Below, piece by piece: positions 1-64,000 of a stretch of 64,000 nt of DNA. Each line of letters begins with the position of its first letter. Positions within the stretch are counted from its first letter, which is position 1. The translations under genes and the position numbers were made by a program. Below the pieces are notes generated by a model. The model saw only the letters and a program-made list of their open reading frames with translations. It was not told where the DNA came from and did not search any database. This stretch comes from Brienomyrus brachyistius (lineage: Eukaryota; Chordata; Actinopteri; Osteoglossiformes; Mormyridae), in NCBI RefSeq assembly GCF_023856365.1, contig NC_064551.1:1320501-1384500 (forward strand). The letters are read 5' to 3'.

Positions 1-3000
1 CAGGGAGTAAAAGAATAGAATCTACTAAAAGAACAACTGAAGTCAAAGTGAAAACGGGTCGCCAGCGAGTGAAATCAAAATCACAAGATGTTATTTCATT
101 GGGAGAATTGGACAGGGAGAGGCAGCCATCTTTGAGCCCAGATATTAAAGCCGATGTAACATCATTAAGTGAAAGAGAGCAATCAGAGATATTCAGCACA
201 GAGTCTGACTTTAAACCTCTTAGTGCCAGTGTCCAATATGAGATTCATAGTACTAAAGTAGAAGTTAAACCTGCCCCTGAAATTATAAGCTTGGAGACAC
301 CTAAGACAGAGACAGAGGTGACAGCTGACAGAGAGTCAATGCCATCTGAGGTATCAACATTAGAGGCAGAACTGACAGCAGATGAAGGCAGACTGCAAGG
401 TGAGATTCCAAAGACTGAGGCAACAGTTGCCTTTGATACAGAGCTAACTGAATCTGTGATAGAAGTTGTAGATGTAGATGCCATGGCAGACAGAGATATG
501 CTCCAAGTAGACCTTCCCAAATCAGATTCTGATGTCACTGAGGGTCAGTCAAGAACGCAGACAGTGATAAAAATCAGTGAAGTTTGTTTTACACCAGAAA
601 GGGACACAAAGCAAGATGAGATTGCAACAGCTGAGGTTACAGTCACATCGGGCAGCGAGGTAGTAGAGCCTGAGATATGCCGTCCCTCAACAGAAAGTGA
701 GAGAGTGGAGTTTGAGATAGCAAAGGCCGAGCCTGAAGTCACGCTTGACATTGTTACACTGAAACCTAGTATTGTAAAGATCGAGCCAGATCTCAGACCA
801 GACACAGACGGACTGCAAACTGAGCAGCTAAAGGTCAAGATTGATCTCTCATCAGATAGTGATAGAGTGACACCTGAAAAATCAGAGACTGACACGGATG
901 TTACACCGGAGAGGGAAACCCTGCTATCAGACATTCCAAGTCCCAAGGCTGATGTGGTGTCAGGGAGTAAAAGAATAGAATCTACTAAAAGAAAAACTGA
1001 AGTCAAAGTGAAAACGGGTCGCCGGCGAGTGAAATCAAAATCACAAGATGTTATTTCATTGGGAGAATTGGACAGGGAGAGGCAGCCATCTTTGAGCCCA
1101 GATATTAAAGCCGATGTAACATCATTCAGTGAAAGAGAGCAATCAGAGATATTCAGCACAGAGTCTGACTTTAAACCTCTTAGTGCCAGTGTCCAATATG
1201 AGATTCATAGTACTAAAGTAGAAGTTAAACCTGCCCCTGAAATTATAAGCTTGGAGACACCTAAGACAGAGACAGAGGTGACAGCTGACAGAGAGTCAAT
1301 GCCATCTGAGGTATCAACATTAGAGGCAGAACTGACAGCAGATGAAGGCAGACTGCAAGCTGAGATTCCAAGGACTGAGGAAACAGTTGCCTTTGATACA
1401 GAGCTAACTGAATCTGTGATAGAAGTTGTAGATGTAGATGCCATGGCAGACAGAGATATGCTCCAAGTAGACCTTCCCAAATCAGATTCTGATGTCACTG
1501 AGGGTCAGTCAAGAACGCAGACAGTGATAAAAATCAGTGAAGTTTGTTTTACACCAGAAAGGGACACAAAGCAAGATGAGATTGCAACAGCTGAGGTTAC
1601 AGTCACATCGGGCAGCGAGGTAGTAGAGCCTGAGATATGCCGTCCCTCAACAGAAAGTGAGAGAGTGGAGTTTGAGATAGCAAAGGCCGAGCCTGAAGTC
1701 ACGCTTGACATTGTTACACTGAAACCTAGTATTGTAAAGATCGAGCCAGATCTCAGACCAGACACAGACGGACTGCAAACTGAGCAGCTAAAGGTCAAGA
1801 TTGATCTCTCATCAGATAGTGATAGAGTGACACCTGAAAAATCAGAGACTGACACGGATGTTACACCGGAGAGGGAAACCCTGCTATCAGACATTCCAAG
1901 TCCCAAGGCTGATGTGGTGTCAGGGAGTAAAAGAATAGAATCTACTAAAAGAACAACTGAAGTCAAAGTGAAAACGGGTCGCCAGCGAGTGAAATCAAAA
2001 TCACAAGATGTTATTTCATTGGGAGAATTGGACAGGGAGAGGCAGCCATCTTTGAGCCCAGATATTAAAGCCGATGTAACATCATTAAGTGAAAGAGAGC
2101 AATCAGAGATATTCAGCACAGAGTCTGACTTTAAACCTCTTAGTGCCAGTGTCCAATATGAGATTCATAGTACTAAAGTAGAAGTTAAACCTGCCCCTGA
2201 AATTATAAGCTTGGAGACACCTAAGACAGAGACAGAGGTGACAGCTGACAGAGAGTCAATGCCATCTGAGGTATCAACATTAGAGGCAGAACTGACAGCA
2301 GATGAAGGCAGACTGCAAGCTGAGATTCCAAGGACTGAGGAAACAGTTGCCTTTGATACAGAGCTAACCGAATCTGTGATAGAAGTTGTAGATGTAGATG
2401 CCATGGCAGACAGAGATATGCTCCAAGTAGACCTTCCCAAATCAGATTTTGATGTCACTGAGGGTCAGTCAAGAACGCAGACAGTGATAAAAATCAGTGA
2501 AGTTTGTTTTACACCAGAAAGGGACACAAAGCAAAATGAGATTGCAACAGCTGAGGTTACAGTCACATCGGGCAGCGAGGTAGTAGAGCCTGAGATATGC
2601 CATCCCTCAACAGAAAGTGAGAGAGTGGAGTTTGAGATAGCAAAGGCCGAGCTTGAAGTCACACTTGACATTGTTACACTGAAACCTAGTATTGCAAAGA
2701 TCGAGCCAGATCTCAGACCAGACACAGACGGACTGCAAACTGAGCAGCTAAAGGTCAAGATTGATCTCTCATCAGATAGTGATAGAGTGACACCTGAAAA
2801 ATCAGAGACTGACACGGATGTTACACCGGAGAGAGAAACCCTGCTATCAGACATTCCAAGTCCCAAGGCTGATGTGGTGTCAGGGAGTAAAAGAATAGTA
2901 TCTACTAAAAGAAAAACTGAAGTCAAAGTGAAAACGGGTCGCCGGCGAGTGAAATCAAAATCACAAGATGTTATTTCATGGGGAGAATTGGACAGGGAGA

Positions 3001-6000
3001 GGCAGCCATCTTTGAGCCCAGATATTAAAGCCGATGTAACATCATTCAGTGAAAGAGAGCAATCAGAGATATTCAGCACAGAGTCTGACTTTAAACCTCT
3101 TAGTGCAAGTGTCCAATATGAGATTCATAGTACTAAAGTAGAAGTTAAACCTGCCCCTGAAATTATAAGCTTGAAGACACCTAAGACAGAGAGAGAGGTG
3201 ACAGCTGACAGAGAGTCAATGCCATCTGAGGTATCAACATTAGAGGCAGAACTGACAGCAGATGAAGGCAGACTGCAAGCTGAGATTCCAAAGACTGAGG
3301 CAACAGTTACCTTCGATACAGAGCTAACTGAATCTGTGATAGAAGTTGTAGATGTAGATGCCATGGCAGACAGAGATATGCTCCAAGTAGACCTTCCTAA
3401 ATCAGATTTTGATGTCACTGAGGGTCAGTCAAGAACGCAGACAGTGATAAAAATCAGTGAAGTTTGTTTTACACCAGAAAGGGACACAAAGCAAAATGAG
3501 ATTGCAACAGCTGAGGTTACAGTCACATCGGGCAGCGAGGTAGTAGAGCCTGAGATATGCCATCCCTCAACAGAAAGTGAGAGAGTGGAGTTTGAGATAG
3601 CAAAGGCTGAGCCTGAAGTCACGCTTGACATTGTTACACTGAAACCTAGTATTGTAAAGATCGAGCCAGATCTCAGACCAGACACAGACAGACTGCAAAC
3701 TGAGCAGCTAAAGGTCAAGATTGATCTCTCATCAGATAGTGATAGAGTGACACCTGAAAAATCAGAGACTGACACGGATGTTACACCGGAGAGAGAAACC
3801 CTGCTATCAGACATTCCAAGTCCCAAGGCTGATGTGGTGTCAGGGAGTAAAAGAATAGAATCTACTAAAAGAACAACTGAAGTCAAAGTGAAAACGGGTC
3901 GCCGGCGAGTGAAATCAAAATCACAAGATGTTATTTCATTGGGAGGATTGGACAGGGAGAGGCAGCCATCTTTGAGCCCAGATATTAAAGCCGATGTAAC
4001 ATCATTCAGTGAAAGAGAGCAATCAGAGATATTCAGCACAGAGTCTGACTTTAAACCTCTTAGTGCCAGTGTCCAATATGAGATTCATAGTACTAAAGTA
4101 GAAGTTAAACCTGCCCCTGAAATTATAAGCTTGGAGACACCTAAGACAGAGACAGAGGTGACAGCTGACAGAGAGTCAATGCCATCTGAGGTATCAACAT
4201 TAGAGGCAGAACTGACAGCAGATGATGGCAGACTGCAAGCTGAGATTCCAAAGACTGAGGCAACAGTTGCCTTCGATACAGAGCTAACTGAATCTGTGAT
4301 AGAAGTTGTAGATGTAGATGCCATGGCAGACAGAGATATGCTCCAAGTAGACCTTCCTAAATCAGACTCTGATGTCACTGAGGGTCAGTCAAGAACGCAG
4401 ACAGTGATAAAAATCAGTGAAGTTTGTTTTACACCGCAAATGGACACAATGCAAGATGAGATTGCAACAGCTGAGGTTACAGTCACATCGGGCAGCGAGG
4501 TAGTAGAGCCTGAGATTTGCCGTCCCTCAACAGAAAGTGAGAGAGTGGAGTTTGAGATAGCAAAGGCCGAGCCTGAAGTCACGCTTGACATTGTTACACT
4601 GAAACCTAGTATTGCAAAGATCGAGCCAGATCTCAGACCAGACACAGACAGACTACAAACTGAGCAGCTAAAGGTCAAGATTGATCTCTCATCAGATAGT
4701 GATAGAGTGACACCTGAAAAATCAGAGACTGACACGGATGTTACACCGGAGAGAGAAACCCTGCTATCAGACATTCCAAGTCCCAAGGCTGATGTGGTGT
4801 CAGGGAGTAAAAGAATAGAATCTACTAAAAGAACAACTGAAGTCAAAGTGAAAACGGGTCGCCGGCGAGTGAAATCAAAATCACAAGATGTTATTTCATT
4901 GGGAGAATTGGACAGGGAGAGGCAGCCATCTTTGAGCCCAGATATTAAAGCCGATGTAACATCATTCAGTGAAAGAGAGCAATCAGAGATATTCAGCACA
5001 GAGTCTGACTTTAAACCTCTTAGTGCCAGTGTCCAATATGAGATTCATAGTACTAAAGTAGAAGTTAAACCTGCCCCTGAAATTATAAGCTTGGAGACAA
5101 CTAAGACAGAGACAGAGGTGACAGCTGACAGAGAGTCAATGCCATCTGAGGTATCAACATTAGAGGCAGAACTGACAGCAGATGATGGCAGACTGCAAGC
5201 TGAGATTCCAAAGACTGAGGCAACAGTTGCCTTCGATACAGAGCTAACTGAATCTGTGATAGAAGTTGTAGATGTAGATGCCATGGCAGACAGAGATATG
5301 CTCCAAGTAGACCTTCCTAAATCAGACTCTGATGTCACTGAGGGTCAGTCAAGAACGCAGACAGTGATAAAAATCAGTGATGTTTGTTTTACACCGCAAA
5401 TGGACACAATGCAAGATGAGATTGCAACAGCTGAGGTTACAGTCACATCGGGCAGCGAGGTAGTAGAGCCTGAGATATGCCGTCCCTCAACAGAAAGTGA
5501 GAGAGTGGAGTTTGAGATAGCAAAGGCCGAGCCTGAAGTCACGCTTGACATTGTTACACTGAAACCTAGTATTGCAAAGATCGAGCCAGATCTCAGACCA
5601 GACACAGACAGACTGCAAACTGAGCAGCTAAAGGTCAAGACTGATCTCTCATCAGATAGTGATAGAGTGACACCTGAAAAATCAGAGACTGACACGGATG
5701 TTACACCGGAGAGAGAAACCCTGCTATCAGACATTCCAAGTCCCAAGGCTGATGTGGTGTCAGGGAGTAAAAGAATAGAATCTACTAAAAGAACAACTGA
5801 AGTCAAAGTGAAAACGGGTCGCCGGCGAGTGAAATCAAAATCACAAGATGTTATTTCATTGGGAGAATGGGACAGGGAGAGGCAGCCATCTTTGAGCCCA
5901 GATATTAAAGCCGATGTAACATCATTCAGTGAAAGAGAGCAATCAGAGATATTCAGCACAGAGTCTGACTTTAAACCTCTTAGTGCCAGTGTCCAATATG

Positions 6001-9000
6001 AGATTCATAGTACTAAAGTAGAAGTTAAACCTGCCCCTGAAATTATAAGCTTGGAGACACCTAAGACAGAGACAGAGGTGACAGCTGACAGAGAGTCAAT
6101 GCCATCTGAGGTATCAACATTAGAGGCAGAACTGACAGCAGATGAAGGCAGACTGCAAGCTGAGATTCCAAAGACTGAGGCAACAGTTGCCTTTGATACA
6201 GAGCTAACTGAATCTGTGATAGAAGTTGTAGATGTAGATGCCATGGCAGACAGAGATATGCTCCAAGTAGACCTTCCTAAATCAGACTCTGATGTCACTG
6301 AGGGTCAGTCAAGAACGCAGACAGTGATAAAAATCAGTGAAGTTTGTTTTACACCGCAAATGGACACAATGCAAGATGAGATTGCAACAGCTGAGGTTAC
6401 AGTCACATCGGGCAGCGAGGTAGTAGAGCCTGAGATATGCCGTCCCTCAACAGAAAGTGAGAGAGTGGAGTTTGAGATAGCAAAGGCTGAGCCTAAAGTC
6501 ACGCTTGACATTGTTACACTGAAACCTAGTATTGTAAAGATCGAGCCAGATCTCAGACCAGACACAGACGGACTGCAAACTGAGCAGCTAAAGGTCAAGA
6601 TTGATCTCTCATCAGATAGTGATAGAGTGACACCTGAAAAATCAGAGACTGACACGGATGTTACACCGGAGAGAGAAACCCTGCTATCAGACATTCCAAG
6701 TCCCAAGGCTGATGTGGTGTCAGGGAGTAAAAGAATAGAATCTACTAAAAGAAAAACTGAAGTCAAAGTGAAAACGGGTCGCCGGCGAGTGAAATCAAAA
6801 TCACAAGATGTTATTTCATTGGGAGGATTGGACAGGGAGAGGCAGCCATCTTTGAGCCCAGATATTAAAGCCGATGTAACATCATTCAGTGAAAGAGAGC
6901 AATCAGAGATATTCAGCACAGAGTCTGACTTTAAACCTCTTAGTGCCAGTGTCCAATATGAGATTCATAGTACTAAAGTAGAAGTTAAACCTGCCCCTGA
7001 AATTATAAGCTTGGAGACACCTAAGACAGAGACAGAGGTGACAGCTGACAGAGAGTCAATGCCATCTGAGGTATCAACATTAGAGGCAGAACTGACAGCA
7101 GATGAAGGCAGACTGCAAGCTGAGATTCCAAAGACTGAGGCAACAGTTGCCTTTGATACAGAGCTAACTGAATCTGTGATAGAAGTTGTAGATGTAGATG
7201 CCATGGCAGACAGAGATATGCTCCAAGTAGACCTTCCTAAATCAGACTCTGATGTCACTGAGGGTCAGTCAAGAACGCAGACAGTGATAAAAATCAGTGA
7301 AGTTTGTTTTACACCGCAAATGGACACAATGCAAGATGAGATTGCAACAGCTGAGGTTACAGTCACATCGGGCAGCGAGGTAGTAGAGCCTGAGATATGC
7401 CGTCCCTCAACAGAAAATGAGAGAGTGGAGTTTGAGATAGCAAAGGCTGAGCCTGAAGTCACGCTTGACATTGTTACACTGAAACCTAGTATTGTAAAGA
7501 TCGAGCCAGATCTCAGACCAGACACAGACGGACTGCAAACTGAGCAGCTAAAGGTCAAGATTGATCTCTCATCAGATAGTGATAGAGTGACACCTGAAAA
7601 ATCAGAGACTGACACGGATGTTACACCGGAGAGAGAAACCCTGCTATCAGACATTCCAAGTCCCAAGGCTGATGTGGTGTCAGGGAGTAAAGGAATAGAA
7701 TCTACTAAAAGAAAAACTGAAGTCAAAGTGAAAACGGGTCGCCGGCGAGTGAAATCAAAATCACAAGATGTTATTTCATTGGGAGGATTGGACAGGGAGA
7801 GGCAGCCATCTTTGAGCCCAGATATTAAAGCCGATGTAACATCATTCAGTGAAAGAGAGCAATCAGAGTTATTCAGCACAGAGTCTGACTTTAAACCTCT
7901 TAGTGCCAGTGTCCAATATGAGATTCATAGTACTAAAGTAGAAGTTAAACCTGCCCCTGAAATTATAAGCTTGGAGACACCTAAGACAGAGACAGAGGTG
8001 ACAGCTGACAGAGAGTCAATGCCATCTGAGGTATCAATATTAGAGGCAGAACTGACAGCAGATGAAGGCAGACTGCAAGCTGAGATTCCAAGGACTGAGG
8101 AAACAGTTGCCTTTGATACAGAGCTAACCGAATCTGTGATAGAAGTTGTAGATGTAGATGCCATGGCAGACAGAGATATGCTCCAAGTAGACCTTCCCAA
8201 ATCAGATTCTGATGTCACTGAGGGTCAGTCAAGAACGCAGACAGTGATAAAAATCAGTGAAGTTTGTTTTACACCGCAAATGGACACAATGCAAGATGAG
8301 ATTGCAACAGCTGAGGTTACAGTCACATCGGGCAGCGAGGTAGTAGAGCCTGAGATATGCCGTCCCTCAACAGAAAGTGAGAGAGTGGAGTTTGAGATAG
8401 CAAAGGCTGAGCCTGAAGTCACGCTTGACATTGTTACACTGAAACCTAGTATTGTAAAGATCGAGCCAGATCTCAGACCAGACACAGACGGACTGCAAAC
8501 TGAGCAGCTAAAGGTCAAGATTGATCTCTCATCAGATAGTGATAGAGTGACACCTGAAAAATCAGAGACTGACACGGATGTTACACCGGAGAGAGAAACC
8601 CTGCTATCAGACATTCCAAGTCCCAAGGCTGGTGTGGTGTCAGGGAGTAAAAGAATACAATCTACTAAAAGAAAAACTGAAGTCAAAGTGAAAACGGGTC
8701 GCCGGCGAGTGAAATCAAAATCACAAGATGTTATTTCATTGGGAGGATTGGACAGGGAGAGGCAGCCATCTTTGAGCCCAGATATTAAAGCCGATGTAAC
8801 ATCATTCAGTGAAAGAGAGCAATCAGAGTTATTCAGCACAGAGTCTGACTTTAAACCTCTTAGTGCCAGTGTCCAATATGAGATTCATAGTACTAAAGTA
8901 GAAGTTAAACCTGCCCCTGAAATTATAAGCTTGGAGACACCTAAGACAGAGACAGAGGTGACAGCTGACAGAGAGTCAATGCCATCTGAGGTATCAACAT

Positions 9001-12000
9001 TAGAGGCAGAACTGACAGCAGATGAAGGCAGACTGCAAGCTGAGATTCCAAAGACTGAGGCAACAGTTGCCTTTGATACAGAGCTAACTGAATCTGTGAT
9101 AGAAGTTGTAGATGTAGATGCCATGGCAGACAGAGATATGCTCCAAGTAGACCTTCCTAAATCAGACTCTGATGTCACTGAGGGTCAGTCAAGAACGCAG
9201 ACAGTGATAAAAATCAGTGAAGTTTGTTTTACACCGCAAATGGACACAATGCAAGATGAGATTGCAACAGCTGAGGTTACAGTCACATCGGGCAGCGAGG
9301 TAGTAGAGCCTGAGATATGCCGTCCCTCAACAGAAAGTGAGAGAGTGGAGTTTGAGATAGCAAAGGCTGAGCCTGAAGTCACGCTTGACATTGTTACACT
9401 GAAACCTAGTATTGTAAAGATCGAGCCAGATCTCAGACCAGACACAGACGGACTGCAAACTGAGCAGCTAAAGGTCAAGATTGATCTCTCATCAGATAGT
9501 GATAGAGTGACACCTGAAAAATCAGAGACTGACACGGATGTTACACCGGAGAGAGAAACCCTGCTATCAGACATTCCAAGTCCCAAGGCTGATGTGGTGT
9601 CAGGGAGTAAAAGAATAGAATCTACTAAAAGAAAAACTGAAGTCAAAGTGAAAACGGGTCGCCGGCGAGTGAAATCAAAATCACAAGATGTTATTTCATT
9701 GGGAGAATTGGACAGGGAGAGGCAGCCATCTTTGAGCCCAGATATTAAAGCCGATGTAACATCATTCAGTGAAAGAGAGCAATCAGAGTTATTCAGCACA
9801 GAGTCTGACTTTAAACCTCTTAGTGCCAGTGTCCAATATGAGATTCATAGTACTAAAGTAGAAGTTAAACCTGCCCCTGAAATTATAAGCTTGGAGACAC
9901 CTAAGACAGAGACAGAGGTGACAGCTGACAGAGAGTCAATGCCATCTGAGGTATCAACATTAGAGGCAGAACTGACAGCAGATGAAGGCAGACTGCAAGC
10001 TGAGATTCCAAAGACTGAGGCAACAGTTGCCTTTGATACAGAGCTAACTGAATCTGTGATAGAAGTTGTAGATATAGATGCCATGGCAGACAGAGATATG
10101 CTCCAAGTAGACCTTCCTAAATCAGACTCTGATGTCACTGAGGGTCAGTCAAGAACGCAGACAGTGATAAAAATCAGTGAAGTTTGTTTTACACCGCAAA
10201 TGGACACAATGCAAGATGAGATTGCAACAGCTGAGGTTACAGTCACATCGGGCAGCGAGGTAGTAGAGCCTGAGATATGCCGTCCCTCAACAGAAAGTGA
10301 GAGAGTGGAGTTTGAGATAGCAAAGGCTGAGCCTGAAGTCACGCTTGACATTGTTACACTGAAACCTAGTATTGTAAAGATCGAGCCAGATCTCAGACCA
10401 GACACAGACGGACTGCAAACTGAGCAGCTAAAGGTCAAGATTGATCTCTCATCAGATAGTGATAGAGTGACACCTGAAAAATCAGAGACTGACACGGATG
10501 TTACACCGGAGAGAGAAACCCTGCTATCAGACATTCCAAGTCCCAAGGCTGATGTGGTGTCAGGGAGTAAAAGAATAGAATCTACTAAAAGAAAAACTGA
10601 AGTCAAAGTGAAAACGGGTCGCCGGCGAGTGAAATCAAAATCACAAGATGTTATTTCATTGGGAGGATTGGACAGGGAGAGGCAGCCATCTTTGAGCCCA
10701 GATATTAAAGCCGATGTAACATCATTCAGTGAAAGAGAGCAATCAGAGTTATTCAGCACAGAGTCTGACTTTAAACCTCTTAGTGCCAGTGTCCAATATG
10801 AGATTCATAGTACTAAAGTAGAAGTTAAACCTGCCCCTGAAATTATAAGCTTGGAGACACCTAAGACAGAGACAGAGGTGACAGCTGACAGAGAGTCAAT
10901 GCCATCTGAGGTATCAACATTAGAGGCAGAACTGACAGCAGATGAAGGCAGACTGCAAGCTGAGATTCCAAAGACTGAGGCAACAGTTGCCTTTGATACA
11001 GAGCTAACTGAATCTGTGATAGAAGTTGTAGATGTAGATGCCATGGCAGACAGAGATATGCTCCAAGTAGACCTTCCTAAATCAGACTCTGATGTCACTG
11101 AGGGTCAGTCAAGAACGCAGACAGTGATAAAAATCAGTGAAGTTTGTTTTACACCGCAAATGGACACAATGCAAGATGAGATTGCAACAGCTGAGGTTAC
11201 AGTCACATCGGGCAGCGAGGTAGTAGAGCCTGAGATATGCCGTCCCTCAACAGAAAGTGAGAGAGTGGAGTTTGAGATAGCAAAGGCTGAGCCTGAAGTC
11301 ACGCTTGACATTGTTACACTGAAACCTAGTATTGTAAAGATCGAGCCAGATCTCAGACCAGACACAGACGGACTGCAAACTGAGCAGCTAAAGGTCAAGA
11401 TTGATCTCTCATCAGATAGTGATAGAGTGACACCTGAAAAATCAGAGACTGACACGGATGTTACACCGGAGAGAGAAACCCTGCTATCAGACATTCCAAG
11501 TCCCAAGGCTGATGTGGTGTCAGGGAGTAAAAGAATAGAATCTACTAAAAGAAAAACTGAAGTCAAAGTGAAAACGGGTCGCCGGCGAGTGAAATCAAAA
11601 TCACAAGATGTTATTTCATTGGGAGGATTGGACAGGGAGAGGCAGCCATCTTTGAGCCCAGATATTAAAGCCGATGTAACATCATTCAGTAAAAGAGAGC
11701 AATCAGAGTTATTCAGCACAGAGTCTGACTTTAAACCTCTTAGTGCCAGTGTCCAATATGAGATTCATAGTACTAAAGTAGAAGTTAAACCTGCCCCTGA
11801 AATTATAAGCTTGGAGACACCTAAGACAGAGACAGAGGTGACAGCTGACAGAGAGTCAATGCCATCTGAGGTATCAACATTAGAGGCAGAACTGACAGCA
11901 GATGAAGGCAGACTGCAAGCTGAGATTCCAAAGACTGAGGCAACAGTTGCCTTTGATACAGAGCTAACTGAATCTGTGATAGAAGTTGTAGATGTAGATG

Positions 12001-15000
12001 CCATGGCAGACAGAGATATGCTCCAAGTAGACCTTCCTAAATCAGACTCTGATGTCACTGAGGGTCAGTCAAGAACGCAGACAGTGATAAAAATCAGTGA
12101 AGTTTGTTTTACACCGCAAATGGACACAATGCAAGATGAGATTGCAACAGCTGAGGTTACAGTCACATCGGGCAGCGAGGTAGTAGAGCCTGAGATATGC
12201 CGTCCCTCAACAGAAAGTGAGAGAGTGGAGTTTGAGATAGCAAAGGCTGAGCCTGAAGTCACGCTTGACATTGTTACACTGAAACCTAGTATTGTAAAGA
12301 TCGAGCCAGATCTCAGACCAGACACAGACGGACTGCAAACTGAGCAGCTAAAGGTCAAGATTGATCTCTCATCAGATAGTGATAGAGTGACACCTGAAAA
12401 ATCAGAGACTGACACGGATGTTACACCGGAGAGAGAAACCCTGCTATCAGACATTCCAAGTCCCAAGGCTGATGTGTTGTCAGGGAGTAAAGGAATAGAA
12501 TCTACTAAAAGAAAAACTGAAGTCAAAGTGAAAACGGGTCGCCGGCGAGTGAAATCAAAATCACAAGATGTTATTTCATTGGGAGGATTGGACAGGGAGA
12601 GGCAGCCATCTTTGAGCCCAGATATTAAAGCCGATGTAACATCATTCAGTGAAAGAGAGCAATCAGAGTTATTCAGCACAGAGTCTGACTTTAAACCTCT
12701 TAGTGCCAGTGTCCAATATGAGATTCATAGTACTAAAGTAGAAGTTAAACCTGCCCCTGAAATTATAAGCTTGGAGACACCTAAGACAGAGACAGAGGTG
12801 ACAGCTGACAGAGAGTCAATGCCATCTGAGGTATCAACATTAGAGGCAGAACTGACAGCAGATGAAGGCAGACTGCAAGCTGAGATTCCAAAGACTGAGG
12901 CAACAGTTGCCTTTGATACAGAGCTAACTGAATCTGTGATAGAAGTTGTAGATGTAGATGCCATGGCAGACAGAGATATGCTCCAAGTAGACCTTCCTAA
13001 ATCAGACTCTGATGTCACTGAGGGTCAGTCAAGAACGCAGACAGTGATAAAAATCAGTGAAGTTTGTTTTACACCGCAAATGGACACAATGCAAGATGAG
13101 ATTGCAACAGCTGAGGTTACAGTCACATCGGGCAGCGAGGTAGTAGAGCCTGAGATATGCCGTCCCTCAACAGAAAGTGAGAGAGTGGAGTTTGAGATAG
13201 CAAAGGCTGAGCCTGAAGTCACGCTTGACATTTTTACACTGAAACCTAGTATTGTAAAGATCGAGCCAGATCTCAGACCAGACACAGACGGACTGCAAAC
13301 TGAGCAGCTAAAGGTCAAGATTGATCTCTCATCAGATAGTGATAGAGTGACACCTGAAAAATCAGAGACTGACACGGATGTTACACCGGAGAGAGAAACC
13401 CTGCTATCAGACATTCCAAGTCCCAAGGCTGATGTGGTGTCAGGGAGTAAAAGAATAGAATCTACTAAAAGAAAAACTGAAGTCAAAGTGAAAACGGGTC
13501 GCCGGCGAGTGAAATCAAAATCACAAGATGTTATTTCATTGGGAGAATTGGACAGGGAGAGGCAGCCATCTTTGAGCCCAGATATTAAAGCCGATGTAAC
13601 ATCATTCAGTGAAAGAGAGCAATCAGAGTTATTCAGCACAGAGTCTGACTTTAAACCTCTTAGTGCCAGTGTCCAATATGAGATTCATAGTACTAAAGTA
13701 GAATATAAACCTGCCCCTGAAATTATAAGCTTGGAGACACCTAAGACAGAGACAGAGGTGACAGCTGACAGAGAGTCAATGCCATCTGAGGTATCAACAT
13801 TAGAGGCAGAACTGACAGCAGATGAAGGCAGACTGCAAGCTGAGATTCCAAAGACTGAGGCAACAGTTGCCTTTGATACAGAGCTAACTGAATCTGTGAT
13901 AGAAGTTGTAGATATAGATGCCATGGCAGACAGAGATATGCTCCAAGTAGACCTTCCTAAATCAGACTCTGATGTCACTGAGGGTCAGTCAAGAACGCAG
14001 ACAGTGATAAAAATCAGTGAAGTTTGTTTTACACCGCAAATGGACACAATGCAAGATGAGATTGCAACAGCTGAGGTTACAGTCACATCGGGCAGCGAGG
14101 TAGTAGAGCCTGAGATATGCCGTCCCTCAACAGAAAGTGAGAGAGTGGAGTTTGAGATAGCAAAGGCTGAGCCTGAAGTCACGCTTGACATTGTTACACT
14201 GAAACCTAGTATTGTAAAGATCGAGCCAGATCTCAGACCAGACACAGACGGACTGCAAACTGAGCAGCTAAAGGTCAAGATTGATCTCTCATCAGATAGT
14301 GATAGAGTGACACCTGAAAAATCAGAGACTGACACGGATGTTACACCGGAGAGAGAAACCCTGCTATCAGACATTCCAAGTCCCAAGGCTGATGTGGTGT
14401 CAGGGAGTAAAAGAATAGAATCTACTAAAAGAAAAACTGAAGTCAAAGTAAAAACGGGTCGCCGGCGAGTGAAATCAAAATCACAAGATGTTATTTCATT
14501 GGGAGGATTGGACAGGGAGAGGCAGCCATCTTTGAGCCCAGATATTAAAGCCGATGTAACATCATTCAGTGAAAGAGAGCAATCAGAGTTATTCAGCACA
14601 GAGTCTGACTTTAAACCTCTTAGTGCCAGTGTCCAATATGAGATTCATAGTACTAAAGTAGAAGTTAAACCTGCCCCTGAAATTATAAACTTGGAGACAC
14701 CTAAGACAGAGACAGAGGTGACAGCTGACAGAGAGTCAATGCCATCTGAGGTATCAACATTAGAGGCAGAACTGACAGCAGATGAAGGCAGACTGCAAGC
14801 TGAGATTCCAAGGACTGAGGAAACAGTTGCCTTTGATACAGAGCTAACCGAATCTGTGATAGAAGTTGTAGATGTAGATGCCATGGCAGACAGAGATATG
14901 CTCCAAGTAGACCTTCCCAAATCAGATTCTGATGTCACTGAGGGTCAGTCAAGAACGCAGACAGTGATAAAAATCAGTGAAGTTTGTTTTACACCAGAAT

Positions 15001-18000
15001 GGGACACAAAGCAAGATGAGATTGCAACAGCTGAGGTTACAGTCACATCGGGCAGCGAGGTAGTAGAGCCTGAGATATGCCGTCCCTCAACAGAAAGTGA
15101 GAGAGTGGAGTTTGAGATAGCAAAGGCTGAGCCTGAAGTCACGCTTGACATTGTTACACTGAAACCTAGTATTGTAAAGATCGAGCCAGATCTCAGACCA
15201 GACACAGACGGACTGCAAACTGAGCAGCTAAAGGTCAAGATTGATCTCTCATCAGATAGTGATAGAGTGACACCTGAAAAATCAGAGACTGACACGGATG
15301 TTACACCGGAGAGAGAAACCCTGCTATCAGACATTCCAAGTCCCAAGGCTGATGTGGTGTCAGGGAGTAAAAGAATAGAATCTACTAAAAGAAAAACTGA
15401 AGTCAAAGTGAAAACGGGTCGCCGGCGAGTGAAATCAAAATCACAAGATGTTATTTCATTGGGAGGATTGGACAGGGAGAGGCAGCCATCTTTGAGCCCA
15501 GATATTAAAGCCGATGTAACATCATTCAGTGAAAGAGAGCAATCAGAGTTATTCAGCACAGAGTCTGACTTTAAACCTCTTAGTGCCAGTGTCCAATATG
15601 AGATTCATAGTACTAAAGTAGAAGTTAAACCTGCCCCTGAAATTATAAACTTGGAGACACCTAAGACAGAGACAGAGGTGACAGCTGACAGAGAGTCAAT
15701 GCCATCTGAGGTATCAACATTAGAGGCAGAACTGACAGCAGATGAAGGCAGACTGCAAGCTGAGATTCCAAGGACTGAGGAAACAGTTGCCTTTGATACA
15801 GAGCTAACCGAATCTGTGATAGAAGTTGTAGATGTAGATGCCATGGCAGACAGAGATATGCTCCAAGTAGACCTTCCCAAATCAGATTCTGATGTCACTG
15901 AGGGTCAGTCAAGAACGCAGACAGTGATAAAAATCAGTGAAGTTTGTTTTACACCGCAAATGGACACAATGCAAGATGAGATTGCAACAGCTGAGGTTAC
16001 AGTCACATCGGGCAGCGAGGTAGTAGAGCCTGAGATATGCCGTCCCTCAACAGAAAGTGAGAGAGTGGAGTTTGAGATAGCAAAGGCCGAGCCTGAAGTC
16101 ACGCTTGACATTGTTACACTGAAACCTAGTATTGCAAAGATCGAGCCAGATCTCAGACCAGACACAGACAGACTACAAACTGAGCAGCTAAAGGTCAAGA
16201 TTGATCTCTCATCAGATAGTGATAGAGTGACACCTGAAAAATCAGAGACTGACACGGATGTTACACCGGAGAGAGAAACCCTGCTATCAGACATTCCAAG
16301 TCCCAAGGCTGATGTGGTGTCAGGGAGTAAAAGAATAGAATCTACTAAAAGAACAACTGAAGTCAAAGTGAAAACGGGTCGCCGGCGAGTGAAATCAAAA
16401 TCACAAGATGTTATTTCATTGGGAGAATTGGACAGGGAGAGGCAGCCATCTTTGAGCCCAGATATTAAAGCCGATGTAACATCATTCAGTGAAAGAGAGC
16501 AATCAGAGATATTCAGCACAGAGTCTGACTTTAAACCTCTTAGTGCCAGTGTCCAATATGAGATTCATAGTACTAAAGTAGAAGTTAAACCTGCCCCTGA
16601 AATTATAAGCTTGGAGACACCTAAGACAGAGACAGAGGTGACAGCTGACAGAGAGTCAATGCCATCTGAGGTATCAACATTAGAGGCAGAACTGACAGCA
16701 GATGAAGGCAGACTGCAAGCTGAGATTCCAAAGACTGAGGCAACAGTTGCGTTCGATACAGAGCTAACTGAATCTGTGATAGAAGTTGTAGATGTAGATG
16801 CCATGGCAGACAGAGATATGCTCCAAGTAGACCTTCCTAAATCAGACTCTGATGTCACTGAGGGTCAGTCAAGAACGCAGACAGTGATAAAAATCAGTGA
16901 AGTTTGTTTTACACCGCAAATGGACACAATGCAAGATGAGATTGCAACAGCTGAGGTTACAGTCACATCGGGCAGCGAGGTAGTAGAGCCTGAGATATGC
17001 CGTCCCTCAACAGAAAGTGAGAGAGTGGAGTTTGAGATAGCAAAGGCTGAGCCTAAAGTCACGCTTGACATTGTTACACTGAAACCTAATATTGTAAAGA
17101 TCGAGCCAGATCTCAGACCAGACACAGACGGACTGCAAACTGAGCAGCTAAAGGTCAAGATTGATCTCTCATCAGATAGTGATAGAGTGACACCTGAAAA
17201 ATCAGAGACTGACACGGATGTTACACCGGAGAGAGAAACCCTGCTATCAGACATTCCAAGTCCCAAGGCTGATGTGGTGTCAGGGAGTAAAAGAATAGAA
17301 TCTACTAAAAGAAAAACTGAAGTCAAAGTGAAAACGGGTCGCCGGCGAGTGAAATCAAAATCACAAGATGTTATTTCATTGGGAGGATTGGACAGGGAGA
17401 GGCAGCCATCTTTGAGCCCAGATATTAAAGCCGATGTAACATCATTCAGTGAAAGAGAGCAATCAGAGTTATTCAGCACAGAGTCTGACTTTAAACCTCT
17501 TAGTGCCAGTGTCCAATATGAGATTCATAGTACTAAAGTAGAAGTTAAACCTGCCCCTGAAATTATAAGCTTGGAGACACCTAAGACAGAGACAGAGGTG
17601 ACAGCTGACAGAGAGTCAATGCCATCTGAGGTATCAACATTAGAGGCAGAACTGACAGCAGATGAAGGCAGACTGCAAGCTGAGATTCCAAGGACTGAGG
17701 AAACAGTTGCCTTTGATACAGAGCTAACCGAATCTGTGATAGAAGTTGTAGATGTAGATGCCATGGCAGACAGAGATATGCTCCAAGTAGACCTTCCCAA
17801 ATCAGATTCTGATGTCACTGAGGGTCAGTCAAGAACGCAGACAGTGATAAAAATCAGTGAAGTTTGTTTTACACCGCAAATGGACACAATGCAAGATGAG
17901 ATTGCAACAGCTGAGGTTACAGTCACATCGGGCAGCGAGGTAGTAGAGCCTGAGATATGCCGTCCCTCAACAGAAAGTGAGAGAGTGGAGTTTGAGATAG

Positions 18001-21000
18001 CAAAGGCTGAGCCTAAAGTCACGCTTGACATTGTTACACTGAAACCTAATATTGTAAAGATCGAGCCAGATCTCAGACCAGACACAGACGGACTGCAAAC
18101 TGAGCAGCTAAAGGTCAAGATTGATCTCTCATCAGATAGTGATAGAGTGACACCTGAAAAATCAGAGACTGACACGGATGTTACACCGGAGAGAGAAACC
18201 CTGCTATCAGACATTCCAAGTCCCAAGGCTGATGTGGTGTCAGGGAGTAAAAGAATAGAATCTACTAAAAGAAAAACTGAAGTCAAAGTGAAAACGGGTC
18301 GCCGGCGAGTGAAATCAAAATCACAAGATGTTATTTCATTGGGAGGATTGGACAGGGAGAGGCAGCCATCTTTGAGCCCAGATATTAAAGCCGATGTAAC
18401 ATCATTCAGTGAAAGAGAGCAATCAGAGTTATTCAGCACAGAGTCTGACTTTAAACCTCTTAGTGCCAGTGTCCAATATGAGATTCATAGTACTAAAGTA
18501 GAAGTTAAACCTGCCCCTGAAATTATAAGCTTGGAGACACCTAAGACAGAGACAGAGGTGACAGCTGACAGAGAGTCAATGCCATCTGAGGTATCAACAT
18601 TAGAGGCAGAACTGACAGCAGATGAAGGCAGACTGCAAGCTGAGATTCCAAGGACTGAGGAAACAGTTGCCTTTGATACAGAGCTAACCGAATCTGTGAT
18701 AGAAGTTGTAGATGTAGATGCCATGGCAGACAGAGATATGCTCCAAGTAGACCTTCCCAAATCAGATTCTGATGTCACTGAGGGTCAGTCAAGAACGCAG
18801 ACAGTGATAAAAATCAGTGAAGTTTGTTTTACACCGCAAATGGACACAATGCAAGATGAGATTGCAACAGCTGAGGTTACAGTCACATCGGGCAGCGAGG
18901 TAGTAGAGCCTGAGATATGCCGTCCCTCAACAGAAAGTGAGAGAGTGGAGTTTGAGATAGCAAAGGCTGAGCCTGAAGTCATGCTTGACATTTTTACACT
19001 GAAACCTAGTATTGTAAAGATCGAGCCAGATCTCAGACCAGACACAGACGGACTGCAAACTGAGCAGCTAAAGGTCAAGATTGATCTCTCATCAGATAGT
19101 GATAGAGTGACACCTGAAAAATCAGAGACTGACACGGATGTTACACCGGAGAGAGAAACCCTGCTATCAGACATTCCAAGTCCCAAGGCTGATGTGGTGT
19201 CAGGGAGTAAAAGAATAGAATCTACTAAAAGAAAAACTGAAGTCAAAGTGAAAACGGGTCGCCGGCGAGTGAAATCAAAATCACAAGATGTTATTTCATT
19301 GGGAGGATTGGACAGGGAGAGGCAGCCATCTTTGAGCCCAGATATTAAAGCCGATGTAACATCATTCAGTGAAAGAGAGCAATCAGAGTTATTCAGCACA
19401 GAGTCTGACTTTAAACCTCTTAGTGCCAGTGTCCAATATGAGATTCATAGTACTAAAGTAGAAGTTAAACCTGCCCCTGAAATTATAAGCTTGGAGACAC
19501 CTAAGACAGAGACAGAGGTGACAGCTGACAGAGAGTCAATGCCATCTGAGGTATCAACATTAGAGGCAGAACTGACAGCAGATGAAGGCAGACTGCAAGC
19601 TGAGATTCCAAGGACTGAGGAAACAGTTGCCTTTGATACAGAGCTAACCGAATCTGTGATAGAAGTTGTAGATGTAGATGCCATGGCAGACAGAGATATG
19701 CTCCAAGTAGACCTTCCCAAATCAGATTCTGATGTCACTGAGGGTCAGTCAAGAACGCAGACAGTGATAAAAATCAGTGAAGTTTGTTTTACACCGCAAA
19801 TGGACACAATGCAAGATGAGATTGCAACAGCTGAGGTTACAGTCACATCGGGCAGCGAGGTAGTAGAGCCTGAGATATGCCGTCCCTCAACAGAAAGTGA
19901 GAGAGTGGAGTTTGAGATAGCAAAGGCTGAGCCTGAAGTCATGCTTGACATTTTTACACTGAAACCTAGTATTGTAAAGATCGAGCCAGATCTCAGACCA
20001 GACACAGACGGACTGCAAACTGAGCAGCTAAAGGTCAAGATTGATCTCTCATCAGATAGTGATAGAGTGACACCTGAAAAATCAGAGACTGACACGGATG
20101 TTACACCGGAGAGAGAAACCCTGCTATCAGACATTCCAAGTCCCAAGGCTGATGTGGTGTCAGGGAGTAAAAGAATACAATCTACTAAAAGAAAAACTGA
20201 AGTCAAAGTGAAAACGGGTCGCCGGCGAGTGAAATTAAAATCACAAGATGTTATTTCATTGGGAGGATTGGACAGGGAGAGGCAGCCATCTTTGAGCCCA
20301 GATATTAAAGCCGATGTAACATCATTCAGTGAAAGAGAGCAATCAGAGTTATTCAGCACAGAGTCTGACTTTAAACCTCTTAGTGCCAGTGTCCAATATG
20401 AGATTCATAGTACTAAAGTAGAAGTTAAACCTGCCCCTGAAATTATAAGCTTGGAGACACCTAAGACAGAGACAGAGGTGACAGCTGACAGAGAGTCAAT
20501 GCCATCTGAGGTATCAACATTAGAGGCAGAACTGACAGCAGATGAAGGCAGACTGCAAGCTGAGATTCCAAGGACTGAGGAAACAGTTGCCTTTGATACA
20601 GAGCTAACCGAATCTGTGATAGAATTTGTAGATGTAGATGCCATGGCAGACAGAGATATGCTCCAAGTAGACCTTCCCAAATCAGATTCTGATGTCACTG
20701 AGGGTCAGTCAAGAACGCAGACAGTGATAAAAATCAGTGAAGTTTGTTTTACACCGCAAATGGACACAATGCAAGATGAGATTGCAACAGCTGAGGTTAC
20801 AGTCACATCGGGCAGCGAGGTAGTAGAGCCTGAGATATGCCGTCCCTCAACAGAAAGTGAGAGAGTGGAGTTTGAGATAGCAAAGGCCGAGCCTGAAGTC
20901 ACGCTTGACATTGTTACACTGAAACCTAGTATTGCAAAGATCGAGCCAGATCTCAGACCAGACACAGACAGACTGCAAACTGAGCAGCTAAAGGTCAAGA

Positions 21001-24000
21001 TTGATCTCTCATCAGATAGTGATAGAGTGACACCTGAAAAATCAGAGACTGACACGGATGTTACACCGGAGAGAGAAACCCTGCTATCAGACATTCCAAG
21101 TCCCAAGGCTGATGTGGTGTCAGGGAGTAAAAGAATAGAATCTACTAAAAGAACAACTGAAGTCAAAGTGAAAACGGGTCGCCGGCGAGTGAAATCAAAA
21201 TCACAAGATGTTATTTCATTGGGAGAATTGGACAGGGAGAGGCAGCCATCTTTGTGCCCAGATATTAAAGCCGATGTAACATCATTCAGTGAAAGAGAGC
21301 AATCAGAGATATTCAGCACAGAGTCTGACTTTAAACCTCTTAGTGCCAGTGTCCAATATGAGATTCATAGTACTAAAGTAGAAGTTAAACCTGCCCCTGA
21401 AATTATAAGCTTGGAGACACCTAAGACAGAGACAGAGGTGACAGCTGACAGAGAGTCAATGCCATCTGAGGTATCAACATTAGAGGCAGAACTGACAGCA
21501 GATGAAGGCAGACTGCAAGCTGAGATTCCAAAGACTGAGGCAACAGTTGCCTTTGATACAGAGCTAACTGAATCTGTGATAGAAGTTGTAGATGTAGATG
21601 CCATGGCAGACAGAGATATGCTCCAAGTAGACCTTCCCAAATCAGATTTTGATGTCACTGAGGGTCAGTCAAGAACGCAGACAGTGATAAAAATCAGTGA
21701 AGTTTGTTTTACACCAGAAAGGGACACAAAGCAAAATGAGATTGCAACAGCTGAGGTTACAGTCACATCGGGCAGCGAGGTAGTAGAGCCTGAGATATGC
21801 CATCCCTCAACAGAAAGTGAGAGAGTGGAGTTTGAGATAGCAAAGGCCGAGCCTGAAGTCACACTTGACATTGTTACACTGAAACCTAGTATTGTAAAGA
21901 TCGAGCCAGATCTCAGACCAGACACAGACGGACTGCAAACTGAGCAGCTAAAGGTCAAGATTGATCTCTCATCAGATAGTGATAGAGTGACACCTGAAAA
22001 ATCAGAGACTGACACGGATGTTACACCGGAGAGAGAAACCCTGCTATCAGACATTCCAAGTCCCAAGGCTGATGTGGTGTCAGGGAGTAAAAGAATAGAA
22101 TCTACTAAAATAAAAACTGAAGTCAAAGTGAAAACGGGTCGCCGGCGAGTGAAATCAAAATCACAAGATGTTATTTCATTGGGAGGATTGGACAGGGAGA
22201 GGCAGCCATCTTTGAGCCCAGATATTAAAGCCGATGTAACATCATTCAGTGAAAGAGAGATATCAGAGTTATTCAGCACAGAGTCTGACTTTAAACCTCT
22301 TAGTGCCAGTGTCCAATATGAGATTCATAGTACTAAAGTAGAAGTTAAACCTGCCCCTGAAATTATAAGCTTGGAGACACCTAAGACAGAGACAGAGGTG
22401 ACAGCTGACAGAGAGTCAATGCCATCTGAGGTATCAACATTAGAGGCAGAACTGACAGCAGATGAAGGCAGACTGCAAGCTGAGATTCCAAGGACTGAGG
22501 AAACAGTTGCCTTTGATACAGAGCTAACCGAATCTGTGATAGAAGTTGTAGATGTAGATGCCATGGCAGACAGAGATATGCTCCAAGTAGACCTTCCCAA
22601 ATCAGATTCTGATGTCACTGAGGGTCAGTCAAGAACGCAGACAGTGATAAACATCAGTGAAGTTTGTTTTACACCGCAAATGGACACAATGCAAGATGAG
22701 ATTGCAACAGCTGAGGTTACAGTCACATCGGGCAGCGAGGTAGTAGAGCCTGAGATATGCCGTCCCTCAACAGAAAGTGAGAGAGTGGAGTTTGAGATAG
22801 CAAAGGCCGAGCCTGAAGTCACGCTTGACATTTTTACACTGAAACCTAGTATTGTAAAGATCGAGCCAGATCTCAGACCAGACACAGACGGACTGCAAAC
22901 TGAGCAGCTAAAGGTCAAGATTGATCTCTCATCAGATAGTGATAGAGTGACACCTGAAAAATCAGAGACTGACACGGATGTTACACCGGAGAGAGAAACC
23001 CTGCTATCAGACATTCCAAGTCCCAAGGCTGATGTGGTGTCAGGGAGTAAAAGAATAGAATCTACTAAAATAAAAACTGAAGTCAAAGTGAAAACGGGTC
23101 GCCGGCGAGTGAAATCAAAATCACAAGATGTTATTTCATTGGGAGGATTGGACAGGGAGAGGCAGCCATCTTTGAGCCCAGATATTAAAGCCGATGTAAC
23201 ATCATTCAGTGAAAGAGAGCAATCAGAGTTATTCAGCACAGAGTCTGACTTTAAACCTCTTAGTGCCAGTGTCCAATATGAGATTCATAGTACTAAAGTA
23301 GAAGTTAAACCTGCCCCTGAAATTATAAGCTTGGAGACACCTAAGACAGAGACAGAGGTGACAGCTGACAGAGAGTCAATGCCATCTGAGGTATCAACAT
23401 TAGAGGCAGAACTGACAGCAGATGAAGGCAGACTGCAAGCTGAGATTCCAAAGACTGAGGCAACAGTTGCCTTCGATACAGAGCTAACTGAATCTGTGAT
23501 AGAAGTTGCAGATGTAGATGCCATGGCAGACAGAGATATGCTCCAAGTAGACCTTCCTAAATCAGACTCTGATGTCACTGAGGGTCAGTCAAGAACGCAG
23601 ACAGTGATAAAAATCAGTGAAGTTTGTTTTACACCGCAAATGGACACAATGCAAGATGAGATTGCAACAGCTGAGGTTACAGTCACATCGGGCAGCGAGG
23701 TAGTAGAGCCTGAGATATGCCGTCCCTCAACAGAAAGTGAGAGAGTGGAGTTTGAGATAGCAAAGGCTGAGCCTGAAGTCACGCTTGACATTGTTACACT
23801 GAAACCTAGTATTGTAAAGATCGAGCCAGATCTCAGACCAGACACAGACGGACTGCAAACTGAGCAGCTAAAGGTCAAGATTGATCTCTCATCAGATAGT
23901 AATAGAGTGACACCTGAAAATTCAGAGACTGACACGGATGTTACACCGGAGAGAGAAACCCTGCTATCAGACATTCCAAGTCCCAAGGCTGATGTGGTGT

Positions 24001-27000
24001 CAGGGAGTAAAAGAATAGAATCTACTAAAAGAAAAACTGAAGTCAAAGTGAAAACGGGTCGCCGGCGACTGAAATCAAAATCACAAGATGTTATTTCATT
24101 GGGAGAATTGGACAGGGAGAGGCAGCCACCTTTGAGCCCAGATATTAAAGCCGATGTAACATCATTCAGTGAAAGAGAGCAATCAGAGTTATTCAGCACA
24201 GAGTCTGACTTTAAACCTCTTAGTGCCAGTGTCCAATATGAGATTCATAGTACTAAAGTAGAAGTTAAACCTGCCCCTGAAATTATAAGCTTGGAGACAC
24301 CTAAGACAGAGACAGAGGTGACAGCTGACAGAGAGTCAATGCCATCTGAGGTATCAACATTAGAGGCAGAACTGACAGCAGATGAAGGCAGACTGCAAGC
24401 TGAGATTCCAAGGACTGAGGAAACAGTTGCCTTTGATACAGAGCTAACCGAATCTGTGATAGAAGTTGTAGATGTAGATGCCATGGCAGACAGAGATATG
24501 CTCCAAGTAGACCTTCCCAAATCAGATTCTGATGTCACTGAGGGTCAGTCAAGAACGCAGACAGTGATAAAAATCAGTGAAGTTTGTTTTACACCGCAAA
24601 TGGACACAATGCAAGATGAGATTGCAACAGCTGAGGTTACAGTCACATCGGGCAGCGAGGTAGTAGAGCCTGAGATATGCCGTCCCTCAACAGAAAGTGA
24701 GAGAGTGGAGTTTGAGATAGCAAAGGCTGAGCCTGAAGTCATGCTTGACATTTTTACACTGAAACCTAGTATTGTAAAGATCGAGCCAGATCTCAGACCA
24801 GACACAGACGGACTGCAAACTGAGCAGCTAAAGGTCAAGATTGATCTCTCATCAGATAGTGATAGAGTGACACCTGAAAAATCAGAGACTGACACGGATG
24901 TTACACCGGAGAGAGAAACCCTGCTATCAGACATTCCAAGTCCCAAGGCTGATGTGGTGTCAGGGAGTAAAAGAATACAATCTACTAAAAGAAAAACTGA
25001 AGTCAAAGTGAAAACGGGTCGCCGGCGAGTGAAATCAAAATCACAAGATGTTATTTTATTGGGAGGATTGGACAGGGAGAGGCAGCCATCTTTGAGCCCA
25101 GATATTAAAGCCGATGTAACATCATTCAGTGAAAGAGAGCAATCAGAGTTATTCAGCACAGAGTCTGACTTTAAACCTCTTAGTGCCAGTGTCCAATATG
25201 AGATTCATAGTACTAAAGTAGAAGTTAAACCTGCCCCTGAAATTATAAGCTTGGAGACACCTAAGACAGAGACAGAGGTGACAGCTGACAGAGAGTCAAT
25301 GCCATCTGAGGTATCAACATTAGAGGCAGAACTGACAGCAGATGAAGGCAGACTGCAAGCTGAGATTCCAAGGACTGAGGAAACAGTTGCCTTTGATACA
25401 GAGCTAACCGAATCTGTGATAGAATTTGTAGATGTAGATGCCATGGCAGACAGAGATATGCTCCAAGTAGACCTTCCCAAATCAGATTCTGATGTCACTG
25501 AGGGTCAGTCAAGAACGCAGACAGTGATAAAAATCAGTGAAGTTTATTTTACACCGCAAATGGACACAATGCAAGATGAGATTGCAACAGCTGAGGTTAC
25601 AGTCACATCGGGCAGCGAGGTAGTAGAGCCTGAGATATGCCGTCCCTCAACAGAAAGTGAGAGAGTGGAGTTTGAGATAGCAAAGGCCGAGCCTGAAGTC
25701 ACGCTTGACATTGTTACACTGAAACCTAGTATTGCAAAGATCGAGCCAGATCTCAGACCAGACACAGACAGACTGCAAACTGAGCAGCTAAAGGTCAAGA
25801 TTGATCTCTCATCAGATAGTGATAGAGTGACACCTGAAAAATCAGAGACTGACACGGATGTTACACCGGAGAGAGAAACCCTGCTATCAGACATTCCAAG
25901 TCCCAAGGCTGATGTGGTGTCAGGGAGTAAAAGAATAGAATCTACTAAAAGAACAACTGAAGTCAAAGTGAAAACGGGTCGCCGGCGAGTGAAATCAAAA
26001 TCACAAGATGTTATTTCATTGGGAGAATTGGACAGGGAGAGGCAGCCATCTTTGAGCCCAGATATTAAAGCCGATGTAACATCATTCAGTGAAAGAGAGC
26101 AATCAGAGATATTCAGCACAGAGTCTGACTTTAAACCTCTTAGTGCCAGTGTCCAATATGAGATTCATAGTACTAAAGTAGAAGTTAAACCTGCCCCTGA
26201 AATTATAAGCTTGGAGACACCTAAGACAGAGACAGAGGTGACAGCTGACAGAGAGTCAATGCCATCTGAGGTATCAACATTAGAGGCAGAACTGACAGCA
26301 GATGAAGGCAGACTGCAAGCTGAGATTCCAAAGACTGAGGCAACAGTTGCCTTTGATACAGAGCTAACTGAATCTGTGATAGAAGTTGTAGATGTAGATG
26401 CCATGGCAGACAGAGATATGCTCCAAGTAGACCTTCCTAAATCAGACTCTGATGTCACTGAGGGTCAGTCAAGAACGCAGACAGTGATAAAAATCAGTGA
26501 AGTTTGTTTTACACCGCAAATGGACACAATGCAAGATGAGATTGCAACAGCTGAGGTTACAGTCACATCGGGCAGCGAGGTAGTAGAGCCTGAGATATGC
26601 CGTCCCTCAACAGAAAGTGAGAGAGTGGAGTTTGAGATAGCAAAGGCTGAGCCTAAAGTCACGCTTGACATTGTTACACTGAAACCTAGTATTGTAAAGA
26701 TCGAGCCAGATCTCAGACCAGACACAGACGGACTGCAAACTGAGCAGCTAAAGGTCAAGATTGATCTCTCATCAGATAGTGATAGAGTGACACCTGAAAA
26801 ATCTGAGACTGACACGGATGTTACACCGGAGAGAGAAACCCTGCTATCAGACATTCCAAGTCCCAAGGCTGATGTGGTGTCAGGGAGTAAAAGAATAGAA
26901 TCTACTAAAAGAAAAACTGAAGTCAAAGTGAAAACGGGTCGCCGGCGAGTGAAATCAAAATCACAAGATGTTATTTCATTGGGAGGATTGGACAGGGAGA

Positions 27001-30000
27001 GGCAGCCATCTTTGAGCCCAGATATTAAAGCCGATGTAACATCATTCAGTGAAAGAGAGCAATCAGAGTTATTCAGCACAGAGTCTGACTTTAAACCTCT
27101 TAGTGCCAGTGTCCAATATGAGATTCATAGTACTAAAGTAGAAGTTAAACCTGCCCCTGAAATTATAAGCTTGGAGACACCTAAGACAGAGACACAGGTG
27201 AAAGCTGACAGAGAGTCAATGCCATCTGAGGTATCAACATTAGAGGCAGAACTGACAGCAGATGAATGCAGACTGCAAGCTGAGATTCCAAAGACTGAGG
27301 CAACAGTTGCCTTCGATACAGAGCTAACTGAATCTGTGATAGAAATTGTAGATATAGATGCCATGGCAGACAGAGATATGCTCCAAGTAGACCTTCCCAA
27401 ATCAGATTCTGATGTCACTGAGGGTCAGTCAAGAACGCAGACAGTGATAAAAATCAGTGAAGTTTGTTTTACACCAGAAAGGGACACAAAGCAAGATGAG
27501 ATTGCAACAGCTGAGGTTACAGTCACATCGGGCAGCGAGGTAGTAGAGCCTGAGATATGCCATCACTCAACAGAAAGTGAGAGAGTGGAGTTTGAGATAG
27601 CAAAGGCCGAGCCTGAAGTCACACTTGACATTGTTACACTGAAACCTAGTATTGTAAAGATCGAGCCAGATCTCAGACCAGACACAGACGGACTGCAAAC
27701 TGAGCAGCTAAAGGTCAAGATTGATCTCTCATCAGATAGTGATAGAGTGACACCTGAAAAATCAGAGACTGACACGGATGTTACACCGGAGAGAGAAACC
27801 CTGCTATCAGACATTCCAAGTCCCAAGGCTGATGTGGTGTCAGGGAGTAAAAGAATAGAATCTACTAAAATAAAAACTGAAGTCAAAGTGAAAACGGGTC
27901 GCCGGCGAGTGAAATCAAAATCACAAGATGTTATTTCATTGGGAGGATTGGACAGGGAGAGGCAGCCATCTTTGATCCCAGATATTAAAGCCGATGTAAC
28001 ATCATTCAGTGAAAGAGAGATATCAGAGTTATTCAGCACAGAGTCTGACTTTAAACCTCTTAGTGCCAGTGTCCAATATGAGATTCATAGTACTAAAGTA
28101 GAAGTTAAACCTGCCCCTGAAATTATAAGCTTGGAGACACCTAAGACAGAGACAGAGGTGACAGCTGACAGAGAGTCAATGCCATCTGAGGTATCAACAT
28201 TAGAGGCAGAACTGACAGCAGATGAAGGCAGACTGCAAGCTGAGATTCCAAGGACTGAGGAAACAGTTGCCTTTGATACAGAGCTAACCGAATCTGTGAT
28301 AGAAGTTGTAGATGTAGATGCCATGGCAGACAGAGATATGCTCCAAGTAGACCTTCCCAAATCAGATTCTGATGTCACTGAGGGTCAGTCAAGAACGCAG
28401 ACAGTGATAAAAATCAGTGAAGTTTGTTTTACACCGCAAATGGACACAATGCAAGATGAGATTGCAACAGCTGAGGTTACAGTCACATCGGGCAGCGAGG
28501 TAGTAGAGCCTGAGATATGCCGTCCCTCAACAGAAAGTGAGAGAGTGGAGTTTGAGATAGCAAAGGCCGAGCCTGAAGTCACACTTGACATTGTTACACT
28601 GAAACCTAGTATTGTAAAGATCGAGCCAGATCTCAGACCAGACACAGACGGACTGCAAACTGAGCAGCTAAAGGTCAAGATTGATCTCTCATCAGATAGT
28701 GATAGAGTGACACCTGAAAAATCAGAGACTGACACGGATGTTACACCGGAGAGAGAAACCCTGCTATCAGACATTCCAAGTCCCAAGGCTGATGTGGTGT
28801 CAGGGAGTAAAAGAATAGAATCTACTAAAAGAAAAACTGAAGTCAAAGTGAAAACGGGTCGCCGGCGAGTGAAATCAAAATCACAAGATGTTATTTCATT
28901 GGGAGGATTGGACAGGGAGAGGCAGCCATCTTTGAGCCCAGATATTAAAGCCGATGTAACATCATTCAGTGAAAGAGAGCAATCAGAGATATTCAGCACA
29001 GAGTCTGACTTTAAACCTCTTAGTGCCAGTGTCCAATATGAGATTCATAGTACTAAAGTAGAAGTTAAACCTGCCCCTGAAATTATAAGCTTGGAGACAC
29101 CTAAGACAGAGACAGAGGTGACAGCTGACAGAGAGTCAATGCCATCTGAGGTATCAACATTAGAGGCAGAACTGACAGCAGATGAAGGCAGACTGCAAGC
29201 TGAGATTCCAAAGACTGAGGCAACAGTTGCCTTCGATACAGAGCTAACTGAATCTGTGATAGAAGTTGCAGATGTAGATGCCATGGCAGACAGAGATATG
29301 CTCCAAGTAGACCTTCCTAAATCAGACTCTGATGTCACTGAGGGTCAGTCAAGAACGCAGACAGTGATAAAAATCAGTGAAGTTTGTTTTATACCGCAAA
29401 TGGACACAATGCAAGATGAGATTGCAACAGCTGAGGTTACAGTCACATCGGGCAGCGAGGTAGTAGAGCCTGAGATATGCCCTCCCTCAACAGAAAGTGA
29501 GAGAGTGGAGTTTGAGATAGCAAAGGCTGAGCCTGAAGTCACGCTTGACATTGTTACACTGAAACCTAGTATTGCAAAGATCGAGCCAGATCTCAGACCA
29601 GACACAGACAGACTGCAAACTGAGCAGCTAAAGGTCAAGATTGATCTCTCATCAGATAGTGATAGAGTGACACCTGAAAAATCAGAGACTGACACGGATG
29701 TTACACCGGAGAGAGAAACCCTGCTATCAGACATTCCAAGTCCCAAGGCTGATGTGGTGTCAGGGAGTAAAAGAATAGAATCTACTAAAAGAAAAACTGA
29801 AGTCAAAGTGAAAACGGGTCGCCGGCGAGTGAAATCAAAATCACAAGATGTTATTTCATTGGGAGGATTGGACAGGGAGAGGCAGCCATCTTTGAGCCCA
29901 GATATTAAAGCCGATGTAACATCATTCAGTAAAAGAGAGCAATTAGAGATATTCAGCACAGAGTCTGACTTTAAACCTCTTAGTGCCAGTGTCCAATATG

Positions 30001-30734
30001 AGATTCATAGTACTAAAGTAGAAGTTAAACCTGCCCCTGAAATTATAAGCTTGGAGACACCTAAGACAGAGACAGAGGTGACAGCTGACAGAGAGTCAAT
30101 GCCATCTGAGGTATCAACATTAGAGGCAGAACTGACAGCAGATGAAGGCAGACTGCAAGCTGAGATTCCAAAGACTGAGGCAACAGTTGCGTTCGATACA
30201 GAGCTAACTGAATCTGTGATAGAAGTTGCAGATGTAGATGCCATGGCAGACAGAGATATGCTCCAAGTAGACCTTCCTAAATCAGACTCTGATGTCACTG
30301 AGGGTCAGTCAAGAACGCAGACAGTGATAAAAATCAGTGAAGTTTGTTTTACACTGCAAATGGACACAATGCAAGATGAGATTGCAACAGCTGAGGTTAC
30401 AGTCACATCGGGCAGCGAGGTAGTAGAGCCTGAGATATGCCGTCCCTCAACAGAAAGTGAGAGAGTGGAGTTTGAGATAGCAAAGGCCGAGCCTGAAGTC
30501 ACACTTGACATTGTTACACTGAAACCTAGTATAGCTAAGATCGAACCAGATCTCAGACCAGACACAGACGGACTGCAAACTGAGCAGCTAAAGGTCAAGA
30601 TTGATCTCTCATCAGATATTGATAGAGTGACACCTGAAAAATCAGAGACTGACACGGATGTTACACCGGAGAGAGAAACCCTGCTATCAGACATTCCAAG
30701 TCCCAAGGCTGATGTGGTGTCAGGGAGTAAAAGG
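1..30734 (+). repeat. 960-bp coding tandem array, 32 copies plus a 14-bp stub, continuing off the left edge
   Basis: The unit length is exactly 960 bp, so positions 1, 961, 1921 and so on to 29761 are equivalent. Copies differ by scattered substitutions only; I see no indel in any copy. The array stops 14 bases into a 33rd copy, at 30734. Each 320-residue unit resolves into 18 sub-repeats, seventeen of 18 residues and one of 14, with the loose pattern xxVTxDxxxLxxEIxKxE; the short one is TESERVEFEIAKAE. Recurrent variants are GELDR/GGLDR, SEIFSTE/SELFSTE, TPERDTKQ/TPQMDTMQ, IPKTEAT/IPRTEET, IVKIE/IAKIE and DTDGLQ/DTDRLQ. Confidence 0.97.
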
Positions 30735-31952
30735 AAACTATCTATCACCGGAATACAATGCTTTACAATAGAGGACACAGACACTGCAGTCACCGGAATA
30801 CAACGCTTAAAGACAGAGGACACATACACCGTGCTCACTGGAATACAAAGCGTAAAGATAGAGGAGACAGACACTGCGGTCACTGGAATAGCACATTTAA
30901 TTATAGAGGACTCAGAAACCGTCATCACAGGAATACAAAGTTTAAAATCAGAGGACACACACATTGCGGTCACTGGAATACACAGCCTAAAAATAGAGGA
31001 CACAGACACTGCGGACACCGGAGTACGAATCTTACAGATAGAGGACACAGACACTGCGGACACCGGAGTTCGAATCTTACAGACAGAGGACACAAACACT
31101 GCGGTCACTGGAATACACAGCCTAAAAATAGAGGACACAGACACTGCGGTCACCGGAGTACGAATCTTACAGATAGAGGACACAGACGCTGCGGTCACCG
31201 GAGTACGAATCTTACAGATAGAGGACACAGACACTGCGGTCACTGGAGTACGAAGCTTGAAGACAGTGGACACAGACACTGTAGCCACAGGAATACAAAG
31301 CTTGAAGACAGAGGACACAGACACTGCAGTCACAGGAACAATAAGCTCAGAAAAACTTGACAATGAGATTGCCGTTAAAGAAAAATATTTATCATACCAA
31401 CAGGATTCTGAGATGCCAAAGCCTGATTTCACAACTTATGTGGAAGAGGTTGCCAGAGAGCCCAGAGTAGAAGTGCATGGGGAGAGCACTGAGACACTTC
31501 AAGAGGTGCTTTTAGTCAGTCGTAACGTTCACTGGCCTACCACAGTCCAAAGTGTTGAACATGTGGAAAGCCTCAGTACGGCTACTTTACTCACAGATGA
31601 TCCAAGTGTTAGCATAAGTTCCCAGCCAAGGAAAACCCACGCAGAGCAAATGGACTCTGATATCTTGCCAACACAACCCCTTGGAACATGGACTTCCATT
31701 CACAGCATGACACAGCACATCATATCTGAGTCAGCTGACTCGGACTCCTCCAGTCTTGGGCCTGGGTTACCCCAGAGCAGGCCGTGGGACCTACGGCATA
31801 GAGTTGCCCATTTGAGCAGCCTGCAGCCACCTGATCCTGATGCTCAGGAGGATACAGGAAGTGGCAGTTCCAGTCTTCCCACTGCCACTTTGAAAACGGG
31901 ACACACAAAGAGCCAAAAGGGTGTTAACCAAGGCAGCAGCTGTGTGCCGCAG
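1..31952 (+). CDS. syne2: syne2 exon 1 of window: giant repeat exon, 5' end outside window
   Basis: The frame is open from base 3 to a TAA at 31986-31988, with no stop in 10,650 codons. Content is 32 copies of a 320-residue unit rich in Glu, Asp, Lys, Ser and Thr, then 13 copies of a 15-residue unit, then about 200 residues of Ser/Thr/Pro-rich, apparently disordered sequence. No domain, membrane segment or catalytic motif is visible. The first base is already inside a repeat copy, so the true exon start is upstream; a GTG at 48 is not a credible start. I end the exon at 31952, where CAG|GTAACC forms a good donor exactly at a codon boundary and matches the phase of the next exon. The alternative is a separate gene ending at the TAA 36 bases later; an AATAAA occurs near 32423. 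Function is unknown; a flexible or filamentous spacer is an inference. Confidence 0.75.
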
Positions 31953-34900
31953 GTAACCCAGCCTGTCAAACACATTCACACCAAGTAACCCAGTCCAAAC
32001 ATGTCTTAGGAGAAGGCTTTGTGGAAAAAGCCCTTCAGTGCTTGAGTGATTTCAATCATTTCAATGATGACATTAATGTATGACGCAGATTTCACTACAA
32101 GGGCTCCTGCACTTGCCCTCACCCAGAAACTTAATTATTACTTATTGCTGCATCCGAAATCATGCACTTACTTACTAAACAGTATGCCAAAATAGTGCAC
32201 AAAATATATATTAGCGTGTCCGAAACCACAGCAAACACTGGTTAAGTGTACGAAAAGTTCCCAGATGGCATACTCTGTCTGGTCAAAATCCAAAGCGTGT
32301 GAACACTGGACACTAATCGATCCCATAATGCTTGACTTGACTTGTGAGGAAATCAGGAAATGGCGAGCGAAGGTAATGGTGTTTTCAAGTGTGAAGATAA
32401 TTCATATTTGAACTCATATCTTAATAAATGTGATAAAGGTATTGTGTTATGCTATTTTTTCTGTTATGGATTTCTAAAAAGCAGGACGCAAAATTGTCGA
32501 TGTGAAGAGCTGTTCTAGGAAGATAACATTAGCGCGTAACTCTAGCAAATAGAGCTAACTCATAAAAACACAACCACTGATATACAGGACATTCATCATT
32601 AAAGGCCAAAGTCCAGCCGTATAACATGAGATAGTGTGTCCAGAATGTATAAAACGTTCGTATTTGCACACTAAGGAATTGTATTAAATGATCGCTGATG
32701 TAGTGCGTAGTGTGTGGTTTCGGATGCAGCCCAGGTAGCTGTCATGGCGACGTGGCCTAAGGGGCTGTCAGAGCCTCATGGAGTACGTTGCCTCAACTTG
32801 TCGCAGCTTCATAAGTCACTTCCTGCAGCGTGCAAATACAGTAGCACAGGTTATGCGTAGGCTGGTGGCTGTGAGGCTGAAATATGGTTGCTTAGCTGGA
32901 AAGCCTCAATAATTTTTTAAGGTTGCATAAAATGAAGATGGGGTTAAAATGAGGACTATTAAGGCTGTTCTGTATGAAATCTTGCCTAACCAGTAAGTAT
33001 GGCCTATGTAACCTATATAATAATAATCATCATCTCTTTATTAATCCCTGTGGGGAAATTGTCTTTTATGTCTCCCTCAACTTTGTAGAGCAATTTGCTT
33101 GTGAAGGGCAGCCACCCATAGCAGCACCCAGGGAGCTGGGGGTTAAGGGCCTTGGGGCGCCCAGGGAGCTGGGGGTTAAGGGCCTTGGGGCGCCCAGGGA
33201 GCTGGGGGTTAAGGGCCTTGGGGCGCCCAGGGAGCTGGGGGTTAAGGGCCTTGGGGCGCCCAGGGAGCTGGGGGTTAAGGGCCTTGCTCAAAGACCCGCA
33301 GATGTGCTGAGGCTGCGTTTGAACCAGTGACCTTGTGATTACAAGCACACAGGGTTTGCCACCTGAGTCACACACTGCCCATTTACAGGAATCAATATGA
33401 CGTCCCATTCTAAATCCGTTGGATGTGGTATTCATATAAGACATTTCAAGATTCAAGATTCTAGACAATTCTATGCTTCCAGCTTTGTATGAACAGTTGG
33501 TGAAGGACCTATTCCGTTCCTGCAGGACTGTGCAGGAAAGCAAGGTCCATAAAGACGTAATTAAGTGAGTTTGGTGTAGAAGACATTTGACTGGCTTGCA
33601 TAGAGCCCTGACCTCAACTCCTTCAAACGTTTGGAATGAACTAGAATGGATATTGCAAGCCAGACCTTCACATCCTTGTGCCTGACCTCACAAATGCTCT
33701 TCTGGATGAATGGGCAAAAAATCCTACAGACACACTCCAACATCTTGTGGAAAGCCTCCCCAGAAGGGCGACAGCTGTTAGCTGCAAAGGGGGGACCAAC
33801 TCTGTATTGATGCTTATGGATTTAGAATGGGATGTCATAGGAGTTCCTGTATGTTTAATGACCAAGTGCTCCAGTACTTTAGTCTGTATAGTGTATATCA
33901 CATACAGACCTTGTACAAGTATGACAGATATGGAGCTGACTTACATATGACTGCTGTAGACATTGGCGGCGTTTGGCCAGTATGGTGCAGTCTGTGTGTC
34001 GCCATTATAAACCAGTAAGTGTGATCAGAATCACCTCAATGTTTTGGGCCCCTGTTCCCTGCATTCCATTACAGTGTAACTCTCACTGACCCATCCAGAA
34101 ATCCTGTAACCGCAGCCGTGCACGAGTACCATAAATATCCAAAGTTATTTTAAACAGTTGAGTCTGCGGGGGGCAAATTTAAATTTCACGTGACTTCTGT
34201 GGTTTTTCTCCTTTGTCACTCACACTATTTGCATTCAGCATGCAGGGGCAGGGGTGCATGACAGTGCAGATCACATCTAACTGCTTCAGTAGCTTCTGCA
34301 GATTAATGGCTTAGAAATGCCACTTGTCTCTTTTCGCTTATTTTCTTGGGTAAAAACCACAGATGAAACAAGGTCCCCTGCTGAGTCATGGTGACGTCAG
34401 TCGTTTGCCTGCTGCACGGTAGCGGCTTGAACCTGCATAATGAAGGCTGGTTAGATTCCCTCAACTACTGCTTTCCACACATTTCTGCATCCTAATTCTC
34501 TCTTAATGGTTTTTAGATGATTTGTACTCCCTGTATTATGGTCTGCATACATTGGGCACATGATCTTTCTGTACCCCAATGAAGGTCATATTCTCTTGAA
34601 ATGTAACCATAATATGAAAGTTAATGGCAGAAATTCACTTGGAAATGCCACGTGCAGGAACTGTTTCCTTAGAGGTGAAGGTTCGTGTTCCTTCTCAGCT
34701 TAGCTGATGACTACATTCTGAATAGGTTAACCAACAATTCTCAGGAAAAGTTCTGCCCCGGGGACATAGAACCAGAGCTGGATCATGGAGAAAATCTCTT
34801 TGAAGGAAATTTGGGCTTTCTGGTTGCAGAATCAATGGTCCAAGGAAAAACTGCATAATACGATTTTATTTAAATGACGTTGGAAAATGTTTACCTGTGT

Positions 34901-37900
34901 TGATTGCATTTTTAGATTCTTTTGGTTCTAAACAAATGGCAGCGAATAGGGCTATATAGTGCATTAAGGATCTCGTGTGTAAGGATTTTTTCCCCCTCTC
35001 ACAGTACAGTAGCAGTGTAGACTGTCCCGCCTGTACTGAAGGAGTGCGACTGTCCCTCCTATGTACCTGGTATTAGCATAGCACTGACTCTTCTCTGGAA
35101 TCGATTGCTAGTCCTTAGCTCATTTGTGAGACGGGCTGTACACATGCTGGGAGCATGACGGCTGTGAGTATGACTCACACTTTGGTTTTGGCTCCTGCTG
35201 CACCACCCTTAAACCGGTTTAAGGCGGGGAGACACACCCCCATTATAGGCCCCGCCTACTGAATTCTATCCTAACTGCTGAAGAGCTGCACGCCACTACT
35301 CATGTGCGGCTGCTAGATGTTGCAGGCTGAAGCTCGAGCCACAGCAGCGAATGAGAGTGCTTCTGTTTTCTGGGCAGCAATGGGAACGACGTGGGGGTGA
35401 CCTGGTAACAGGGCCAGCAGAGGCAAGGTCAGGGGTGGAGTCGGGGGCGGAGTCAGCCAGTCAGCCCACCATGACGGAGCTGCTGATGGACTGCTTGCAG
35501 CTCGAGAGGCAGGAAGCCAGCAGCAGCATCAAAGGGGTGAGAAAATTCACGTCTGAGCGTCTCTGCTGCAAACTCTGAACCTGTTGTCTTACCTGTCTTC
35601 AATTTGCGTGACAGTCCAACTTTGAAAAATACATTTCATTGCATATTATTCACGCAGCTTATAGCATTGGATGCTGAATGACCTTTATGTAATCTTTCCT
35701 ACATTTTTTTTCATGGATAAGAGTGGTAAAAATCAATAGCTAGATAATTATATTGTCTTTGATATGATGAGATTGCTGGGAAATAGGAAGTGACACCGGA
35801 AATAGGTGTAAGCCAGTGGAGTCTCCAGTGGACGAGGGACACATGGGACACATGGGACAGTCCTCACATGTGTCCATGGGCTATTGAAGCACGCGTGACT
35901 TCTGCTCCTGAGAAATGTGACCAGCTGTGTTGAATTGCAGAGAAGCCCGCTGTGGGACGCAATGGTCTGCATAGATACGTCGCCCAGGAACCAGGAGAAC
36001 CACCTGATCCTGAGCCGTGTGGCATTCAGGATATTATGCTGTCAGAACCAGCCTGCCCGTATCAGCACCACAGCTATGGTCCAACAAGTGGATGAGGCTA
36101 AGGTAGGAGAGCGCCCCCTAGAGTACTGTTTCTCAACCCAGTCCACGGGGCCCCCCGACATTCCACACTGCTGTTCCCTCCGTGCTCCCAACACACCTTC
36201 ACCAAGGAGTGAGGAGCACAGAATTCTTGTTACAGGTGTGTTGGGGCTGGGAGGGAAAAAATGTGGACTGTCTGGGGTCCCTAAGGAAGCTCTGCGCTGG
36301 AGTCTCTGCCCTGTAAACCCTATACCTTACACTGTTTTTTTGGCAGGTATAAATATTGCGTAACTACTTGTTTATAACTTTCTTTGTTCCTGCATTCTAA
36401 GTGTTTTTTAACGATATGCTGGTACTTTGCCAGATGTGTTCTGCATTTGGCTGCAGGCCAAGCCTGATGAGTATTTGGGCTGTGCTGTGTTGTAGGGCTG
36501 TCAGCAGTGGGTGCTCCTGTTGTGTTGCAGGCCTGTCAGCAGTGGGTGCTCCTGTTGTGTTGCAGGCCTATCAGCAGTGAGTGCTCCTGTTGTGTTGCAG
36601 GCCTGTCAGCAGTGGGTGCTCCTGTTGTGTTGCAGGCCTGTCAGCAGTGGGTGCTCCTGTTGTGTTGCAGGCCTGTCAGCAGTGGGTGCTCCTGTTGTGT
36701 TGCAGGCCTGTCAGCAGTGGGTGCTCCTGTTGTGTTGCAGGCCTGTCAGCAGTGGGTGCTCCTGTTGTGTTGCAGGCCTGTCAGCAGTGGGTGCTCCTGT
36801 TGTGTTGCAGGCCTGTCAGCAGTGGGTGCTCCTGTTGTGTTGCAGGCCTGTCAGCAGTGGGTGCTCCTGTTGTGTTGTAGGCCTGTCAGCAGTGGGTGCT
36901 CCTGTTGTGTTGCAGGCCTGTCAGCAGTGGGTGCTCCTGTTGTGTTGCAGGGCTGTCAGCAGTGGGTGCTCCTGTTGTGTTGCAGGCCTGTCAGCAGTGG
37001 GTGCTCCTGTTGTGTTGCAGGCCTGTCAGCAGTGGGTGCTCCTCTTGTGTTGCAGGCCTGTCAGCAGTGTGTGCTGGAGAAGCTTGACGCTCTGCCTAGT
37101 GCAGGCATCGCCCTGGAGACGGTGCATCCCACAGAAAGGCAGTGGAAAGCCATCCTGCAAGATGCCAGTGCTGCTGTGCAGATGAAGGAGGCCCAGATGC
37201 AGCTTGTAAGCCAATATGAAGAGAAGAGGCAGACTGCTGAAGGAGCACTGGCTAAGCTGAAGGTGGAGCTGAAGGCCGCGTGCGGGTGAGCTGGCTGAAT
37301 AAGTTATGGGAGAAATCCACTGCAGTGTAACCCAGCAACAGTGTGTGTGGGTGGATGGATGGATGGATGGACGGATGGATGTTTATTGATTAAATGTATG
37401 CACTTTATTAATCCCAAGGGGAACTTGTTTGTATACAACAACAAAACACATTAAGTGCAGACTCAAGACAAAGTGTGAAGAAAATGCATGCAGGGCAACA
37501 AGGTTGTGTAAAAATGAATAGATAAATATGACTTTATGAGGGGTATGTGATGTACCAAATATTACCCCTTTTTAAGAAGAATTTTAAAGCCCTTTCCATT
37601 ATTTTCTCTCTCCTTTTTCTGGATTTTATTTTGCTTATATACTGTATTGCTCTGTATTTTTCCCGTTTAATATTCTTCTGTTTCTCTGGGAATAGTGACA
37701 CTACGGAATGCATGACACTCCAGGAGGAACAGCTCCGAGGCTTTCTGCAGAACCTGGAGCAGGAGAGCAGCACGATGGCAGCCGTGCTGCAGGTGTTTCC
37801 TCAGGTGTCACCCGTCCTCGATGAGGACGACCGGACTGGGACCCTCATTCAGCTCGAGGACCTGCAGGGACACTGGTGGACACTACAGAGGGTAGCTGAG

Positions 37901-40900
37901 AGGGCCTTGTACCACGCCACAGCCTATGTCCAGGAGTCTGCCACTCTGCTCCGGGAAGCTCAGGACCTTCACAAGCAGCTGAAAGCCCTGCAAGCATCTG
38001 AGCTCTTCCAGTCTCGGAGTGGAAACTGTGCCTCAGTACAACTAGTGTTCTTTGGTGCCACTTTAGCAGCCACTGAATATCAGTATGACAAGCTAAATCA
38101 GCTCTTTGAGGCTCTTAACCAGAGTTTAGCTGGAGAGACGGAGAGGAGGGATATTAGACTAGCCCTCCAGAGCTTGAAGGAGGGACTAGATCTTGTTAAA
38201 ACACAATTGTCAGAGATGTCCATCAGTGTTATCTCTGATGCTTTAAGTAAGATTATGAAGGTGATGCAGGACCACCTCACATGGGCAAAGAAAATGGAGA
38301 TCAAAATCACAGAGAAAATGAGGAAGTTGGATCTTTTCCCAGAGAAAGTTCACCGCCAGATTTTTGAGCTAAAGAAGCTAAAGTGTGAGATCCAAAGTAA
38401 ACAGATCCAGCTAGAATCTCTGGTGGAAGACGTGAAGGAGCTGACCCCCGTCCTGGATGAGAAGGAACTTCCCCCATTGCTTTCCTTAGTGGACACCTTA
38501 AAAGACTTGACCAAGTCAGCAGCGGATAATTCAGTTCGAGCTTTACTGGACGTAAAGCTGAGTTTGCAAATGAAAGAGAAGTTATTTGAGCAAATTACCA
38601 ATGTGGATGCCTGGGTTGCAAAGCATGTAGAAAAAGAAATGACCAGTTGGGCCAACCAACCAGACAGCGAACCTGGCATAGCCAGTAGACTCCGGCATCG
38701 AATGGCAGAGCTGAAAGAGGCAGAGAAACATTCAGCCGTCATCATGACTCTGCTAAATAAGGCTGGAGAAATGGCACCACAGCTCAGCCTTGCTGATAGA
38801 TGCAAGTTACATGACCTACTCATAGACCACCAGGGTACCATTCATGGAATCATCACCTCAGAGAGGAAAGGTTGTCGGGAGCTGGAAGACCTGCGCCAAG
38901 CAAGGGTTTCCTCACTGGAGACATTGGCATCCATTGAGGCAGGACTGAGACAGATAGACTTAGACCTAACTAAGCACAAATTTCCTGTAACTAAAGATTC
39001 TCTCACTATTTTGGAGCATTACAGATACTTACTGCTAAAGCACAGATGGCAAGTGGAGCGGCTGCATCACTGCAAGAGGGATAAGAGGAGGGAGCTGCAG
39101 CGTGTGATGGTGGATTTACAGAAGAAAATTAACAGTCTTGGTCTTCAGGCTGAGGCGCACGGGAAGTATTTGAGCTCCAAGAAACAGATGGAAGACTGGA
39201 GGCAGAACCTGGAGAAACAGGCACTTCAACTGAAGGATGAAAAAATCAGCAAGGTGGAAAGGTTTAGAAGCTGCCACATTCTCTCAGTGCAATTTTCTCT
39301 GACTAAGAACATCTGTCAGGAGGTGACTAATCAACTGAACAACATCTCTCAAGACCTGTACCCATCCCAGCTGAACTCAGAGAGGCAGAAGATCCGGCAC
39401 ACAATGCAGGGCCTAGCCTCATGGGAAATGGCCATCCACAATGATTTGAAGATTCTGGAGAGTGCCCTGCTTGAAGGAAAATGCTATTTTGCTGAGCTCC
39501 ATGCCATGTTAGAGTTTCTCAGAGATGCCCAACATAAGCTAGATCATGCTTTGCCAGTGAGTCCAGATGAGCAAGCTATTGACAGGGAGCTTCTGTGGTG
39601 TTTGAGCATCGAGAAGAGGGCAGAGTCTGGAAAGCGAGCACTGGAGGCTCTGAAATATAGAACGGGAACCAGGCAGGACAAGCTGGAGAGCAAGCATAGC
39701 GAGCTGACAGACTTAATCGAGAAGGTCCTGAAAGAATCTCACTTGCGCACAGTAAGTGACATTTGGTTCCTCCAAACACACTCATCTGTTGTGTGGTGGA
39801 TTGTCTTAATGGTTACACCCTGAAACACATGGATGACTAAGATATGTGTTCCTTGCTTAGGGGAGCCTACACCAGGCGAAGGAGGCCTTGAGGGTTTACT
39901 CTGCAGCCGTCTGTGGGGCTGCTGACTTTTTTCAGGATGCTGAGTCTCAGCTCCTGCCCGTTCTGAGTGAGACCTCAGGCTGTGCAGACGAGCTGCAGTG
40001 CCTTACCGCCGCCTCGGCCTCCCTGACTCAGGGTTTCGGCCATCTCCTCAGCCGGCTGCAGGAGCTTCTACCTCTTCGGACGTGCCTGTCCGTCTCTCAG
40101 GTGGAGCAGATCCATATGTGCGTTATGAGCCACCTGCTGGTCACACTGGCCATGCTCCAGGCACGGGCTCAGCTCCAGCACGAAGCCCTGCAGAGGTAAC
40201 CCCTTCTTCTCTGCTCCTAGTTCACCCAGTGTTTGCTGTATAAATGTTCATTCAGGGTCACCTTGAACAGTTGTTTTCTGTAAAAGGCACCTCCTAAAAT
40301 GTGACTGCCCCATGTTTTGTAATATGTAATGAAAACTGAAGAGGCAGAGGTGGAAAGTTCAGGTTCAGAAAGTAAAAATCCAGACCCAGATTTAGTTTTA
40401 ACCAACTAGTTGAGTTCACTGTGACTGTAACTATACTCCACTGATCTGGATTTTTACTTTCTGGACCTGAACTGTCCACTTCTATCTCCAGTTAATTATT
40501 ATGACCATTCAAACAGTCATCAGCAGAGTGGACACGAAGGGCTCTCAGTTCTGTTCTGATAGAAAAGTGTTGATTTTTTGCTGTTGTGGTAGTAGACCAT
40601 CTTTAGGACATCCTCCTAGCAACTCATAAACAAGCTGTTTACCTAAGTGATTTGAGCTAGATCCAGGTTGTGCTGTTTCACCCTTTACAGCTGTACAAAG
40701 AGGCAGAACCTCTATAGAAAGTCACTTGACGATATCTGCCACCACGTTGAGCACCTTGAGAAGAGCCTCTCAGAATGCGTGTCTCATAAAGTCACGTCTC
40801 TCCAGGAATGTTCAGACCTACAGGAAAAACTGAAGGTAAGCATTAGGTCTGAAAGACACATCTGACGATTGAATAACCTGCCTTTGTATTTCACACTTAT

Positions 40901-43900
40901 TATTCGATATGACCTGATGACTTATTTAAATTAGCCACTCTCCTGTCACTTTGCTTGCTTATCTAGTGGGCTCTGCTACATTAAGCTTCTGTCAGTCACA
41001 TTCCACTGGTATCTGTTGTGAGGCGGAAGAATGGCATGTTGAGATTTGTTCCAACTAGTGTCTTCCAAACCTGTACCTGGCTCTGTACAATAAATTGTTT
41101 ATATGTCACTTATACAGTGAATATAAAAGCCTACACACCCCAGGTAAAATGGCAGGTTTTTGTTTTCTAAAACAATGAAATCAAGATAAATCATATCGGA
41201 TCTTTTCCCATCTTTAATATCCTGTTGCAACCAACAAGGTTCAAGTGAAAAACAAAAGGAAGCTTTATGAGAAAACAGAATTAATTAAACAAACATTAGA
41301 ACAAATTAAACTTACCTGGTTGCATTTGTGTCCACACCCCTTAGTTCATCCTTTGTCCAAAAACATCTTGCTTGTAATTCATTACTCACCACAGCATAAC
41401 GCACCATGATTTGGCAGTTTTATTCCAATATTCATTGCAAATGAAGTTGCAGATCCATCGTATTAGACTGTGATCTCCAGCTTACAGCCCTCTTCAAGGC
41501 ATCCCACACTTTCTCAGTAGGACGTAGGTCTGGACTATTGGGCCATTGAAAAACTTTGGGACATTATTGTGTTGGAAGGTGAAATTCATCTAACAGATAA
41601 CTGCAGGTTGTCTGTCAAAATATGTATTTGACCATTTTCTTGCATAATTCTTCAAATACTTAGAAGGATTGAGTGGACATTTATCCATAGAAATAATCAG
41701 TCTCATTACTTTTAAGGACTGAAGAATATGGTTGCTTATTTTCCATGTGCAGGCCCTGGAGCAGGAGGCGGAGTCTCACTCTAGGGCACTGAGAGGCACG
41801 CTGACGGACCTGTGGCTGCATTGTCCCAAACCGGGCTGTGGCTCGAAGGACGAGGCAGAAGCAGTCACTCTCAGAAGGCGCTTGGCCGGGCTCCACCACT
41901 CAGCTTGTGACCTCAGAGGCTGCTGGGAGCGAAGAGCGGCGGAGTGGAAAGGCATAGCTCTGAGTGTGAGTGGTACGATGGGCAGATCAACAGCGGGGCG
42001 AGCAAAGAGTCAGAAGGTTACAGTGGGTTTAGTATTAAACATAACTGACTTAAGAAGTCAGACTGTAAAGATACTGAAAGTTGCTGTTGTAAATGCCAAA
42101 AATAACAAGTGGCAAATTTGAAGATTATCAGAGTGAAAGATCTCTGTGAATTCCAGGAACGGGAGGGAATGTCTGGCTTATTGCCAGTATAGAGGGAAAA
42201 ACTCGCAGTGTCTTCCCCACACTTGGGGCAATGAAGGTTTCCAGTCCAGTTCCTGGAAGCTCTGCCTGAATTCATCTCACTTTCTTAAGATAATGATTTC
42301 ATGCGTGATATAATTTTAATGAAAAAATGGTCGAAAACTATATTTTTCAAGCGCCTTCAGTTGATTTGGCACAATATTCAAACCTTTGTTGCTTATATTT
42401 GACAGTTTATAAAACAAATAGAAGTTTATTAAACTTCATTTGGAGTTATAATGATTGTTATGTAAGGCTGTAGTTCAGTGATGCATTCTTTTCCTCAGGA
42501 TATGAAGCTCAAATCCCAAATGAGAATGATCGTATTCAACCATTGCATAGTTTGACCTGATTGTGTGTGATTCATTTGACTAGCAGGACGTATAAGCTGA
42601 GTTCTGTTGTAAATTTGTAAAGCAAGAATATTGTGGCCATTGTGATGAGGACTGAGGACGCCACACGCTCCTGCTTGACTTAGGACTGCGTTTGAACTGG
42701 GTCAGCGTCTGTGTGGCTGGTTAATCTGCTGTTATTTTGTGGTGATAGATGGAAGGTGCCCAGAAGGTACGAGAGCAGCTTGAGGATGAGATACCGCCCA
42801 GCCCCAGAGAGGGCGCTCTTCAGGAGGAGCTGCAGAACCTGCTGCCTGACACGGAGAAGTACCTGGAGAGCCTTAACAGCGAGCTGTGCGTCCTGGCCTC
42901 CTTAGAGATGCGGCTTCCCCGAACTCTGGGTGACCCTGCCAAAAAGGAACAGGCCACACCCAGCCAATTCTCGCAGGACCTGCAGGCCATTAGGGAAAGC
43001 TACAGAAAGTAAGGGTATCACTTTCTTGGTCTTGGTATCTGAAGGATTAGTCATAGTGTTGACGCTAAAAAGGTTGATTTTTCTCCCTGTTGTTGCACAA
43101 ACCTGTCATGTCTGGTTTATTGGGTTGGGTGAACTCTGAGTATTTCCTGGTTGCATTTCACATAAATAGACAAAAACACTCCAGTAACTTGCCAAAACTG
43201 CTGATTAATTGGAAATTTGCCCAAATGGTGTGTGTCTGTTTAGCTTGGACCATAATTATCATGTCTGACGCATGATAATGCAGAGCTTGTGGACTCCATT
43301 TCCCAGCGTCCTCTGCTGTTTCTCTCCTTGTGAAGCTGCCGTGAGCTGGCACCAATCTGGGTGCCCTACATTGTACCACTTGCATCCACATTCTCTCCCC
43401 TAGCTATTTTTCATTTGTGATTCTGCCGTTTTATATTTTAGGTAGTAAACTTTTTTTTCTCTGTCTCACACTGTGAATTTTGTTTCTAAGTGGAGCTTGC
43501 CTACATCAGGACAGTCCTTGAATATTCTTGTGGCTCTGGGATCTTCTGACACAAATCAGTCACCGGTCGTGTTCATAGGCTGACGGAGAAGAGCATGCTG
43601 GGAAGACAGGCTGCATCCGTGGAGCTGCATGACCGGGAGAAGGTCCGGGAGGAGATCTATGGCATGCGGGAGCGACTGAGAGTTGCCTCCTGTCGTTTGG
43701 CCAGCCTGGAACATTTTGCATGCCAGAGCCGTCTGCAGGTGGGTAACTCTGAGTGCCACGTCCCACACTGATACCAAGAAGGCAGCTGACTTTCTGCTAC
43801 ATGTGGATTTTTCAGTCAATATGTTTATAGAAACTACAGTTTTTGCTACCAATTTAGATCACGATAAAATGGGTTAACTAGGTAACAGCGATACAGCGTA

Positions 43901-46194
43901 TGACTGCTACCTAACTGTCGGGCAGAGTCCCTGTTACATAGCGGGTCTCCTGCTCCCAGCACCCACACAGACACCTGTACACTAATGGGAATACTACAGT
44001 GCTATAGCAACGAGCCCCGGGCAACAGTGTCTCACTTTTCTAATGAAGTAAAGAATGGTCCTCTTCATCCTGCCTCATGTGACCTCTGACAGCCCCCTCA
44101 GTGAGGTCTCCTCTTCATCCTGCCTCATGTGACCTCTGACAGCCCCCTCAGTGAGGTCTCCTCTTCATCCTGCCTCATGTGACCTCTGACAGCCCCCTCA
44201 GTGAGGTCTCCTTTTCCTCCTGCCTCGTGTGACCTCTGACAGCCCCCTCAGTGAGGTCTCCTTTTCCTCCTGCCTCGTGTGACCTCTGACAGCCCCCTCA
44301 GTGAGGTCTCCTCTTCATCCTGCCTCATGTGACCTCTGACAGCCCCGTCAGTGAGGTCTCCTTTTCCTCCTGCCTCGTGTGACCTCTGACAGCCCCCTCA
44401 GTGAGGTCTCCTCTTCATCCTGCCTCATGTGACCTCTGACAGCCCCGTCAGTGAGGTCTCCTTTTCCTCCTGCCTCGTGTGACCTCTGACAGCCCCCTCA
44501 GTGAGGTCTCCTCTTCATCCTGCCTCATGTGACCTCTGACAGCCCCCTCAGTGAGGTCTCCTTTTCCTCCTGCCTCGTGTGACCTCTGACAGCCCCCTCA
44601 GTGAGGTCTCCTCTTCATCCTGCCTCGTGTGACCTCTGACAGCCCCGTCAGTGAGGTCTCCTTTTCCTCCTGCCTCATGTGACCTCTGACAGCCCCCTCA
44701 GTGAGGTCTCCTCTTCATCCTGCCTCATGTGACCTCTGACAGCCCCGTCAGTGAGGTCTCCTTTTCCTCCTGCCTCGTGTGACCTCTGACAGCCCCCTCA
44801 GTGAGGTCTCCTTTTCCTCCTGCCTCGTGTGACCTCTGACAGCCCCCTCAGTGAGGTCTCCTCTTCATCCTGCCTCATGTGACCTCTGACAGCCCCCTCA
44901 GTGAGGTCTCCTTTTCCTCCTGCCTCGTGTGACCTCTGACAGCCCCCTCAGTGAGGTCTCCTCTTCATCCTGCCTCATGTGACCTCTGACAGCCCCGTCA
45001 GTGAGGTCTCCTTTTCCTCCTGCCTCGTGTGACCTCTGACAGCCCCCTCAGTGAGGTCTCCTCTTCATCCTGCCTCATGTGACCTCTGACAGCCCCCTCA
45101 GTGAGGTCTCCTTTTCCTCCAGCCTCGTGTGACCTCTGACAGCCCCCTCAGTGAGGTCTCCTCTTCATCCTGCCTCGTGTGACCTCTGACAGCCCCGTCA
45201 GTGAGGTCTCCTTTTCCTCCTGCCTCGTGTGACCTCTGACAGTGCGTGTTCGCTCTACAAAATACTGACCTCATGCTTCTTTCTCAGGGCTGACATCTCA
45301 TCTCCAAACAAAGGAGAATGGAAATGTGAGATAGGACTACCAGTCAGAATATGCAGTGAGCTATGTGTGTGTGGTGCGCGTCTCCCCAACCAGGAGGTGC
45401 GTCTCGAGCTCAGCTCCCAGAGGGCCGTGCTCCGGGGCATCATGGAGGGCCTCAGGGTGAAGTACCCCAGCAGCTTCCCTTTGGTGCCCCTAGAGGTGCA
45501 GAAGCCCCTGCAGGAAGTCACTCACCTGCTGGAGGAGCTGGAGGAGAAGGTACATTCAGCAGTGAACGTTAGCTCATCTATCATCATGCATTTCAGATAT
45601 TTTTTGCCCAAGTCCGGATTTACTTGCTGCCTGTACGGTAAAATAGCTCGTGTCACACCGTCCCTTTGCGAGGCGTTTCACGAGCCCGTGACAAAGGTCA
45701 AAGGTCACCGGAGGCCTTAAAGTAACCGTTGAGCTGTCTTGCAGCTGGCAGAGACAGCGGAGAAGATCAGCCCTGTGCGGCGGCTGGGTGTCGGTGTAAC
45801 CCAGGTGACGGGCGGCTTGCGGCTGGTCATGTCCCTGCTGGAGCAGAAGAGTTCCACGGTGGTGGAGGCAGAGTACCTTCAGAAGGTAGTTGTGATATCC
45901 ACCAGCTCTCTGTCCCAAACCCCCCATGATGTGAATTATTTATATCACCGTGCTCTTTGCGTGTTTTCTATAATATAATGGCATTCTGGTCTTGATCTTG
46001 TCATTATATTTAGTTTATTGTTAATATACTGTATTTTTAAATGGCGCAAGAACCACTACCCATCTGCCAATGTGAACATCTTATAACCACTTACTCTAGT
46101 CAGGGTTTAAAAGGCCGCGTGTTAAGGTAAGTGCAATGAAGCTAATTAATCTGGCTCTCACTGTAATAGAGAATGCCATTGAAGATCCAGGTGT

Positions 46195-46246
<52 letters not shown>

Positions 46247-49200
46247 TGACAGCGTGTGTGGGACGAGCTGGACCGCTGGCACACTCAGCTGGCAGCGCTG
46301 GAGTCCGAGGTGGCCGACATGAGTCAGGATCAGCCAGAACTGGCCCACAATCTGATGGACCAGCTGACGGAGCCTCTTCAACTGTACCAGAAAGTGGTCA
46401 AGCAGGCAGAGCAGAGGACCGCATTCCTCAGCAAGGTTGGTGGAGATCTGGCTCCGAGGCTTTGTGTTGTTGACGGCAGATGTCACATCACCCAACAGGA
46501 TTTTGGCATGTTACCTATTGTGGAAAAGAAGCCCTTAGACTTATAGGTAAATAGAAATAAAATAATTGCCTCATTACTTCTGTAAAAGCATCTTGACAGG
46601 AGTGGCCATGGTGCGTGTCGGCTGGTGTGTGTTCACACTGATTGTGGAGAAGGAAGTATGCAATTTACTCAAGAAAAAGTAACAAATAAACAGGCAAAAA
46701 TGTACTAAGTAAACGTTGAAGTACCCTATGCCCATATGAAGTACCCATATTTCGCAGTGCTCTGATTTCGAAATTGAAAAGATCAAATATGAGTAAATAA
46801 TTGTTATTTGTTGAGTAAATTATAAATAATTAAAACAATGTAAAAACAGAAAATGTGCTATATCGTGATACATATTGCTATTAGGATATTTTTCTCATAT
46901 CACAAAGCTATATATGTGTGTGTTATTAAATAACACTTATCAGCTAATGGTCACAGGTTGGACATTTTGCCACTTTTGTCATGACATTACGTACATAATA
47001 TTCACAATTCACCAGTAAGTCAGCCTGATCGCAAACAGCCGAGGATCACCTGCCATTTCCAGTCATTGTACTTGGTTACTTTCCACCACTGCATGTGAGC
47101 TGGTGCTACAAGACTCTCCTTTCCTCTGGCCTGCAGATTCCGGCTTGCCTACAGGAGTATGAGGAGATCATGGCCAGCTCCAACTCCTGGTTGAGGGAGG
47201 CCAAAGGCTGGCTGAATACCCCCTGCAGCTACACCTCTGCCAGAAGCCTCAGCAGCCACGTTCATGCTCTCCAGGTCTGTGTCCTGCTCTCCAAATGGGG
47301 CAAAAGCCAGAGTTTTTTGTGTTGCATATCTGCAACGTGGCCTGAAATGTCTTCATTAAAGTGTTATGCGTAGTTATGGTGCATGTGGGTCATCATGGAT
47401 GTTGATTTTCATTTGGTGGGTGGGACCACAAGTGTGTCTCTCACTGAGCCTCGGCACACGCAGCGGAAATCTTAAGGTAGAGATGGGCTAAACACCTCCG
47501 TGTCCGAACCGGCAGGTGCTTCTGGAAGACTCGGAGCAGATGAGGGCGACCTTGCAGGCATTTACGCCGTTTCTAAAAGAGATCTCCACTGTGTGCAACA
47601 CTATGGCCCTAGAGCAGCGACTGAACCAGGCTGACGAGCATGTTGCCTCCATGCAGCAAAGCATTGTGGGTCCGCTGACCCAGCTCCAGAACACCGCTGC
47701 AGTAAGCTCTTCTACTCTGGTTTCAGCGTGAAAGCTACAATTTGGACTGAAATTTCTGCTAAAGCCTTGACTAGATCCAGGGCTCTTTTTATTATTATAT
47801 TTTATTGCTTAATTAATTGAAAAGTGTGTTAGTCATTTTGGGAATGTGTTATGTGACATTTGCCTATAGGGAGTGGATGCCATTGAAGCAGAAGTGAAGT
47901 TTATGGAAAAAAATGTAACGAAAATCAGGGCCATACTGTCATCGCTGGACTCGGAATCGGCGTCTCCAGAAGAGCACCTGCGAGACTGGCAGGTGAGCTG
48001 GCTTTTCTCACTCCAGGTTGGCATTTCGTCTCTGATAAATGGCTTTTTAGCAGGTGTTTACGTGCGCATGCCTTTGCCGGCATTCTTGCATAAGTGTGTA
48101 CTGTGTAATTACTCTAGTATTCCTTTCAGGTGATTCTGGACAACATCCAGGCAATGAAAAGGACAATAACTGAGATCCAAAACTGTAAACCCAGCCTGGG
48201 CCTGCCCAGGGAAGCAGAGGAGGCCCTGGATGTCTTCCAGAGAGCTCAGGACCTTCTGCCACCTATACAAGACCTGGAGCAGGAGACTGTTACCCAGATT
48301 GCGACAATAAAGGTCTGAGACTGGAAGGTGTCTGTTCTCTGCAAACGCAGACCATACAGTGACCACTGAGGAATGAGCCTCTGCGGCAGATTAACTGTGG
48401 GGCGTGTCTAGGGTATGATAAACATATAATCTACTGCGCCCGAGCAGAATGAGGAAGCTGCAGGCTGTTGTCGGTGGTGCTTTGGTTGCTCCTTTAATGC
48501 TCTTTGTCAGTTGACTGAGTGCTTTTCTCTATATCATTTAGCACCATAGTATAAACCTCTGGGGTCTAGGAGTTGAACACACTTTCACTGACTGGGGCAT
48601 GAACACACATTTCTTTCAATATCATAAGCTTAATTCATGGCAGACAAATTATTTCTTATATATTTGTTTTGGCATTAAACTCATCTTAACCTTCTATTCA
48701 CATATATCAGATTTATGTGAAGTTTGTAATTCGACATCAAAGTATAGACTTTGCAAAATGCAGTTTGGAACACTAGCAGAAACATTATAAAAGTACATAG
48801 TAGGCAATGGTGGAATTTTGTTTTGATCCCAGATGTCTGATCACCAAAGTTTTGGCTACATGAAGGTGACTAAATGGTGTAGTTACAACATTCAGTTGGA
48901 TAAATAAATAAGAAAAAGCAAACTCATGTTACTATTTCTGGCTCCTTCCATTGAATATGTATCTGAATGATGTATCTGAATCGCGTTTCACCACTGCATT
49001 GTTCATCTAATTACCATGCAAATGCAATTTGAATACGCGGAAATGCGGCTATTTAGAATGCGAATAGCGATCTTCAGGTGAGGGCGGTACTACACGCCCC
49101 CGATGCAGGTAGAACAAAGAAAGGTGACAAGGTTTAATCTTTTGCCGATTTAACTTAATTTTAAAAACTTCCAATAATTTTAAAAATACTTCCAACAATG

Positions 49201-50533
49201 GACGTTTTGAAAAGACAGGTTACGGATTTAGTCAGCGTTTTTTTCATGTTTCTACAATAAGATTTCAGCGAGTTACGAACTGAAATACATGAGAAAGATA
49301 CGCAGCATCGCCGACGATGCCGTCGACCCCAGAGGGATAATTTGTGCTGTTGAGGTGGGTTAGCATTCCACAGGCTTTACCAGTATACTGAACATGTGCT
49401 GGGTGCCTTGCTGACCATCTTGGCAATGAGGCTCATCTCCCTTTGTCCCTTTGCCTGTGAAGGGGAAGGTGTGGGAGACATCTCTATCTGAGGAGGAAGA
49501 GGAGGGCAGCACCCACTCGTCTTCCTCTGACACGCTCATAGGGAGTGTGTCTGAGGTAAAGGCAGCAGCTCTATTCTCTCCTTATTGCCACAGCATCTTC
49601 TAACTTTGCCGTGCAGAAACTCCATCTCTTATTCCCTCTTCTTCTTGGTTTTCTGCCTGGATTCCTGCTCATTTTATTTGTCCACATCCCTCTTTTTCTT
49701 GGGTCCAGAACATGATCTTGTCCCCTTTCTCCTTACTTAAGCTCTTCTCTTATTCATTTCTCTTTCCTATCTTCCTTCTGCCGTATTTTACTCTTTCACT
49801 CATTGTGGTTTTTTCCTTTTCTTTTGTGGGGCACTTCTCGCTACTCTCCACGGCTTGCACGTCACTTTAATCGAATGGGTTTTAGTCATTAACATTGTTA
49901 GTTCAGGAGACCATGTCTTACTGCCCTCGAAAGGCAGGAGCCTGCGGCAAGTTGCCTTATAGAGTCATAAAATGTGGGTAATATGCAAATTCTTCCATTG
50001 TCCATTGTTCCTACACGGTTCAGTTGTTTTTGTTGAAGTCTATTACTGTGCTTTTCACACCCAAGTATAGCACTCTTAAGACAGACTGGCTGAATAAAAT
50101 ACGTAAGGCCATAACAACTGTGGACCACACCCTGGAACCTTTGGTTCTCAGTTCAGTGATCATCGCCTCGTAGTCGACATCTTTGCTGATGGGGTCTGCA
50201 GTTAATGTGAAGGCCCTGAAAATGACCTGGGAGCGAAAGTGATGGGCTTGTTTTTCTCTCCTCTGCTGCCCATTGGTTAGGGCCCCGATGACACAGCTGA
50301 AGAGCCTGCCTTCCCTGCAGAGGGTACCATGGGAGCTGCAGGGGGAGGTGGGGCCCAGCATGGGGACTTGGTTGTAGGAGCAGCTTGCGGTGGAGTTGAC
50401 TTTGGAGATGGCCTTAACGTTGGGGTCCTGGAGACTCCTGAACCCCATCTAATTCCTACCACCAAGGTAAAGCTCTTTCTGCGTGAGGCTAAGCACGCAG
50501 TGCTCTAAGTAAACTGTTTATATTTCCAGTAGC

Positions 50534-50582
<49 letters not shown>

Positions 50583-53500
50583 CATCAGCCTTTCATAACT
50601 GCTTATGTAGTACGTGGTCGCTTTAATCATATATTGCTGATAGTTAATATATGTATTACATATTAAGAACTTTGCTTGTCAGTTACTGTGGAAAAGAAAA
50701 CTGAGTGGATGGATATTATGTATATATGTGTATTAATATCACATCCCTCCTCCCTCCTCTCTTCATCTTTGTGCTCCTCCTCACGCTGTACCTGGGCCAT
50801 TGGGACAGAGTGCAATTGCTTGGAAAGAGGAGGACAGGTTTCCAGAGCCAATAATAAAGCAGATCTTTGACCCACATGACAAGTATATGTTCAGAAGCAG
50901 CACTCCCAGTTCAGAGATACTGAAGGATGACCATCAGGCTGAGGTCATGGGAGATGTTTTTGGTCCCCCATTGTCAGTGTCAGCATCACTGGAAACTGAC
51001 TATGATTCACAACTGAGTGCAACCATTCCACGGGAGAATGTGTCTGTATCTCAAGAGGCTTTATCACTGCTTTACAAGAGGAATCTATCTCTGCCTGAAG
51101 AGACTAAATCAGTAAGACAGCACACTGTATCAGTTCCCCAAAGGGATGTGTCAGCTCCTGCAAAGACTACATCAGTAACAAATGACACTGCGTCAGTTCC
51201 ACTTTGTGTTGTGTCAATTTCTGAAGAGACTTTATCAGTAATACTGGAGACTGTGTCAGTTCCAAAGAGGGATGTGCCAGCTCCCAAAGAGACTACATCA
51301 GTGACACGGGACACAGCATCAGTTCCCACGAGGGATGTGTCAGCTCCCAAAGAGACTGTGTCTGCAGCAAAAGACATGTTGTCAGTACCCCAGAAGGATG
51401 ATTTAGCTTCTGCAGAGTATAAATCAGTAACACAGGAGACAGTGTCAGTTCCCGATATGAATGAGTCGGCCCCCAAAGAGACTACGCCAGTAACACAGGA
51501 GACTGTGTCAGTTTGCCAGACAGATGCGGTCCCTTTGAGAGCTGACACATCATTTACACAGGAGACTGTGTCAGTTCACAAGAAGGATGTGGCAGCAACT
51601 GCAGAAACTATATCAGTAACACATGATGCTCTGTCAGTTGCCAAGAGGGATATGTCAACTAGTAAAAAAACTATATCTGTAACAGAGGAGAAAATGTCAG
51701 TTCCCAACAAGGATGTGACAGCTACCAAAGAGACTATATTAGTAACACAGGAGACCATGTCAGTTCCCAAGAGGGATGTGTCAACTCCCAAAAAGACTTT
51801 ATCAGCAATACAGGAGACGGTTTCAGTTCTCAAGATGGATGTTTCAGCTCCTAAAGCGAGTGCATCAGTGACACGGGAGACTGTGTCAATTCACGAGAAG
51901 GATGTGTCAGATCTTACAGAGACTATATCAGTAGCACTGGACACCATGTCAGTTCTCCAGAAGGACATGTCAACTCCTGCAAAGACTATATCAGAAACAC
52001 TGGAGACAGTGTCAGTTCCCAAGAGGGATGTGACAGCTACCAAAGAAACTATATCAGTAACACAGGAGACCGTGTCAATTCCCAAGAGGCATGTGAAAGC
52101 TACCAAAGAGACTGTATCTTCACCACAAGACACGCTGTCAATTCCCCAGAAGGATGTGTCAGCTACTGCAAAGTCTATATCAGTAGCACCGGACACCATG
52201 TCAGTTCTCCAGAAGGATGTGTCACCTCTTGCAGAGACTATATCAGAAACACAGGAGACAGTGTCAGTTCCCAAGAGGGATGTGACAGCTACCAAAGAAA
52301 CTATATCAGTAACACAGGAGACCGTGTCAATTCCCAAGAGGGATGTGTCAGCTCCCAAAGAGACTGTATCTTCACCAGAAGAAATTTTGTCAGTTCCACA
52401 AAAAGATGTGTCAGCTCGCAAAGAGACTACATCAGTGACACAGGACACAGTGTCCATTCCCAAGAGGGATGTGTCAGCTCCCAAAGAGACTGTATCTGCA
52501 CCACAAGAAATGTTGTCAGTTCCCCAGAAGGATGTGTCAGATCCTACAGAGACTATATCAGTAGCACTGGACACCATGTCAGTTCTTCAGAAGGACGTGT
52601 CAACTCCTGCAGAGACTATATCAGAAACACTGGAGACAGTGTCAGTTCCCAAGAGGGATGTGTCAGCTACCAAAGAAACTATATCAGTAACACAGGAGAC
52701 TGTGTCAGCTCCCAAGAGGGATGTGAAAGCTACCAAAGAAACTATATCAGTAACACAGGAGACTGTGTCAATTCCCAAGAGGGATGTGAAAGCTACCAAA
52801 GAAACTATATCAGTAACACAGGAGACTGTGTCAGCTCCCAAGAGGGATGTGTCAGCTCCCAAAGAGACAGCATCTGCAGCACAAGATACGTTGTCAATTC
52901 CCCAGAAGGATGTGTCAGCTCCTGCAAAGTCTATATCAGTAGCACTGGACACCATGTCAGTTCTCCAGAAGGATGTGTCAGCTCCCAAAGAGACTGTATC
53001 TGCACCACAAGAAATGTTGTCAATTCCACAAAAAGATGTGTCAGCTCACAAAGAGACTACATCAGTGACACGGGACACAGTATCCATTCCCGAGAAGGAT
53101 GTGTCAGCTCTTGCAAAGTCTATATCTGCACCACAAGACACGTTGTCAATTCCCCAGGAGGACGTATCAACTCCTACAGAGACTATGTTAGAAACACTGG
53201 AGACTGTGTCAGTTCCCAAGAGGGATGTGAAAGCTACCAAAGAAACTATATCAGTAACACAGGAGACTGTGTCAGCTCCCAAGAGGGATGTGTCAGCTCC
53301 CAAAGAGACAGCATCTGCAGCACAAGACACGTTGTCAATTCCCCAGAAGGATGTATCAGCTCCTGCAAAGTCTATATCAGTAGCACTGGACACCATGTCA
53401 GTTCTCCAGAAGGATGTGTCACCTCCTGCAGAGACTATATCAGAAACACTGGAGACAGTGTCAGTTCACAAGAGGGATGTGACAGCTACCAAAGAAACTG

Positions 53501-56500
53501 TATCTTCACCAGAAGAAATTTTGTCAGTTCCCCAGAAGGATGTGTCAGCTCCTGCAAAGTCTATATCAGAAACATTGGAGACAGTGTCAGTTCTCCCGAA
53601 GGACGTGTCAACTCCTGCAGAGACTATATCAGAAACACTGGAGAGAGTGTCAGTTCCCAAGAGGGATGTGTCAGCTCCCAAAGAGACTGTATCTTCATCA
53701 CAAGAAATGTTGTCAGTTCCCCAGAAGGATGTGTCAGCTCCTGCAAAGTCTATATCAGTAGCACTGGAAACCATGTCAGTTCTCCAGAAGGACGTGTCAA
53801 CTCCTACAGAGACTATATCAGAAACACTGGAGACAGTGTCAGTTCCCAAGAGGGATGTGACAGCTACCAAAGAGACTACATCAGTAACACAGGAGACTGT
53901 GTCAATTCCCAAGAGGGATGTGTCAGCTCCCAAAGAGACTGTATCTGCACCACAAGAAATGTTGTCAGTTCCACAAAAAGATGTGTCAGCTCGCAAAGAG
54001 ACTATATCAGTGACACGGGACACTGTGTCCATTCCCAAGAGGGATGTGTCAGCTCCCAAAGAGACTGTATCTGCACCACAAGAAATGTTGTCAGTTCCTC
54101 AAAAAGATGTGTCAGCTTGCAAAGAGACTACATCAGTGACACAGGACACAGTATCCATTCCCAAGTGGGATGTGTCAGCTCCCAAAGAGACTGTATCTGC
54201 ACCACAAGAAATGTTGTCAGTTCCACAAAAAGATGTGTCAGCTCGCAAAGAGACTAAATCAGTGACACAGGACACAGTGTCCATTCCCAAGAGTGATGTG
54301 TCAGCTCCCAAAGAGACTGTATCTGCACCACAAGAAATGTTGTCTCTGCCCGAGAAGGATGTGTCAGCTTCTGCAAAGTCTATATCAGTAGCACTGGACA
54401 CCATGTCAATTCTCCAGAAGGATGTGTCAACTCCTACAGAGACTATATTAGAAACACTGGAGACAGTGTCAGTTCCCAAGAGGGATGTGTCAGCTCCCAA
54501 AGAGACTGTATCTGCACCACAAGAAATGTTGTCAGTTCCACAAAAAAATGTGTCAGCTCGCAAAGAGACTACATCAGTGACACGGGACACAGTATCCATT
54601 CCCAAGAGGGATGTGTCAGCTCCCAAAGAGACTGTATCTGCACCACAAGAAATGTTGTCAGTTCCACAAAAAGATGTGTCAGCTCGCAAAGAGACTACAT
54701 CAGTGACACGGGACACAGTATCCATTCCCGAGAAGGATGTGTCAGCTCTTGCAAAGTCTATATCTGCACCACAAGACACGTTGTCAATTCCCCAGGAGGA
54801 CGTGTCAACTCCTACAGAGACTATATTAGAAACACTGGAGACTGTGTCAGCTCCCAAGAGGGATGTGTCAGCTCCCAAAGAGACAGCATCTGCAGCACAA
54901 GACACGTTGTCAATTCCCCAGAAGGATGTGTCAGCTCCTGCAAAGTCTATATCAGAAACACTGGAGACAGTGTCAGTTCCCAAGAGGGATGTGTCAGCTC
55001 CCAAAGAGACTGTATCAGTAACACAGGAGACTGTGTCAATTCCCAAGAGGGATGTGTCAGCTCCCAAAGATACTGTATCTGCACCACAAGAAATGTTGTC
55101 AGTTCCCCAGAAGGATGTGTCAGCTCCTGCAAAATCTATATCAGTAGCACTGGACACCATGTCAGTTCTCCAGAAGGATGTGTCACCTCCTGCAGAGACT
55201 ATATCAGAAACACTGGAGACAGTGTCAGTTCCCAAGAGGGATGTGACAGCTACCAAAGAGACTACATCAGTAACACAGGAGACTGTGTCAATTCCCAAGA
55301 GGGATGTGTCAGCTCCCAAAGAGACTGTATCTGCACCACAAGAAATGTTGTCAGTTCCACAAAAAGATGTGTCAGCTCGCAAAGAGACTATATCAGTGAC
55401 ACGGGACACTGTGTCCATTCCCAAGAGGGATGTGTCAGCTCCCAAAGAGACTGTATCTGCACCACAAGAAATGTTGTCAGTTCCCCAGAAGGATGTGTCA
55501 GCTCCTGCAAAATCTATATCAGTAGCACTGGACACCATGTCAGTTCTCCAGAAGGATGTGTCACCTCCTGCAGAGACTATATCAGAAACACTGGAGACAG
55601 TGTCAGTTCCCAAGAGGGATGTGACAGCTACCAAAGAGACTACATCAGTAACACAGGAGACTGTGTCAATTCCCAAGAGGGATGTGTCAGCTCCCAAAGA
55701 GACTGTATCTGCACCACAAGAAATGTTGTCAGTTCCACAAAAAGATGTGTCAGCTCGCAAAGAGACTATATCAGTGACACGGGACACTGTGTCCATTCCC
55801 AAGAGGGATGTGTCAGCTCCCAAAGAGACTGTATCTGCACCACAAGAAATGTTGTCTCTTCCCGAGAAGGATGTGTCAGCTCCTGCAAAGTCTATATCTG
55901 CACCACACGACACGTTGTCAATTCCCCAGGAGGACGTGTCAACTCCTGCAGAGACTATATCAGAAACACTGGAGACAGTGTCAGTTCCCAAGAGGGATGT
56001 GACAGCTACCAAAGAGACTACATCAGTAACACAGGAGACTGTGTCAATTCCCAAGAGGGATGTGTCAGCTCCCAAAGAGACTGTATCTGCACCACAAGAA
56101 ATGTTGTCAGTTCCACAAAAAGATGTGTCAGCTCGCAAAGAGACTATATCAGTGACACGGGACACTGTGTCCATTCCCAAGAGGGATGTGTCAGCTCCCA
56201 AAGAGACTGTATCTGCACCACAAGAAATGTTGTCTCTTCCCGAGAAGGATGTGTCAGCTCCTGCAAAGTCTATATCTGCACCACACGACACGTTGTCAAT
56301 TCCCCAGGAGGACGTGTCAACTCCTGCAGAGACTATATCAGAAACACTGGAGACAGTGTCAGTTCCCAAGAGGGATGTGACAGCTACCAAAGAGACTATA
56401 TCAGTTACACAGGAGACTGTGTCAGTTCCCAAGAGGGATGTGTCAGCTCCCAAAGAGACTGTATCTGCACCACAAGAAATGTTGTCTCTTCCCGAGAAGG

Positions 56501-59500
56501 ATGTGTCAGCTCCTGCAAAGTCTATATCAGTAGCACTGGACACCATGTCAGTTCTCCAGAAGGATGTGTCAACTCCTGCAAAGACTATTTCAGAAACACT
56601 GGAGACTGTGTCAGTTCCCAAGAGGGATGTGTCATCTCCCAAAGAGACTGTATCAGCAACACAGGAGAAGGTGTCAGTTCCCAAGAGGGATGTGTCAGCT
56701 CGCAAAGTGACTGTATCTGCACCACAAGACACATTGTCAATTCCCCAGGAGGACGTGCCAACTCCTACAGAGACTATATTAGAAACACTGGAGACAGTTT
56801 CAGTTCCCAAGAGGGATGTGAAAGCTACCAAAGAAACTATATCAGTAACACAGGAGACTGTGTCAGTTCCCAAGAGGGATGTGTCAGCTCCCAAAGAGAC
56901 TATTTCAGCAATACAGGAGACTGTTTCAGTTCCCAAGAGGGATGTGTCAGCTCCCAAAGAGACTACATCAGTGACACAGGAGACTGTGTTAATTCACCAG
57001 AAGGATGTGTCAGCTCCTACAGAACCTATGTCAGTAATGCATGATGCTCTCTCAGTTGCCAAGAGGGATATGTCAACTAGTAAAGAGACTATATCTGTAA
57101 CAGAGGAGAGAATGTCATTTCCCATGATGGATATGTCAGCTACCAAAGAGACTATATCAGTAACACAGGAGACCATCCCAGCTCCCAACGAGACTGTACG
57201 TGCACCCCAAGAAATGTTGTCAGTTCCACAAAAGGATGTGTCATCTCGCAAAGAGACTACACCAGTGATACGGGACACAGTGTCAGTTCCCAAGAGGGAT
57301 GTGTCAGCTCCTACAAAGACTACATCAATAACACAGGAGACTGTGTCAGTTCGCCAGAATGATGTGTTAGCGCCTACAGAAAGTATATCAATAACACATG
57401 ATGCTCTGTCAACTGCCAAGAGGGATGTGTCAACTCCTAAAGAGACTGTTTCAGTAACAGAGGAGACATTGTCAGTTCCCAAGAGGGATGTGTCAGCTAC
57501 CAAAGAGACTACACCAGTAACACAGGATACAGCATCAGTTCCAAAGAGGGATGTGTCAGCTCCCAATGAGTCTACATCTGTAACACAGGACACCATGTCA
57601 GTTGCCCAGAAGGATTTGTCAGCTCCAGTAGACAATATATCAGTAACGCGTGACACTGTGTCACTTCCCAACAGGGATGTGCCAGCTACCAAAGACACTC
57701 CATCAGCAACACAGGATATTGTGTCAGTTACCAAAGAGACTACATCAATAACACAGGAGACTGTGTCAGGTCCCCAAGGGGATGTGTCAAGTCCTGCAAA
57801 GACTATGTCAGTAACGCATCACACCCTGACACTTGTCAAGAGGGATGAGTTCGCTACCAAAGAGACTATATCAGAACCAAAGGAGACTGTGTCAGTTCCC
57901 CACAAGGATGCGTCTGTGCCTTTTCAAACTGTGCCACTTGGGCAGCAGAGTGTGGGTATTCCCCTAGAGCCATTGGCAGTGCCCCCCATGCATGTGCCAG
58001 TTTCTGGTGGCCCCTGGGTTGAGCAGGGCCTCCAGCCTTTATGTGACCTAACCACTCAGGTTAGAGCTTGGTTGGAAAGTGCACATGGGAGTCTCAGTGA
58101 TATGCTTCCAGGGGCACCAATGCCAGGTGGCATAGAGGAGCAGCTACTCACCTGTCAGGTAAGCATAGGAGATGTCAGTGGTCAGCACTATGGAGAGATC
58201 TTTTGCCCCACTTGGTGGCAGTCAGCCTATCAGGTCACTGATAATGTCGGTTCTCTTTGTATGTGCAGGGAGCATGTGAGGAAATGGAGAAAAATGTATC
58301 CAGTTTGTATAGCCTGAGTCCACAGGATCTTGCTGAAACACGTAGATGGATAGTTACGCTCCTGTCAGCCTTAGACCAACTCAAGAGCAGCTTGCTCCCA
58401 TTATTGCAGCTGTCAGAACATTCGTGCCAGATTCAGGTACAGCGATTTACTCATACTCACAAACCTGCACACACATTCACATATTTAGCGGACCCCTTAA
58501 TTTAAAGTCCAGTTTAAGGCCTTTGGGGACAATCTAAATATCCATCCTGAAAATGTAGCAACTGATGCATGTTAATTCTTGTTGAACTGGGGATTCACAG
58601 TCTAAACTTCTAAACTAAGAACCAGATCTAGTCAGGAAGACTTCATAGCTGGTGTGACCACTTGGGCCAGGCTCAGGCTAATACTAACAGATTGACCCCC
58701 AATATTGCTGCAGAGTGACTTGCAGTGTGGAGTATTAGTCCAAGAGGGAGGGCTGGAGCACACTGTCAGCAATCCAGAGCTCCTGACCACTCTGAAGATT
58801 CAATCCATCCAGCAGGAGAAGGTAAGATCAGTGGCTATAACCCTGAGACTTTGGTGGAGCATATCAATGAACTCTTAACATCACAAATCCCCGCTGTCCA
58901 CTCTGCACTACAGTACTTTGGTTTTCATGACAAGTTATTTACTTTGAAGGGACAATATTTTCAAGAAGAGACTGCTTAAGTCAAGTCTTGTTTAATAGTT
59001 TATTTTAATAAAATGATTGGGTTCGTGGATGGCACAGTGGTCTGTGCAGTTGCTGTACAACCTAATAGACGAGGGTTCGAGTCTCCGCCCTCGCTCAGTG
59101 TGTGGAGTTTGCATGTTCTCTCCATGTCGTCGTGAGCTTTCTTGCAGGTGCTCCGGTTTTCCCTCTACAATCCAAAAGCACACTGTTATTAATTTCCATC
59201 CATCCATCCACCCATCCATTATCGTAACCGCTTAATCCCCACTGGGGTCGCCCGGAGCCTATCTGGGAGCATCGGGCGCAGGCAGGAAACAACCCTAGTT
59301 GGGCGGCACATTGGGTTACCAAATTGCCAGTATAGGTGTGAATGGTACAGTGTGTGAGCCCAGGAAAGGGTTGGTGTCGCGTCCAAGGTGGTTCCCTGCC
59401 TTGTGCCTGTAGCTTCTGGGATCTGTTGTATTTTTCCTCATTTTTTTAAGTGTTTCAGGATGTTATGATCTGCCTCTGCAGGAGCTCCAGCTTGAATTGA

Positions 59501-62500
59501 AAGAGCAGAGAGATCTGGCTGTGGCGTTACAACATTACAGCAGCCAGGGGTGGCTGCAGAGAGCCACACAGGAGCACAAGGCTCAACTGCTGACCAGGTA
59601 AGGCTCCCCAGTCAGATAAAGCATTTAGGCTCTGATTGTTGGACTTCCCTTTATTAACTGCTAAATAGAAGCAACAGAAGAACATATCACTGGCATTCAG
59701 TAATATTGCATTAGAGTACAGACAGAATTATTTATCAAAAGAAATGTCACAATTTTATACTGGATCTTGTAAATGTTCAACAACCAAAATTTTAGCTGCT
59801 AACCCAAAACCTGCACGTGCTGTCCCTCTCCACATGTACGCTGCTTTGATCTTGAAGCCATTTTCTTTAGACATCATCCTAACTGGTGACCAAATCTTGG
59901 CAGCGCTTGGGAAGCTGCTTTTTGAGCTGTGTGTCGGGAATGGGAGGCAGGTGAACTGGATGGGCTGTCTGTGGACATTCCTCTCTTCAGGTCTAATACT
60001 GGGGCTGAAGGGGATGCAACAGCTCAGGAGCGAAGGCCTCAGGTCCATGGGCAGCTGGAGGCTACACTGGCCGCCCTGGATGGGACTGGAAGCACATGGC
60101 AGGTCAGTCAGGAGGAGCTCAAACCTCATGTGATCACTGATCCATGGATATAACAGCCCAGTGGTCACTGTCCCATGGATATATCACAGCCAGGGCTCAC
60201 TGATCCATAGATATATTACAGCCAGGGCTCACTGATCCATGGATATATCACAGCCAGGGCTCACTGATCCATGGATATATCACAGCCAGGGCTCACTGAT
60301 CCATAGATATATCACAGCCAGGGCTCACTGATCCATAGATATATCACAGCCAGGGCTCAATGATCCATGGATATATAACAGTCAGGGCTCACTGATCCAT
60401 GGATATATCACAGCCAGTGGTGTATCTGACTTTCCTTAAGTAGCAAAGAATCTTACGAACACTCCTCTCAAACAGTGACAGGCATGCCTTGCTTTACTAT
60501 TGTTTATTTAAGACATGCATGTCTGTATAAAGACTAAATCGGCTCTGAATAGCATGTATGGACATAGATGAGGCCTGCCCCACTTAGCCGCATTAATTAC
60601 TGAATTGACACATTTCTTAGAGGTTCTCGGCAGACTATGCAGACCAAACTGCAGCACAGCCGTTTCAGTGTCTACTGCTGTGCATGGAGCAATGCCAACC
60701 TTTGTTGTGACCTGCTCCTGTAGGATGTCTTGGCGTCTGGAAATGCGGGGAAGCCTGTGACCTGGAGCATGCCAGCCATCCTGAGACGGGAGGCCATCCA
60801 GTTGGAGGTACAGTGACTGCTGTGCGAACGCTGCACTCTGTGCTGATGAATGACTCCCAGGCTGTACTGTGTATGTATCACTGTGCAAAAGTCCCTCAGC
60901 AGGAAACCTAATTAAATACCAGAATATATACAAAGCACAGTGCTGTATGCCTGTGTTTCAGTGGCCAGTTTTATTTCCTGTGTAGGGACAAAAATTGTTT
61001 TAATGAATATCAGCTGTATGTATCTGCGATTATTGGCTTCTGTTTCTCGGCAGGACTTGCTGAACACCGCCTGTACCTCCCTGCAAAGCCAGCAGGGGGC
61101 GCTGCAGGAGCAGCTGGACCAGCAGCTGCAGTATGAGCAGAGACTCCATGGACTGGCCAGCTTGGTGGAACTGGGTTGGGAGAGACTGACCCGCAGTCAG
61201 CATGTGCAGCTGCGCAGTCAGGATGAACTGCAGGGTCTTTTAAGCAGCCACAAGGTGCCCTGTCTAACGAAGTCATGTGACACATGACCTCATCAGCTGT
61301 GATTTGTGGTGTGATAATAACTAATAATAACTAATAATAAAATGAACAGCTTTGCCTGAATTGACGTCATTTTAATGCGTGCAGTGAATGTCCATCCGGG
61401 AAAATGAGCAGTATTATTCTGATGTCATGTGAAGTTCAGACCCACAGCTATTAGTCTCTTTCTCTAAGTATGAAGTAAGTGACCCTCGGCCTGCCTTTTG
61501 GGTCCGATGGTGGGGGGCAGACATTCTTCCAGAAGTTGGCGAGCCACTTGGCGATGGTGCAGCGACTCTCGCAGCGGCTGTCAGCGACCGGGCTGCAGAC
61601 ACAGGCGGGAGCGCAGACGGAAGCGCAGGCAGAAGCGCAGGCGGCGCTGGAGCAGGATGCTCGCACTCTCCAGCAGAGGGCAGTACAGCAGGGAGTACGG
61701 TTGCAGGACGGCTTGCAGGTACAAAGGGCCTGGGTTTCCTTAGTCTGCAATCGTTCGAGTACCAGTTTGCTGTTCATTTTTTTTAGCGATGAAAAATGAT
61801 CTGATATTTTATCATTTTCTACATTTTTTAAAAAATATTCCTTGCATTTGGGTTATATACAGTTTTATTTTACTTGTTTTGTCTTGGCAGCTTAGTTATT
61901 GCTCAGTGAACTTTGTGATTTTGATTACATTTATTATTCACACAGTCCCTCCCCAGTACAAAGCTATGACACATTCAGGGAAAATGACTTCCAAAGAGCT
62001 ATATGTTCATTCTTATAAGAGTATTAATTATTAGTCATTTGTCATTGCATCATTAGTCTATATCCAGTTTTACATGTGTACAATATTTACACCTCTGTTT
62101 ACACAAATTTAATTGCCACTTGCCCACAATAGCCTCACCCATTTAATATGCTTGTTTAGTAAACTGTGCTCACACCTTCTGTGCTCACGCTGTCTGTGAT
62201 CACACCGTCTGTGATCACACCATCTGTGCTCACACCGTCTGTGCTCACGACGTCTGTGATCACACTGTCTGTGCTCACACCGTCTGTGCTCATGTCATCT
62301 GTGCTCACACTGTCTGTGCTTACAGTATCTGTGCTCATGCTGACTGTGCTCATGCTGTCTATGCTCACACTGTATGTCCAAGTATTGTCTGTGCTCACGC
62401 TGTCCGTGCTGGCGTTGTCTGTGTCATACTCTTTGTTCTTATGCTGTCTGTGTTCAAGCTGTTTGTGCTCACACCGTCTGTGCTTATTTGTCTGTGCTTC

Positions 62501-63823
62501 CCTCAGGCTTGGTCTCAGTGGCAGGAGAGTTGTGGCTGGATAGCAAAACTACTGCATGACTTGGAGGCTAGGATGCCTTCGAGTACAGGGCCAGGACATG
62601 AGGATCAGGAGGAGCAGCTGCAGCAGACTCTCTGTGTCTGTGAGGTACTGCCACATCATCACACCACAGCCGGAGAAGACTGTGTCACACTGACACCACA
62701 GCCAGAGAAGACTGTCACACTGACACTGTAGCTGGAGAAGACTGTGTCACACTGACACCAAGGCTGTAGAGGGACATCTGTGCGTCACACTGACCCTACA
62801 GCTGTAGAGGGACATCTGTGCGTCACACTGACCCTACAGCTGTAGAGGGACATCTGTGCGTCACACTGACCCTACAGCTGTAGAGGGACATCTGTGCATC
62901 ACACTGACCCTACAGCTGTAGAGGGACATCTGTACATCACACTGACCCTACAGCTGTAGAGGGACATCTGTGCGTCACACTGACCCTACAGCTGTAGAGA
63001 GACATCTGTGCGTCACACTGACACCAAGACTGTAGAGGAACATCTGTGCGTCACACTGACCCTACAGCTGTAGAGGGACATCTGTGCGTCACACTGACAC
63101 CACAGCTGTAGAGGAACATCTGTGCGTCACACTGACCCTACAGCTGTAGAGGAACATCTGTGCGTCACACTGACCCTACAGCTGTAGAGGGACATCTGTG
63201 CGTCACACTGACCCTACAGCTGTAGAGGGACATCTGTGCGTCACACTGACCCTACAGCTGTAGAGGGACATCTGTGCGTCACACTGACACCAAGGCTGTA
63301 GAGGAACATCTGTGTGTCACACTGACCCTACAGCTGTGGAGGGACATCTGTGTGTCACACTGACCCTACAGCTGTAGAGGGACATCTGTGCGTCACACTG
63401 ACCCTACAGCTGTAGAGGGACATCTGTGTGTCACACTGACCCTACAGCTGTGGAACCTGTGTAAGCAGGAACATTGCCTGATGAACAGGAACCTAAAAAT
63501 ACACAATGCCGCTGTTCCTTTTATAAGCTGTCTGTATTCCTGTCCTCCTGCCCGGTGACTGACTGAGCATCCCTGCTGTTTACCAGCAGCACTCTATTAA
63601 TACCATGGTGTGTCTTCCCCTCGCAGCAGGTGAGCAAGGCCCTGGAGGAGAGCCGGGCACCACTGGGAGCTGCCGTGGAGCAGGGCCAGGCGCTGCAGGC
63701 TGGGGGGTTCGGCAGCACCGTGGGGGCTGCGCTGCGCGAGCTGCAGAGCCGCTGGAACGCCGTACACCACTGCGCAGAGCGGGAGCAGCTGCGGGTCTCT
63801 GCGTTCACGCATCTGTGGGCCAG
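1..63823 (+). CDS. syne2: Nesprin-2 (giant spectrin-repeat LINC protein), partial, 30 exons
   Basis: Gene-level entry; the exons are listed separately. Nesprin-2 sits in the outer nuclear membrane, binds SUN proteins through a C-terminal KASH segment and actin through N-terminal CH domains, with a long spectrin-repeat rod between; both ends lie outside this window. Recognition comes from exons 13-17, whose protein follows human nesprin-2 as I recall it (WDELDRW, LEDSEQ, AIEAEVKFMEK, SPEEHL, VILDNIQAMKRTITEI), and from a disordered acidic linker immediately after, where the human protein also has one. Every proposed GT-AG junction keeps the frame: most exons are phase 0-0, and four junctions (after exons 4, 6, 9 and 24) split a codon after its second base. 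Coding total in the window is about 15,273 codons, already over twice human nesprin-2 giant (about 6,900 residues). The excess is tandem repeats in exons 1 and 21. Whether exon 1 belongs to this gene is the least certain part. Confidence 0.85.
30747..31331 (+). repeat. 45-bp coding tandem array, 13 copies
   Basis: Thirteen uninterrupted 45-bp units encode a 15-residue motif close to TGIQSLKTEDTDTAV, with TGVRILQIEDTDTAV as a frequent variant. The array begins 12 bases after the 960-bp array ends and keeps the same frame. Copies are more diverged than those of the 960-bp array, which suggests an older or less homogenised expansion. The product is acidic and Thr-rich. The same DNA is also open in another plus frame (His/Arg-rich) and on the minus strand; these are shadows. 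Confidence 0.93.
32147..32730. mobile_element. MITE-like non-autonomous DNA element
   Basis: The left end gctgcatccgaaatca is matched in inverted orientation at the right end (tggtttcggatgcagc, 32715-32730), nearly perfectly over about 14 bases. The interior has no coding frame. The start resembles a family common in fish genomes whose ends read gctgc-tccgaaat. I could not identify a clear target-site duplication, so the exact ends are provisional. Confidence 0.55.
33028..33385. mobile_element. Retroposon 3'-tail fragment
   Basis: The block starts with ctttattaatccctgtgggg and later reads gttaagggccttgctcaaag, then a run ending in gattacaagcacac. These are hallmark strings of a widespread fish retroposon 3' end. 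An internal segment has become a tandem repeat (separate entry). Similar short tails occur at about 37,400 and 63,875. Confidence 0.55.
33126..33285. repeat. 33-bp tandem repeat, about 5 copies
   Basis: Near-identical 33-bp units lie inside the retroposon fragment; each contains agggagctgggggttaaggg. Because 33 is a multiple of three, they create open frames on both strands (GAPRELGVKGL on plus, ALNPQLPGRPK on minus). I regard both as non-coding shadows. Confidence 0.9.
33445..33905 (+). mobile_element. Degraded Tc1-like transposon, 3' half
   Basis: The string order matches the end of a fish Tc1/mariner-type transposase gene as I recall it: gagccctgacctcaactcc, then ggaatgaactagaatgga, gtggaaagcctccccagaag and gctgcaaaggggggaccaac, followed by a decayed terminal repeat around 33,870-33,900. 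The transposase frame is broken by several stops and shifts and the 5' half is missing, so this is a dead copy. Confidence 0.75.
35378..35536 (+). CDS. syne2: syne2 exon 2
   Basis: 159 bp, phase 0-0. The acceptor is ttctgttttctgggcag and the donor is GGG|GTGAGA. The end is ordinary helix-forming protein (MTELLMDCLQLERQEASSS). The first 31 codons are Gly/Ser/Glu-biased and look less like protein. An ATG at 35471 lies in a strong translation context (cccaccATGa) behind a GC-box-like stretch, so this could instead be a first exon of a shorter isoform, with the left part as 5' leader. Confidence 0.65.
35400..35470 (+). promoter_or_regulatory. Possible internal promoter / 5' leader before ATG 35471
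   Basis: The stretch contains ggggtggagtcgggggcggagtc, which carries a GC-box core (gggcgg), and ends in a good Kozak context for ATG 35471. Another GC-box-like string, gccccgcc, lies near 35,250. Nesprin genes are known to make shorter isoforms from internal promoters. No TATA box is well placed. This is inference only. Confidence 0.25.
35537..35940 (+). other. Intron 2 (404 bp)
   Basis: AT-rich sequence with a short direct duplication (acatgggac twice, about 35,840-35,857). I see no other feature. The acceptor is gtgttgaattgcag. Confidence 0.7.
35941..36102 (+). CDS. syne2: syne2 exon 3
   Basis: 162 bp, phase 0-0. Acceptor ttgaattgcag, donor AAG|GTAGGA. It encodes 54 residues beginning RSPLWDAMVC and ending VQQVDEAK. 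The open frame continues into the intron to 36363, but the donor fits the frame of exon 4. Confidence 0.8.
36122..36300. mobile_element. Possible foldback/MITE remnant in intron 3
   Basis: The opening tactgtttctcaacccagtc and the later tgtgttggggctgggagg and tgtctggggtcc resemble a short imperfect inverted-repeat element often seen in fish introns. The arms are degraded, so ends and family are uncertain. Confidence 0.35.
36496..37055 (+). repeat. 35-bp minisatellite of 16 copies, each carrying a 3' splice-site-like sequence
   Basis: Sixteen exact-length 35-bp units run up to base 37055. Each unit is the first 19 or so bases of exon 4 (cctgtcagcagtg) followed by cctgttgtgttgcag, the end of intron 3. 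Every unit therefore ends in a pyrimidine/G-rich tract plus CAG identical or nearly so to the acceptor of exon 4. With the TAG at 36495 this makes 17 evenly spaced acceptor-like sites. All three forward frames are open, giving Cys-rich shadow frames. Confidence 0.95.
37056..37285 (+). CDS. syne2: syne2 exon 4
   Basis: 230 bp, starts phase 0 and ends after two bases of a codon (GG|GTGAGC). It encodes ACQQCVLEKLDALPS, then a helical segment with ERQWKAILQDASAAVQ and EEKRQTAEGALAKLK, typical of a spectrin repeat with its conserved Trp. I chose the last of the 17 candidate acceptors because it matches the frame of exon 3. Acceptors 105, 210, 315, 420 and 525 bases upstream would also be in frame, adding 35 residues each. 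Confidence 0.8.
37286..37695 (+). other. Intron 4 with GGAT microsatellite and retroposon tail
   Basis: About 37,350-37,380 is a ggat-type tetranucleotide run. It is followed by ttattgattaaatgtatgc and actttattaatcccaagggg, the same kind of retroposon 3' tail as at 33,028. The rest is AT-rich with a pyrimidine tract before the acceptor ctctgggaatag. Confidence 0.65.
37696..39751 (+). CDS. syne2: syne2 exon 5, large spectrin-rod exon
   Basis: 2,056 bp. Acceptor gggaatag; the first T completes the codon left by exon 4, and it ends phase 0 at ACA|GTAAGT. It encodes about 685 residues of almost continuous amphipathic helix, roughly six spectrin-type repeats. Markers include HWWTLQRVAERALYHA, FPEKVHRQIFELKKLK, AWVAKHVEKEMTSW, WQVERLHHCKRDKRRELQ and MEDWRQNLEKQALQLKDEK. 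There is no internal tandem repetition, unlike exons 1 and 21. The open frame runs on to 39823, but the consensus donor and the clean phase-0 start of exon 6 argue for ending here. A long exon in this part of the rod fits what I recall of nesprin-2 genes. Confidence 0.9.
39861..40195 (+). CDS. syne2: syne2 exon 6
   Basis: 335 bp, phase 0 in and two-base split out (AG|GTAACC). Acceptor tccttgcttag, only 109 bases after exon 5. It encodes GSLHQAKEALRVYSAAVCG, continuing the spectrin rod through FFQDAESQLLPVLSE to QARAQLQHEALQ. Confidence 0.88.
40196..40690 (+). other. Intron 6 (495 bp) with a foldback MITE
   Basis: It contains the foldback element listed separately. I see nothing else. Acceptor tttcaccctttacag. 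Confidence 0.7.
40347..40482. mobile_element. Foldback MITE with about 40-bp inverted repeats
   Basis: The left arm (40347-40388) and right arm (about 40443-40482) are inverted copies, both containing gaaagtaaaaatccag or its complement. The loop of about 55 bases is unrelated. This size and arm sequence match a MITE type common in fish introns. It is non-coding. Confidence 0.7.
40691..40835 (+). CDS. syne2: syne2 exon 7
   Basis: 145 bp. The first C completes the split Ser codon from exon 6, and it ends phase 0 at AAG|GTAAGC. It encodes CTKRQNLYRKSLDDICHHVE to SDLQEKLK, an ordinary spectrin-rod helix. Confidence 0.87.
40836..41752 (+). other. Intron 7 (917 bp) with transposon-derived sequence
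   Basis: Mostly occupied by the DNA-transposon remnant listed separately. I see no gene in it. Confidence 0.65.
41115..41600. mobile_element. Degenerate DNA-transposon remnant
   Basis: It begins with acagtgaatataaaagcctacacacccc and continues with aaaatggcaggtttttg. Near the end it reads ggtctggactattgggccattg and lies in the minus-strand sense of a transposase. These strings are typical of a fish Tc1/mariner-related element. No intact frame remains and the family is not certain. Confidence 0.5.
41753..41965 (+). CDS. syne2: syne2 exon 8
   Basis: 213 bp, phase 0-0. Acceptor ttttccatgtgcag, donor AGT|GTGAGT. It encodes ALEQEAESHSRALRGTLTDL to WERRAAEWKGIALS, spectrin-rod helix. The open frame continues beyond the donor but becomes unlike the rod. 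Confidence 0.83.
41966..42748 (+). other. Intron 8 (783 bp)
   Basis: AT-rich intron. I recognise no gene, RNA or repeat family in it. Confidence 0.6.
42749..43008 (+). CDS. syne2: syne2 exon 9
   Basis: 260 bp, phase 0 in, two-base split out (AA|GTAAGG). Acceptor gtggtgatag is weak in pyrimidines near the AG but has ttattttg just upstream. It encodes MEGAQKVREQLEDE, LQEELQNLLPDTEKYLESL and FSQDLQAIRESYR, spectrin-rod helix. The leading Met is an internal codon. Confidence 0.85.
43009..43578 (+). other. Intron 9 (570 bp)
   Basis: No gene or repeat family recognised. Confidence 0.6.
43579..43738 (+). CDS. syne2: syne2 exon 10
   Basis: 160 bp. The first G completes the split Lys codon of exon 9, and it ends phase 0 at CAG|GTGGGT. 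Acceptor gtgttcatag. It encodes LTEKSMLGRQAASVELHD, then EKVREEIYGMRERLRVASC and LEHFACQSRLQ, spectrin-rod helix. Confidence 0.83.
43739..45393 (+). other. Intron 10 (1,655 bp), mostly minisatellite
   Basis: About 300 bases of plain intron, then the 50-bp minisatellite (separate entry), then about 150 bases before exon 11. An open frame spans 45229-45393 in register with exon 11, but a TTTCTCAG acceptor-like site at 45279-45286 would break the frame, so I leave this part as intron. Confidence 0.65.
44052..45240. repeat. 50-bp minisatellite, about 24 copies, two interspersed variants
   Basis: Exact 50-bp units starting gtgaggtctcc. One variant has tcttcatcctgcctcatg and the other has ttttcctcctgcctcgtg; a further site alternates between agccccctca and agccccgtca. 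Variants alternate in a partly ordered way, suggesting duplication of pairs. Each unit carries a pyrimidine-rich tract followed by ctctgacag, resembling a 3' splice site. The array ends about 150 bases before exon 11. Confidence 0.95.
45394..45549 (+). CDS. syne2: syne2 exon 11
   Basis: 156 bp, phase 0-0. Acceptor gtctccccaaccag, donor AAG|GTACAT. It encodes EVRLELSSQRAVLRGIMEGL, then VPLEVQKPLQEVTHLLEELE, a clean spectrin-repeat half. Confidence 0.86.
45745..45885 (+). CDS. syne2: syne2 exon 12
   Basis: 141 bp, phase 0-0. Acceptor gctgtcttgcag, donor AAG|GTAGTT. It encodes LAETAEKISPVRRLGVGVTQ, then VMSLLEQKSSTVVEAEYLQK, immediately preceding the WDELDRW repeat start in the next exon. Confidence 0.86.
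45886..46252 (+). other. Intron 12 (367 bp) ending in a GT microsatellite
   Basis: AT-rich sequence followed by the dinucleotide run listed separately. The acceptor is cctgacag directly after the run. Confidence 0.75.
46191..46244. repeat. (GT)n microsatellite at the exon 13 acceptor
   Basis: About 27 GT units with one interruption, ending eight bases before exon 13. It occupies the place where a pyrimidine tract would normally lie. Confidence 0.97.
46253..46435 (+). CDS. syne2: syne2 exon 13
   Basis: 183 bp, phase 0-0, donor AAG|GTTGGT. It encodes RVWDELDRWHTQLAALESEV, then YQKVVKQAEQRTAFLSK. Human nesprin-2, as I recall it, has WDDLDQW, YQQV and AECRTSQLNK in the same order. This is one of the main exons behind the gene identification. 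Confidence 0.9.
46436..47136 (+). other. Intron 13 (701 bp)
   Basis: AT-rich. No gene or repeat family recognised. Acceptor ctctggcctgcag. Confidence 0.6.
47137..47274 (+). CDS. syne2: syne2 exon 14
   Basis: 138 bp, phase 0-0, donor CAG|GTCTGT. It encodes IPACLQEYEEIMASSNSWL, then TSARSLSSHVHALQ. This parallels the human MEEYSDLLKSTEAWI and LRTLSHHASTVQ segments as I recall them. Confidence 0.88.
47516..47701 (+). CDS. syne2: syne2 exon 15
   Basis: 186 bp, phase 0-0. Acceptor cgaaccggcag, donor GCA|GTAAGC. It encodes VLLEDSEQMRATLQAFTPFL to MQQSIVGPLTQLQNTAA. LEDSEQ and the closing LxQLQ pattern match the human protein as I recall it. Confidence 0.9.
47870..47992 (+). CDS. syne2: syne2 exon 16
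   Basis: 123 bp, phase 0-0. Acceptor tttgcctatag, donor CAG|GTGAGC. It encodes GVDAIEAEVKFMEKNVTKI, then SPEEHLRDWQ. The human counterpart, from memory, reads AIESEVKSMEKRVSKIKTIL and SPEEHL; this is the strongest single match in the window. Confidence 0.93.
48130..48312 (+). CDS. syne2: syne2 exon 17
   Basis: 183 bp, phase 0-0. Acceptor agtattcctttcag, donor AAG|GTCTGA. It encodes VILDNIQAMKRTITEIQNC, then LDVFQRAQDLLPPIQDLEQE. It matches human VILENIRPMKKTIAEI and PVFQRTNQLLQDI as recalled. It is the last rod exon before the disordered linker. Confidence 0.92.
48313..49261 (+). other. Intron 17 (949 bp)
   Basis: AT-rich intron. No gene, RNA or repeat family recognised. Confidence 0.6.
49262..49354 (+). 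CDS. syne2: syne2 exon 18 (short linker exon)
   Basis: 93 bp, phase 0-0. Acceptor tttctacaataag, donor GAG|GTGGGT. It encodes ISASYELKYMRKIRSIADD to IICAVE. I chose AAG at 49261 because it keeps the frame of exon 17. The more usual-looking TTTCAG seven bases downstream would put an immediate stop in frame. Confidence 0.72.
49463..49555 (+). CDS. syne2: syne2 exon 19 (acidic linker exon with Trp-acidic motif)
   Basis: 93 bp, phase 0-0. Acceptor ctttgcctgtgaag, donor GAG|GTAAAG. It encodes GKVWETSLSEEEEEGSTHSS, then SSDTLIGSVSE. The composition matches the acidic Ser-rich linker that follows the same rod repeats in human nesprin-2 (which, from memory, has EEDRASSSSGT). A single Trp flanked by acids resembles kinesin-light-chain-binding motifs. 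Confidence 0.8.
49556..50280 (+). other. Intron 19 (725 bp)
   Basis: It starts with a long pyrimidine-rich stretch (about 49,610-49,860). No gene or repeat family recognised. Confidence 0.6.
50281..50466 (+). CDS. syne2: syne2 exon 20 (Gly-rich linker exon)
   Basis: 186 bp, phase 0-0. Acceptor gcccattggttag, donor AAG|GTAAAG. It encodes GPDDTAEEPAFPAEGTMGA, then a Gly-rich stretch and LETPEPHLIPTTK. It appears disordered and acidic. It has no stop in 62 codons and both borders match the neighbouring phases. Confidence 0.75.
50467..50808 (+). other. Intron 20 (342 bp) with an ATT microsatellite
   Basis: It holds the trinucleotide run below and a pyrimidine-rich end (ccctcctccctcctctcttc) before the acceptor ccattgggacag. 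Confidence 0.75.
50536..50580. repeat. (ATT)n microsatellite, about 15 copies
   Basis: Pure att trinucleotide run within intron 20. Confidence 0.95.
50809..58158 (+). CDS. syne2: syne2 exon 21: second giant repeat exon in the linker
   Basis: 7,350 bp, 2,450 codons, phase 0-0. Acceptor ccattgggacag, donor CAG|GTAAGC. Residues 1-75 are non-repetitive and include SAIAWKEEDRFPEPIIKQ. Residues about 76 to 2,375 are tandem copies of a 21-residue motif. The last 75 residues include PWVEQGLQPLCDLTTQVRAW and EEQLLTCQ, which resume helical protein and lead into exon 22. In human nesprin-2, as I recall it, the disordered linker ends in a similar way (a Trp helix, then a short stretch ending in CQ before the next helix). 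The array is thus an expansion inside the disordered linker between two rod segments. The repeats are rich in Ser, Thr, Val, Lys and Pro and look disordered. The frame stays open to 58317, beyond the donor. Confidence 0.88.
51034..57936 (+). repeat. 63-bp coding tandem array, about 109 copies
   Basis: The 21-residue unit alternates a half like KETVSVTQ with a half like ETVSVPKRDVSAP; both are built on a T-V/I-S-V core, so the unit itself may be a doubled shorter motif. Edge units are diverged; central units are nearly identical. Higher-order repetition is visible: the block around 55,808-56,000 recurs 378 bases (six units) later at 56,186-56,380, and the run from about 55,190 recurs near 55,560 and again near 55,950. 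Confidence 0.95.
58269..58436 (+). CDS. syne2: syne2 exon 22
   Basis: 168 bp, phase 0-0. Acceptor ctctttgtatgtgcag, donor CAG|GTACAG. It encodes GACEEMEKNVSSLYSLSPQD, then WIVTLLSALDQLKSSLLPLL. It restarts helical spectrin-type protein after the linker. Confidence 0.87.
58714..58821 (+). CDS. syne2: syne2 exon 23
   Basis: 108 bp, phase 0-0. Acceptor caatattgctgcag, donor AAG|GTAAGA. It encodes SDLQCGVLVQEGGLEHTV to LKIQSIQQEK. Confidence 0.82.
59025..59185 (+). mobile_element. tRNA-derived SINE (DANA/Mermaid-like)
   Basis: It has a pol III B-box-like string gggttcgagtctcc near 59,071-59,084, preceded by ggatggcacagtggtctg in the A-box position. It continues with gtgtggagtttgcatgttct and ggtgctccggttttccctc, hallmark strings of a common fish SINE. 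Confidence 0.65.
59193..59440. mobile_element. Fish interspersed repeat fragment next to the SINE
   Basis: It has a catccatccatccaccc run, then atcgtaaccgcttaatcccc and ggagcctatctgggagcatc, followed by taggtgtgaatggta and ttccctgccttgtgcc. These are common fish repeat strings, probably from the SINE tail and a second element joined to it. Confidence 0.5.
59482..59597 (+). CDS. syne2: syne2 exon 24
   Basis: 116 bp, phase 0 in and two-base split out (AG|GTAAGG). It encodes ELQLELKEQRDLAVALQHYS, then WLQRATQEHKAQLLT. Spectrin-type helix with its Trp. Confidence 0.85.
59598..59990 (+). other. Intron 24 (393 bp)
   Basis: No gene or repeat recognised. Acceptor ttcctctcttcag. Confidence 0.6.
59991..60102 (+). 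CDS. syne2: syne2 exon 25
   Basis: 112 bp. The first G completes the Arg codon split after exon 24, and it ends phase 0 at CAG|GTCAGT. It encodes SNTGAEGDATAQERRPQVH, then LEATLAALDGTGSTWQ. Confidence 0.83.
60103..60723 (+). other. Intron 25 (621 bp) with a 32-bp minisatellite
   Basis: The left half is the tandem repeat listed next. The right half is plain sequence ending in the acceptor cctgctcctgtag. Confidence 0.7.
60142..60418. repeat. 32-bp minisatellite, about 8-9 copies
   Basis: Units contain atccatggatatatcacag or atccatagatatatcacag followed by ccagggctcactg. Left-edge copies are diverged. The array starts about 40 bases after the exon 25 donor. Confidence 0.93.
60724..60807 (+). 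CDS. syne2: syne2 exon 26 (short)
   Basis: 84 bp, phase 0-0. Acceptor tgctcctgtag, donor GAG|GTACAG. It encodes 28 residues, DVLASGNAGKPVTWSMPAIL to EAIQLE. It is short, so its support comes mainly from matching phases and splice sites. Confidence 0.72.
61054..61254 (+). CDS. syne2: syne2 exon 27
   Basis: 201 bp, phase 0-0. Acceptor ctgtttctcggcag, donor AAG|GTGCCC. It encodes DLLNTACTSLQSQQGALQEQ, then SLVELGWERLTRSQHVQL and LQGLLSSHK. Spectrin-type helix. Confidence 0.86.
61521..61718 (+). CDS. syne2: syne2 exon 28
   Basis: 198 bp, phase 0-0. The acceptor gggtccgatggtggggggcag has a poor local pyrimidine tract. Donor CAG|GTACAA. It encodes TFFQKLASHLAMVQRLSQRL, then an Ala/Gln/Glu-rich stretch (QTEAQAEAQAALEQ) and LQQRAVQQGVRLQDGLQ. 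Confidence 0.8.
61719..62506 (+). other. Intron 28 (788 bp) ending in a 15-bp minisatellite
   Basis: The left part is AT-rich with nothing recognised. The right part is the minisatellite below, which runs into the acceptor gtgcttccctcag. Confidence 0.75.
62164..62497. repeat. About 15-bp minisatellite adjoining the exon 29 acceptor
   Basis: Units of the type tgtgctcacaccgtc or tgtgatcacactgtc, about 22 copies, increasingly diverged towards the right. The last copies blend into the pyrimidine tract of the acceptor. Open frames of the SVLTPSVLT type on plus and STDSVSTD on minus are shadows. Confidence 0.92.
62507..62644 (+). CDS. syne2: syne2 exon 29
   Basis: 138 bp, phase 0-0. Acceptor gcttccctcag, donor GAG|GTACTG. 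It encodes AWSQWQESCGWIAKLLHDLE, then HEDQEEQLQQTLCVCE. Three Trp residues in a short helix fit a spectrin-repeat start. Confidence 0.85.
62645..63626 (+). other. Intron 29 (about 980 bp), mostly minisatellite
   Basis: Filled largely by the 38-bp array below, with about 170 bases of plain sequence before the acceptor cttcccctcgcag. Confidence 0.75.
62662..63455. repeat. 38-bp minisatellite, about 18-20 copies
   Basis: Units read gtcacactgaccctacagc then tgtagagggacatctgtgc. Some copies have gacaccaaggctg instead of gaccctacagctg. Three shorter, diverged units (cacagccagagaagactg type) precede the regular array from about 62,662. Confidence 0.93.
63627..63823 (+). CDS. syne2: syne2 exon 30 (last in window; tandem CAGCAG acceptor)
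   Basis: 197 bp from the first acceptor or 194 bp from the second; phase 0 in, two-base split out (AG|GTATGT), so the gene continues beyond the window. It encodes VSKALEESRAPLGAAVEQGQ, then LRELQSRWNAVHHCAEREQL. Spectrin-type helix with Trp. The acceptor region reads cctcgcagcag, so use of the first AG adds one Gln. Confidence 0.86.
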
Positions 63824-64000
63824 GTATGTCTGCAAAGAACAGGAAATGCACTGGCATGGCTGAGGAACAGAACAGCGATACTTCATTCATCCCCGAGGGA
63901 TGTTGTTATGGAGCCCATCCTACTCGCCATGACACACATGCTGATACGGTCCCCCTCTGTGCCCAAGGCCGCTGGTGCCCTGAGCAGGATATGTGGTGGA
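63824..64000 (+). other. Start of next intron
   Basis: It holds a short retroposon-tail-like string, acttcattcatccccgaggg, near 63,875. No exon is visible before the window ends. Confidence 0.5.

Follow-up and report, generated by a model that had tools for sequence, protein, structure and literature searches.

The family to which nesprin-2 belongs is already known, as are giant exons built of repeats. The vertebrate protein (SYNE2) carries calponin-homology (CH) domains, a rod of spectrin repeats and a KASH domain. Among the longest human coding exons known are those of titin (~17 kb) and MUC16 (~22 kb); MUC16 and AHNAK/AHNAK2 possess giant single exons composed of in-frame tandem units (about 22 and 17–18 kb, respectively), and the PEVK segment of titin is an unfolded spring. 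The largest exon of titin, exon 326, is made of Ig and FnIII motifs (PMC4492817). Zebrafish Syne2b, a paralogue, is predicted to comprise 9,853 residues encoded by 131 exons (PMC8248263). Spectrin repeats of nesprins have also been modelled in a paper whose main text contains none of the words fish, zebrafish or exon (PMC3646009). The titles and abstracts of the open-licence literature yielded nothing on point for record-length exons or a repeat-expanded teleost syne2.

Here we analyse a window of 64,000 bp from the mormyrid Brienomyrus brachyistius, in which all of the coding segments, repeat units and splice signals located below lie on the forward (+) strand. We propose, with a probability of roughly 0.7, that its first half represents the 3′ end of a single giant exon in a teleost nesprin-2 (syne2a-type) gene, coding for an expanded, unfolded and acidic spacer. 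As in SYNE2, the CH domains, spectrin-repeat rod and KASH domain are present on two Brienomyrus gene models that hold the two halves in the same order; what differs is the spacer, whose single open frame covers 10,650 residues or more, bringing the total to at least 20,367 residues if the halves are joined. The locus resembles MUC16 and AHNAK/AHNAK2 in having a very long in-frame tandem exon, although the genes and the units are different ones and the exon lengths given for them above are shorter. Titin likewise has a giant coding exon and may offer a working analogy for an acidic unfolded spring; 36% of the residues encoded by the Brienomyrus exon within the window are P, E, V or K (pI 4.4). 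By contrast, the largest titin exon encodes folded domains.

An earlier, sequence-only reading of the window had reported a frame of 10,650 stop-free codons running from the left edge to a consensus donor on a codon boundary, and both features were recovered. Bases 3–31952 comprise 10,650 codons and are followed immediately by the donor CAG/GTAACC (31953–31958), which scores 8.4 compared with a median of ~7.7 for 28 other donors of the gene. Only if this donor is not used does the frame reach the in-frame TAA at 31986–31988, giving 10,661 open codons (3–31985). The same reading had called this a single coding exon of at least 31.95 kb; the open frame stands, and because the 5′ end of the exon lies outside the window, its being a single exon is deduced from the unbroken frame.

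Within the window, the frame first runs through a tandem array of 32 head-to-tail units of 960 bp (320 codons each) at 3–30722, with TEVTADRESMPSEV forming part of the unit peptide sequence. A truncated 33rd unit start (GGGAGTAAAAGG...; 30723–30744), which agrees with the beginning of the unit at 11 of its first 12 bases before the match decays, links the array to 13.2 copies of a 45-bp (15-residue) repeat that keep the array's frame (30745–31338), after which follows the non-repetitive 3′ part of the exon (31339–31952). The 960-bp unit is itself built from degenerate subrepeats with an 18-residue periodicity, and when these are compared with one another, similarity is lowest at third codon positions for five of five distinct lags (0.44/0.47/0.38 for the three positions at lag 54).

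The open frame across the array exceeds chance expectation. When the consensus unit was shuffled 20,000 times with its dinucleotides preserved, no shuffle was open (mean 20.4 stops), and the two remaining forward frames contain 25 and 41 stops per unit. The reverse frames contain 20, 2 and 24, so that one antisense frame is also fairly open, which counts against the coding argument. Moreover, since the units are ~98% alike, the open frame over the array does not amount to 32 independent trials. Independent evidence for coding is found in the absence of stops among the unit variants together with the constant unit length: all units are exactly 960 bp with no indels, and the 85 distinct variants relative to the consensus unit comprise 68 non-synonymous changes, 17 synonymous changes and no stops, where random placement of the same base changes predicts 60.2, 20.4 and 4.4, respectively. 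Zero stops occurred in 0.92% of 5,000 random draws (P = 0.009), while 17 or more synonymous variants occurred in 86% of them. Purifying selection on residues was not seen among the copies, whose replacement changes look neutral. A noncoding satellite, which would be free of frame constraint, is rejected as the main reading on account of the zero stops and zero indels, even though the variants otherwise fit neutrality.

A protein search with the end of the exon returned seven matches among 2,621 candidates, all of them nesprin-2 isoforms of B. brachyistius that align to 77% of the query region at 100% identity. The assignment of the window to this species rests on that match. The longest listed isoform, P0009 (nesprin-2 X2, 7,147 residues), maps in order on 30 segments of the window. 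Its first segment (30099–31952) begins with a Met inside the final array unit and is joined in the model to the next nesprin-2 coding exon at 35378–35536, whose acceptor TTTTCTGGGCAG/C scores 15.8. The suggested join of the array exon to syne2 through 31952 and 35378 thus exists as an exact junction in a predicted NCBI nesprin-2 model. Seventeen further coding segments for the nesprin-2 rod follow (35941–49555; the largest at 37697–39751), then a segment at 50281–50466, a second long repeat exon of 2,450 codons with degenerate 21-residue repeats (50809–58158) and nine more segments (58269–63824), from which the protein goes on beyond the window to its KASH domain. P0009 lists the spectrin-repeat domains PF00435, PF25034 and PF25035 as well as KASH (PF10541), and ends in YTNGPPPT, the KASH tail lying outside the window. 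Pfam and PDB scans of the window ORF 37532–39820 gave no match. Searches for RNA families at the gathering level and for tRNAs found none.

On the other side of the array, a two-unit query from the left edge (7,987 scored candidates) found, among the matches listed, only P0049, a B. brachyistius model named nesprin-2a of 3,192 residues, located beyond the window and with a 95% match to the unit. P0049 contains two calponin-homology stretches (PF00307, E = 4.9e-36), also matches the nesprin spectrin-repeat domain PF25034, and, coming from the side of the CH domains, enters the array in the array's own protein frame. Residues 2744–2880 form a diverged leader related to the unit, and residues 2881–3188 (308 residues, parts of two successive units) match their best in-window copy at 97.7%, which assigns them to copies beyond the window. 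The listings of P0009 and P0049 both give a contig of 21,748,681 bases, and the link of P0049 to the window rests on this shared figure together with the array sequence. Both models break inside the array, P0049 stopping there and P0009 starting there, and we infer that public annotation seems to have split one nesprin-2 gene in two at this point. If the array were read through, the joined pieces (3,188 + 10,650 + 6,529) would give a nesprin-2 of 20,367 residues, or ~2.25 MDa, a figure to be read as a minimum, since further copies may be present upstream of those counted.

The end of P0049 bears directly on the possibility that the array, although located within the gene, is mostly absent from the mRNA, with an unannotated splice yielding a nesprin-2 of ordinary size, several thousand residues long, with one or two units. 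In support of it, P0049 includes portions of roughly two units before a splice within the array, and the replacement changes look neutral. In addition, the highest-scoring donor-like (6.2) and acceptor-like (7.2) sequences in the unit fall within the range of the gene's real sites. The P0049 splice itself is doubtful: the last residues of the model, IVIE followed by a stop, are what a junction from GAG/GTGACA to TCATCAG/ATAGTGATAGAGTGA inside the array would produce, and this donor scores 6.1 and this acceptor 1.0, the latter below all 26 scored acceptors of the gene (3.0–15.9). Furthermore, DNA that is spliced out would not be expected to keep 85 variants clear of stops (P 0.009) and 32 units clear of indels. 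In favour of the giant exon, no donor-like site in the consensus unit scores higher than the lower quartile of the gene's 28 scored donors, compared with a mean of 3.0 such sites in synonymous-codon shuffles (none in 2.2% of 500). Being one test on one unit, this donor depletion is modest evidence, and the unit shows no shortage of acceptor-like sites (1 compared with a shuffle mean of 0.26). For these scores, the matrices were built on 28 donors from 29 segment ends and 26 acceptors from 28 starts, with the further start at 37697 omitted and one of the 28 donors (score −2.3) probably misplaced. Taken together, we regard skipping of the array as unlikely.

We consider it less likely still that the copy number is an assembly artefact in which copies were inflated or haplotypes were joined. 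The copy number does rest on one assembly, an error is suspected among the kcna7a genes of the B. brachyistius assembly (PMC12188244), and one neighbouring pair of units, the 20th and 21st, is identical. Against this, 31 of the 32 units are distinct, with 85 variants among them, and when offsets of 1 to 31 units were examined none stood out as a block that recurs. Over the first 31,000 bases, lags from 960 to 5,760 (multiples of 960) give 98% identity, and the units differ on average at 13.5 positions per pair. These differences climb from a mean of 11.2 between neighbours to 20–24 at offsets of 28–31 units, and the unit at the right edge is among the most divergent copies; divergence that rises with distance in this way fits local exchange. 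Some miscounted units would in any case still leave a very long exon. The array is thus most likely an in-frame coding minisatellite that has grown by local unequal exchange.

The last 101 residues of the giant exon are 89% identical to a model from a second mormyrid, Paramormyrops kingsleyae P0010, which begins MDSDFLPTQPLG and continues SSCVPQ/QWERR across the same join of tail to rod as in P0009. This model starts at an internal Met within the tail of the giant exon's counterpart, which hints at the same annotation problem. That the array instead ends a separate upstream gene at the TAA at 31986 is rejected as very improbable, for although the frame does continue 11 codons beyond the donor to that stop and NCBI has two separately named models at the locus, the tail is connected to the rod in models from both mormyrid species, in P0009 through a good donor and acceptor, and P0049 bears CH domains on the array's other side.

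Within the length limits used and among the matches listed, protein searches with the array end and with the unit reached no conserved relative of the unit, which counts against the proposal. When the rod segment that follows the array served as query, 46 proteins were returned, all from fishes and many named nesprin-2 or nesprin-2a, including P. kingsleyae (89%), eels and many other teleosts. We compared the spacers of 31 of these, dropping seven Brienomyrus isoforms, P0010, P0018 (a further salmonid), P0047 (a second Labeo model), P0013 (which has only 353 residues ahead of its rod match) and another four Hippoglossus isoforms, the isoform models among the latter having clearer periods (0.20–0.23; 169 residues and others) than the P0031 that was kept (0.11). 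Both halves were matched in order in 27 of the 31, with poorly conserved sequence of variable length between them; nesprin-2a of Salmo salar (7,790 residues), for example, is a single protein that aligns to both halves in order around a spacer. By a crude composition rule, the S/T/P-rich spacer measures 90–3,390 residues in the 31 proteins. As judged from these protein sequences, an S/T/P-rich spacer at the position of the array is widespread among teleost nesprin-2.

Seven of the 31 proteins have a clear internal period (identity ≥0.15) and the remaining 24 show none at that level; for proteins lacking a CH-side match, the period was measured over at most 3,000 residues before the rod match. 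The periods, in residues, are 115 in Conger, 54 in both Monopterus and Anarrhichthys, 370 and 133 in Oreochromis, 333 and 165–168 in Colossoma, 92 in Epinephelus lanceolatus and 142 in Labeo. The Conger repeats look like helical rod rather than spacer, suggesting that the repeats compared are not all of one kind. Pairwise identities of ~18–23% between the unit and other fish spacers, obtained with composition correction off, were not counted as homology; position and composition were used instead. A motif picked after inspecting the sequences, [KR][KR].?KSK, is present in 7 of the 31 spacers and none of the 31 remainders, and occurs 29 times in the 32 units of the giant exon. Compared at the protein level only, the other teleost spacers thus resemble that of Brienomyrus in their position before the rod segment, in being S/T/P-rich and, in some species, in being repetitive, and differ in being shorter and in having unlike unit sequences. 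The Oreochromis protein is named "titin-like" and the Hippoglossus isoforms "titin homolog".

The best reading of the array is a lineage-specific expansion of this unfolded spacer. When a single unit was run alone in AlphaFold2, the model had a pLDDT of 37.9 with no helix and some short low-confidence strands, in contrast to the long helices (pLDDT 66.6) predicted for 320 rod residues from the largest segment (37697–39751). Such single-sequence runs are weak, and the contrast they give fits an unfolded linker within a helical rod. A Pfam HEAT model that matched the units under the cut-off was taken as compositional.

We propose that the spacer sits between an actin-binding half of the rod and a half ending in the KASH membrane anchor, and that a 320-residue unit would have been multiplied there to at least 32 copies by local unequal exchange and then homogenised. 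By analogy with titin PEVK, the product might act as a long entropic spring or slack line from the cytoskeleton to the nucleus; at an assumed 0.36 nm per residue, the 10,240 residues of the array would have a contour of 3.7 μm. We infer that the exon continues as one upstream of the window and that all copies are transcribed and translated. The fullest form of this proposal is tentative, and we would put it at somewhat below even odds: a single vertebrate exon with no less than 32.8 kb of coding sequence (the 31,950 bases within the window and 924 array bases read by P0049), transcribed and translated in full, would yield a nesprin-2 of more than 20,000 residues with an unfolded spring that varies with copy number between individuals, the slack of the tether being set by a coding minisatellite.

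If transcribed as read, the exon would surpass in length the giant human exons named above, and the protein would be about twice the size in print for zebrafish Syne2b (PMC8248263). A LINC-complex protein would then have gained micrometres of unfolded contour through growth of a coding minisatellite, and the limits of internal exon length would be put to the test. The locus also exposes a type of gene that automated annotation seems to cut in two. More speculatively, such a spacer could bear on nuclear positioning in the very large cells of mormyrids, such as electrocytes.

The nesprin-2 locus as a whole is rich in minisatellites and repeat growth. A 35-bp minisatellite of ~17 copies occupies 36486–37075, and most of its copies carry the 3′ splice site (TGTGTTGCAG/GCCTGTCAGCAG) of the exon that P0009 begins at 37056, so that it is possibly a run of tandem acceptors. 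Near-perfect minisatellites are also found between coding segments at 33127–33286 (33 bp), 44059–45242 (50 bp), 60134–60417 (32 bp) and 62746–63451 (38 bp). The second repeat exon (50809–58158) encodes 2,450 residues compared with 749 between the same anchors in P. kingsleyae, and its antisense strand is open over 964 codons. NCBI isoforms X10–X14 and X16 first part from X2 inside this exon, after P0009 residues 2970–3297. Pfam matches of its 21-residue repeats to a grass antifreeze beta-roll (above cut-off) and to a testis-expressed repeat (under cut-off) were taken as compositional. On the CH side, outside the window, P0049 contains 11 copies of SPESLGA at residues 171–271, just before the CH stretch at 299–404, and further coding repeats of Q[AT]PAQ (13 copies), TKQEVGLQP (7 copies) and EDALESKST (5 copies).
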